A DNA stretch of 64,000 nt, taken from contig NC_081141.1 of assembly GCF_958295425.1 (NCBI RefSeq), positions 19,619,680 to 19,683,679 of the forward strand. The letters run 5' to 3'. Each line of letters opens with the position of its first letter. Positions within the stretch are counted from its first letter, which is position 1. Source of the DNA: Solea solea (taxonomy: Eukaryota; Chordata; Actinopteri; Pleuronectiformes; Soleidae). Positions 1-64,000 of the stretch are shown here, one piece after another. A program made the position numbers and the translations under genes. The notes beneath the pieces are model-generated. The model was not told the origin of the DNA. It made no database searches and worked only from the letters and a program-made list of their open reading frames with translations.

Positions 1-723
1 TTTCGTATGTCGTCCAAAAAGTGACAAAAAAGTCATACTTTCGTATGTCGTCCAAAATGTGACAAAAAAGTCATAGGTTAGTATGTCGTCCAAAATCACT
101 CAAAAAAGTCATAGGTTAGTATGTCGTCCAAAATGTTACAAAAAAGTCATAGGTTAGTATGTCGTCCAAAATGTGACAAAAAAGTCATAGGTTAGTATGT
201 CGTCCAAAATGTGACAAAAAAGTCATAGGTTAGTATGTCGTCCAAAATCACTCAAAAAAGTCATAGGTTAGTATGTCGTCCAAAATCACTCAAAAAAGTC
301 ATAGGTTAGTATGTCGTCCAAAATCACTCAAAAAGTCATAGGTTAAGATGTCGTCCAAAATGTGACAAAAAAGTCATACTTTTGTATGTCGTCCAAAATG
401 TGACAAAAAAGTCATAGGTTAGTATGTCGTCCAAAATCACTCAAAAAAGTCATAGGTTAGTATGTCGTCCAAAATGTGACAAAAAAGCCATAGGTTAGTA
501 TGTCGTCCAAAATGTGACAAAAAAGTCATACTTTCGTATGTCGTCCAAAATGTGACAAAAAAGTCATAGGTTAGTATGTCGTCCAAAATCACTCAAAAAG
601 TCATAGGTTAAGATGTCGTCCAAAATGTGACAAAAAAGTCATAGGTTAGTATGTCGTCCAAAATCACTCAAAAAGTCATAGGTTAAGATGTCGTCCAAAA
701 TGTGACAAAAAAGTCATAGGTTA

Positions 724-755
724 GTATGTCGTCCAAAATCACTCAAAAAAGTCAC
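724..755. repeat. Shortened 32-bp monomer
   Basis: The linker between GTCA and the next GTATG is nearly lost, giving GTCACGTATG at 751-760. It is the only such junction I noticed. A small deletion removing the TA plus linker explains it. Confidence 0.8.
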
Positions 756-1238
756 GTATGTCGTCCAAAATGTGACAAAAAAGTCATAGGTTAGTATGTC
801 GTCCAAAATCACTCAAAAAAGTCATAGGTTAGTATGTCGTCCAAACTCACTCAAAAAGTCATAGGTTAAGATGTCGTCCAAAATGTGACAAAAAAGTCAT
901 ACTTTCGTATGTCGTCCAAAATGTGACAAAAAAGTCATAGGTTAGTATGTCGTCCAAAATCACTCAAAAAAGTCATAGGTTAGTATGTCGTCCAAAATGT
1001 GACAAAAAAGTCATAGGTTAGTATGTCGTCCAAAATGTGACAAAAAAGTCATAGGTTAGTATGTCGTCCAAAATCACTCAAAAAGTCATAGGTTAAGATG
1101 TCGTCCAAAATGTGACAAAAAAGTCATACTTTCGTATGTCGTCCAAAAACACTCAAAAAAGTCATAGGTTAGTATGTCGTCCAAAATGTGACAAAAAAGT
1201 CATAGGTTAGTATGTCGTCCAAAATGTGACAAAAAAGT

Positions 1239-1252
1239 CATACTATAGTATG
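1239..1252. repeat. Perfect 14-bp palindromic linker CATACTATAGTATG (first of many)
   Basis: CATACTATAGTATG equals its own reverse complement. It arises where the linker is CTATA, and the next monomer then usually reads GTCGTCCAGAA instead of GTCGTCCAAAA, so the two changes travel together. Later examples are near 1549, 2456, 2949, 3937, 4390, 26174, 31325, 41537 and 49742. No binding protein can be named from sequence alone. Confidence 0.9.
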
Positions 1253-2214
1253 TCGTCCAGAATCACTCAAAAAAGTCATAGGTTAGTATGTCGTCCAAAA
1301 TGTGACAAAAAGTCATAGGTTAGTATGTCGTCCAAAATGTGACAAAAAAGTCATACTTTCGTATGTCATCCAAAATTTGACAAAAAAGTCATACTTTAGT
1401 ATTGTGTCCAAAATCTGAGAAAAAAAAGTCATACTTTCGTATGTCGTCCAAAATTTGACAAAAAAGTCATACGTTAGTATTGCGTCCAAAATCTGAGAAA
1501 AAAAAATCATACTTTCGTATGTCGTCCAAAATGTGACAAAAAAGTCATACTATAGTATGTCGTCCAGAATCACTCAAAAAAGTCATAGGTTAGTTTGTCG
1601 TCCAAAATGTGACAAAAAAGTCATAGGTTAGTATGTCGTCCAAAATGTGACAAAAAAGTCATAGGTTAGTATGTCGTCCAAAATGTGACAAAAAAGTCAT
1701 AGGTTGGTATGTCGTCCAAAATGTGACAAAAAAGTCAAACTTTCGTATGTCGTCCAAAATGTGACAAAAAAGTCATAGGTTAGTATGTCGTCCAAAATCA
1801 CTCAAAAAGTCATAGGTTAAGATGTCGTCCAAAATGTGACAAAAAAGTCATACTTTCCTATGTCGTCCAAAATGTGATAAAAAAGTCATAGGTTAGTATG
1901 TCGTCCAAAATCACACAAAAAAGTCATAGGTTAGTATGTCGTCCAAAATGTGACAAAAAAGTCATAGGTAAGTATGTCGTCCAAAATCACTCAAAAAGTC
2001 ATAGGTTAAGATGTCGTCCAAAATGTGACAAAAAAGTCATACTTTCGTATGTCGTCCAAAATGTGACAAAAAAGTCAAAGGTTAGTATGTCGTCCAAAAT
2101 CACTCAAAAAAGTCATAGGTTAGTATGTCGTCCAAAATGTGACAAAAAAGCCATAGGTTAGTATGTCGTCCAAAATCACTCAAAAAGTCATAGGTTAAGA
2201 TGTCGTCCAAAATG

Positions 2215-3882
2215 TGACAAAAAAGTCATACTTTCGTATGTCGTCCAAAATGTGACAAAAAAGTCATAGGTTAGTATGTCGTCCAAAATCACTCAAAAAG
2301 TCATAGGTTAAGATGTCGTCCAAAATGTGACAAAAAAGTCATAGGTTAGTATGTCGTCCAAAATCACTCAAAAAGTCATAGGTTAAGATGTCGTCCAAAA
2401 TGTGACAAAAAAGTCATACTTTCGTATGTCGTCCAAAAACACTCAAAAAAGTCATACTATAGTATGTCGTCCAAAATCACTCAAAAAAGTCATAGGTTAG
2501 TTTGTCGTCCAAAATGTGACAAAAAAGTCATAGGTTAGTATGTCGTCCAAAATGTGACCAAAAAGTCATACTTTCGTATGTCATCCAAAATTTGAAAAAA
2601 AGTCAAACTTTAGTATTGTGTCCAAAATCTGAGAAAAAAAAGTCATACTTTCGTATGTCGTCCAAAATGTGACAAAAAAGTCATAGGTTAGTATGTCGTC
2701 CAAAATGTGACAAAAAAGTCATACTTTCGTATGTCGTCCAAAATGTGACAAAAAAGTCATATATTCGTATGTCGTCCAAAATGTGACAAAAAAGTCATAC
2801 TTTCGTATGTCGTCCAAAATGTGACAAAAAAGTCATAGGTTAGTATGTCGTCCAAAATTTGACATAAAAGTCATACTTTAGTATGTCGTCCAAAATCACT
2901 CAAAAAAGTCATAGGTTAGTATGTCGTCCAAAATGTGACAAAAAAGTCATACTATAGTATGTCGTCCAGAATCACTCAAAAAAGTCATAGGTTAGTATGT
3001 CGTCCAAAATGTGACAAAAAAGCCATAGGTTAGTATGTCGTCCAAAATCACTCAAAAAGTCATAGGTAAAGATGTCGTCCAAAATGTGACAAAAAAGTCA
3101 TACTTTCGTATGTCGTCCAAAATGTAACAAAAAAGTCATAGGTTAGTATGTCGTCCAAAATCACTCAAAAAAGTCATAGGTTAGTATGTCGTCCAAAATG
3201 TGACAAAAAAGCCATAGGTTAGTATGTCGTCCAAAATGTGACAAAAAAGTCATACTTTCGTATGTCGTCCAAAATGTGACAAAAAAGTCATAGGTTAGTA
3301 TGTCGTCCAAAATCACTCAAAAAGTCATAGGTTAAGATGTCGTCCAAAATGTGACAAAAAAGTCATAGGTTAGTATGTCGTCCAAAATCACTCAAAAAGT
3401 CATAGGTTAAGATGTCGTCCAAAATGTGACAAAAAAGTCATACTTTCGTATGTCGTCCAAAAACACTCAAAAAAGTCATACTATAGTATGTCGTCCAAAA
3501 TCACTCAAAAAAGTCATAGGTTAGTTTGTCGTCCAAAATGTGACAAAAAAGTCATAGGTTAGTATGTCGTCCAAAATGTGACCAAAAAGTCATACTTTCG
3601 TATGTCATCCAAAATTTGAAAAAAAGTCAAACTTTAGTATTGTGTCCAAAATCTGAGAAAAAAAAGTCATACTTTCGTATGTCGTCCAAAATGTGACAAA
3701 AAAGTCATAGGTTAGTATGTCGTCCAAAATGTGACAAAAAAGTCATACTTTCGTATGTCGTCCAAAATGTGACAAAAAAGTCATATATTCGTATGTCGTC
3801 CAAAATGTGACAAAAAAGTCATACTTTCGTATGTCGTCCAAAATGTGACAAAAAAGTCATAGGTTAGTATGTCGTCCAAAAT
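2215..3882. repeat. Higher-order repeat, two copies 1024 bp apart
   Basis: Diagnostic variants recur at an exact 1024-bp offset: the CATACTAT junction at 2453 and 3477, the GACCAAAAAG monomer at 2556 and 3580, and the CATATATTCG linker at 2761 and 3785. The matching spans are roughly 2215-2858 and 3239-3882. 1024 bp is about 27 monomers, so this is a tandem duplication of a block rather than of single monomers. Confidence 0.85.
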
Positions 3883-4249
3883 CACTCAAAAAAGTCATAG
3901 GTTAGTATGTCGTCCAAAATGTGACAAAAAAGTCATACTATAGTATGTCGTCCAGAATCACTCAAAAAAGTCATAGGTTAGTATGTCGTCCAAAATGTGA
4001 CAAAAAAGTCATAGGTTAGTATGTCGTCCAAAATGTGACAAAAAAGTCATAGGTTAGTATGTCGTCCAAAATCACTCAAAAAGTCATAGGTTAGTATGTC
4101 GTCCAAAATGTGACAAAAAAGTCATAGGTTAGTATGTCGTCCAAAATCACTCAAAAAGTCATAGGTTAAGATGTCGTCCAAAATGTGACAAAAAAGTCAT
4201 ACTTTCGTATGTCGTCCAAAATGTGACAAAAAAGTCATAGGTTAGTATG

Positions 4250-7200
4250 TCGTCCAAAATTTGACATAAAAGTCATACTTTAGTATGTCGTCCAAAATCA
4301 CTCAAAAAAGTCATACTTTAGTATGTCGTCCAAAATCACTCAAAAAAGTCATAGGTTAGTATGTCGTCCAAAATGTGACAAAAAAGTCATACTATAGTAT
4401 GTCGTCCAGAATCACTCAAAAAAGTCATAGGTTAGTATGTCGTCCAAAATGTGACAAAAAAGTCATACTTTCGTATGTCGTCCAAAATGTGACAAAAAAG
4501 TCATACTTTCGTATGTCATCCAAAATTTGACAGAAAAGTCATACGTTAGTATTGCGTCCAAAATCTGAGAAAAAAAAGTCATACTTTCGTATGTCGTCCA
4601 AAATGTGACAAAAAAGTCATACTATAGTATGTCGTCCAGAATCACTCAAAAAAGTCATAGGTTAGTTTGTCGTCCAAAATGTGACAAAAAAGTCATAGGT
4701 TAGTATGTCGTCCAAAATGTGACAAAAAAGTCATACTTTCGTATGTCATCCAAAATTTGACAAAAAAGTCATACTTAAGTATTGTGTCCAATATCTGAGA
4801 AAAAAAAGTCATACTTTCGTATGTCGTCCAAAATCTGAGAAAAAAAAGTCATACTTTCGTATGTCGTCCAAAATGTGACAAAAAAGTCATACTTTCGTAT
4901 GTCGTCCAAAATGTGACAAAAAAGTCATACTTTCGTATGTCGTCCAAAATGTGACAAAAAAGTCATAGGTTAGTATGTCGTCCAAAATCACTCAAAAAAG
5001 TCATAGGTTAGTATGTCGTCCAAAATGTTACAAAAAAGTCATAGGTTAGTATGTCGTCCAAAATGTGACAAAAAAGTCATAGGTTAGTATGTCGTCCAAA
5101 ATGTTACAAAAAAGTCATAGGTTAGTATGTCGTCCAAAATGTGACAAAAAAGTCATAGGTTAGTATGTCGTCCAAAATGTGACAAAAAAGTCATAGGTTA
5201 GTATGTCGTCCAAAATGTGACAAAAAAGTCATAGGTTAGTATGTCGTCCAAAATGTGACAAAAAAGTCAAACTTTCGTATGTCGTCCAAAATGTGACAAA
5301 AAAGTCATAGGTTAGTATGTCATCCAAAATCACTCAAAAAGTCATAGGTTAAGATGTCGTCCAAAATGTGACAAAAAAGTCATACTTTCCTATGTCGTCC
5401 AAAATGTGATAAAAAAGTCATAGGTTAGTATGTCGTCCAAAATCACTCAAAAAAGTCATAGGTTAGTATGTCGTCCAAAATCACTCAAAAAGTCATAGGT
5501 TAAGATGTCGTCCAAAATGTGACAAAAAAGTCATACTTTCGTATGTCGTCCAAAATGAGACAAAAAAGTCATAGGTTAGTATGTCGTCCAAAATCACTCA
5601 AAAAAGTCATAGGTTAGTATGTCGTCCAAAATGTGACAAAAACGTCATACTTTCGTATGTCGTCCAAAATGTGACAAAAAAGTCATAGGTTAGTATGTCG
5701 TCCAAAATCACTCAAAAAAGTCATAGGTTAGTATGTCGTCCAAAATGTGACAAAAAAGTCATAGGTTAGTATGTCGTCCAAAATCACTCAAAAAAGTCAT
5801 AGGTTAGTATGTCGTCCAAAATGTGACAAAAAAGTCATACTATAGTATGTCGTCCAGAAACACTCAAAAAAGTCATAGGTTAGTATGTCGTCCAAAATCA
5901 CTCAAAAAGTCATAGGTTAAGATGTCGTCCAAAATGTGACAAAAAAGTCATAGGTTAGTAAGTCGTCCAAAATCACTCAAAAAAGTCATAGGTTAGTATG
6001 TCGTCCAAAATGTGACAAAAAAGTCATAGGTTAGCATGTCGTCCAAAATCACTCAAAAAGTCATAGGTTAAGATGTCGTCCAAAATGTGACAAAAAAGTC
6101 ATACTTTCGTATGTCGTCCAAAATGTGACAAAAAAGTCATAGGTTAGTATGTCGTCCAAAATCACTCAAAAAGTCATAGGTTAAGATGTCGTCCAAAATG
6201 TGACAAAAAAGTCATACTTTCGTATGTCGTCCAAAATGTGACAAAAAAGTCATAGGTTAGTATGTCGTCCAAAATTTGACATAAAAGTCATACTTTAGTA
6301 TGTCGTCCAAAATCACTCAAAAAAGTCATACTTTAGTATGTCGTCCAAAATCACTCAAAAAAGTCATAGGTTAGTATGTCGTCCAAAATGTGACAAAAAA
6401 GTCATACTATAGTATGTCGTCCAGAATCACTCAAAAAAGTCATAGGTTAGTATGTCGTCCAAAATGTGACAAAAAAGTCATACTTTCGTATGTCGTCCAA
6501 AATGTGACAAAAAAGTCATACTTTCGTATGTCATCCAAAATTTGACAGAAAAGTCATACGTTAGTATTGCGTCCAAAATCTGAGAAAAAAAAGTCATACT
6601 TTCGTATGTCGTCCAAAATGTGACAAAAAAGTCATACTATAGTATGTCGTCCAGAATCACTCAAAAAAGTCATAGGTTAGTTTGTCGTCCAAAATGTGAC
6701 AAAAAAGTCATAGGTTAGTATGTCGTCCAAAATGTGACAAAAAAGTCATACTTTCGTATGTCATCCAAAATTTGACAAAAAAGTCATACTTAAGTATTGT
6801 GTCCAATATCTGAGAAAAAAAAGTCATACTTTCGTATGTCGTCCAAAATCTGAGAAAAAAAAGTCATACTTTCGTATGTCGTCCAAAATGTGACAAAAAA
6901 GTCATACTTTCGTATGTCGTCCAAAATGTGACAAAAAAGTCATACTTTCGTATGTCGTCCAAAATGTGACAAAAAAGTCATAGGTTAGTATGTCGTCCAA
7001 AATCACTCAAAAAAGTCATAGGTTAGTATGTCGTCCAAAATGTTACAAAAAAGTCATAGGTTAGTATGTCGTCCAAAATGTGACAAAAAAGTCATAGGTT
7101 AGTATGTCGTCCAAAATGTTACAAAAAAGTCATAGGTTAGTATGTCGTCCAAAATGTGACAAAAAAGTCATAGGTTAGTATGTCGTCCAAAATGTGACAA

Positions 7201-8222
7201 AAAAGTCATAGGTTAGTATGTCGTCCAAAATGTGACAAAAAAGTCAAACTTTCGTATGTCGTCCAAAATGTGACAAAAAAGTCATAGGTTAGTATGTCAT
7301 CCAAAATCACTCAAAAAGTCATAGGTTAAGATGTCGTCCAAAATGTGACAAAAAAGTCATACTTTCCTATGTCGTCCAAAATGTGATAAAAAAGTCATAG
7401 GTTAGTATGTCGTCCAAAATCACTCAAAAAAGTCATAGGTTAGTATGTCGTCCAAAATCACTCAAAAAGTCATAGGTTAAGATGTCGTCCAAAATGTGAC
7501 AAAAAAGTCATACTTTCGTATGTCGTCCAAAATGAGACAAAAAAGTCATAGGTTAGTATGTCGTCCAAAATCACTCAAAAAAGTCATAGGTTAGTATGTC
7601 GTCCAAAATGTGACAAAAACGTCATACTTTCGTATGTCGTCCAAAATGTGACAAAAAAGTCATAGGTTAGTATGTCGTCCAAAATCACTCAAAAAAGTCA
7701 TAGGTTAGTATGTCGTCCAAAATGTGACAAAAAAGTCATAGGTTAGTATGTCGTCCAAAATCACTCAAAAAAGTCATAGGTTAGTATGTCGTCCAAAATG
7801 TGACAAAAAAGTCATACTATAGTATGTCGTCCAGAAACACTCAAAAAAGTCATAGGTTAGTATGTCGTCCAAAATCACTCAAAAAGTCATAGGTTAAGAT
7901 GTCGTCCAAAATGTGACAAAAAAGTCATAGGTTAGTAAGTCGTCCAAAATCACTCAAAAAAGTCATAGGTTAGTATGTCGTCCAAAATGTGACAAAAAAG
8001 TCATAGGTTAGCATGTCGTCCAAAATCACTCAAAAAGTCATAGGTTAAGATGTCGTCCAAAATGTGACAAAAAAGTCATACTTTCGTATGTCGTCCAAAA
8101 TGTGACAAAAAAGTCATAGGTTAGTATGTCGTCCAAAATCACTCAAAAAGTCATAGGTTAAGATGTCGTCCAAAATGTGACAAAAAAGTCATACTTTCGT
8201 ATGTCGTCCAAAATGTGACAAA
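4250..8222. repeat. Tandem duplication of a ~2.0-kb block
   Basis: TTGACATAAAAG at 4261 recurs at 6276 and the rare CAGAAAAG at 4531 recurs at 6546, both 2015 bp apart. Further right the offset becomes 1977 (GAGAC variant at 5557 and 7534) because the second copy lacks one monomer in a run of identical TGTGAC/GGTTA units near 5200. Shared private variants include AATATCTGAG, TTTCCTATG, GTAAGTCG and AAAAACGTC. The block ends at about 8222, where the sequence departs into a TCATCC/TCACTC monomer. Confidence 0.88.
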
Positions 8223-9009
8223 AAAGTCATAGGTTAGTATGTCATCCAAAATCACTCAAAAAAGTCATAGGTTAGTATGTCGTCCAAAATGTGACAAAAA
8301 AGTCATAGGTTAGTATGTCGTCCAAAATGTGACAAAAAAGTCATAGGTTAGTATGTCGTCCAAAATGTGACAAAAAAGTCATAGGTTAGTATGTCGTCCA
8401 AAATCACTCAAAAAGTCATAGGTTAAGATGTCGTCCAAAATGTGACAAAAAAGTCATACTTTTGTATGTCGTCCAAAATGTGACAAAAAAGTCATAGGTT
8501 AGTATGTCGTCCAAAATCACTCAAAAAAGTCATAGGTTAGTATGTCGTCCAAAATGTGACAAAAAAGCCATAGGTTAGTATGTCGTCCAAAATGTGACAA
8601 AAAAGTCATACTTTCGTATGTCGTTCAAAATGTGACAAAAAAGTCATAGGTTAGTATGTCGTCCAAAATCACTCAAAAAGTCATAGGTTAAGATGTCGTC
8701 CAAAATGTGACAAAAAAGTCATAGGTTAGTATGTCGTCCAAAATCACTCAAAAAGTCATAGGTTAAGATGTCGTCCAAAATGTGACAAAAAAGTCATAGG
8801 TTAGTATGTCGTCCAAAATCACTCAAAAAAGTCATAGGTTAGTATGTCGTCCAAAATGTGACAAAAAAGTCATAGGTTAGTATGTCGTCCAAAATCACTC
8901 AAAAAGTCATAGGTTAGTATGTCGTCCAAAATCACTCAAAAAAGTCATAGGTTAGTATGTCGTCCAAAATCACTCAAAAAGTCATAGGTTAAGATGTCGT
9001 CCAAAATGT
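8223..9009. repeat. Array stretch with TGTGAC and TCACTC monomers
   Basis: Ordinary 37/38-bp monomers, resembling 300-960 in order (linkers GGTTA, TTTTG, a GCCATAGG variant). One core reads GTCGTTC near 8622. No unrelated sequence is present. Confidence 0.8.
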
Positions 9010-12000
9010 GACAAAAAAGTCATACTTTCGTATGTCGTCCAAAATGTGACAAAAAAGTCATAGGTTAGTATGTCGTCCAAAATCACTCAAAAAAGTCATA
9101 GGTTAGTATGTCGTCCAAAATGTGACAAAAAAGTCATAGGTTAGTATGTCGTCCAAAATGTGACCAAAAAGTCATACTTTCGTATGTCATCCAAAATTTG
9201 AAAAAAAGTCAAACTTTAGTATTGTGTCCAAAATCTGAGAAAAAAAAGTCATACTTTCGTATGTCGTCCAAAATGTGACAAAAAAGTCATAGGTTAGTAT
9301 GTCGTCCAAAATGTGACAAAAAAGTCATACTTTCGTATGTCGTCCAAAATGTGACAAAAAAGTCATATATTCGTATGTCGTCCAAAATGTGACAAAAAAG
9401 TCATACTTTCGTATTTCGTCCAAAATGTGACAAAAAAGTCATAGGTTAGTATGTCGTCCAAAATCACTCAAAAAAGTCATAGGTTAGTATGTCGTCCAAA
9501 ATGTGACAAAAAAGTCATAGGTTAGTATGTCGTCCAAAATCACTCAAAAAAGTCATAGGTTAGTATGTCGTCCAAAATGTGACAAAAAAGTCATACTATA
9601 GTATGTCGTCCAGAAACACTCAAAAAAGTCATAGGTTAGTATGTCGTCCAAAATGTGACAAAAAAGTCATAGGTTAGTATGTCGTCCAAAATGTGACAAA
9701 AAAGTCATACTTTCGTATGTCATCCAAAATTTGACAAAAAAGTCATACTTTAGTATTGTGTCCAAAATCTGAGAAAAAAAAGTCATACTTTCGTTTGTCG
9801 TCCAAAATGTGACAAAAAAGTCATACTTTAGTATGTCGTCCAAAATGTGACAAAAAAGTCATAGGTTAGTATGTCGTCCAAAATCACTCAAAAAGTCATA
9901 GGTTAAGATGTCGTCCAAAATGTGACAAAAAAGTCATACTTTCGTATGTCGTCCAAAATGTGACAAAAAAGTCATAGGTTAGTATGTCGTCCAAAATCAC
10001 TCAAAAAAGTCATAGGTTAGTATGTCGTCCAAAATGTGACAAAAAAGTCATAGGTTAGTATGTCGTCCAAAATGTGACAAAAAAGTCATAGGTTAGTATG
10101 TCGTCCAAAATGTGACAAAAAAGTCATAGGTTAGTATGTCGTCCAAAATCACTCAAAAAGTCATAGGTTAAGATGTCGTCCAAAATGTGACAAAAAAGTC
10201 ATACTTTTGTATGTCGTCCAAAATGTGACAAAAAAGTCATTGGTTAGTATGTCGTCCAAAATCACTCAAAAAAGTCATAGGTTAGTATGTCGTCCAAAAT
10301 GTGACAAAAAAGCCATAGGTTAGTATGTCGTCCAAAATGTGACAAAAAAGTCATACTTTCGTATGTCGTCCAAAATGTGACAAAAAAGTCATAGGTTAGT
10401 ATGTCGTCCAAAATCACTCAAAAAGTCATAGGTTAAGATGTCGTCCAAAATGTGACAAAAAAGTCATAGGTTAGTATGTCGTCCAAAAAGTCATAGGTTA
10501 AGATGTCGTCCAAAATGTGACAAAAAAGTCATAGGTTAGTATGTCGTCCAAAATCACTCAAAAAAGTCATAGGTTAGTATGTCGTCCAAAATGTGACAAA
10601 AAAGTCATAGGTTAGTATGTCGTCCAAAATCACTCAAAAAAGTCATAGGTTAGTATGTCGTCCAAAATCACTCAAAAAGTCATAGGTTAGTATGTCGTCC
10701 AAAATCACTCAAAAAAGTCATAGGTTAGTATGTCGTCCAAAATCACTCAAAAAGTCATAGGTTAAGATGTCGTCCAAAATGTGACAAAAAAGTCATACTT
10801 TCGTATGTCGTCCAAAATGTGACAAAAAAGTCATAGGTTAGTATGTCGTCCAAAATGTGACCAAAAAGTCATACTTTCGTATGTCATCCAAAATTTGAAA
10901 AAAAGTCAAACTTTAGTATTGTGTCCAAAATCTGAGAAAAAAAAGTCATACTTTCGTATGTCGTCCAAAATGTGACAAAAAAGTCATAGGTTAGTATGTC
11001 GTCCAAAATGTGACAAAAAAGTCATACTTTCGTATGTCGTCCAAAATGTGACAAAAAAGTCATATATTCGTATGTCGTCCAAAATGTGACAAAAAAGTCA
11101 TACTTTCGTATGTCGTCCAAAATGTGACAAAAAAGTCATAGGTTAGTATGTCGTCCAAAATCACTCAAAAAAGTCATAGGTTAGTATGTCGTCCAAAATG
11201 TGACAAAAAAGTCATAGGTTAGTATGTCGTCCAAAATGTGACCAAAAAGTCATACTTTCGTATGTCATCCAAAATTTGAAAAAAAGTCAAACTTTAGTAT
11301 TGTGTCCAAAATCTGAGAAAAAAAAGTCATACTTTCGTATGTCGTCCAAAATGTGACAAAAAAGTCATAGGTTAGTATGTCGTCCAAAATGTGACAAAAA
11401 AGTCATACTTTCGTATGTCGTCCAAAATGTGACAAAAAAGTCATATATTCGTATGTCGTCCAAAATGTGACAAAAAAGTCATACTTTCGTATTTCGTCCA
11501 AAATGTGACAAAAAAGTCATAGGTTAGTATGTCGTCCAAAATCACTCAAAAAAGTCATAGGTTAGTATGTCGTCCAAAATGTGACAAAAAAGTCATAGGT
11601 TAGTATGTCGTCCAAAATCACTCAAAAAAGTCATAGGTTAGTATGTCGTCCAAAATGTGACAAAAAAGTCATACTATAGTATGTCGTCCAGAAACACTCA
11701 AAAAAGTCATAGGTTAGTATGTCGTCCAAAATGTGACAAAAAAGTCATAGGTTAGTATGTCGTCCAAAATGTGACAAAAAAGTCATACTTTCGTATGTCA
11801 TCCAAAATTTGACAAAAAAGTCATACTTTAGTATTGTGTCCAAAATCTGAGAAAAAAAAGTCATACTTTCGTTTGTCGTCCAAAATGTGACAAAAAAGTC
11901 ATACTTTAGTATGTCGTCCAAAATGTGACAAAAAAGTCATAGGTTAGTATGTCGTCCAAAATCACTCAAAAAGTCATAGGTTAAGATGTCGTCCAAAATG

Positions 12001-13287
12001 TGACAAAAAAGTCATACTTTCGTATGTCGTCCAAAATGTGACAAAAAAGTCATAGGTTAGTATGTCGTCCAAAATCACTCAAAAAAGTCATAGGTTAGTA
12101 TGTCGTCCAAAATGTGACAAAAAAGTCATAGGTTAGTATGTCGTCCAAAATGTGACAAAAAAGTCATAGGTTAGTATGTCGTCCAAAATGTGACAAAAAA
12201 GTCATAGGTTAGTATGTCGTCCAAAATCACTCAAATGGTCATAGGTTAAGATGTCGTCCAAAATGTGACAAAAAAGTCATACTTTTGTATGTCGTCCAAA
12301 ATGTGACAAAAAAGTCATTGGTTAGTATGTCGTCCAAAATCACTCAAAAAAGTCATAGGTTAGTATGTCGTCCAAAATGTGACAAAAAAGCCATAGGTTA
12401 GTATGTCGTCCAAAATGTGACAAAAAAGTCATACTTTCGTATGTCGTCCAAAATGTGACAAAAAAGTCATAGGTTAGTATGTCGTCCAAAATCACTCAAA
12501 AAGTCATAGGTTAAGATGTCGTCCAAAATGTGACAAAAAAGTCATAGGTTAGTATGTCGTCCAAAAAGTCATAGGTTAAGATGTCGTCCAAAATGTGACA
12601 AAAAAGTCATAGGTTAGTATGTCGTCCAAAATCACTCAAAAAAGTCATAGGTTAGTATGTCGTCCAAAATGTGACAAAAAAGTCATAGGTTAGTATGTCG
12701 TCCAAAATCACTCAAAAAAGTCATAGGTTAGTATGTCGTCCAAAATCACTCAAAAAGTCATAGGTTAGTATGTCGTCCAAAATCACTCAAAAAAGTCATA
12801 GGTTAGTATGTCGTCCAAAATCACTCAAAAAGTCATAGGTTAAGATGTCGTCCAAAATGTGACAAAAAAGTCATACTTTCGTATGTCGTCCAAAATGTGA
12901 CAAAAAAGTCATAGGTTAGTATGTCGTCCAAAATGTGACCAAAAAGTCATACTTTCGTATGTCATCCAAAATTTGAAAAAAAGTCAAACTTTAGTATTGT
13001 GTCCAAAATCTGAGAAAAAAAAGTCATACTTTCGTATGTCGTCCAAAATGTGACAAAAAAGTCATAGGTTAGTATGTCGTCCAAAATGTGACAAAAAAGT
13101 CATACTTTCGTATGTCGTCCAAAATGTGACAAAAAAGTCATATATTCGTATGTCGTCCAAAATGTGACAAAAAAGTCATACTTTCGTATGTCGTCCAAAA
13201 TGTGACAAAAAAGTCATAGGTTAGTATGTCGTCCAAAATCACTCAAAAAAGTCATAGGTTAGTATGTCGTCCAAAATGTGACAAAAA
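9010..13287. repeat. Tandem duplication with 2078-bp period
   Basis: Four rare markers keep an exact 2078-bp offset: GTATTTCGTC at 9411 and 11489, GTCATTGG at 10241 and 12319, the 27-bp deleted monomer at 10474 and 12552, and the GACCAAAAAG monomers at 9162/11240 and 10859/12937. The copies differ by few changes, one being TCAAATGGTC at 12231-12240 where the other copy has an A5 tract. The low divergence points to a recent duplication. Confidence 0.9.
10474..10500. repeat. Deleted 27-bp monomer (copy at 12552-12578)
   Basis: GTCGTCC runs straight into AAAAAGTCATAGG, so the hexamer and one A-tract are missing. A slip between the two A-tracts of one monomer explains it. The same scar occurs 2078 bp downstream as part of the block duplication. 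A third example at 53283-53309 has a different linker and looks independent. Confidence 0.85.
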
Positions 13288-13540
13288 AGTCATACTATAG
13301 TATGTCGTCCAGAAACACTCAAAAAAGTCATAGGTTAGTATGTCGTCCAAAATGTGACAAAAAAGTCATAGGTTAGTATGTCGTCCAAAATGTGACAAAA
13401 AAGTCATACTTTCGTATGTCATCCAAAATTTGACAAAAAAGTCATACTTTAGTATTGTGTCCAAAATCTGAGAAAAAAAAGTCATACTTTAGTATTGTGT
13501 CCAAAATCTGAGAAAAAAAAGTCATACTTTCGTTTGTCGT
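13288..13540. repeat. Array stretch with doubled TCTGAG-A8 monomers
   Basis: Contains the palindromic linker followed by CCAGAAACACTC, then two 40-bp TCTGAG-A8 monomers in succession (about 13450-13530), each preceded by the GTATTGTGTCC core. Elsewhere this 40-bp monomer usually appears singly after a TCATCC/TTTGAC monomer, so a one-monomer duplication is likely. Confidence 0.75.
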
Positions 13541-15110
13541 CCAAAATCACTCAGAAAAGTCATAGGTTAGTATGTCGTCCAAAATTTGACATAAAAGTCA
13601 TACTTTAGTATGTCGTCCAAAATCACTGAAAAAAGTCATACTTTAGTATGTCGTCCAAAATCACTCAAAAAAGTCATAGGTTAGTATGTCGTCCAAAATG
13701 TGACAAAAAAGTCATACTATAGTATGTCGTCCAAAATGTTACAAAAAAGTCATAGGTTAGTATGTCGTCCAAAATGTGACAAAAAAGTCATACTTTCGTA
13801 TGTCGTCCAAAATGTGACAAAAAAGTCATAGGTTAGTATGTCGTCCAAAATCACTCAAAAAGTCATAGGTTAAGATGTCGTTCAAAATGTGACAAAAAAG
13901 TCATACTTTCGTATGTCGTCCAAAATGTGACAAAAAAGTCATACTTTCGTATGTCGTCCAAAATGTGACAAAAAAGTCATACTTTCGTATGTCGTCCAAA
14001 ATGTGACAAAAAAGTCATACTTTAGTATGTCGTCCAAAATTTGACATAAAAGTTATACTTTAGTATGTCGTCCAAAATTTGACAAAAAAGTCATAGGTTA
14101 GTATGTCGTCCAAAATGTGACAAAAAAGTCATAGGTTAGTATGTCGTCCAAAATGTTACAAAAAAGTCATAGGTTAGTATGTCGTCCAGAATGTGACAAA
14201 AAAGTCATAGGTTAGTATGTCGTCCAAAATGTGACAAAAAAGTCATACTTTCGTATGTCGTCCAAAATGTGACAAAAAAGTCATAGGTTAGTACGTCGTC
14301 CAAAATCACTCAAAAAGTCATAGGTTAAGATGTCGTCCAAAATGTGACAAAAAAGTCATACTTTCGTATGTCGTCCAAAATGTGACAAAAAAGTCATAGG
14401 TTAGTATGTTGTCCAAAATCACTCAAAAAAGTCATAGGTTAGTATATCGTCCAAAATGTGACAAAAAAGTCATAGGTTAGTATGTCGTCCAAAATCACTC
14501 AAAAAGTCATAGGTTAAGATGTCGTCCAAAATGTGACAAAAAAGTCATACTTTCGTATGTCGTCCAAAATGAGACAAAAAAGTCATAGGTTAGTATGTCG
14601 TCCAAAATCACTCAAAAAAGTCATAGGTTAGTATGTCGTCCAAAATGTGACAAAAACGTCATACTTTCGTATGTCGTCCAAAATGTGACAAAAAAGTCAT
14701 AGGTTAGTATGTCGTCCAAAATTTGACATGAAAGTCATAGGTTAGTTTGTCGTCCAAAATCACTCAAAAAAGTCATAGGTTAGTATGTCGTCCAAAATGT
14801 GACAAAAAGGTCATACTTTCGTATGTCGTCCAAAATGTGACAAAAAAGTCATAGGTTAGTATGTCGTCCAAAATCACTCAAAAAAGTCATAGGTTAGTAT
14901 GTCGTCCAAAATCACTCAAAAAAGTCATATTCTTAGTATGTCATCCAAAATCACTCAAAAAAGTGATTTTGGACGACAAAAAAGTCATAGGTTAGTATGT
15001 CGTCCAAAATGTGACAAAAAAGTCATAGGTTAGTATGTCGTCCAAAATGTGACAAAAAAGTCATACTTTCGTATGTCGTCCAAAATGTGACAAAAAAAAG
15101 TCATACTTTG
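13541..15110. repeat. Module shared with 42168-43563 (about 28.46 kb away)
   Basis: The order of rare variants matches the block at 42168-43563: CACTCAG, then TTTGACATAAAAG, then CACTGAAAA, then GTCGTTC, GAGAC, TTTGACATGAAAG, AAAAGGTCATAC and finally TTTGGTATG. AAAAGGTC at about 14809 pairs with 43283 (offset 28474) and TTGGTATG at 15108 pairs with 43561 (offset 28453). The 21-bp change in offset is accounted for by the inverted piece at 14940-14977 plus a one-base linker change. This is a long-distance copy within the array. Confidence 0.82.
14926..14980. repeat. Local inversion: foldback of two monomer cores
   Basis: Arm 14940-14955 (GTCATCCAAAATCACT) is followed by CAAAAA and then arm 14962-14977 (AGTGATTTTGGACGAC), which is the reverse complement with one mismatch in 16. 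It is the only place where I saw GGACGAC on the plus strand in the array. The matching locus near 43385-43450 lacks it, and the difference in length is 22 bp. The neighbouring linker CATATTCTTAGTATG is also unusual. This looks like a template-switch or foldback event inside one monomer. Confidence 0.9.
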
Positions 15111-15619
15111 GTATGTCGTCCAAAATGTGACAAAAAAGTCATACTTTCGTATGTCGTCCAAAATCTGAGAAAAAAAAGTCATACTTTCGTATGTCGTCCA
15201 AAATGTGACAAAAAAGTCATACTTTCGTATGTCGTCCAAAATGTGACAAAAAAGTCATAGGTTAGTATGTCGTCCAAAATCACTCAAAAAGTCATAGGTT
15301 AAGATGTCGTCCAAAATGTGACAAAAAAGTCATACTTTCGTATGTCGTCCAAAATGTGACAAAAAGTCATAGGTTAGTATGTCGTCCAAAATCACTCAAA
15401 AAAGTCATAGGTTAGTATGTCGTCCAAAATCACTCAAAAAAGTCATAGGTTAGTATGTCGTCCAAAATGTGACAAAAAAGTCAGACTATAGTATGTCGTC
15501 CAGAATCACTCAAAAAAGTCATAGGTTAGTATGTCGTCCAAAATGTGACAAAAAAGTCATAGGTTAGTATGTCGTCCAAAATGTGACAAAAAAGTCATAC
15601 TTTCGTATGTCATCCAAAA
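15111..15619. repeat. Array stretch with 38/40-bp dimers and palindrome-type linker
   Basis: Includes a 40-bp TCTGAG monomer, an A5/AAGATG pair, and a CAGACTATAGTATG junction near 15484 in which one base breaks the palindrome. The same CAGACTATA variant recurs at about 17194, 36675 and 43974, marking copied modules. Confidence 0.75.
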
Positions 15620-18300
15620 TTTGACAAAAAAGTCATAGGTTAGTATGTCGTCCAAAATGTGACAAAAAAGTCATAGTTTCGTATGTCATCCAAAATTTGA
15701 CAAAAAAGTCATACTTTAGTATTGCGTCCAAAATCTGAGAAAAAAAAGTCATACTTTCGTATGTCGTCCAAAATGTGACAAAAAAGTCATAGGTTAGTAT
15801 GTTGTCCAAAATCACTCAAAAAGTCATAGATTAAGATGTCGTCCAAAATGTGACCAAAAAGTCATACTTTCGTATGTCGTCCAAAATGTGACAAAAAAGT
15901 CATAGGTTAGTATGTCGTCCAAAATTTGACATAAAAGTCATACTTTAGTATGTCGTCCAAAATCACTCAAAAAAGTCATACTTTAGTATGTCGTCCAAAA
16001 TAACTCAAAAAAGTCATAGGTTAGTATGTCGTCCAAAATGTGACAAAAAAGTCATAGGTTAGTATGTCGTCCAAAATGTGACAAAAAAGTCATAGGTTAG
16101 CATGTCGTCCAAAATCACTCAAAAAGTCATAGGTTAAGATGTCGTCCAAAATGTGACAAAAAAGTCATACTTTCGTATGTCGTCCAAAATGTGAAAAAAA
16201 AGTCATAGGTTAGTATGTCGTCCAAAATCACTCAAAAAGTCATAGGTTAAGATGTCGTCCAAAATGTGACAAAAAAGTCATACTTTCGTATGTCGTCCAA
16301 AATGTGACAAAAAAGTCATAGGTTAGTATGTCGTCCAAAATCACTCAAAAAAGTCATAGGTTAGTATGTCGTCCAAAATGTGACAAAAAAGCCATAGGTT
16401 AGTATGTCGTCCAAAATGTGACAAAAGTCATACTTTCGTATGTCATCCAAAATTTGACAAAAAAGTCATACTTTAGTATTGCGTCCAAAATCTGAGAAAA
16501 AAAAGTCATACTTTCGTATGTCGTCCAAAATGTGACAAAAAAGTCATAGGTTAGTATGTCGTCCAAAATGTGACAAAAAAGTCATACTTTCGTATGTTAT
16601 CCAAAATTTGACAAAAAAGTCATACGTTAGTATTGCGTCCAAAATCTGAGAAAAAAAAGTCATACTTTCGTATGTCGTCCAAAATGTGACAAAAAAGTCA
16701 TACTTTCGTATGTCATCCAAAATCTGAGAAAAAAAAGTCATACTTTCGTATGTCGTCCAAAATGTGACAAAAAAGTCATACTTTCGTATGTCGTCCAAAA
16801 TGTGACAAAAAAGTCATACTTTCGTATGTCGTCCAAAATGTGACAAAAAAGTCATACTTTCGTATGTCGTCCAAAATGTGACAAAAAAAATTATACTTTC
16901 GTATGTCGTCCAAAATGTGACAAAAAAGTCATACTTTCGTATGTCGTCCAAAATGTGACAAAAAAGTCATAGGTTAGTATGTCGTCCAAAATCACTCAAA
17001 AAGTCATAGGTTAAGATGTCGTCCAAAATGTGACAAAAAAGTCATACTTTCGTATGTCGTCCAAAATGTGAAAAAAGTCATAGGTTAGTATGTCGTCCAA
17101 AATCACTCAAAAAAGTCATAGGATAGTATGTCGTCCAAAATCACTCAAAAAAGTCATAGGTTAGTATGTCGTCCAAAATGTGACAAAAAAGTCAGACTAT
17201 AGTATGTCGTCCAGAATCACTCAAAAAAGTCATAGGTTAGTATGTCGTCCAAAATGTGACAAAAAAGTCATAGGTTAGTATGTCGTCCAAAATGTGACAA
17301 AAAAGTCATACTTTCGTATGTCATCCAAAATTTGACAAAAAAGTCATAGGTTAGTATGTCGTCCAAAATGTGACAAAAAAGTCATAGTTTCGTATGTCAT
17401 CCAAAATTTGACAAAAAAGTCATACTTTAGTATTGCGTCCAAAATCTGAGAAAAAAAAGTCATACTTTCGTATGTCGTCCAAAATGTGACAAAAAAGTCA
17501 TAGGTTAGTATGTTGTCCAAAATCACTCAAAAAGTCATAGATTAAGATGTCGTCCAAAATGTGACCAAAAAGTCATACTTTCGTATGTCGTCCAAAATGT
17601 GACAAAAAAGTCATAGGTTAGTATGTCATCCAAAATTTGACAAAAAAGTCATACTTTAGTATTGCGTCCAAAATCTGAGAAAAAAAAGTCATACTTTAGT
17701 ATGTCGTCCAAAATCACTCAAAAAAGTCATACTTTAGTATGTCGTCCAAAATAACTCAAAAAAGTCATAGGTTAGTATGTCGTCCAAAATGTGACAAAAA
17801 AGTCATAGGTTAGTATGTCGTCCAAAATGTGACAAAAAAGTCATAGGTTAGCATGTCGTCCAAAATCACTCAAAAAGTCATAGGTTAAGATGTCGTCCAA
17901 AATGTGAAAAAAAGTCATAGGTTAGTATGTCGTCCAAAATCACTCAAAAAGTCATAGGTTAAGATGTCGTCCAAAATGTGACAAAAAAGTCATACTTTCG
18001 TATGTCGTCCAAAATGTGACAAAAAAGTCATAGGTTAGTATGTCGTCCAAAATCACTCAAAAAAGTCATAGGTTAGTATGTCGTCCAAAATGTGACAAAA
18101 AAGCCATAGGTTAGTATGTCGTCCAAAATGTGACAAAAGTCATACTTTCGTATGTCATCCAAAATTTGACAAAAAAGTCATACTTTAGTATTGCGTCCAA
18201 AATCTGAGAAAAAAAAGTCATACTTTAGTATGTCGTCCAAAATCACTCAAAAAAGTCATACTTTAGTATGTCGTCCAAAATGTGACAAAAAAGTCATACT
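15620..18300. repeat. Higher-order repeat with 1711-bp offset
   Basis: The linked set GTTGTCC, TCACTC-A5, CATAGATTAAG and GACCAAAAAG occurs at about 15800-15860 and again at 17511-17570; the GATTAAG marker sits at 15829 and 17540, 1711 bp apart. The same module recurs near 37010, 50715, 52055 and 52205. The second copy has an extra TTTGAC/TCTGAG dimer after the marker where the first has TTTGACATAAAAG. Confidence 0.82.
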
Positions 18301-21300
18301 TTTGTATGTCGTCCAAAATGTGACAAAAAAGTCATACTTTTGTATGTCGTCCAAAATGTGACAAAAAAGTCATAGGTTAGTATGTCGTCCAAAATGTGAC
18401 AAAAAAGTCATACTTTCGTATGTTATCCAAAATTTGACAAAAAAGTCATACGTTAGTATTGCGTCCAAAATCTGAGAAAAAAAAGTCATATTTTCGTATG
18501 TCGTCCAAAATGTGACAAAAAAGTCATACTTTCGTATGTCGTCCAAAATCTGAGAAAAAAAAGTCATACTTTCGTATGTCGTCCAAAATGTGACAAAAAA
18601 GTCATACTTTCGTATGTCGTCCAAAATGTGACAAAAAAGTCATACTTTCGTATGTCGTCCAAAATGTGACAAAAAAGTCATACTTTCGTATGTCGTCCAA
18701 AATGTGACAAAAAAAATTATACTTTCGTATGTCGTCCAAAATGTGACAAAAAAGTCATACTATCGTATGTCGTCCAAAATGTGACAAAAAAGTCATAGGT
18801 TAGTATGTCGTCCAAAATCACTCAAAAAAGTCATAGGTTAGTATGTCGTCCAAAATGTGACAAAAGTCATACTTTCGTATGTCATCCAAAATTTGACAAA
18901 AAAGTCATACTTTAGTATTGCGTCCAAAATCTGAGAAAAAAAAGTCATACTTTCGTATGTCGTCCAAAATGTGACAAAAAAGTCATAGGTTAGTATGTCG
19001 TCCAAAATGTGACAAAAAAGTCATAGGTTAGTATGTCGTCCAAAATGTGACAAAAAAGTCATACTTTTGTATGTCGTCCAAAATGTGACAAAAAAGTCAT
19101 ACTTTCGTATGTCGTCCAAAATGTGACAAAAAAGTCATAGGTTAGTATGTCGTCCAAAATGTGACAAAAAAGTCATACTTTCGTATGTTATCCAAAATTT
19201 GACAAAAAAGTCATACGTTAGTATTGCGTCCAAAATCTGAGAAAAAAAAGTCATACTTTCGTATGTCGTCCAAAATGTGACAAAAAAGTCATACTTTCGT
19301 ATGTCGTCCAAAATGTGACAAAAAAGTCATACTTTCGTATGTCGTCCAAAATGTGACAAAAAAGTCATAGGTTAGTATGTCGTCCAAAATCACTCAAAAA
19401 GTCATAGGTTAAGATGTCGTCCAAAATGTGACAAAAAAGTCATACTTTCGTATGTCGTCCAAAATGTGACAAAAAAGTCATAGGTTAGTATGTCGTCCAA
19501 AATCACTCAAAAAAGTCATAGGTTAGTATGTCGTCCAAAATGTGACAAAAAAGCCATAGGTTAGTATGTCGTCCAAAATGTGACAAAAGTCATACTTTCG
19601 TATGTCATCCAAAATTTGACAAAAAAGTCATACTTTAGTATTGCGTCCAAAATCTGAGAAAAAAAAGTCATACTTTCGTATGTCGTCCAAAATGTGACAA
19701 AAAAGTCATAGGTTAGTATGTCGTCCAAAATGTGACAAAAAAGTCATACTTTTGTATGTCGTCCAAAATGTGACAAAAAAGTCATACTTTTGTATGTCGT
19801 CCAAAATGTGACAAAAAAGTCATAGGTTAGTATGTCGTCCAAAATGTGACAAAAAAGTCATACTTTCGTATGTTATCCAAAATTTGACAAAAAAGTCATA
19901 CGTTAGTATTGCGTCCAAAATCTGAGAAAAAAAAGTCATATTTTCGTATGTCGTCCAAAATGTGACAAAAAAGTCATACTTTCGTATGTCGTCCAAAATC
20001 TGAGAAAAAAAAGTCATACTTTCGTATGTCGTCCAAAATGTGACAAAAAAGTCATACTTTCGTATGTCTTCCAAAATCTGAGAAAAAAAAGTCATACTTT
20101 CGTATGTCGTCCAAAATGTGACAAAAAAGTCATACTTTCGTATGTCGTCCAAAATGTGACAAAAAAGTCATACTTTCGTATGTCGTCCAAAATGTGACAA
20201 AAAAGTCATACTTTCGTATGTCGTCCAAAATGTGACAAAAAAAATTATACTTTCGTATGTCGTCCAAAATGTGACAAAAAAGTCATACTTTCGTATGTCG
20301 TCCAAATTGTGACAAAAAAGTCATAGGTTAGTATGTCGTCCAAAATCACTCAAAAAGTCATAGGTTAAGATGTCGTCCAAAATGTGACAAAAAAGTCATA
20401 CTTTCGTATGTCGTCCAAAATGTGACAAAAAAGTCATAGGTTAGTATGTCGTCCAAAATCACTCAAAAAAGTCATAGGTTAGTATGTCGTCCAAAATGTG
20501 ACAAAAAAGCCATAGGTTAGTATGTCGTCCAAAATGTGACAAAAGTCATACTTTCGTATGTCATCCAAAATTTGACAAAAAAGTCATACTTTAGTATTGC
20601 GTCCAAAATCTGAGAAAAAAAAGTCATACTTTCGTATGTCGTCCAAAATGTGACAAAAAAGTCATAGGTTAGTATGTCGTCCAAAATGTGACAAAAAAGT
20701 CATACTTTTGTATGTCGTCCAAAATGTGACAAAAAAGTCATACTTTTGTATGTCGTCCAAAATGTGACAAAAAAGTCATAGGTTAGTATGTCGTCCAAAA
20801 TGTGACAAAAAAGTCATACTTTCGTATGTTATCCAAAATTTGACAAAAAAGTCATACGTTAGTATTGCGTCCAAAATCTGAGAAAAAAAAGTCATATTTT
20901 CGTATGTCGTCCAAAATGTGACAAAAAAGTCATACTTTCGTATGTCGTCCAAAATGTGACAAAAAAGTCATACTTTCGTATGTCGTCCAAAATGTGACAA
21001 AAAAGTCATACTTTCGTATGTCGTCCAAAATGTGACAAAAAAAATTATACTTTCGTATGTCGTCCAAAATGTGACAAAAAAGTCATACTTTCGTATGTCG
21101 TCCAAAATGTGACAAAAAAGTCATAGGTTAGTATGTCGTCCAAAATCACTCAAAAAAGTCATAGGTTAGTATGTCGTCCAAAATGTGACAAAAGTCATAC
21201 TTTCGTATGTCATCCAAAATTTGACAAAAAAGTCATACTTTAGTATTGCGTCCAAAATCTGAGAAAAAAAAGTCATACTTTCGTATGTCGTCCAAAATGT

Positions 21301-24300
21301 GACAAAAAAGTCATAGGTTAGTATGTCGTCCAAAATGTGACAAAAAAGTCATAGGTTAGTATGTCGTCCAAAATGTGACAAAAAAGTCATACTTTTGTAT
21401 GTCGTCCAAAATGTGACAAAAAAGTCATACTTTTGTATGTCGTCCAAAATGTGACAAAAAAGTCATACTTTCGTATGTCGTCCAAAATGTGACAAAAAAG
21501 TCATAGGTTAGTATGTCGTCCAAAATGTGACAAAAAAGTCATACTTTCGTATGTTATCCAAAATTTGACAAAAAAGTCATACGTTAGTATTGCGTCCAAA
21601 ATCTGAGAAAAAAAAGTCATACTTTCGTATGTCGTCCAAAATGTGACAAAAAAGTCATACTTTCGTATGTCATCCAAAATCTGAGAAAAAAAAGTCATAC
21701 TTTCGTATGTCGTCCAAAATGTGACAAAAAAGTCATACTTTCGTATGTCGTCCAAAATGTGACAAAAAAGTCATACTTTCGTATGTCGTCCAAAATGTGA
21801 CAAAAAAGTCATACTTTCGTATGTCGTCCAAAATGTGACAAAAAAAATTATACTTTCGTATGTCGTCCAAAATGTGACAAAAAAGTCATACTTTCGTATG
21901 TCGTCCAAAATGTGACAAAAAAGTCATAGGTTAGTATGTCGTCCAAAATCACTCAAAAAGTCATAGGTTAAGATGTCGTCCAAAATGTGACAAAAAAGTC
22001 ATACTTTCGTATGTCGTCCAAAATGTGACAAAAAAGTCATAGGTTAGTATGTCGTCCAAAATCACTCAAAAAAGTCATAGGTTAGTATGTCGTCCAAAAT
22101 GTGACAAAAAAGCCATAGGTTAGTATGTCGTCCAAAATGTGACAAAAGTCATACTTTCGTATGTCATCCAAAATTTGACAAAAAAGTCATACTTTAGTAT
22201 TGCGTCCAAAATCTGAGAAAAAAAAGTCATACTTTCGTATGTCGTCCAAAATGTGACAAAAAAGTCATAGGTTAGTATGTCGTCCAAAATGTGACAAAAA
22301 AGTCATACTTTTGTATGTCGTCCAAAATGTGACAAAAAAGTCATACTTTCGTATGTCGTCCAAAATGTGACAAAAAAGTCATAGGTTAGTATGTCGTCCA
22401 AAATGTGACAAAAAAGTCATACTTTCGTATGTTATCCAAAATTTGACAAAAAAGTCATACGTTAGTATTGCGTCCAAAATCTGAGAAAAAAAAGTCATAC
22501 TTTCGTATGTCGTCCAAAATGTGACAAAAAAGTCATACTTTCGTATGTCGTCCAAAATCTGAGAAAAAGAAGTCATACTTTCGTATGTCGTCCAAAATGT
22601 GACAAAAAAGTCATACTTTCGTATGTCGTCCAAAATGTGACAAAAAAGTCATACTTTCGTATGTCGTCCAAAATGTGACAAAAAAGTCATACTTTCGTAT
22701 GTCGTCCAAAATGTGACAAAAAAAATTATACTTTCGTATGTCGTCCAAAATGTGACAAAAAAGTCATACTTTCGTATGTCGTCCAAAATGTGACAAAAAA
22801 GTCATAGGTTAGTATGTCGTCCAAAATCACTCAAAAAAGTCATAGGTTAGTATGTCGTCCAAAATGTGACAAAAAAGCCATAGGTTAGTATGTCGTCCAA
22901 AATGTGACAAAAGTCATACTTTCGTATGTCATCCAAAATTTGACAAAAAAGTCATACTTTAGTATTGCGTCCAAAATCTGAGAAAAAAAAGTCATACTTT
23001 CGTATGTCGTCCAAAATGTGACAAAAAAGTCATAGGTTAGTATGTCGTCCAAAATGTGACAAAAAAGTCATACTTTCGTATGTTATCCAAAATTTGACAA
23101 AAAAGTCATACGTTAGTATTGCGTCCAAAATCTGAGAAAAAAAAGTCATACTTTCGTATGTCGTCCAAAATGTGACAATAAAGTCATACTTCCGTATGTC
23201 GTCCAAAATCTGAGAAAAAAAAGTCATACTTTCGTATGTCGTCCAAAATGTGACAAAAAAAATTATACTTTCGTATGTCGTCCAAAATGTGACAAAAAAG
23301 TCATACTTTCGTATGTCGTCCAAAATGTGACAAAAAAGTCATAGGTTAGTATGTCGTCCAAAATCACTCAAAAAAGTCATAGGTTAGTATGTCGTCCAAA
23401 ATGTGACAAAAAAGCCATAGGTTAGTATGTCGTCCAAAATGTGACAAAAGTCATACTTTCGTATGTCATCCAAAATTTGACAAAAAAGTCATACTTTAGT
23501 ATTGCGTCCATAATCTGAGAAAAAAAAGTCATACTTTCGTATGTCGTCCAAAATGTGACAAAAAAGTCATAGGTTAGTATGTCGTCCAAAATGTGACAAA
23601 AAAGTCATACTTTCGTATGTTATCCAAAATTTGACAAAAAAGTCATACGTTAGTATTGCGTCCAAAATCTGAGAAAAAAAAGTCATACTTTCGTATGTCG
23701 TCCAAAATGTGACAATAAAGTCATACTTCCGTATGTCGTCCAAAATCTGAGAAAAAAAAGTCATACTTTCGTATGTCGTCCAAAATGTGACAAAAAAGTC
23801 ATAGGTTAGTATGTCGTCCAAAATGTGACAAAAAAGTCATACTTTTGTATGTCGTCCAAAATGTGACAAAAAAGTCATACTTTCGTATGTCGTCCAAAAT
23901 GTGACAAAAAAGTCATAGGTTAGTATGTCGTCCAAAATGTGACAAAAAAGTCATACTTTCGTATGCTTATCCAAAATTTGACAAAAAAGTCATACGTTAG
24001 TATTGCGTCCAAAATCTGAGAAAAAAAAGTCATACTTTCGTATGTCGTCCAAAATGTGACAAAAAAGTCATTCTTTCGTATGTCGTCCAAAATCTGAGAA
24101 AAAAAAGTCATACTTTCGTATGTCGTCCAAAATGTGACAAAAAAGTCATACTTTCGTATGTCGTCCAAAATGTGACAAAAAAGTCATACTTTCGTATGTC
24201 GTCCAAAATGTGACAAAAAAAATTATACTTTCGTATGTCGTCCAAAATGTGACAAAAAAGTCATACTTTCGTATGTCGTCCAAAATGTGACAAAAAAGTC

Positions 24301-25990
24301 AAAGGTTAGTATGTCGTCCAAAATCACTCAAAAAAGTCATAGGTTAGTATGTCGTCCAAAATGTGACAAAAGTCATACTTTCGTATGTCATCCAAAATTT
24401 GACAAAAAAGTCATACTTTAGTGTTGCGTCCAAAATCTGAGAAAAAAAAGTCATACTTTCGTATGTCGTCCAAAATGTGACAAAAAAGTCATAGGTTAGT
24501 ATGTCGTCCAAAATGTGACAAAAAAGTCATAGGTTAGTATGTCGTCCAAAATGTGACAAAAAAGTCATACTTTTGTATGTCGTCCAAAATGTGACAAAAA
24601 AGTCATACTTTCGTATGTCGTCCAAAATGTGACCAAAAAGTCATAGGTTAGTATGTCGTCCAAAATGTGACAAAAAAGTCATACTTTCGTATGTTATCCA
24701 AAATTTGACAAAAAAGTCATACGTTAGTATTGCGTCCAAAATCTGAGAAAAAAAAGTCATACTTTCGTATGTCGTCCAAAATGTGACAAAAAAGTCATAC
24801 TTTCGTATGTCATCCAAAATCTGAGAAAAAAAAGTCATACTTTCGTATGTCGTCCAAAATGTGACAAAAAAGTCATACTTTCGTATGTCGTCCAAAATGT
24901 GACAAAAAAGTCATACTTTCGTATGTCGTCCAAAATGTGACAAAAAAGTCATACTTTCGTATGTCGTCCAAAATGTGACAAAAAAAATTATACTTTCGTA
25001 TGTCGTCCAAAATGTGACAAAAAAGTCATACTTTCGTATGTCGTCCAAAATGTGACAAAAAAGTCATAGGTTAGTATGTCGTCCAAAATCACTCAAAAAG
25101 TCATAGGTTAAGATGTCGTCCAAAATGTGACAAAAAAGTCATACTTTCGTATGTCGTCCAAAATGTGACAAAAAAGTCATAGGTTAGTATGTCGTCCAAA
25201 ATCACTCAAAAAAGTCATAGGTTAGTATGTCGTCCAAAATGTGACAAAAAAGCCATAGGTTAGTATGTCGTCCAAAATGTGACAAAAGTCATACTTTCGT
25301 ATGTCATCCAAAATTTGACAAAAAAGTCATACTTTAGTATTGCGTCCAAAATCTGAGAAAAAAAAGTCATACTTTCGTATGTCGTCCAAAATGTGACAAA
25401 AAAGTCATAGGTTAGTATGTCGTCCAAAATGTGACAAAAAAGTCATACTTTTGTATGTCGTCCAAAATGTGACAAAAAAGTCATACTTTCGTATGTCGTC
25501 CAAAATGTGACAAAAAAGTCATAGGTTAGTATGTCGTCCAAAATGTGACAAAAAAGTCATACTTTCGTATGCTTATCCAAAATGTGACAAAAAAGTCATA
25601 CTTTCGTATGTCGTCCAAAATCTGAGAAAAAAAAGTCATACTTTCGTATGTCGTCCAAAATGTGACAAAAAAGTCATACTTTCGTATGTCGTCCAAAATC
25701 TGAGAAAAAAAAGTCATACTTTCGTATGTCGTCCAAAATGTGACAAAAAAGTCATACTTTCGTATGTCGTCCAAAATGTGACAAAAAAGTCATACTTTCG
25801 TATGTCGTCCAAAATGTGACAAAAAAGTCATACTTTCGTATGTCGTCCAAAATGTGACAAAAAAAATTATACTTTCGTATGTCGTCCAAAATGTGACAAA
25901 AAAGTCATACTTTCGTATGTCGTCCAAAATGTGACAAAAAAGTCATAGGTTAGTATGTCGTCCAAAATCACTCAAAAAGTCATAGGTTAA
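16544..25990. repeat. Block with ten copies of an AAAATTATAC-marked module
   Basis: A monomer in which AAAAAAGTCATAC has become AAAAAAAATTATAC occurs ten times, the TTATAC starting near 16891, 18717, 20245, 21045, 21848, 22726, 23263, 24223, 24988 and 25867. Spacings are 1826, 1528, 800, 803, 878, 537, 960, 765 and 879 bp, so a core module of about 0.8-0.9 kb has been repeated with gains and losses of monomers. Each is usually preceded by TGTTATCC/TTTGAC, GTATTGCGTCC/TCTGAG-A8 and repeated TGTGAC/CTTTC units. The 78-bp dimers here give the longest open frames of the array. Confidence 0.87.
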
Positions 25991-28900
25991 GATGTCGTCC
26001 AAAATGTGACAAAAAAGTCATACTTTCGTATGTCGTCCAAAATGTGACAAAAAAGTCATAGGTTGGTATGTCGTCCAAAATCACTCAAAAAGTCATAGGT
26101 TAAGATGTCGTCCAAAATGTGACAAAAAAGTCATAGGTTAGTATGTCGTCCAAAATGTGACAAAAAAGTCATACTATAGTATGTCGTCCAGAAACACTCA
26201 AAAAAGTCATAGGTTAGTATGTCGTCCAAAATCACTCAAAAAGTCATAGGTTAAGATGTCGTCCAAAATGTGACAAAAAAGTCATAGGTTAGTAAGTCGT
26301 CCAAAATCACTCAAAAAAGTCATAGGTTAGTATGTCGTCCAAAATGTGACAAAAAAGTCATAGGTTAGTATGTCGTCCAAAATCACTCAAAAAAGTCATA
26401 GGTTAGTATGTCGTCCAAACTCACTCAAAAAGTCATAGGTTAAGATGTCGTCCAAAATGTGACAAAAAAGTCATACTTTCGTATGTCGTCCAAAATGTGA
26501 CAAAAAAGTCATAGGTTAGTATGTCGTCCAAAATCACTCAAAAAAGTCATAGGTTAGTATGTCGTCCAAAATGTGACAAAAAAGTCATAGGTTAGTATGT
26601 CGTCCAAAATCACTCAAAAAGTCATAGGTTAAGATGTCGTCCAAAATGTGACAAAAAAGTCATACTTTCGTATGTCGTCCAAAAACACTCAAAAAAGTCA
26701 TAGGTTAGTATGTCGTCCAAAATGTGACAAAAAAGTCATACTATAGTATGTCGTCCAAAATCACTCAAAAAAGTCATAGGTTAGTTTGTCGTCCAAAATG
26801 TGACAAAAAAGTCATAGGTTAGTATGTCGTCCAAAATGTGACCAAAAAGTCATACTTTCGTATGTCATCCAAAATTTGAAAAAAAGTCAAACTTTAGTAT
26901 TGTGTCCAAAATCTGAGAAAAAAAAGTCATACTTTCGTATGTCGTCCAAAATGTGACAAAAAAGTCATAGGTTAGTATGTCGTCCAAAATGTGACAAAAA
27001 AGTCATACTTTCGTATGTCGTCCAAAATGTGACAAAAAAGTCATATATTCGTATGTCGTCCAAAATGTGACAAAAAAGTCATACTTTCGTATGTCGTCCA
27101 AAATGTGACAAAAAAGTCATAGGTTAGTATGTCGTCCAAAATTTGACATAAAAGTCATACTTTAGTATGTCGTCCAAAATCACTCAAAAAAGTCATACTT
27201 TAGTATGTCGTCCAAAATCACTCAAAAAAGTCATAGGTTAGTATGTCGTCCAAAATGTGACAAAAAAGTCATACTATAGTATGTCGTCCAGAATCACTCA
27301 AAAAAGTCATAGGTTAGTATGTCGTCCAAAATGTGACAAAAAAGTCATAGGTTAGTATGTCGTCCAAAATGTGACAAAAAAGTCATAGGTTAGTATGTCG
27401 TCCAAAATCACTCAAAAAGTCATAGGTTAGTATGTCGTCCAAAATGTGACAAAAAAGTCATAGGTTAGTATGTCGTCCAAAATCACTCAAAAAGTCATAG
27501 GTTAAGATGTCGTCCAAAATGTGACAAAAAAGTCATACTTTCGTATGTCGTCCAAAATGTGACAAAAAAGTCATAGGTTAGTATGTCGTCCAAAATCACT
27601 CAAAAAAGTCATAGGTTAGTATGTCGTCCAAAATGTGACAAAAAAGTCATAGGTTAGTATGTCGTCCAAAATCACTCAAAAAGTCATAGGTTAAGATGTC
27701 GTCCAAAATGTGACAAAAAAGTCATACTTTCGTATGTCGTCCAAAAACACTCAAAAAAGTCATAGGTTAGTATGTCGTCCAAAATGTGACAAAAAAGTCA
27801 TACTATAGTATGTCGTCCAAAATGTGACCAAAAAGTCATACTTTCGTATGTCATCCAAAATTTGAAAAAAAGTCAAACTTTAGTATTGTGTCCAAAATCT
27901 GAGAAAAAAAAGTCATACTTTCGTATGTCGTCCAAAATGTGACAAAAAAGTCATAGGTTAGTATGTCGTCCAAAATGTGACAAAAAAGTCATACTCTCGT
28001 ATGTCGTCCAAAATGTGACAAAAAAGTCATATATTCGTATGTCGTCCAAAATGTGACAAAAAAGTCATACTTTCGTATGTCGTCCAAAATGTGACAAAAA
28101 AGTCATAGGTTAGTATGTCGTCCAAAATTTGACATAAAAGTCATACTTTAGTATGTCGTCCAAAATCACTCAAAAAAGTCATACTTTAGTATGTCGTCCA
28201 AAATCACTCAAAAAAGTCATAGGTTAGTATGTCGTCCAAAATGTGACAAAAAAGTCATACTATAGTATGTCGTCCAGAATCACTCAAAAAAGTCATAGGT
28301 TAGTATGTCGTCCAAAATGTGACAAAAAAGTCATAGGTTAGTATGTCGTCCAAAATGTGACAAAAAAGTCATAGGTTAGTATGTCGTCCAAAATCACTCA
28401 AAAAGTCATAGGTTAGTATGTCGTCCAAAATGTGACAAAAAAGTCATAGGTTAGTATTTCGTCCAAAATCACTCAAAAAGTCATAGGTTAAGATGTCGTC
28501 CAAAATCACTCAAAAAAGTCATAGGTTAGTATGTCGTCCAAAATGTGACAAAAAAGTCATAGGTTAGTATGTCGTCCAAAATCACTCAAAAAGTCATAGG
28601 TTAAGATGTCGTCCAAAATGTGACAAAAAAGTCATACTTTCGTATGTCGTCCAAAAACACTCAAAAAAGTCATAGGTTAGTATGTCGTCCAAAATGTGAC
28701 AAAAAAGTCATACTTTCGTATGTCGTCCAAAATGTGACAAAAAAGTCATATATTCGTATGTCGTCCAAAATGTGACAAAAAAGTCATACTTTCGTATGTC
28801 GTCCAAAATGTGACAAAAAAGTCATAGGTTAGTATGTCGTCCAAAATTTGACATAAAAGTCATACTTTAGTATGTCGTCCAAAATCACTCAAAAAAGTCA

Positions 28901-31189
28901 TACTTTAGTATGTCGTCCAAAATCACTCAAAAAAGTCATAGGTTAGTATGTCGTCCAAAATGTGACAAAAAAGTCATACTATAGTATGTCGTCCAGAATC
29001 ACTCAAAAAAGTCATAGGTTAGTATGTCGTCCAAAATGTGACAAAAAAGTCATAGGTTAGTATGTCGTCCAAAATGTGACAAAAAAGTCATAGGTTAGTA
29101 TGTCGTCCAAAATCACTCAAAAAGTCATAGGTTAGTATGTCGTCCAAAATGTGACAAAAAAGTCATAGGTTAGTATGTCGTCCAAAATCACTCAAAAAGT
29201 CATAGGTTAAGATGTCGTCCAAAATGTGACAAAAAAGTCATACTTTCGTATGTCGTCCAAAATGTGACAAAAAAGTCATAGGTTAGTATGTCGTCCAAAA
29301 TCACTCAAAAAAGTCATAGGTTAGTATGTCGTCCAAAATGTGACAAAAAAGTCATACTTTCGTATGTCGTCCAAAAACACTCAAAAAAGTCATAGGTTAG
29401 TATGTCGTCCAAAATGTGACAAAAAAGTCATACTATAGTATGTCGTCCAAAATGTGACCAAAAAGTCATACTTTCGTATGTCATCCAAAATTTGAAAAAA
29501 AGTCAAACTTTAGTATTGTGTCCAAAATCTGAGAAAAAAAAGTCATACTTTCGTATGTCGTCCAAAATGTGACAAAAAAGTCATAGGTTAGTATGTCGTC
29601 CAAAATGTGACAAAAAAGTCATACTCTCGTATGTCGTCCAAAATGTGACAAAAAAGTCATATATTCGTATGTCGTCCAAAATGTGACAAAAAAGTCATAC
29701 TTTCGTATGTCGTCCAAAATGTGACAAAAAAGTCATAGGTTAGTATGTCGTCCAAAATTTGACATAAAAGTCATACTTTAGTATGTCGTCCAAAATCACT
29801 CAAAAAAGTCATACTTTAGTATGTCGTCCAAAATCACTCAAAAAAGTCATAGGTTAGTATGTCGTCCAAAATGTGACAAAAAAGTCATACTATAGTATGT
29901 CGTCCAGAATCACTCAAAAAAGTCATAGGTTAGTTTGTCGTCCAAAATGTGACAAAAAAGTCATAGGTTAGTATGTCGTCCAAAATGTGACAAAAAAGTC
30001 ATAGGTTAGTATGTCGTCCAAAATCACTCAAAAAGTCATAGGTTAGTATGTCGTCCAAAATGTGACAAAAAAGTCATAGGTTAGTATGTCGTCCAAAATC
30101 ACTCAAAAAGTCATAGGTTAAGATGTCGTCCAAAATCACTCAAAAAAGTCATAGGTTAGTATGTCGTCCAAAATGTGACAAAAAAGTCATAGGTTAGTAT
30201 GTCGTCCAAAATCACTCAAAAAGTCATAGGTTAAGATGTCGTCCAAAATGTGACAAAAAAGTCATACTTTCGTATGTCGTCCAAAAACACTCAAAAAAGT
30301 CATAGGTTAGTATGTCGTCCAAAATGTGACAAAAAAGTCATACTATAGTATGTCGTCCAAAATCACTCAAAAAAGTCATAGGTTAGTTTGTCGTCCAAAA
30401 TGTGACAAAAAAGTCATAGGTTAGTATGTCGTCCAAAATGTGACCAAAAAGTCATACTTTCGTATGTCATCCAAAATTTGAAAAAAAGTCAAACTTTAGT
30501 ATTGTGTCCAAAATCTGAGAAAAAAAAGTCATACTTTCGTATGTCGTCCAAAATGTGACAAAAAAGTCATAGGTTAGTATGTCGTCCAAAATGTGACAAA
30601 AAAGTCATACTTTCCTATGTCGTCCAAAATGTGACAAAAAAGTCATATATTCGTATGTCGTCCAAAATGTGACAAAAAAGTCATACTTTCGTATGTCGTC
30701 CAAAATGTGACAAAAAAGTCATAGGTTAGTATGTCGTCCAAAATTTGACATAAAAGTCATACTTTAGTATGTCGTCCAAAATCACTCAAAAAAGTCATAC
30801 TTTAGTATGTCGTCCAAAATCACTCAAAAAAGTCATAGGTTAGTATGTCGTCCAAAATGTGACAAAAAAGTCATACTATAGTATGTCGTCCAGAATCACT
30901 CAAAAAAGTCATAAGTTAGTATGTCGTCCAAAATGTGACAAAAAGTCATAGGTTAGTATGTCGTCCAAAATGTGACAAAAAAGTCATAGGTTAGTATGTC
31001 GTCCAAAATCACTCAAAGTCATAGGTTAGTATGTCGTCCAAAATGTGACAAAAAAGTCATAGGTTAGTATGTCGTCCAAAATCACTCAAAAAGTCATAGG
31101 TTAAGATGTCGTCCAAAATGTGACAAAAAAGTCATACTTTCGTATGTCGTCCAAAATGTGACAAAAAAGTCATAGGTTAGTATGTCGTC
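25991..31189. repeat. Higher-order repeats marked by CATATATTCG linkers
   Basis: CATATATTCG linkers lie at about 27045, 28031, 28750, 29661 and 30647 (spacings 986, 719, 911, 986). CATACTCTCG at 27991 recurs at 29621, 1630 bp on. Each module has a GACCAAAAAG monomer, TCATCC/TTTGAA, GTATTGTGTCC/TCTGAG, CATATATTCG, TTTGACATAAAAG, CACTC monomers and the palindrome with CCAGAATCACTC. It resembles 2.4-4.2 kb, so one module family has been seeded in two places. Confidence 0.82.
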
Positions 31190-33950
31190 CAAAATTTGAC
31201 ATAAAAGTCATACTTTAGTATGTCGTCCAAAATCACTCAAAAAAGTCATACTTTAGTATGTCGTCCAAAATCACTCAAAAAAGTCATAGGTTAGTATGTC
31301 GTCCAAAATGTGACAAAAAAGTCATACTATAGTATGTCGTCCAGAATCACTCAAAAAAGTCATAGGTTAGTATGTCGTCCAAAATGTGACAAAAAAGTCA
31401 TACTTTCGTATGTCGTCCAAAATGTGACAAAAAAGTCATACTTTCGTATGTCATCCAAAATTTGACAGAAAAGTCATACGTTAGTATTGCGTCCAAAATC
31501 TGAGAAAAAAAAGTCATACTTTCGTATGTCGTCCAAAATGTGACAAAAAAGTCATACTATAGTATGTCGTCCAGAATCACTCAAAAAAGTCATAGGTTAG
31601 TTTGTCGTCCAAAATGTGACAAAAAAGTCATAGGTTAGTATGTCGTCCAAAATGTGACAAAAAAGTCATACTTTCGTATGTCATCCAAAATTTGACAAAA
31701 AAGTCATACTTAAGTATTGTGTCCAATATCTGAGAAAAAAAAGTCATACTTTCGTATGTCGTCCAAAATCTGAGAAAAAAAAGTCATACTTTCGTATGTC
31801 GTCCAAAATGTGACAAAAAAGTCATACTTTCGTATGTCGTCCAAAATGTGACAAAAAAGTCATACTTTCGTATGTCGTCCAAAATGTGACAAAAAAGTCA
31901 TAGGTTAGTATGTCGTCCAAAATCACTCAAAAAAGTCATAGGTTAGTATGTCGTCCAAAATGTTACAAAAAAGTCATAGGTTAGTATGTCGTCCAAAATG
32001 TGACAAAAAAGTCATAGGTTAGTATGTCGTCCAAAATGTTACAAAAAAGTCATAGGTTAGTATGTCGTACAAAATGTGAGAAAAAAGTCATAGGTTAGTA
32101 TGTCGTCCAAAATGTGACAAAAAAGTCATAGGTTAGTATGTCGTCCAAAATGTGACAAAAAAGTCAAACTTTCTTATGTCGTCCAAAATGTGACAAAAAA
32201 GTCATAGGTTAGTATGTCGTCCAAAATCACTCAAAAAGTCATAGGTTAAGATGTCGTCCAAAATGTGACAAAAAAGTCATACTTTCCTATGTCGTCCAAA
32301 ATGTGATAAAAAAGTCATAGGTTAGTATGTCGTCCAAAATCACTCAAAAAAGTCATAGGTTAGTATGTCGTCCAAAATGTGACAAAAAAGTCATAGGTTA
32401 GTATGTCGTCCAAAATGTGACAAAAAAGTCATAGGTAAGTATGTCGTCCAAAATCACTCAAAAAGTCATAGGTTAAGATGTCGTCCAAAATGTGACAAAA
32501 AAGTCATACTTTCGTATGTCGTCCAAAATGTGACAAAAAAGTCAGAGGTTAGTATGTCGTCCAAAATCACTCAAAAAAGTCATAGGTTAGTATGTCGTCC
32601 AAAATGTGACAAAAAAGCCATAGGTTAGTATGTCGTCCAAAATCACTCAAAAAGTCATAGGTTAAGATGTCGTCCAAAATGTGACAAAAAAGTCATACTT
32701 TCGTATGTCGTCCAAAATGTAACAAAAAAGTCATAGGTTAGTATGTCGTCCAAAATCACTCAAAAAAGTCATAGGTTAGTATGTCGTCCAAAATGTGACA
32801 AAAAAGCCATAGGTTAGTATGTCGTCCAAAATGTGACAAAAAAGTCATACTTTCGTATGTCGTCCAAAATGTGACAAAAAAGTCATAGGTTAGTATGTCA
32901 TCCAAAATCACTCAAAAAGTCATAGGTTAAGATGTCGTCCAAAATGTGACAAAAAAGTCATAGGTTAGTATGTCGTCCAAAATCACTCAAAAAGTCATAG
33001 GTTAAGATGTCGTCCAAAATGTGACAAAAAAGTCATACTTTCGTATGTCGTCCAAAAACACTCAAAAAAGTCATACTATAGTATGTCGTCCAAAATCACT
33101 CAAAAAAGTCATAGGTTAGTTTGTCGTCCAAAATGTGACAAAAAAGTCATAGGTTAGTATGTCGTCCAAAATGTGACCAAAAAGTCATACTTTCGTATGT
33201 CATCCAAAATTTGAAAAAAAGTCAAACTTTAGTATTGTGTCCAAAATCTGAGAAAAAAAAGTCATACTTTCGTATGTCGTCCAAAATGTGACAAAAAAGT
33301 CATAGGTTAGTTTGTCGTCCAAAATGTGACAAAAAAGTCATACTTTCCTATGTCGTCCAAAATGTGACAAAAAAGTCATATATTCGTATGTCGTCCAAAA
33401 TGTGACAAAAAAGTCATACTTTCGTATGTCGTCCAAAATGTGACAAAAAAGTCATAGGTTAGTATGTCGTCCAAAATGTGACCAAAAAGTCATACTTTCG
33501 TATGTCATCCAAAATTTGAAAAAAAGTCAAACTTTAGTATTGTGTCCAATATCTGAGAAAAAAAAGTCATACTTTCGTATGTCGTCCAAAATCTGACAAA
33601 AAAGTCATACTTTCGTATGTCGTCCAAAATGTGACAAAAAAGTCATACTTTCGTATGTCGTCCAAAATGTGACAAAAAAGTCATAGGTTAGTATGTCGTC
33701 CAAAATCACTCAAAAAAGTTATAGGTTAGTATGTCGTCCAAAATGTTACAAAAAAGTCATACTTTCGTATGTCGTCCAAAATGTGACAAAAAAGTCATAC
33801 TTTCGTATGTCATCCAAAATTTGACAGAAAAGTCATACGTTAGTATTGCGTCCAAAATCTGAGAAAAAAAAGTCAAACTTTCGTATGTCGTCCAAAATGT
33901 GACAAAAAAGTCATAGGTTAGTATGTCGTCCAAAATCACTCAAAAAGTCA
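31190..33950. repeat. Copies of the 4.25-kb and 2.4-kb modules
   Basis: From TTTGACATAAAAG near 31197 the order matches 4250-5450: palindrome, CAGAAAAG (about 31466), AATATCTGAG, TGTTAC monomers and TTTCCTATG. A second CAGAAAAG lies near 33825. GACCAAAAAG/TTTGAA modules at about 33175 and 33480 match those at 2556 and 3580. Confidence 0.78.
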
Positions 33951-35940
33951 TAGGTTAAGATGTCGTCCAAAATGTGACAAAAAAGTCATACTTTCCTATG
34001 TCGTCCAAAATGTGATAAAAAAGTCATAGGTTAGTATGTCGTCCAAAATCACTCAAAAAAGTCATAGGTTAGTATGTCGTCCAAAATGTGACAAAAAAGT
34101 CATAGGTAAGTATGTCGTCCAAAATCACTCAAAAAGTCATAGGTTAAGATGTCGTCCAAAATGTGACAAAAAAGTCATACTTTCGAAATGTCGTCCAAAA
34201 TGTGACAAAAAAGTCAGAGGTTAGTATGTCGTCCAAAATCACTCAAAAAAGTCATAGGTTAGTATGTCGTCCAAAATGTGACAAAAAAGCCATAGGTTAG
34301 TATGTCGTCCAAAATCACTCAAAAAGTCATAGGTTAAGATGTCGTCCAAAATGTGACAAAAAAGTCATACTTTCGTATGTCGTCCAAAATGTAACAAAAA
34401 AGTCATAGGTTAGTATGTCGTCCAAAATCACTCAAAAAAGTCATAGGTTAGTATGTCGTCCAAAATGTGACAAAAAAGCCATAGGTTAGTATGTCGTCCA
34501 AAATGTGACAAAAAAGTCATACTTTCGTATGTCGTCCAAAATGTGACAAAAAAGTCATAGGTTAGTATGTCATCCAAAATCACTCAAAAAGTCATAGGTT
34601 AAGATGTCGTCCAAAATGTGACAAAAAAGTCATAGGTTAGTATGTCGTCCAAAATCACTCAAAAAGTCATAGGTTAAGATGTCGTCCAAAATGTGACAAA
34701 AAAGTCATACTTTCGTATGTCGTCCAAAAACACTCAAAAAAGTCATACTATAGTATGTCGTCCAAAATCACTCAAAAAAGTCATAGGTTAGTTTGTCGTC
34801 CAAAATGTGACAAAAAAGTCATAGGTTAGTATGTCGTCCAAAATGTGACAAAAAAGTCAAACTTTCGTATGTCGTCCAAAATGTGACAAAAAAGTCATAG
34901 GTTAGTATGTCGTCCAAAATCACTCAAAAAGTCATAGGTTAAGATGTCGTCCAAAATGTGACAAAAAAGTCATACTTTCCTATGTCGTCCAAAATGTGAT
35001 AAAAAAGTCATAGGTTAGTATGTCGTCCAAAATCACTCAAAAAAGTCATAGGTTAGTATGTCGTCCAAAATGTGACAAAAAAGTCATAGGTAAGTATGTC
35101 GTCCAAAATCACTCAAAAAGTCATAGGTTAAGATGTCGTCCAAAATGTGACAAAAAAGTCATACTTTCGTATGTCGTCCAAAATGTGACAAAAAAGTCAT
35201 AGGTTAGTATGTCGTCCAAAATCACTCAAAAAAGTCATAGGTAAGTATGTCGTCCAAAATGTGACAAAAAAGCCATAGGTTAGTATGTCGTCCAAAATCA
35301 CTCAAAAAGTCATAGGTTAAGATGTCTTCCAAAATGTGACAAAAAAGTCATACTTTCGTATGTCGTCCAAAATTTAACAAAAAAGTCATAGGTTAGTATG
35401 TCGTCCAAAATCACTCAAAAAAGTCATAGGTTAGTATGTCGTCCAAAATGTGACAAAAAAGCCATAGGTTAGTATGTCGTCCAAAATGTGTCAAAAAAGT
35501 CATACTTTCGTATGTCGTCCAAAATGTGACAAAAAAGTCATAGGTTAGTATGTCGTCCAAAATCACTCAAAAAGTCATAGGTTAAGATGTCGTCCAAAAT
35601 GTGACAAAAAAGTCATAGGTTAGTATGTCGTCCAAAATCACTCAAAAAGTCATAGGTTAAGATGTCGTCCAAAATGTGACAAAAAAGTCATACTTTCGTA
35701 TGTCGTCCAAAATGTGACAAAAAAGTCATAGGTTAGTATGTCGTCCAAAATCACTCAAAAAAGTCATAGGTTAGTATGTCGTCCAAAATCACTCAAAAAA
35801 GTCATAGGTTAGTATGTCGTCCAAAATGTGACAAAAAAGTCATAGGTTAGTATGTCGTCCAAAATCACTCAAAAAAGTCATAGGTTAGTATGTCGTCCAA
35901 AATCACTCAAAAAGTCATAGGTTAGTATGTCGTCCAAAAT
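33951..35940. repeat. Module repeated at 984-bp offset
   Basis: Two very similar stretches begin near 34036 and 35020 (TGTGATAAAAAAG, TCACTC, GGTAAGTATG, A5/AAGATG), 984 bp apart, and the same module is at about 1898. Differences include CTTTCGAAATG at about 34182, GTCTTCC near 35325 and TTTAAC near 35370. Confidence 0.78.
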
Positions 35941-37500
35941 CACTCAGAAAAGTCATAGATTAGTATGTCGTCCAAAATTTGACATAAAAGTCATACTTTA
36001 GTATGTCGTCCAAAATCACTGAAAAAAGTCATACTTTAGTATGTCGTCCAAAATCACTCAAAAAAGTCATAGGTTAGTATGTCGTCCAAAATGTGACAAA
36101 AAAGTCATACTATAGTATGTCGTCCAAAATGTTACAAAAAAGTCATAGGTTAGTATGTCGTCCAAAATGTGACAAAAAAGTCATACTTTCGTATGTCGTC
36201 CAAAATGTGACAAAAAAGTCATAGGTTAGTATGTCGTCCAAAATCACTCAAAAAGTCATAGGTTAGTATGTCGTCCAAAATGTGACAAAAAAGTCATAGG
36301 TTAGTATGTCGTCCAAAATCACTCAAAAAGTCATAGGTTAAGATGTCGTCCAAAATCACTCAAAAAAGTCATAGGTTAGTATGTCGTCCAAAATGTGACA
36401 AAAAAGTCATAGGTTAGTATGTCGTCCAAAATCACTCAAAAAGTCATAGGTTAAGATGTCGTCCAAAATGTGACAAAAAAGTCATACTTTCGTATGTCGT
36501 CCAAAATGTGACAAAAAAGTCATAGGTTAGTATGTTGTCCAAAATCACTCAAAAAAGTCATAGGTTAGTATGTCGTCCAAAATGTGACAAAAAAGTCATA
36601 GGTTAGTATGTCGTCCAAAATCACTCAAAAAAGTCATAGGTTAGTATGTCGTCCAAAATGTGACAAAAAAGTCAGACTATAGTATGTCGTCCAGAATCAC
36701 TCAAAAAAGTCATAGGTTAGTATGTCGTCCAAAATGTGACAAAAAAGTCATAGGTTAGTATGTCGTCCAAAATGTGACAAAAAAGTCATACTTTCGTATG
36801 TCATCCAAAATTTGACAAAAAAGTCATAGGTTAGTATGTCGTCCAAAATGTGACAAAAAAGTCATAGTTTCGTATGTCATCCAAAATTTGACAAAAAAGT
36901 CATACTTTAGTATTGCGTCCAAAATCTGAGAAAAAAAAGTCATACTTTCGTATGTCGTCCAAAATGTGACAAAAAAGTCATAGGTTAGTATGTTGTCCAA
37001 AATCACTCAAAAAGTCATAGATTAAGATGTCGTCCAAAATGTGACCAAAAAGTCATACTTTCGTATGTCGTCCAAAATGTGACAAAAAAGTCATAGGTTA
37101 GTATGTCGTCCAAAATTTGACATAAAAGTCATACTTTAGTATGTCGTCCAAAATCACTCAAAAAAGTCATACTTTAGTATGTCGTCCAAAATAACTCAAA
37201 AAAGTCATAGGTTAGTATGTCGTCCAAAATGTGACAAAAAAGTCATAGGTTAGTATGTCGTCCAAAATGTGACAAAAAAGTCATAGGTTAGCATGTCGTC
37301 CAAAATCACTCAAAAAGTCATAGGTTAAGATGTCGTCCAAAATGTGACAAAAAAGTCATACTTTCGTATGTCGTCCAAAATGTGACAAAAAAGTCATAGG
37401 TTAGTATGTCGTCCAAAATCACTCAAAAAGTCATAGGTTAAGATGTCGTCCAAAATGTGACAAAAAAGTCATACTTTCGTATGTCGTCCAAAATGTGACA
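35941..37500. repeat. Copies of the 13.5-kb and 15.6-kb modules
   Basis: Begins with the CACTCAG, TTTGACATAAAAG, CACTGAAAA series also seen at 13545, 42172, 45602, 46406 and 48237. It continues with CAGACTATA/CCAGAATCACTC and the GTTGTCC/GATTAAG/GACCAAAAAG set (36990-37060) that marks 15.8 and 17.5 kb. Confidence 0.78.
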
Positions 37501-40500
37501 AAAAAGTCATAGGTTAGTATGTCGTCCAAAATCACTCAAAAAAGTCATAGGTTAGTATGTCGTCCAAAATGTGACAAAAAAGTCATAGGTTAGTATGTCG
37601 TCCAAAATGTGACAAAAAAGTCATAGGTTAGTATGTCGTCCAAAATGTGACAAAAAAGTCATAGGTAAGTATGTCGTCCAAAATCACTCAAAAAGTCATA
37701 GGTTAAGATGTCGTCCAAAATGTGACAAAAAAGTCATACTTTTGTATGTCGTCCAAAATGTGACAAAAAAGTCATAGGTTAGTATGTCGTCCAAAATCAC
37801 TCAAAAAAGTCATAGGTTAGTATGTCGTCCAAAATGTGACAAAAAAGCCATAGGTTAGTATGTCGTCCAAAATGTGACAAAAAAGTCATAGGTTAGTATG
37901 TCGTCCAAAATGTGACAAAAAAGTCATAGGTTAGTATGTCGTCCAAAATGTGACAAAAAAGTCAAACTTTCGTATGTCGTCCAAAATGTGACAAAAAAGT
38001 CATAGGTTAGTATGTCGTCCAAAATCACTCAAAAAGTCATAGGTTAAGATGTCGTCCAAAATGTGACAAAAAAGTCATACTTTCCTATGTCGTCCAAAAT
38101 ATGACAAAAAAGTCATAGGTTAGTATGTCGTCCAAAATCACTCAAAAAAGTCATAGGTTAGTATGTTGTCCAAAATGTGACAAAAAAGCCATAGGTTAGT
38201 ATGTCGTCCAAAATCACTCAAAAAGTCATAGGTTAAGATGTCGTCCAAAATGTGACAAAAAAGTCATACTTTCGTATGTCGTCCAAAATGTAACAAAAAA
38301 GTCATAGGTTAGTATGTCGTCCAAAATCACTCAAAAAGTCATAGGTTAAGATGTCGTCCAAAATGTGACAAAAAAGTCATACTTTCGTATGTCGTCCAAA
38401 AACACTCAAAAAAGTCATAGGTTAGTATGTCGTCCAAAATGTGACAAAAAAGTCATACTATAGTATGTCGTCCAAAATCACTCAAAAAAGTCATAGGTTA
38501 GTTTGTCGTCCAAAATGTGACAAAAAAGTCATAGGTTAGTATGTCGTCCAAAATGTGACCAAAAAGTCATACTTTCGTATGTCATCCAAAATTTGAAAAA
38601 AAGTCAAACTTTAGTATTGTGTCCAAAATCTGAGAAAAAAAAGTCATACTTTCGTATGTCGTCCAAAATGTGACAAAAAAGTCATAGGTTAGTATGTCGT
38701 CCAAAATGTGACAAAAAAGTCATATATTCGTATGTCGTCCAAAATGTGACAAAAAAGTCATATATTCGTATGTCGTCCAAAATGTGACAAAAAAGTCATA
38801 CTTTCGTATGTCGTCCAAAATGTGACAAAAAAGTCATAGGTTAGTATGTCGTCCAAAATTTGACATAAAAGTCATACTTTAGTATGTCGTCCAAAATCAC
38901 TCAAAAAAGTCATACTTTAGTATGTCGTCCAAAATCACTCAAAAAAGTCATAGGTTAGTATGTCGTCCAAAATGTGACAAAAAAGTCATACTATAGTATG
39001 TCGTCCAGAATCACTCAAAAAAGTCATAGGTTAGTATGTCGTCCAAAATGTGACAAAAAAGTCATAGGTTAGTATGTCGTCCAAAATGTGACAAAAAAGT
39101 CATAGGTTAGTATGTCGTCCAAAATCACTCAAAAAGTCATAGGTTAAGATGTCGTCCAAAATGCGACAAAAAAGTCATACTAAAGTATGTCGTCCAGAAT
39201 CACTCAAAAAAGTCATAGGTTAGTATGTCGTCCAAAATGTGACAAAAAAGTCATACTTTCGTATGTCGTCCAAAATGTGACAAAAAAGTCATACTTTCGT
39301 ATGTCATCCAAAATTTGACAGAAAAGTCATACGTTAGTAGTGCGTCCAAAATCTGAGAAAAAAAAGTCATACTTTCGTATGTCGTCCAAAATGTGACAAA
39401 AAAGTCATACTATAGTATGTCGTCCAGAATCACTCAAAAAAGTCATAGGTTAGTTTGTCGTCCAAAATGTGACAAAAAAGTCATAGGTTAGTATGTCGTC
39501 CAAAATGTGACAAAAAAGTCATACTTTCGTATGTCATCCAAAATTTGACAAAAAAGTCATACTTAAGTATTGTGTCCAATATCTGAGAAAAAAAAGTCAT
39601 ACTTTCGTATGTCGTCCAAAATCTGAGAAAAAAAAGTCATACTATCGTATGTCGTCCAAAATGTGACAAAAAAGTCATACTTTCGTATGTCGTCCAAAAT
39701 GTGACAAAAAAGTCATACTTTCGTATGTCGTCCAAAATGTGACAAAAAAGTCATAGGTTAGTATGTCGTCCAAAATCACTCAAAAAAGTCATAGGTTAGT
39801 ATGTCGTCCAAAATGTTACAAAAAAGTCATAGATTAGTATGTCGTCCAAAATGTGACAAAAAAGTCATAGGTTAGTATGTCGTCCAAAATGTTACAAAAA
39901 AGTCATAGGTTAGTATGTCGTCCAAAATGTTACAAAAAAGTCATAGGTTAGTATGTCGTCCAAAATGTGACAAAAAAGTCATAGGTTAGTATGTCGTCCA
40001 AAATGTGACAAAAAAGTCATACTTTCGTATGTCGTCCAAAATATGACAAAAAAGTCATAGGTTAGTATGTCGTCCAAAATCACTCAAAAAAGTCATAGGT
40101 TAGTATGTTGTCCAAAATGTGACAAAAAAGCCATAGGTTAGTATGTCGTCCAAAATCACTCAAAAAGTCATAGGTTAAGATGTCGTCCAAAATGTGACAA
40201 AAAAGTCATACTTTCGTATGTCGTCCAAAATGTAACAAAAAAGTCATAGGTTAGTATGTCGTCCAAAATCACTCAAAAAAGTCATAGGTTAGTATGTCGT
40301 CCAAAATGTGACAAAAAAGCCATAGGTTAGTATGTCGTCCAAAATGTGACAAAAAAGTCATACTTTCGTATGTCGTCCAAAATGTGACAAAAAAGTCATA
40401 GGTTAGTATGTCGTCCAAAATCACTCAAAAAGTCATAGGTTAAGATGTCGTCCAAAATGTGACAAAAAAGTCATAGGTTAGTATGTCGTCCAAAATCACT

Positions 40501-41560
40501 CAAAAAGTCATAGGTTAAGATGTCGTCCAAAATGTGACAAAAAAGTCATACTTTCGTATGTCGTCCAAAATGTGACAAAAAAGTCATAGGTTAGTATGTC
40601 GTCCAAAATCACTCAAAAAAGTCATAGGTTAGTATGTCGTCAAAAATCACTCAAAAAAGTCATAGGTTAGTATGTCGTCCAAAATGTGACAAAAAAGTCA
40701 TAGGTTAGTATGTCGTCCAAAATCACTCAAAAAAGTCATAGGTTAGTATGTCGTCCAAAATCACTCAAAAAGTCATAGGTTAGTATGTCGTCCAAAATCA
40801 CTCAAAAAAGTCATAGGTTAGTATGTCGTCCAAAATCACTCAAAAAGTCATAGGTTAAGATGTCGTCCAAAATGTGACAAAAAAGTCATACTTTCGTATG
40901 TCGTCCAAAATGTGACAAAAAAGTCATAGGTTAGTATGTCGTCCAAAATCACTCAAAAAAGTCATAGGTTAGTATGTCGTCCAAAATGTGACAAAAAAGT
41001 CATAGGTTAGTATGTCGTCCAAAATGTGACCAAAAAGTCATACTTTCGTATGTCATCCAAAATTTGAAAAAAAGTCAAACTTTAGTATTGTGTCCAAAAT
41101 CTGAGAAAAAAAAGTCATACTTTCGTATGTCGTCCAAAATGTGACAAAAAAGTCATAGGTTAGTATGTCGTCCAAAATGTGACAAAAAAGTCATACTTTC
41201 GTATGTCGTCCAAAATGTGACAAAAAAGTCATAGGTTAGTATGTCGTCCAAAATGTGACAAAAAAGTCATACTTTCGTATGTCGTCCAAAATGTGACAAA
41301 AAAGTCATATATTCGTATGTCGTCCAAAATGTGACAAAAAAGTCATACTTTCGTATGTCGTCCAAAATGTGACAAAAAAGTCATAGGTTAGTATGTCGTC
41401 CAAAATCACTCAAAAAAGTCATAGGTTAGTATGTCGTCCAAAATGTGACAAAAAAGTCATAGGTTAGTATGTCGTCCAAAATCACTCAAAAAAGTCATAG
41501 GTTAGTATGTCGTCCAAAATGTGACAAAAAAGTCATACTATAGTATGTCGTCCAGAAACA
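37501..41560. repeat. Mosaic of modules from 2.4, 4.25 and 9.0-kb blocks
   Basis: The stretch 38320-39060 follows the GACCAAAAAG/CATATATTCG/palindrome module; 39180-40020 follows the CAGAAAAG/AATATCTGAG/TGTTAC module (with GTAGTGCGTCC near 39337 and CATACTAAAGTATG near 39177 as private changes); 40850-41560 follows the start of the 2078-bp unit of 9-13 kb. No unrelated sequence interrupts it. Confidence 0.75.
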
Positions 41561-44500
41561 CTCAAAAAAGTCATAGGTTAGTATGTCGTCCAAAATGTGA
41601 CAAAAAAGTCATAGGTTAGTATGTCGTCCAAAATGTGACAAAAAAGTCATACTTTCGTATGTCATCCAAAATTTGACAAAAAAGTCATACTTTAGTATTG
41701 TGTCCAAAATCTGAGAAAAAAAAGTCATACTTTCGTTTGTCGTCCAAAATGTGACAAAAAAGTCATAGGTTAGTATGTTGTCCAAAATCACTCAAAAAAA
41801 GTCATAGGTTAGTATGTCGTCCAAAATGTGACAAAAAAGTCATACTTTCGTATGTTATCCAAAATTTGACAAAAAAGTCATACGTTAGTATTGCGTCCAA
41901 AATCTGAGAAAAAAAAGTCATACTTTCGTATGTCGTCCAAAATGTGACAAAAAAGTCATACTTTCGTATGTCGTCCAAAATCTGAGAAAAAAAAGTCATA
42001 CTTTCGTATGTCGTCCAAAATGTGACAAAAAAGTCATACTTTCGTATGTCGTCCAAAATGTGACAAAAAAGTCATAGTTTAGTATGTCGTCCAAAATGTG
42101 ACAAAAAAGTCATACTTTCGTATGTCGTCCAAAATGTGACAAAAAAGTCATACTTTAGTATGTCGTCCAAAATCACTCAGAAAAGTCATAGGTTAGTATG
42201 TCGTCCAAAATTTGACATAAAAGTCATACTTTAGTATGTCGTCCAAAATCACTGAAAAAAGTCATACTTTAGTATGTCGTCCAAAATCACTCAAAAAAGT
42301 CATAGGTTAGTATGTCGTCCAAAATGTGACAAAAAAGTCATACTATAGTATGTCGTCCAAAATGTGACAAAAAAGTCATACTTTCGTATGTCGTCCAAAA
42401 TGTGACAAAAAAGTCATAGGTTAGTATGTCGTCCAAAATCACTCAAAAAGTCATAGGTTAAGATGTCGTTCAAAATGTGACAAAAAAGTCATACTTTCGT
42501 ATGTCGTCCAAAATGTGACAAAAAAGTCATACTTTCGTATGTCGTCCAAAATGTGACAAAAAAGTCATACTTTAGTATGTCGTCCAAAATTTGACATAAA
42601 AGTCATACTTTAGTATGTCGTCCAAAATTTGACATAAAAGTCATACTTTAGTATGTCGTCCAAAATGTGACAAAAAAGTCATAGGTTAGTATGTCGTCCA
42701 AAATGTTACCAAAAAGTCATAGGTTAGTATGTCGTCCAAAATGTGACAAAAAAGTCATAGGTTAGTATGTCGTCCAAAATGTGACAAAAAAGTCATACTT
42801 TCGTATGTCGTCCAAAATGTGACAAAAAAGTCATAGGTTAGTATGTCGTCCAAAATCACTCAAAAAGTCATAGGTTAAGATGTCGTCCAAAATGTGACAA
42901 AAAAGTCATACTTTCGTATGTCGTCCAAAATGTGACAAAAAAGTCATAGGTTAGTATGTTGTCCAAAATCACTCAAAAAAGTCATAGGTTAGTATGTCGT
43001 CCAAAATCACTCAAAAAGTCATAGGTTAAGATGTCGTCCAAAATGTGACAAAAAAGTCATACTTTCGTATGTCGTCCAAAATGAGACAAAAAAGTCATAG
43101 GTTAGTATGTCGTCCAAAATGTGACAAAAACGTCATACTTTCGTATGTCGTCCAAAATGTGACAAAAAAGTCATAGGTTAGTATGTCGTCCAAAATTTGA
43201 CATGAAAGTCATAGGTTAGTTTGTCGTCCAAAATCACTCAAAAAAGTCATAGGTTAGTATGTCGTCCAAAATGTGACAAAAAGGTCATACTTTCGTATGT
43301 CGTCCAAAATGTGACAAAAAAGTCATAGGTTAGTATGTCGTCCAAAATCACTCAAAAAAGTCATAGGTTAGTATGTCGTCCAAAATCACTCAAAAAAGTC
43401 ATACTTTAGTATGTCGTCCAAAATGTGACAAAAAAGTCATAGGTTAGTATGTCGTCCAAAATGTGACAAAAAAGTCATAGGTTAGTATGTCGTCCAAAAT
43501 GTGACAAAAAAGTCATATTATTCGTATGTCGTCCAAAATGTGACAAAAAAAAGTCATACTTTGGTATGTCGTCCAAAATGTGACAAAAAAGTCATACTTT
43601 CGTATGTCGTCCAAAATCTGAGAAAAAAAAGTCATACTTTCGTATGTCGTCCAAAATGTGACAAAAAAGTCATACTTTCGTATGTCGTCCAAAATGTGAC
43701 AAAAAAGTCATAGGTTAGTATGTCGTCCAAAATCACTCAAAAAGTCATAGGTTAAGATGTCGTCCAAAATGTGACAAAAAAGTCATACTTTCGTATGTCG
43801 TCCAAAATGTGACAAAAAGTCATAGGTTAGTATGTCGTCCAAAATCACTCAAAAAAGTCATAGGTTAGTATGTCGTCCAAAATCACTCAAAAAAGTCATA
43901 GGTTAGTATGTCTTCCAAAATGTGACAAAAAAGTCATAGGTTAGTATGTCGTCCAAAATGTGACAAAAAAGTCAGACTATAGTATGTCGTCCAGAATCAC
44001 TCAAAAAAGTCATAGGTTAGTATGTCGTCCAAAATGTGACAAAAAAGTCATAGGTTAGTATGTCGTCCAAAATGTGACAAAAAAGTCATACTTTCGTATG
44101 TCATCCAAAATTTGACAAAAAAGTCATAGGTTAGTATGTCGTCCAAAATGTGACAAAAAAGTCATAGTTTCGTATGTCATCCAAAATTTGACAAAAAAGT
44201 CATACGTTAGTATTGCGTCCGAAATCTGAGAAAAAAAAGTCATACTTTCGTATGTCGTCCAAAATGTGACAAAAAAGTCATACTTCCGTATGTCGTCCAA
44301 AATCTGAGAAAAAAAAGTCATACTTTCGTATGTCGTCCAAAATGTGACAAAAAAGTCATACTTTCGTATGTCGTCCAAAATGTGACAAAAAAGTCATACT
44401 TTCGTATGTCGTCCAAAATGTGACAAAAAAGTCATAGGTTAGTATGTCGTCCAAAATCACTCAAAAAAGTCATAGGTTAGTATGTCGTCCAAAATGTGAC

Positions 44501-47500
44501 AAAAAAGTCATAGGTTAGTATGTCGTCCAAAATCACTCAAAAAAGTCATAGGTTAGTATGTCGTCCAAAATGTGACAAAAAAGTCATAGGTTAGTATGTC
44601 GTCCAAAATCACTCAAAAAGTCATAGGTTAAGATGTCGTTCAAAATGTGACAAAAAAGTCATACTTTCGTATGTCGTCCAAAATGTGACAAAAAAGTCAT
44701 ACTTTCGTATGTCGTCCAAAATGTGACAAAAAAGTCATATATTCGTATGTCGTCCAAAATGTGACAAAAAAGTCATACTTTCGTATGTCGTCCAAAATGT
44801 GACAAAAAAGTCATAGGTTAGTATGTCGTCCAAAATCACTCAAAAAAGTCATAGGTTAGTATGTCGTCCAAAATGTGACAAAAAAGTCATAGGTTAGTAT
44901 GTCGTCCAAAATCACTCAAAAAAGTCATAGGTTAGTATGTCGTCCAAAATGTGACAAAAAAGTCATACTATAGTATGTCGTCCAGAAACACTCAAAAAAG
45001 TCATAGGTTAGTATGTCGTCCAAAATGTGACAAAAAAGTCATAGGTTAGTATGTCGTCCAAAATGTGACAAAAAAGTCATACTTTCGTATGTCATCCAAA
45101 ATTTGACAAAAAAGTCATACTTTAGTATTGTGTCCAAAATCTGAGAAAAAAAAGTCATACTTTCGTTTGTCGTCCAAAATGTGACAAAAAAGTCATAGGT
45201 TAGTATGTTGTCCAAAATCACTCAAAAAAAGTCATAGTTTAGTATGTCGTCCAAAATGTGACAAAAAAGTCATACTTTCGTATGTTATCCAAAATTTGAC
45301 AAAAACGTCATACGTTAGTATTGCGTCCAAAATCTGAGAAAAAAAAGTCATACTTTCGTATGTCGTCCAAAATGTGACAAAAAAGTCATACTTTCGTATG
45401 TCGTCCAAAATCTGAGAAAAAAAAGTCATACTTTCGTATGTCGTCCAAAATGTGACAAAAAAGTCATACTTTCGTATGTCGTCCAAAATGTGACAAAAAA
45501 GTCATAGTTTAGTATGTCGTCCAAAATGTGACAAAAAAGTCATACTTTCGTATGTCGTCCAAAATGTGACAAAAAAGTCATACTTTAGTATGTCGTCCAA
45601 AATCACTCAGAAAAGTCATAGGTTAGTATGTCGTCCAAAATTTGACATAAAAGTCATACTTTAGTATGTCGTCCAAAATCACTGAAAAAAGTCATACTTT
45701 AGTATGTCGTCCAAAATCACTCAAAAAAGTCATAGGTTAGTATGTCGTCCAAAATGTGACAAAAAAGTCATACTATAGTATGTCGTCCAGAAACACTCAA
45801 AAAAGTCATAGGTTAGTATGTCGTCCAAAATGTGACAAAAAAGTCATAGGTTAGTATGTCGTCCAAAATGTGACAAAAAAGTCATACTTTCGTATGTCAT
45901 CCAAAATTTGACAAAAAAGTCATACTTTAGTATTGTGTCCAAAATCTGAGAAAAAAAAGTCATACTTTCGTTTGTCGTCCAAAATGTGACAAAAAAGTCA
46001 TAGGTTAGTATGTTGTCCAAAATCACTCAAAAAAAGTCATAGGTTAGTATGTCGTCCAAAATGTGACAAAAAAGTCATACTTTCGTATGTTATCCAAAAT
46101 TTGACAAAAAAGTCATACGTTAGTATTGCGTCCAAAATCTGAGAAAAAAAAGTCATACTTTCGTATGTCGTCCAAAATGTGACAAAAAAGTCATACTTTC
46201 GTATGTCGTCCAAAATCTGAGAAAAAAAAGTCATACTTTCGTATGTCGTCCAAAATGTGACAAAAAAGTCATACTTTCGTATGTCGTCCAAAATGTGACA
46301 AAAAAGTCATAGTTTAGTATGTCGTCCAAAATGTGACAAAAAAGTCATACTTTCGTATGTCGTCCAAAATGTGACAAAAAAGTCATACTTTAGTATGTCG
46401 TCCAAAATCACTCAGAAAAGTCATAGGTTAGTATGTCGTCCAAAATTTGACATAAAAGTCATACTTTAGTATGTCGTCCAAAATCACTGAAAAAAGTCAT
46501 ACTTTAGTATGTCGTCCAAAATCACTCAAAAAAGTCATAGGTTAGTATGTCGTCCAAAATGTGACAAAAAAGTCATACTATAGTATGTCGTCCAAAATGT
46601 GACAAAAAAGTCATACTTTCGTATGTCGTCCAAAATGTGACAAAAAAGTCATAGGTTAGTATGTCGTCCAAAATCACTCAAAAAGTCATAGGTTAAGATG
46701 TCGTTCAAAATGTGACAAAAAAGTCATACTTTCGTATGTCGTCCAAAATGTGACAAAAAAGTCATACTTTCGTATGTCGTCCAAAATGTGACAAAAAAGT
46801 CATACTTTAGTATGTCGTCCAAAATTTGACATAAAAGTCATACTTTAGTATGTCGTCCAAAATTTGACATAAAAGTCATACTTTAGTATGTCGTCCAAAA
46901 TGTGACAAAAAAGTCATAGGTTAGTATGTCGTCCAAAATGTTACCAAAAAGTCATAGGTTAGTATGTCGTCCAAAATGTGACAAAAAAGTCATAGGTTAG
47001 TATGTCGTCCAAAATGTTACCAAAAAGTCATAGGTTAGTATGTCGTCCAAAATGTGACAAAAAAGTCATAGGTTAGTATGTCGTCCAAAATCACTCAAAA
47101 AAGTCATAGGTTAGTATGTCGTCCAAAATGTGACAAAAAAGTCATAGGTTAGTATGTCGTCCAAAATCACTCAAAAAAGTCATAGGTTAGTATGTCGTCC
47201 AAAATGTGACAAAAAAGTCATAGGTTAGTATGTCGTCCAAAATCACTCAAAAAGTCATAGGTTAAGATGTCGTTCAAAATGTGACAAAAAAGTCATACTT
47301 TCGTATGTCGTCCAAAATGTGACAAAAAAGTCATACTTTCGTATGTCGTCCAAAATGTGACAAAAAAGTCATATATTCGTATGTCGTCCAAAATGTGACA
47401 AAAAAGTCATACTTTCGTATGTCGTCCAAAATGTGACAAAAAAGTCATAGGTTAGTATGTCATCCAAAATCACTCAAAAAAGTCATAGGTTAGTATGTCG

Positions 47501-48670
47501 TCCAAAATGTGACAAAAAAGTCATAGGTTAGTATGTCGTCCAAAATCACTCAAAAAAGTCATAGGTTAGTATGTCGTCCAAAATGTGACAAAAAAGTCAT
47601 ACTATAGTATGTCGTCCAGAAACACTCAAAAAAGTCATAGGTTAGTATGTCGTCCAAAATGTGACAAAAAAGTCATAGGTTAGTATGTCGTCCAAAATGT
47701 GACAAAAAAGTCATACTTTCGTATGTCATCCAAAATTTGACAAAAAAGTCATACTTTAGTATTGTGTCCAAAATCTGAGAAAAAAAAGTCATACTTTCGT
47801 TTGTCGTCCAAAATGTGACAAAAAAGTCATAGGTTAGTATGTTGTCCAAAATCACTCAAAAAAAGTCATAGTTTAGTATGTCGTCCAAAATGTGACAAAA
47901 AAGTCATACTTTCGTATGTTATCCAAAATTTGACAAAAACGTCATACGTTAGTATTGCGTCCAAAATCTGAGAAAAAAAAGTCATACTTTCGTATGTCGT
48001 CCAAAATGTGACAAAAAAGTCATACTTTCGTATGTCGTCCAAAATCTGAGAAAAAAAAGTCATACTTTCGTATGTCGTCCAAAATGTGACAAAAAAGTCA
48101 TACTTTCGTATGTCGTCCAAAATGTGACAAAAAAGTCATAATTTAGTATGTCGTCCAAAATGTGACAAAAAAGTCATACTTTCGTATGTCGTCCAAAATG
48201 TGACAAAAAAGTCATACTTTAGTATGTCGTCCAAAATCACTCAGAAAAGTCATAGGTTAGTATGTCGTCCAAAATTTGACATAAAAGTCATACTTTAGTA
48301 TGTCGTCCAAAATCACTGAAAAAAGTCATACTTTAGTATGTCGTCCAAAATCACTCAAAAAAGTCATAGGTTAGTATGTCGTCCAAAATGTGACAAAAAA
48401 GTCATACTATAGTATGTCGTCCAGAAACACTCAAAAAAGTCATAGGTTAGTATGTCGTCCAAAATGTGACAAAAAAGTCATAGGTTAGTATGTCGTCCAA
48501 AATGTGACAAAAAAGTCATACTTTCGTATGTCATCCAAAATTTGACAAAAAAGTCATACTTTAGTATTGTGTCCAAAATCTGAGAAAAAAAAGTCATACT
48601 TTCGTTTGTCGTCCAAAATGTGACAAAAAAGTCATAGGTTAGTATGTTGTCCAAAATCACTCAAAAAAAG
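41561..48670. repeat. Nested higher-order repeat, 805 bp within 2634 bp
   Basis: A module with CGTTTGTCGTCC, GTTGTCCAAAATCACTC and an A7 tract occurs at about 41609, 45039, 45844, 47673 and 48478. 45039 to 45844 and 47673 to 48478 are both 805 bp; 45039 to 47673 and 45844 to 48478 are both 2634 bp. The AAAAACGTCATACG change is at about 45305 and 47939, again 2634 bp apart, and is absent from the intervening copy near 46110. So an 805-bp pair was formed first and then duplicated as a 2634-bp unit. Confidence 0.88.
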
Positions 48671-50450
48671 TCATAGGTTAGTATGTCATCCAAAATTTGA
48701 GAAAAAAAAGTCATACTTTCGTATGTCGTCCAAAATCTGAGAAAAAAAAGTCATACTTTCGTATGTCGTCCAAAATGTGACAAAAAAGTCATACTTTCGT
48801 ATGTCGTCCAAAATGTGACAAAAAAGTCATACTTTCGTATGTCGTCCAAAATGTGACAAAAAAGTCATAGGTTAGTATGTCGTCCAAAATCACTCAAAAA
48901 AGTCATAGGTTAGTATGTCGTCCAAAATGTTACAAAAAAGTCATAGGTTAGTATGTCGTCCAAAATGTGACAAAAAAGTCATAGGTTAGTATGTCGTCAA
49001 AAATGTTACAAAAAAGTCATAGGTTAGTATGTCGTCCAAAATGTGACAAAAAAGTCATAGGTTAGTATGTCGTCCAAAATGTGACAAAAAAGTCATAGGT
49101 TAGTATGTCGTCCAAAATGTGACAAAAAAGTCAAACTTTCGTATGTCGTCCAAAATGTGACAAAAAAGTCATAGGTTAGTATGTCGTCCAAAATTTGACA
49201 TAAAAGTCATACTTTAGTATGTCGTCCAAAATCACTCAAAAAAGTCATACTTTAGTATGTCGTCCAAAATCACTCAAAAAAGTCATAGGTTAGTATGTCG
49301 TCCAAAATGTGACAAAAAAGTCATACTATAGTATGTCGTCCAGAATCACTCAAAAAAGTCATAGGTTAGTATGTCGTCCAAAATGTGACAAAAAAGTCAT
49401 AGGTTAGTATGTCGTCCAAAATCACTCAAAAAGTCATAGGTTAGTATGTCGTCCAAAATGTGACAAAAAAGTCATAGGTTAGTATGTCATCCAAAATCAC
49501 TCAAAAAGTCATAGGTTAAGATGTCGTCCAAAATGTGACAAAAAAGTCATACTTTCGTATGTCGTCCAAAATGTGACAAAAAAGTCATAGGTTAGTATGT
49601 CGTCCAAAATTTGACATAAAAGTCATACTTTAGTATGTCGTCCAAAATCACTCAAAAAAGTCATACTTTAGTATGTCGTCCAAAATAACTCAAAAAAGTC
49701 ATAGGTTAGTATGTCGTCCAAAATGTGACAAAAAAGTCATACTATAGTATGTCGTCCAGAATCACTCAAAAAAGTCATAGGTTAGTATGTCGTCCAAAAT
49801 GTGACAAAAAAGTCATACTTTCGTATGTCGTCCAAAATGTGACAAAAAAGTCATACTTTCGTATGTCATCCAAAATTTGACAAAAAAGTCATACTTAAGT
49901 ATTGTGTCCAATATCTGAGAAAAAAAAGTCATACTTTCGTATGTCGTCCAAAATCTGAGAAAAAAAAGTCATACTTTCGTATGTCGTCCAAAATGTGACA
50001 AAAAAGTCATACTTTCGTATGTCGTCCAAAATGTGACAAAAAAGTCATAGGTTAGTATGTCGTCCAAAATCACTCAAAAAAGTCATAGGTTAGTATGTCG
50101 TCCAAAATGTTACAAAAAAGTCATAGGTTAGTATGTCGTCCAAAATGTGACAAAAAAGTCATAGGTTAGTATGTCGTCAAAAATGTTACAAAAAAGTCAT
50201 AGGTTAGTATGTCGTCCAAAATGTGACAAAAAAGTCATAGGTTAGTATGTCGTCCAAAATGTGACAAAAAAGTCATAGGTTAGTATGTCGTCCAAAATGT
50301 GACAAAAAAGTCAAACTTTCGTATGTCGTCCAAAATGTGACAAAAAAGTCATAGGTTAGTATGTCGTCCAAAATCACTCAAAAAGTCATAGGTTAAGATG
50401 TCGTCCAAAATGTGACAAAAAAGTCATACTTTCGTATGTCGTCCAAAATG
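48671..50450. repeat. Module repeated at about 1.18-1.22 kb
   Basis: The rare core GTCGTCAAAAATGTTAC occurs at 48991 and 50171, 1180 bp apart. Left of it the offset is 1218 bp, so the second copy lacks one 38-bp monomer. The block opens with the chimeric monomer at 48681-48720. Confidence 0.8.
48681..48720. repeat. Chimeric monomer joining TCATCC/TTTGA to GAGA8
   Basis: The core GTATGTCATCC with TTTGA, normally followed by CAAAAAAGTC, here runs into the GAAAAAAAAG tract that belongs to the next, TCTGAG-type monomer. A deletion between the shared TGA of adjacent monomers, removing one 78-bp dimer step or part of it, would produce it. I saw it only here. Confidence 0.75.
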
Positions 50451-52199
50451 TGATAAAAAAGTCATAGGTTAGTATGTCGTCCAAAATCACTCAAAAAAGT
50501 CATAGGTTAGTATGTCGTCCAAAATGTGACAAAAAAGTCATAGGTTAGTATGTCGTCCAAAATGTGACAAAAAAGTCATAGTTTCGTATGTCATCCAAAA
50601 TTTGACAAAAAAGTCATACTTTAGTATTGCGTCCAAAATCTGAGAAAAAAAAGTCATACTTTCGTATGTCGTCCAAAATGTGACAAAAAAGTCATAGGTT
50701 AGTATGTTGTCCAAAATCACTCAAAAAGTCATAGATTAAGATGTCGTCCAAAATGTGACCAAAAAGTCATACTTTCGTATGTCGTCCAAAATTTGACAAA
50801 AAAGTCATAGGTTAGTATGTCGTCCAAAATTTGACATAAAAGTCATACTTTAGTATGTCGTCCAAAATCACTCAAAAAAGTCATACTTTAGTATGTCGTC
50901 CAAAATAACTCAAAAAAGTCATAGGTTAGTATGTCGTCCAAAATGTGACAAAAAAGTCATAGGTTAGTATGTCGTCCAAAATGTGACAAAAAAGTCATAG
51001 GTTAGTATGTCGTCCAAAATGTGACAAAAAAGTCATAGGTTAGTATGTCGTCCAAAATCACTCAAAAAAGTCATAGGTTAGTATGTCGTCCAAAATGTGA
51101 CAAAAAAGCCATAGGTTAGTATGTCGTCCAAAATGTGACAAAAAAGTCATACTTTCGTATGTCATCCAGAATTTGACAAAAAAGTCATACTTTAGTATTG
51201 CGTCCAAAATCTGAGAAAAAAAAGTCATATTTTCGTATGTCGTCCAAAATTTGACAAAAAAGTCATAGGTTAGTATGTCGTCCAAAATGTGACAAAAAAG
51301 TCATACTTTCGTATGTCGTCCAAAATGTGACAAAAAAGTCATACTTTCGTATGTCGTCCAAAATGTGACAAAAAAGTCATAGGTTAGTATGTCGTCCAAA
51401 ATCACTCAAAAAAGTCATAGGTTAGTATGTCGTCCAAAATCATAGGTTAGTATGTCGTCCAAAATCACTCAAAAAAGTCATAGGTTAGTATGTCGTCCAA
51501 AATGTGACAAAAAAGTCATAGGTTAGTATGTCGTCCAAAATCACTCAAAAAAGTCATAGGTTAGTATGTCGTCCAAAATGTGACAAAAAAGTCATAGGTT
51601 AGTATGTCGTCCAAAATCACTCAAAAAAGTCATAGGTTAGTATGTCGTCCAAAATCACTCAAAAAAGTCATAGGTTAGTATGTCGTCCAAAATGTGACAA
51701 AAAAGTCATAGGTTAGTATGTCGTCCAAAATGTGACAAAAAAGTCATACTTTCGTATGTCATCCAAAATTTGACAAAAAAGTCATACTTTAGTATTGCGT
51801 CCAAAATCTGAGAAAAAAAAGTCATACTTTCGTATGTCGTCCAAAATGTGACAAAAAAGTCATAGGTTAGTATGTCGTCCAAAATGTGACAAAAAAGTCA
51901 TATTTTCGTATGTCATCCAAAATTTGACAAAAAAGTCATACTTTAGTATTGCGTCCAAAATCTGAGAAAAAAAAGTCATACTTTCGTATGTCGTCCAAAA
52001 TGTGACAAAAAAGTCATAGGTTAGTTAGTATGTCGTCCAAAATCACTCAAAAAGTCATAGATTAAGATGTCGTCCAAAATGTGACCAAAAAGTCATACTT
52101 TCGTATGTCGCCCAAAATCTGAGAAAAAAAAGTCATATATTTCGTATATGTCGTCCAAAATGTTACAAAAAAGTCATAGGTTAGTATGTCGTCCAAAAT
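50451..52199. repeat. Mixed block with several irregular monomers
   Basis: Holds the GTTGTCC/GATTAAG module (about 50705-50760), a 25-bp monomer at 51425-51449, a 4-bp duplication GGTTAGTTAGTATG near 52019-52032, and an odd monomer pair near 52106-52160 with CGCCCAAAATCTGAG and CATATATTTCGTATATG. The cluster of irregular units marks a junction between older modules and the homogeneous block to the right. Confidence 0.75.
51425..51449. repeat. Deleted 25-bp monomer
   Basis: GTCGTCCAAAAT joins CATAGGTTA directly, losing the hexamer end, the A-tract and GT. Seen only once. The break falls at a shared TCA, consistent with a small slippage deletion. Confidence 0.8.
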
Positions 52200-55100
52200 C
52201 ACTCAAAAAGTCATAGATTAAGATGTCGTCCAAAATGTGACCAAAAAGTCATACTTTCGTATGTCGTCCAAAATGTGACAAAAAAGTCATAGGTTAGTAT
52301 GTCGTCCAAAATTTGACATAAAAGTCATACTTTAGTATGTCGTCCAAAATCACTCAAAAAAGTCATACTTTAGTATGTCGTCCAAAATAACTCAAAAAAG
52401 TCATAGGTTAGTATGCGGTCCAAAATGTGACAAAAAAGTCATACTTTAGTATGTCGTCCAAAATCACTCAAAAAAGTCATAGGTTAGTATGTCGTCCAAA
52501 ATGTGACAAAAAAGTCATAGGGTAGTATGTCGTCCAAAATGTGACAAAAAAGTCATACTATAGTATGTCTTCCAGAATCACTCAAAAAAGTCATAGGTTA
52601 GTATGTCGTCCAAAATGTGACAAAAAAGTCATACTTTCGTATGTCGTCCAAAATGTGACAAAAAAGTCATAGGTTAGTATGTCGTCCAAAATCACTCAAA
52701 AAGTCATAGGTTAAGATGTCGTCCAAAATGTGACAAAAAAGTCATACTTTCGTATGTCGTCCAAAATGTGACAAAAAAGTCATACTTTCGTATGTCGTCC
52801 AAAATGTGACAAAAAAGTCATAGGTTAGTATGTCGTCCAAAATGTGACAAAAAAGTCATAGGTTAGTATGACGTCCAAAATCTGACAAAAAAGTCATAGG
52901 TTAGTATGTCGTCCAAAATCACTCAAAAAGTCATAGGTTAAGATGTCGTCCAAAATGTGACAAAAAAGTCATACTTTCGTATGTCGTCCAAAATGTGACA
53001 AAAAAGTCATACTTTCGTATGTCGTCCAAAATGTGACAAAAAAGTCATAGGTTAGTATGTCGTCCAAAATGTGACAAAAAAGTCATAGGTTAGTATGTCG
53101 TCCAAAATGTGACAAAAAAGTCATAGGTTAGTATGTCGTCCAAAATCACTCAAAAAAGTCATAGGTTAGTATGTCGTCCAAAATTTGACATAAAAGTCAT
53201 ACTTTAGTATGTCGTCCAAAATGTGACAAAAAAGTCATAGGTTAGTATGTCGTCCAAAATGTGACAAAAAAGTCATAGGTTAGTATGTCGTCCAAAAAGT
53301 CATACTTTCGTATGTCGTCCAAAATGTGACAAAAAAGTCATAGGTTAGTATGTCGTCCAAAATTTGACATAAAAGTCATACTTTAGTATGTCGTCCAAAA
53401 TCACTCAAAAAAGTCATACTTTAGTATGTCGTCCAAAATAACTCAAAAAAGTCATAGGTTAGTATGCGGTCCAAAATGTGACAAAAAAGTCATACTTTAG
53501 TATGTCGTCCAAAATCACTCAAAAAAGTCATAGGTTAGTATGTCGTCCAAAATGTGACAAAAAAGTCATAGGGTAGTATGTCGTCCAAAATGTGACAAAA
53601 AAGTCATACTATAGTATGTCTTCCAGAATCACTCAAAAAAGTCATAGGTTAGTATGTCGTCCAAAATGTGACAAAAAAGTCATACTTTCGTATGTCGTCC
53701 AAAATGTGACAAAAAAGTCATAGGTTAGTATGTCGTCCAAAATCACTCAAAAAGTCATAGGTTAAGATGTCGTCCAAAATGTGACAAAAAAGTCATACTT
53801 TCGTATGTCGTCCAAAATGTGACAAAAAAGTCATACTTTCGTATGTCGTCCAAAATGTGACAAAAAAGTCATAGGTTAGTATGTCGTCCAAAATGTGACA
53901 AAAAAGTCATAGGTTAGTATGACGTCCAAAATCTGACAAAAAAGTCATAGGTTAGTATGTCGTCCAAAATCACTCAAAAAGTCATAGGTTAAGATGTCGT
54001 CCAAAATGTGACAAAAAAGTCATACTTTCGTATGTCGTCCAAAATGTGACAAAAAAGTCATACTTTCGTATGTCGTCCAAAATGTGACAAAAAAGTCATA
54101 GGTTAGTATGTCGTCCAAAATGTGACAAAAAAGTCATAGGTTAGTATGTCGTCCAAAATGTGACAAAAAAGTCATAGGTTAGTATGTCGTCCAAAATCAC
54201 TCAAAAAAGTCATAGGTTAGTATGTCGTCCAAAATTTGACATAAAAGTCATACTTTAGTATGTCGTCCAAAATGTGACAAAAAAGTCATAGGTTAGTATG
54301 TCGTCCAAAATGTGACAAAAAAGTCATAGGTTAGTATGTCGTCCAAAATGTGACAAAAAAGTCATAGGTTAGTATGTCGTCCAAAATCACTCAAAAAAGT
54401 CATAGGTTAGTATGTCGTCCAAAATTTGACATAAAAGTCATACTTTAGTATGTCGTCCAAAATGTGACAAAAAAGTCATACTTTCGTATGTCGTCCAAAA
54501 TCACTCAAAAAGTCATAGGTTAAGATGTCGTCCAAAATGTGACAAAAAAGTCATACTTTCGTATGTCGTCCAAAATGTGACAAAAAAGTCATAGGTTAGT
54601 ATGTCGTCCAAAATGTGACAAAAAAGTCATAGGTTAGTATGTCGTCCAAAATGTGACAAAAAAGTCATAGGTTAGTATGTCGTCCAAAATCACTCAAAAA
54701 AGTCATAGGTTAGTATGTCGTCCAAAATTTGACATAAAAGTCATACTTTCGTATGTCGTCCAAAATGTGACAAAAAAGTCATACTTTCGTATGTCGTCCA
54801 AAATGTGACAAAAAAGTCATACTTTCGTATGTCGTCCAAAATGTGACAAAAAAGTCATACTTTCGTATGTCGTCCAAAATGTGACAAAAAAGTCATAGGT
54901 TAGTATGTCGTCCAAAATGTGACAAAAAAGTCATAGGTTAGTATGACGTCCAAAATCTGACAAAAAAGTCATAGGTTAGTATGTCGTCCAAAATCACTCA
55001 AAAAGTCATAGGTTAAGATGTCGTCCAAAATGTGACAAAAAAGTCATACTTTCGTATGTCGTCCAAAATGTGACAAAAAAGTCATACTTTCGTATGTCGT

Positions 55101-58100
55101 CCAAAATGTGACAAAAAAGTCATAGGTTAGTATGTCGTCCAAAATGTGACAAAAAAGTCATAGGTTAGTATGTCGTCCAAAATGTGACAAAAAAGTCATA
55201 GGTTAGTATGTCGTCCAAAATCACTCAAAAAAGTCATAGGTTAGTATGTCGTCCAAAATTTGACATAAAAGTCATACTTTAGTATGTCGTCCAAAATGTG
55301 ACAAAAAAGTCATAGGTTAGTATGTCGTCCAAAATGTGACAAAAAAGTCATAGGTTAGTATGTCGTCCAAAATGTGACAAAAAAGTCATAGGTTAGTATG
55401 TCGTCCAAAATCACTCAAAAAAGTCATAGGTTAGTATGTCGTCCAAAATTTGACATAAAAGTCATACTTTAGTATGTCGTCCAAAATGTGACAAAAAAGT
55501 CATAGGTTAGTATGTCGTCCAAAATCACTCAAAAAAGTCATAGGTTAGTATGTCGTCCAAAATTTGACATAAAAGTCATACTTTAGTATGTCGTCCAAAA
55601 TGTGACAAAAAAGTCATACTTTCGTATGTCGTCCAAAATCACTCAAAAAGTCATAGGTTAAGATGTCGTCCAAAATGTGACAAAAAAGTCATACTTTCGT
55701 ATGTCGTCCAAAATGTGACAAAAAAGTCATAGGTTAGTATGTCGTCCAAAATGTGACAAAAAAGTCATAGGTTAGTATGTCGTCCAAAATGTGACAAAAA
55801 AGTCATAGGTTAGTATGTCGTCCAAAATCACTCAAAAAAGTCATAGGTTAGTATGTCGTCCAAAATTTGACATAAAAGTCATACTTTAGTATGTCGTCCA
55901 AAATGTGACAAAAAAGTCATAGGTTAGTATGTCGTCCAAAATCTGACAAAAAAGTCATAGGTTAGTATGTCGTCCAAAATGTGACAAAAAAGTCATAGGT
56001 TAGTATGTCGTCCAAAATGTGACAAAAAAGTCATAGGTTAGTATGTCGTCCAAAATGTGACAAAAAAGTCATAGGTTAGTATGTCGTCCAAAATCACTCA
56101 AAAAGTCATAGGTTAAGATGTCGTCCAAAATGTGACAAAAAAGTCATAGGTTAGTATGTCGTCCAAAATGTGACAAAAAAGTCATACTTTCGTATGTCGT
56201 CCAAAATGTGACAAAAAAGTCATAGGTTAGTATGTCGTCCAAAATGTGACAAAAAAGTCATAGGTTAGTATGACGTCCAAAATCTGACAAAAAAGTCATA
56301 GGTTAGTATGTCGTCCAAAATCACTCAAAAAGTCATAGGTTAAGATGTCGTCCAAAATGTGACAAAAAAGTCATACTTTCGTATGTCGTCCAAAATGTGA
56401 CAAAAAAGTCATACTTTCGTATGTCGTCCAAAATGTGACAAAAAAGTCATAGGTTAGTATGTCGTCCAAAATGTGACAAAAAAGTCATAGGTTAGTATGT
56501 CGTCCAAAATGTGACAAAAAAGTCATAGGTTAGTATGTCGTCCAAAATCACTCAAAAAAGTCATAGGTTAGTATGTCGTCCAAAATTTGACATAAAAGTC
56601 ATACTTTAGTATGTCGTCCAAAATGTGACAAAAAAGTCATAGGTTAGTATGTCGTCCAAAATGTGACAAAAAAGTCATAGGTTAGTATGTCGTCCAAAAT
56701 GTGACAAAAAAGTCATAGGTTAGTATGTCGTCCAAAATCACTCAAAAAAGTCATAGGTTAGTATGTCGTCCAAAATTTGACATAAAAGTCATACTTTAGT
56801 ATGTCGTCCAAAATGTGACAAAAAAGTCATACTTTCGTATGTCGTCCAAAATCACTCAAAAAGTCATAGGTTAAGATGTCGTCCAAAATGTGACAAAAAA
56901 GTCATACTTTCGTATGTCGTCCAAAATGTGACAAAAAAGTCATAGGTTAGTATGTCGTCCAAAATGTGACAAAAAAGTCATAGGTTAGTATGTCGTCCAA
57001 AATGTGACAAAAAAGTCATAGGTTAGTATGTCGTCCAAAATCACTCAAAAAAGTCATAGGTTAGTATGTCGTCCAAAATTTGACATAAAAGTCATACTTT
57101 AGTATGTCGTCCAAAATGTGACAAAAAAGTCATAGGTTAGTATGTCGTCCAAAATCTGACAAAAAAGTCATAGGTTAGTATGTCGTCCAAAATGTGACAA
57201 AAAAGTCATAGGTTAGTATGTCGTCCAAAATGTGACAAAAAAGTCATAGGTTAGTATGTCGTCCAAAATGTGACAAAAAAGTCATAGGTTAGTATGTCGT
57301 CCAAAATCACTCAAAAAAGTCATAGGTTAGTATGTCGTCCAAAATTTGACATAAAAGTCATACTTTAGTATGTCGTCCAAAATGTGACAAAAAAGTCATA
57401 GGTTAGTATGTCGTCCAAAATGTGACAAAAAAGTCATAGGTTAGTATGTCGTCCAAAATGTGACAAAAAAGTCATAGGTTAGTATGTCGTCCAAAATCAC
57501 TCAAAAAAGTCATAGGTTAGTATGTCGTCCAAAATTTGACATAAAAGTCATACTTTAGTATGTCGTCCAAAATGTGACAAAAAAGTCATACTTTCGTATG
57601 TCGTCCAAAATCACTCAAAAAGTCATAGGTTAAGATGTCGTCCAAAATGTGACAAAAAAGTCATACTTTCGTATGTCGTCCAAAATGTGACAAAAAAGTC
57701 ATAGGTTAGTATGTCGTCCAAAATGTGACAAAAAAGTCATAGGTTAGTATGTCGTCCAAAATGTGACAAAAAAGTCATAGGTTAGTATGTCGTCCAAAAT
57801 CACTCAAAAAAGTCATAGGTTAGTATGTCGTCCAAAATTTGACATAAAAGTCATACTTTAGTATGTCGTCCAAAATGTGACAAAAAAGTCATAGGTTAGT
57901 ATGTCGTCCAAAATCTGACAAAAAAGTCATAGGTTAGTATGTCGTCCAAAATGTGACAAAAAAGTCATAGGTTAGTATGTCGTCCAAAATGTGACAAAAA
58001 AGTCATAGGTTAGTATGTCGTCCAAAATGTGACAAAAAAGTCATAGGTTAGTATGTCGTCCAAAATCACTCAAAAAAGTCATAGGTTAGTATGTCGTCCA

Positions 58101-58920
58101 AAATTTGACATAAAAGTCATACTTTAGTATGTCGTCCAAAATGTGACAAAAAAGTCATACTTTCGTATGTCGTCCAAAATCACTCAAAAAGTCATAGGTT
58201 AAGATGTCGTCCAAAATGTGACAAAAAAGTCATACTTTCGTATGTCGTCCAAAATGTGACAAAAAAGTCATAGGTTAGTATGTCGTCCAAAATGTGACAA
58301 AAAAGTCATAGGTTAGTATGACGTCCAAAATCTGACAAAAAAGTCATAGGTTAGTATGTCGTCCAAAATCTGACAAAAAAGTCATAGGTTAGTATGTCGT
58401 CCAAAATGTGACAAAAAAGTCATAGGTTAGTATGTCGTCCAAAATGTGACAAAAAAGTCATAGGTTAGTATGTCGTCCAAAATGTGACAAAAAAGTCATA
58501 GGTTAGTATGTCGTCCAAAATCACTCAAAAAAGTCATAGGTTAGTATGTCGTCCAAAATTTGACATAAAAGTCATACTTTAGTATGTCGTCCAAAATGTG
58601 ACAAAAAAGTCATACTTTCGTATGTCGTCCAAAATCACTCAAAAAGTCATAGGTTAAGATGTCGTCCAAAATGTGACAAAAAAGTCATACTTTCGTATGT
58701 CGTCCAAAATGTGACAAAAAAGTCATAGGTTAGTATGTCGTCCAAAATGTGACAAAAAAGTCATAGGTTAGTATGTCGTCCAAAATGTGACAAAAAAGTC
58801 ATAGGTTAGTATGTCGTCCAAAATCACTCAAAAAAGTCATAGGTTAGTATGTCGTCCAAAATTTGACATAAAAGTCATACTTTAGTATGTCGTCCAAAAT
58901 GTGACAAAAAAGTCATACTT
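52200..58920. repeat. Homogeneous block with 190-bp pentamers and ~1.03-kb repeats
   Basis: Monomers here show very few private changes. A five-monomer unit (three TGTGAC, one TCACTC, one TTTGACATAAAAG) repeats at exactly 190 bp: ATAAAAG at 54241 and 54431, TGACATAAAAG at 55261 and 55451, 56588 and 56778, ATAAAAG at 57351 and 57541. At a larger scale GTATGCGGTC at 52411 and 53462 and TATGACGTCC at 52871 and 53922 are both 1051 bp apart; further TGACGTCC copies start near 54946, 56273 and 58321. A 27-bp deleted monomer is at 53283-53309. Low divergence suggests this is the most recently expanded part. Confidence 0.88.
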
Positions 58921-59680
58921 TCGTATGTCGTCCAAAATGTGCCAAAAAAGTCATACTTTCGTATGTCGTCCAAAATGTGACAAAAAAGTCATAGGTTAGT
59001 ATGTCGTCCAAAATCACTCAAAAAAGTCATAGGTTAGTATGTCGTCCAAAATGTGACAAAAAAGTCATAGGTTAGTATGTCGTCCAAAATCACTCAAAAA
59101 GTCATAGGTTAAGATCTCGTCCAAAATGTGACAAAAAAGTCATACTTTCGTATGTCGTCCACAATGTGACAAAAAAGTCATAGGTTAGTATGTCGTCCAA
59201 AATCACTCAAAAAAGTCATAGGTTAGTATGTCGTCCAAAATGTGACAAAAACGTCATACTTTCGTATGTCGTCCAAAATTTGACATAAAAGTCATACTTT
59301 AGTATGTCGTCCAAAATCACTCAAAAAAGTCATAGGTTAGTATGTCGTCCAAAATGTGACAAAAAAGTCATAGGTTAGTATGTCGTCCAAAATCACTCAA
59401 AAAAATCATAGGTTAGTTTGTCGTCCAAAATAAGACAAAAAAGTCATAGGTTAGTATGTCGTCCAAAATGTGACAAAAAAGTCATAGGTTAGTATGTCGT
59501 CCAAAATGTGACAAAAAAGTCATAGGTTAGTAAGTCGTCCAAAATGTGACAAAAAAGTCATAGGTTAGTATGTCGTCCAAAATCACTCAAAAAAATCATA
59601 GGTTAGTTTGTCGTCCAAAATAAGACAAAAAAGTCATACTTTAGTACGTTGTCCAAAATGTGACAAAAAAGTCAAACTTT
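58921..59680. repeat. Diverged right edge of the array
   Basis: The last ~20 monomers gather private changes: GTGCC near 58940, AAGATCTCG near 59112, CCACAATG near 59159, AAAAACGTC, AATAAGAC, AAAAAAATCATAGG and GTACGTTG. A 190-bp unit (AAAAATCATAGG at 59401 and 59591) is repeated. The array stops at GTCAAACTTT (59671-59680). Decay at the edge is expected when unequal exchange homogenises only the interior. Confidence 0.85.
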
Positions 59681-59686
59681 TATTTT

Positions 59687-59868
59687 CTCCATTCTAAACA
59701 GAGAAACACTTATGATACTGTATTATCAGCAGTTTCTGAAACACTCAGACGGTCTGTCTGGCATTAACAACCACACCACTTAAATCCCATTTCTTCCCCA
59801 TTCTGATGTTCGGTTCGAACTCTTGATTAGCTGATAATATATGTGTATTAACAAGCAGTTGAGTGTAA
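59687..59868 (-). mobile_element. Relic of a Tc1/mariner-like DNA transposon, truncated at the array
   Basis: Read on the minus strand, an ATG at 59801-59799 opens MGKKWDLS, followed after an apparent deletion by GVVVNARQTV and a stop codon, then a frame-broken stretch ending near CAGTTTCTGAAAC and the CCATTCT at 59690. This order resembles the start of the transposase of a common fish Tc1-like element, whose N-terminal part is a DNA-binding helix-turn-helix; the AT-rich end near 59825-59865 resembles its terminal region. The catalytic part is absent. The element is cut just where the satellite ends. Recognition is from memory of the family and not a search; another repeat carrying the same piece is possible. 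Confidence 0.68.
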
Positions 59869-59984
59869 AAACTCACACCTTGCAGGCTACAGAGACCCTA
59901 GTATATTGCAAGTTTTTGAATGAAAATCAGAAAAGTCCTCCATTAGTGTGTAAGTGTGTGTTTGTGCATGAGTGCTTGTATTTA
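59869..59984. other. Short flank with no recognised content
   Basis: Non-coding sequence with a GT-rich stretch (59947-59975). A short plus-strand open frame (59841-60056) crosses it and the repeats on both sides; it has no recognisable domain and I do not regard it as a gene. Confidence 0.6.
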
Positions 59985-60116
59985 TATATCTGTGAGGTCC
60001 CAAATACGTACAAACCTATATTTGTGGGGACATTTTGTCTGAGCTGCATAACTTAAAAGGGTTTTTTCAGTGTTATGGTAAGGTACTTAGTTATAATGGT
60101 TCAGGTTAGAGTAAGA

Positions 60117-60124
60117 GGTTAGGC
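60117..60124. repeat. Target-site duplication GGTTAGGC, left copy
   Basis: Exact 8-bp direct repeat with 60409-60416, bordering the hAT-like element. The intact match shows the insertion is not very old. Confidence 0.88.
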
Positions 60125-60408
60125 CAGTGGTAACCAACGTGGTGGCCACAGGCACCTGGTAGCATTTCTCATTTCACTTCACCTCACTTGCATGTATCCA
60201 TATGATCACTGAGTAAAATTTCCTTGATATTGTTTATAAAAACTGTGATAATCATTAGGAGTAAGGACTGAAATTAATGTGTATGCAATTTAATGCATAA
60301 TATTCATCATTTAAATCGTAAATTGTATAAAATGTTAATATGGTAGCCCTCCACATTATTCTCTACTCTTCAGGTAGCTCTCGGTCTCAAAAAGGTTGGT
60401 GACCCCTG
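60125..60408. mobile_element. hAT-like non-autonomous element (MITE), 284 bp
   Basis: The left end CAGTGGTAACCAACGT and the reverse complement of the right end, CAGGGGTCACCAACCT, agree at 13 of 16 positions, forming imperfect terminal inverted repeats. Each side is bordered by the same 8 bp, GGTTAGGC (60117-60124 and 60409-60416). CAG-type ends with an 8-bp target-site duplication are the hallmark of the hAT superfamily. At 284 bp it has no room for a transposase and would have needed one supplied elsewhere. It interrupts an older interspersed repeat, which dates it as the younger insertion. Confidence 0.88.
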
Positions 60409-60416
60409 GGTTAGGC
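60409..60416. repeat. Target-site duplication GGTTAGGC, right copy
   Basis: Exact partner of 60117-60124, immediately after the CCCCTG end of the element. Confidence 0.88.
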
Positions 60417-60470
60417 TTATGCATTGTGTCTATGATGTGTCCTCACTAAGAGCTACAAACAATTTTTTGT

Positions 60471-61069
60471 GTGTGTGTGGTTGGCACAGTCCCTGTCTCC
60501 CCCTCCCATCTGTTTACATTGTCATGTGCTTGATGAGGCGAGACCAGTCATTTGTCAAACAACATGTGGGGTAGTGGAGGTGGGGTTGGGTGTTGGGGTG
60601 GGGGTAACAGCTGAGAACGGTTTGTGTGCATAAGCACGTGTGTGTGTGTTTGGTCGTAACAGGGGGATAATTAGATAAGGAAACTGTGCAGCTGAAAGGT
60701 TAATGACAGTAATGAATATATTAGTGTAGAGAGACCACGTTTTACATCTGCCAGTTGAAAAAAAAAAAAGGAAGACAAACACACTAAATAAAAGTGCACT
60801 TTTATGAGAGAGTCAAAAATATATGACTATGGCTGTGATATGATGCTTTTTTTTGAGGGAAATCGGTTTATGCTGGAAAAGCTGATCATAAGAGATGTTT
60901 ATGGGATGTATTATAATGAGAAATCGCTTTTCTCTTGAGGTGTTTTGGTGTATTAAACATTTTTAGTTTAGAGATGCATATTTTAGTCTCCTCAAAGAGA
61001 GACATGTGTCTGACTTCTCTGTGAATAAAGTTCTTGGTGCATCATGTAAACATATACAGTTTTTAACAG
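60471..61069. other. Non-coding flank with GT-rich and G-rich stretches
   Basis: Besides the G-rich run described separately and a short GT tract at about 60634-60652, I see AT-rich sequence with no recognisable gene, RNA or element. A 12-base A run lies near 60758-60769. Confidence 0.6.
60568..60604 (+). other. G-quadruplex-type G-run
   Basis: G runs of 4, 4, 3, 4 and 5 occur at 60568-60571, 60582-60585, 60588-60590, 60595-60598 and 60600-60604. The last four fit the usual pattern of four runs of at least three G with loops of 1 to 7 bases (loops TT, TGTT, T). Folding is predicted from pattern only. Confidence 0.7.
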
Positions 61070-61094
61070 ACACACACACACACTCACATACACA
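61070..61094. repeat. CA microsatellite
   Basis: Mostly CA dinucleotides (61070-61083 pure), with CTCACATA interruptions to 61094. Confidence 0.9.
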
Positions 61095-61335
61095 AGAGGA
61101 GGGGTCTATAGTGGAGGGAGTATTGTGTCACCATCTGGAAAGGTCAGAGGTCAGACAATGGGACCACTGGTCACTCTGAAGACAGGTGGGACGACAGACT
61201 GTCTGTCTGAATCCACCTCCATGTCAGACATATGCAAGTACACACACACAGAGGTAGTCTGGTGCATTCACCGGATAATTGTTTGTCTGGTTTTGACAAT
61301 GTCATCAAAAGCATCTTACAATATCTGGTTTTCAG

Positions 61336-61367
61336 GTGTGTGTGTGTGTGTGTTTGTGTTTGTGTGT
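61336..61367. repeat. GT microsatellite
   Basis: GT dinucleotides interrupted by TTTGTGTT and TTTG. It lies inside a plus-strand open frame (61125-61469) that also covers part of a retroelement tail, which argues against that frame being coding. Confidence 0.9.
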
Positions 61368-61390
61368 ACTACAGATTTAGTATCATATAA

Positions 61391-61685
61391 CATGCATCCA
61401 TGCATTGTCTACCACTGTTGTATCCTCCACATGAGGGCCGTGGGGACTGCTGGTTCCAACCCCAGCTGACTCAGGGTGAAAGGCGGGGTACACCCTGACC
61501 AGGTCGCAGAGACGAACAACTGTTCAGTCACACCTACTGTCTATCCAGAGTGTTCATTTAATCTTTGCATGTTGTTGGACATGTGGGAGGAAACCTGAAG
61601 AAAGGAGAAAACCCATGCAGCTCACAAAGGGAGAACATGCAAACTTCACACAGAAAGGCCCAGATGCAAACCAGCAACCCGCTGA
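61391..61685 (-). mobile_element. 3' tail of a fish non-LTR retroelement (Rex1/L2-type, exact family uncertain)
   Basis: The plus strand reads CATGCATCCATGCATTG, then ATCCTCC, CCCCAGCTGACTCAGGG, AGGCGGGGTACACCCTG, TGTGGGAGGAAACC, GGAGAAAACCCATGC and GGGAGAACATGCAAAC. This is a widespread teleost repeat whose sense strand is the reverse complement, ending in a short GGATG-like tail at the left side here. Only a non-coding 3' portion is present; there is no reverse transcriptase. I saw no clear target-site duplication. Confidence 0.8.
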
Positions 61686-62524
61686 ACGGCAACAATGCTA
61701 TCTTAAACTTTAATCATTTCTAATTTGAGCTTTAAGTGTTCCTGATTTTCATTTTAGAAGAAATTATTTATTATTTTAAGAATATTTTGCTCTCTAAATG
61801 CACAACATTGCATTTTAAACTCAGAGATAGTTCATATTAAACCTATTCCACTTTTGCAGGCTAGAGGGCAGCAGCCTCCTAAAATGAAAGACTGGCTTCT
61901 ACTGACTCTACTTGTAAGATACAGTATAATGATGTTGCATTGTATAATCTGTGTTTACTGCTGTTCACAAGTTAATATTGACACAATAACATTAAAAAAT
62001 GTAATTAATTAATGTAATATATTTGATGGTTGATGGTTCAAATTTCAAATTGAAATGACTGCATTTAAACAAATGTTATAAACTATTATCTTTTTATACC
62101 ATACCTAACATTATCACACATAAAATAAAAGTATATATATAAGCTTGAATATTAGATAAGGCAAAAGCTGCACCTGTCTTGAGAAATGTGATGTTAAATT
62201 TGCAGCGATAGAACAAAAGATAGAACAAGTTTGCAGATGTAAATCAGCAAAGAAAAACTGTATTTGTAGTGTGTTTTTAATCGTTTTTATTGTGGTTACA
62301 GAAATATATGAGAAATAGGCAAGATAAGTCAGGTAAAGTTTCAAAAGTTCCCTCTGTGGTTACTTGTTACCTGACAGATCTTTGTCAAAACTGTCCCAAA
62401 AAATCATGCAATAATAAGAAACATTTGTGTTTCTTATATAACCAAAGTCATCATTCTGATTTAGACAAATTGTGTGTAGCAGGCTGATGCCATAAGAAAT
62501 GCTGCTTAAAGTTTATCTCAGCCT
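61686..62524. other. AT-rich non-coding flank, nothing recognised
   Basis: Long AT-rich stretch. Short open frames exist on both strands (62114-62344 minus, 62290-62487 plus) but they overlap, have no domain, signal or family I recognise, and look like chance. A small direct repeat GATAGAACAA occurs at about 62206 and 62219. Confidence 0.6.
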
Positions 62525-62880
62525 TTGCTCAGTTAGATCCTCACAAGGACAGACAGGGATTAGTGGCCATTTTATTTTTAATCTGTCAGATTAGCTTGAT
62601 CGGGTTAATCTGAGAACGGTGTGAGTGTGGGTGCATGTGTGTGTGTGTGCTTGTTGACCTTTTCTGGCATAAACACTGACCTTGTCAGAACTAGTAGTAA
62701 TTACGGAGACCAAATCCTGGTCCTAATTAGGAAGAACCTAATTTCTGAAGCACTGGTTAAGTTTAGAATTTAATTGTGGTTATTTTAGGGTTAGGGTTAG
62801 GCATTACCTGGTGATGGAAGTGTCCCTAAAAGAACCTGTACAGTATGTGTGTTTGTGTGTCTCACCTTCAGACATGTGGT
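62525..62880. repeat. Fish-type interspersed repeat with GT microsatellite
   Basis: Pieces such as GATCCTCACAAGGACAG, ACCTTTTCTGGCATAAAC, AAATCCTGGTCCTAATTAGG, TTAGGGTTAGGGTTAGGC and CATTACCTGGTGATGG, with GT repeats at 62619-62650 and 62843-62858, resemble a degenerate interspersed repeat often found in teleost introns and flanks. It shares GGTTAGGC-type words with the repeat at 59985-60470. Family name not assigned. Confidence 0.5.
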
Positions 62881-63084
62881 CTGGCTGTTTTAGACATGGT
62901 TCAGAATTCTTTTTAGAAAACTTCATTCACTCCAAACATGCATATAATTTATTCTGAACACACCTGGAGAGCTGGCGAAAAGACAAAAAAACAAAATGTT
63001 ACTCACATGAACATCTGCATTATAACCCTTTAACTCCTCTTTAGACCTTTTAATGTACATTTTTCATTACTTTTCTTCGAGAGT
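62881..63084. other. Non-coding flank, nothing recognised
   Basis: AT-rich sequence without a recognisable gene or element. Confidence 0.5.
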
Positions 63085-63147
63085 AAACATATATTACACT
63101 GCAAAGTTCCAAACTGTGGGACAAATAAAGTCTTATCTTATCTTTTC
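63085..63147 (+). mobile_element. Retroelement-type 3' end with TCTTA tail
   Basis: ACTGCAAAGTTCC, ACTGTGGGACAAATAAAG and then a TCTTATCTTATCTTT tail resemble the 3' ends of fish non-LTR retroelements or SINEs, which finish with an AATAAAG-like motif and a short tandem tail. Only the last ~60 bp is recognisable. Family uncertain. Confidence 0.55.
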
Positions 63148-63517
63148 TCATGTATTCAGAGTACTGAATGTACAATATTTTTAACTTAACATATTGACTA
63201 TATTATGGTAAACACAATTCAATACGTGAATATTGTCATAAAATGTGTAAAATAAAGCAGCTTCTAAATGAATTGTCTATAAAAACCAACTGTAATAACT
63301 TTAAATTATATTTATTCCTCGCAAAATGGTTACCTGTGCAAATAAATGCGGCTTTAATTTATACATATTTTTCTACTTCCTGTATTTCACCTTTCAAAAT
63401 ATAAGCATCGCTTGTGAACAGACGCAATTACAACAGTAAAGGTGAGACAAAATGTAGGTAATTTAAAGTCACCCCACACACAAGTTTGTGTGAGACAGCA
63501 ATCCCCTGTGGACCACT
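63148..63517. other. AT-rich non-coding flank, nothing recognised
   Basis: Mostly A/T with several AATAAA words that have no supporting gene context. Confidence 0.5.
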
Positions 63518-63570
63518 AAAAGTCAGACTTTATGCAGATTCTTTAAGTCGTCGCGTGACAAAAACAGACT
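63518..63570. repeat. Possible isolated, diverged satellite-monomer relic
   Basis: Three blocks occur in the same order as in the array: AAAAGTCAGACTTTA (63518-63532; 14 of 15 match to the CTTTA-linker form), GTCGTC (63547-63552) and GTGACAAAAA (63555-63564). Spacers differ from the array (14 and 2 bases instead of 4 and 6). It lies 3.8 kb from the array edge. Chance similarity cannot be excluded. Confidence 0.3.
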
Positions 63571-63724
63571 GTGTGTGCTTTTATATTCATCTATCAACGT
63601 GTATGTGGGAGTGTGTGTGACACACAATGCGCACACCCGCAGAACTAATGACCCTGGCCCACACAACAGCACAGAGATTTTGTCTAGAGAAGTGTATTGG
63701 CATATTGATCCTCCTCTTCACATA

Positions 63725-63796
63725 CAACAGCAGCAGCAGCAGCAGCATCAGCAGCAGCAGCAGCAGCAGCATCAGCAGCAGCAGCAGCAGCAGCAT
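63725..63796 (+). repeat. Interrupted CAG tract: CAA-(CAG)6-CAT-(CAG)7-CAT-(CAG)7-CAT
   Basis: Twenty CAG triplets are broken by CAT at 63746-63748 and 63770-63772 and end with CAT at 63794-63796, so the tract is effectively three 24-bp units. In the frame of the open stretch 63575-63841 it would read seven Gln then His, three times (the first Gln being CAA). All three plus frames and the minus strand stay open through it, which a triplet repeat does by itself, so coding is not shown. CAT interruptions generally stabilise CAG repeats against expansion. No protein family is recognisable on either side. Confidence 0.93.
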
Positions 63797-63866
63797 GGAC
63801 ATGTTGCTCACACAGGGATATATGACCAGGATCTGGTTTGAAGCGGCTGCCAAATAATGTAAGTAG

Positions 63867-64000
63867 ACATTTTATTTATATAGCAACTTTCACAGATATG
63901 GAAATGAAAAAGTGCTTCACAAGGCAATACAAGTAAAATACATAAAATACTGACAGGGTACATAAAAAAAAACATAGGTTTAAAGAAAAAAAAAGTATCA
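63867..64000. repeat. Start of a fish interspersed repeat, runs off the window
   Basis: ACATTTTATTTATATAGCA, ACTTTCACAGA, AAAGTGCTTCACAAGGCAA and an A-rich stretch resemble a common teleost interspersed repeat. The A-rich right part (63966-63994) may be its tail. It is cut by the end of the window, so orientation and family cannot be settled. Confidence 0.55.

What the first reader, a model, noticed from the sequence alone, without database searches (positions are those of the whole stretch)
1..59680. Very large, apparently unnamed 38-bp satellite array
At least 59.7 kb of one 38-bp monomer, about 1,570 copies, with one orientation throughout except one foldback. Most minisatellites are far shorter. 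I do not recognise the family. Such arrays can be centromeric, pericentromeric, sex-chromosome linked or interstitial. The sequence alone does not say which.
Basis: partly seen in the sequence, partly recalled or inferred. Interest (0 to 1): 0.75.

Follow-up and report, generated by a model that had tools for sequence, protein, structure and literature searches.

The report
Long 38-bp satellite repeat array
A real, long run of a 38-letter DNA repeat, probably from a fish, of an ordinary kind; its layout suggests it grows by copying blocks of many repeats at once rather than one repeat at a time.

Summary
The array is real. Tandem Repeats Finder gives one 38-bp array at 5-59674, 1570.8 copies, 86% matches. 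It is cut by the window's left edge and ends abruptly at right. The "foldback" is one 38-nt hairpin at 14940-14977. A wraparound alignment gives 1573 pieces of 166 distinct sequences, varying mainly in short boxes around a constant core. Neighbouring units are no more alike than random pairs (difference not significant), yet 67% of the array lies in 35 near-identical block pairs of 811-2325 bp (0 in five monomer shuffles). In a simple simulation this fits duplication of blocks of 15-60 or 60-120 units, not of 1, 1-5 or 5-15. Eight predicted proteins on contigs of unstated organisms carry a related repeat. No held paper contains the longer monomer strings, but Dfam and Repbase were not available, so "unnamed" is untested. 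Short-unit satellites, some centromeric, are known in fish. Verdict: new member of a known kind. Chromosomal position and function cannot be read from this window; the own-genome search did not complete.

The parts
1..59680 (+). 38-bp satellite array, head to tail; TRF limits 5-59674; open at the left window edge
   Evidence: TRF; wraparound partition of 1-59690 into 1573 pieces, 166 distinct
14940..14977 (.). Only inverted element found in the array: a 38-nt imperfect hairpin (16-nt arms, one mismatch, 6-nt loop), probably a local template switch (inference)
8961..13363 (+). Largest near-identical gap-free block pair: 2325 bp at 8961-11285 recurring at offset 2078, 98.5% identical, the two copies overlapping (tandem)
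52220..59014 (+). Right-hand part with several overlapping block duplications (offsets 759, 1051, 1213, 1972, 2351, 3110, 4134)
59681..64000 (.). Right flank: no 38-bp array, microsatellites (GT, CAG); no Pfam match reaching its curated cut-off in the 6 of 6 listed flank ORFs of 80 aa or more

Best explanation
A non-coding tandem satellite array of a short-unit family. It most likely grew by repeated duplication of multi-unit blocks of roughly 15 or more monomers (0.6 kb upward; gap-free near-identical blocks seen are 0.8-2.3 kb), as unequal exchange or recombination-based repair would produce, and not by single-unit replication slippage. The block structure is shown; that blocks were duplicated in tandem is supported by simulation; the enzymatic route is inferred. 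It probably needs no sequence-specific function and is most likely packaged as heterochromatin (inference).
For: One array, one orientation. Only 166 distinct sequences among 1573 pieces. Lag-1 identity 0.074 against 0.083 for random pairs, while mutual information between neighbours is 2.64 bits against 1.35 (sd 0.02) in 20 shuffles. 35 gap-free block pairs (every 800-bp window in them at least 98% identical; whole merged blocks 96.5-98.5%) cover 67% of the array, median offset 3140 bp, 0 in five monomer shuffles (one, four). 56% of 12-unit blocks have another copy with at least 10 of 12 identical units; 0 in 5 shuffles sampled at every fifth start. Simulation: single units give lag-1/random ratios of 2.3-6.1 with at most 0.01 blocks matched; blocks of 1-5 and 5-15 units never combine a ratio near 1 with the 0.59 matched that is observed (up to 3000 and 2000 events); 15-60 units with 40 events give ratio 0.99 (0.80-1.11) and 0.56 matched (0.50-0.63) in 10 runs, against 0.88 and 0.59 observed. 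Longest listed stop-free frame in the array is 115 codons, and 38 is not a multiple of 3.
Against: The simulation starts from a shuffled library and has no mutation, and it sets no upper limit: blocks of 60-120 units with 10 events fit too (ratio 1.05, 0.56 matched). Several near-identical blocks lie 21-35 kb apart (offsets 21191, 24920, 26935, 29595, 32773, 34788), which tandem duplication alone does not simply explain; later expansion between them or gene conversion is needed. The slight shortage of identical neighbours is not significant (91 of 1000 shuffles as low). Heterochromatin was not tested.
Confidence: 0.82

Rival explanations
1. As to position and role: the array is centromeric or pericentromeric and serves the kinetochore or flanking heterochromatin. 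(Compatible with the block-duplication mechanism.)
For: Short-unit minisatellites (77, 49 and 24 nt) map to centromeric regions in Nothobranchius furzeri (PMC2688266, passages); medaka centromeric repeat regions are 20-345 kb (PMC5705604, passages), so this size fits.
Against: No CENP-B-box-like match on either strand of the window (recalled pattern). No single regular higher-order repeat: the best local lag changes along the array. The visible right flank is not satellite DNA. None of these excludes it.
Confidence: 0.25
2. As to position and role: a large interstitial or subtelomeric minisatellite in a chromosome arm, without a role. (Also compatible with the block-duplication mechanism.)
For: Abrupt edge into non-satellite sequence with microsatellites. 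Several translated relatives have short or broken runs interrupted by other sequence, as dispersed minisatellites do.
Against: At least 59.7 kb is long for an interstitial minisatellite (general knowledge); only 4.3 kb of one flank can be seen.
Confidence: 0.45
3. Assembly artefact: collapsed, falsely joined or duplicated reads.
For: Long tandem arrays are hard to assemble (general knowledge); no reads were available.
Against: No exact run of identical monomers shared by two places exceeds 34 units. The CACTC variant lacking one A is followed by an AG start in 118 of 130 cases, with 121 AG starts in all, which random homopolymer error would not give.
Confidence: 0.05
4. A repetitive protein-coding gene.
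For: Some frames stay open for 80-115 codons, and proteins have been predicted over related repeats; one of them, P0006, bears a precomputed Pfam label PF12579.
Against: 38 is not a multiple of 3, so a frame runs through all three phases, and each of the three common unit types tested contains stops; length variants of 37 and 40 nt are frequent. In Pfam scans of one window translation and 7 of the 8 relatives (P0002 not scanned) no match reached its curated cut-off; the P0006 match scored 24.5 against 25.
Confidence: 0.01

Closest known systems
Nothobranchius furzeri 77-, 49- and 24-nt minisatellites (PMC2688266, passages)
   Same: Short units in tandem repeats of a fish
   Different: Those are G+C-rich and centromeric by FISH. 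This unit is 38 bp, about 33-34% G+C, position unknown. Sequences were not compared.
Medaka centromeric repeat regions (PMC5705604, passages)
   Same: Array length lies in their range (20-345 kb); built of related monomers in blocks
   Different: Here block lengths vary along the array with no fixed higher-order unit; kinetochore role untested. Sequences were not compared.
Short satellites of Astyanax paranae (PMC5635008, abstract and passages)
   Same: Unit length: median 59 bp, range 6-365 bp, 33 of 45 families below 100 bp
   Different: Array lengths and sequences were not compared.

Membership tests
Satellite DNA (general kind) | Long head-to-tail array of non-coding units | tested here: met
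Satellite DNA (general kind) | Clustered in heterochromatin | not testable with these tools
   needs FISH or chromatin data
Higher-order-repeat centromeric satellite | A regular multi-monomer unit repeated through the array | tested here: not met
   Best lag (1-59 units, windows of 100) varies by region between 2 and 55 units; none of the 60 best lags up to 6 kb lies beyond 1138 bp; duplicated blocks at many different offsets. A unit longer than the window would be missed.
Higher-order-repeat centromeric satellite | CENP-A occupancy | not testable with these tools
   needs ChIP
CENP-B-box satellites | CENP-B box core (TTCG-N4-A-N2-CGGG, recalled) | tested here: not met
   0 matches in the window, both strands
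The 38-bp repeat family seen in P0001-P0008 | 38-nt spacing of a similar core in translated relatives | tested here: met
   33 of 55 spacings are exactly 38 nt and 39 of 55 are 36-40 nt. Not uniform: P0003 has 0 of 3 and P0008 1 of 9. Patterns were written after seeing the sequences and the hits were found by similarity, so this is partly circular.
Previously named satellite | Match in a repeat library | not tested
   no Dfam or Repbase here; open-access text only

The most novel reading that the evidence does not exclude
A widely conserved short-unit satellite family whose constant core (TATGTCGTCCAAAA) is kept by a bound protein while the spacer boxes drift, making this array a candidate centromere or pericentromere of a new sequence class.
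Probability: 0.07. Interest if true: 0.55.

Novelty: new member of a known kind. Interest (0 to 1): 0.25.

Why it matters
It is an ordered, fairly accurate-looking array in which the scale of amplification can be read from the order of variants: blocks of some 15 or more monomers rather than single ones. That is a small but usable case for how satellites turn over. The core kept among relatives gives a specific motif to test for a binding protein. Otherwise it is ordinary.

Tried and rejected
Exact or degenerate monomer patterns in viral contigs and genome contigs: 0 matches; the outputs say that the window's own genome may be left out. blastn of window 20001-22000 (2 kb of the array) against phages and plasmids: none. 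Rfam at gathering threshold: 0. The search for related loci with the protein alignment in viral contigs: 104 pattern stretches, none confirmed. Forward-frame protein search: 0 of 1079 candidates. A megablast self-comparison did not report the internal repeats, so diagonals were scored directly.

Methylation, left open: CpG observed/expected is 1.16 in the array and 0.27 in the flank. Among 67 distinct rare units one substitution away from a common type, 10 changes fall at CpG (4.3 expected by base share, p 0.011), but only 2 of these are transitions, against 12 C/G transitions elsewhere (35 further rare pieces that were not one substitution from a common type of equal length, and pieces under 36 nt, were dropped). 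The lack of transitions would suit a hypomethylated array. But CpG-loss variants also occur on several backgrounds: TGTCATC in 11 types, TGTTGTC in 5, TGTTATC in 2, and the G of the CpG is A in 85 of 1572 aligned letters, as deamination would give. The high CpG ratio may also come from one founder unit. Inconclusive.

DNA hairpins in the unit: dimers of three unit types gave z -0.58, -2.06 and +1.01, no general tendency. A-tracts: the commonest centre spacings are 11 and 27 bp, and phase coherence in 150-bp windows is 0.14-0.25; no claim of curvature.

One search shows that 60-120 units fit as well and that the shortage of identical neighbours is not significant; the 98% holds for 800-bp windows, the merged blocks being 96.5-98.5%.

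Full report
Observation. TRF reports one 38-bp array from 5 to 59674, 1570.8 copies, 86% matches. The left end lies beyond the window; the right end is abrupt and passes into non-satellite DNA with microsatellites. Orientation is uniform. The reverse complement of GTCGTCC occurs once in the array, in a 38-nt hairpin at 14940-14977; the stretch around it folds far better than its shuffles (z -7.24). No inverted pair of 25 bp or more was listed. This fits a local template switch (inference) rather than an inverted domain.

Anatomy. A wraparound alignment split positions 1-59690 into 1573 pieces, a few of them partial; 166 sequences are distinct, 80 of them singletons. TCGTCCAAAA is exact in 1337 of 1573 pieces and AAAAAGTCATA in 1409 of 1573. 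Variation is concentrated in three boxes: the start (GT or AG), the middle (GTGAC, CACTC, TTGAC, CTGAG) and the end (GGTTA, CTTTC, CTTTA, CTATA). CACTC units with one A fewer number 130; 118 are followed by an AG start, and AG starts number 121 in all. This linkage argues against homopolymer error.

Turnover. Units one apart are identical in 7.4% of cases, random pairs in 8.3%; the shortage is not significant (91 of 1000 shuffles as low), but single-unit duplication would give an excess. The order is strongly non-random: mutual information at lag 1 is 2.64 bits against 1.35 (sd 0.02) in 20 shuffles. Maximal exact runs of at least 8 identical monomers number 108 pairs, the longest 34 units; one shuffle has none of that length. 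Scoring every diagonal gives 35 gap-free pairs of 811-2325 bp in which every 800-bp window is at least 98% identical (merged blocks 96.5-98.5%). They cover 67% of the array; the median offset is 3140 bp. Five monomer shuffles have none. Six pairs lie 21-35 kb apart. The best local lag drifts along the array, so there is no single higher-order repeat among lags up to 59 units, nor a strong longer one up to 6 kb.

Simulation. Starting from the shuffled units, without mutation, blocks were duplicated in tandem and equal lengths deleted. Observed: lag-1/random ratio 0.88 and 0.59 of sampled 12-unit blocks matched. Single units gave ratios of 2.3-6.1 and at most 0.01 matched (3 runs per setting). 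Blocks of 1-5 units reached 0.22 matched only with ratio 5.1, and blocks of 5-15 units 0.39 only with ratio 2.2 (10 runs per setting). Blocks of 15-60 units with 40 events gave 0.99 and 0.56; blocks of 60-120 units with 10 events gave 1.05 and 0.56 (10 runs each). So the blocks are large, with a lower limit near 15 units (0.6 kb) and no upper limit set here. The likely mode is unequal exchange or recombination-based repair; which enzymes act is inference.

Coding. The longest listed stop-free frame in the array is 115 codons (frames running off the window were not listed). The unit is not a multiple of three, the three common types tested carry stops and 37- and 40-nt length variants are frequent. 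Pfam scans of one window translation and 7 of 8 relatives gave no match at its curated cut-off. It is not a gene on this evidence.

Relatives. Searching a reverse-strand translation gave 3 proteins with E up to 10 among 686 candidates, best 1.5e-27. A forward frame gave none of 1079. An alignment of the three with the query gave 8 among 7994 scored candidates. Their contigs have seven different lengths; P0004 and P0008 show the same one. The organisms are not stated. Back-reading the frames, the core recurs at exactly 38 nt in 33 of 55 spacings, but in 0 of 3 in P0003 and 1 of 9 in P0008. The patterns were written after seeing the sequences and the hits were found by similarity, so the test is partly circular; P0005 (4 of 6) and P0006 (8 of 9) keep the step although their peptides imply an altered core. 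The family is therefore not private to this locus. Nothing was found in the viral, prokaryote, phage or plasmid collections at the sensitivity used.

What is known. Open-access full text holds none of six longer monomer strings; six shorter strings hit four papers on other subjects (listing only). Searches for 38-bp satellites, minisatellites, repeats or monomers gave 5 and 11 papers (listings only); none of the listed titles or abstract openings describes a fish satellite. Broader searches (listings, several of them capped) served for background and were not read through. Short units are normal in fish: median 59 bp in Astyanax paranae (PMC5635008, abstract and passages). In Nothobranchius furzeri 77-, 49- and 24-nt minisatellites map to centromeric regions (PMC2688266, passages). 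Medaka centromeric regions span 20-345 kb, mostly hypermethylated with hypomethylated parts (PMC5705604, passages). A survey of 282 species excluded units under 50 bp (PMC4053949, passages), so a unit like this would have been left out there. Dfam and Repbase were not available.

Limits. The genome search did not answer in 15 tries, so copy number, other loci and chromosomal position are unknown. The CpG evidence conflicts and is left open.

Verdict. A real feature of an ordinary kind: a long short-unit satellite array with a readable block-wise history. New member of a known kind; interest 0.25.

Noticed in passing
window 1-59680 and 59691-64000: CpG observed/expected is 1.16 in the array and 0.27 in the flank, but CpG-loss variants occur on several backgrounds; methylation state unresolved.
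   Followed up: partly
window 63728-63795: CAG microsatellite, 22.7 copies with interruptions; the two overlapping frames tested gave no Pfam match at its curated cut-off.
   Followed up: partly
window 6109 and 31029: A 27-monomer exact run recurs 24.9 kb away, longer-range than tandem block duplication alone would suggest.
   Followed up: partly
P0005 and P0006: Both relatives have the repeat run interrupted by a similar non-repeat stretch, as if another element sits inside related arrays.
   Followed up: no
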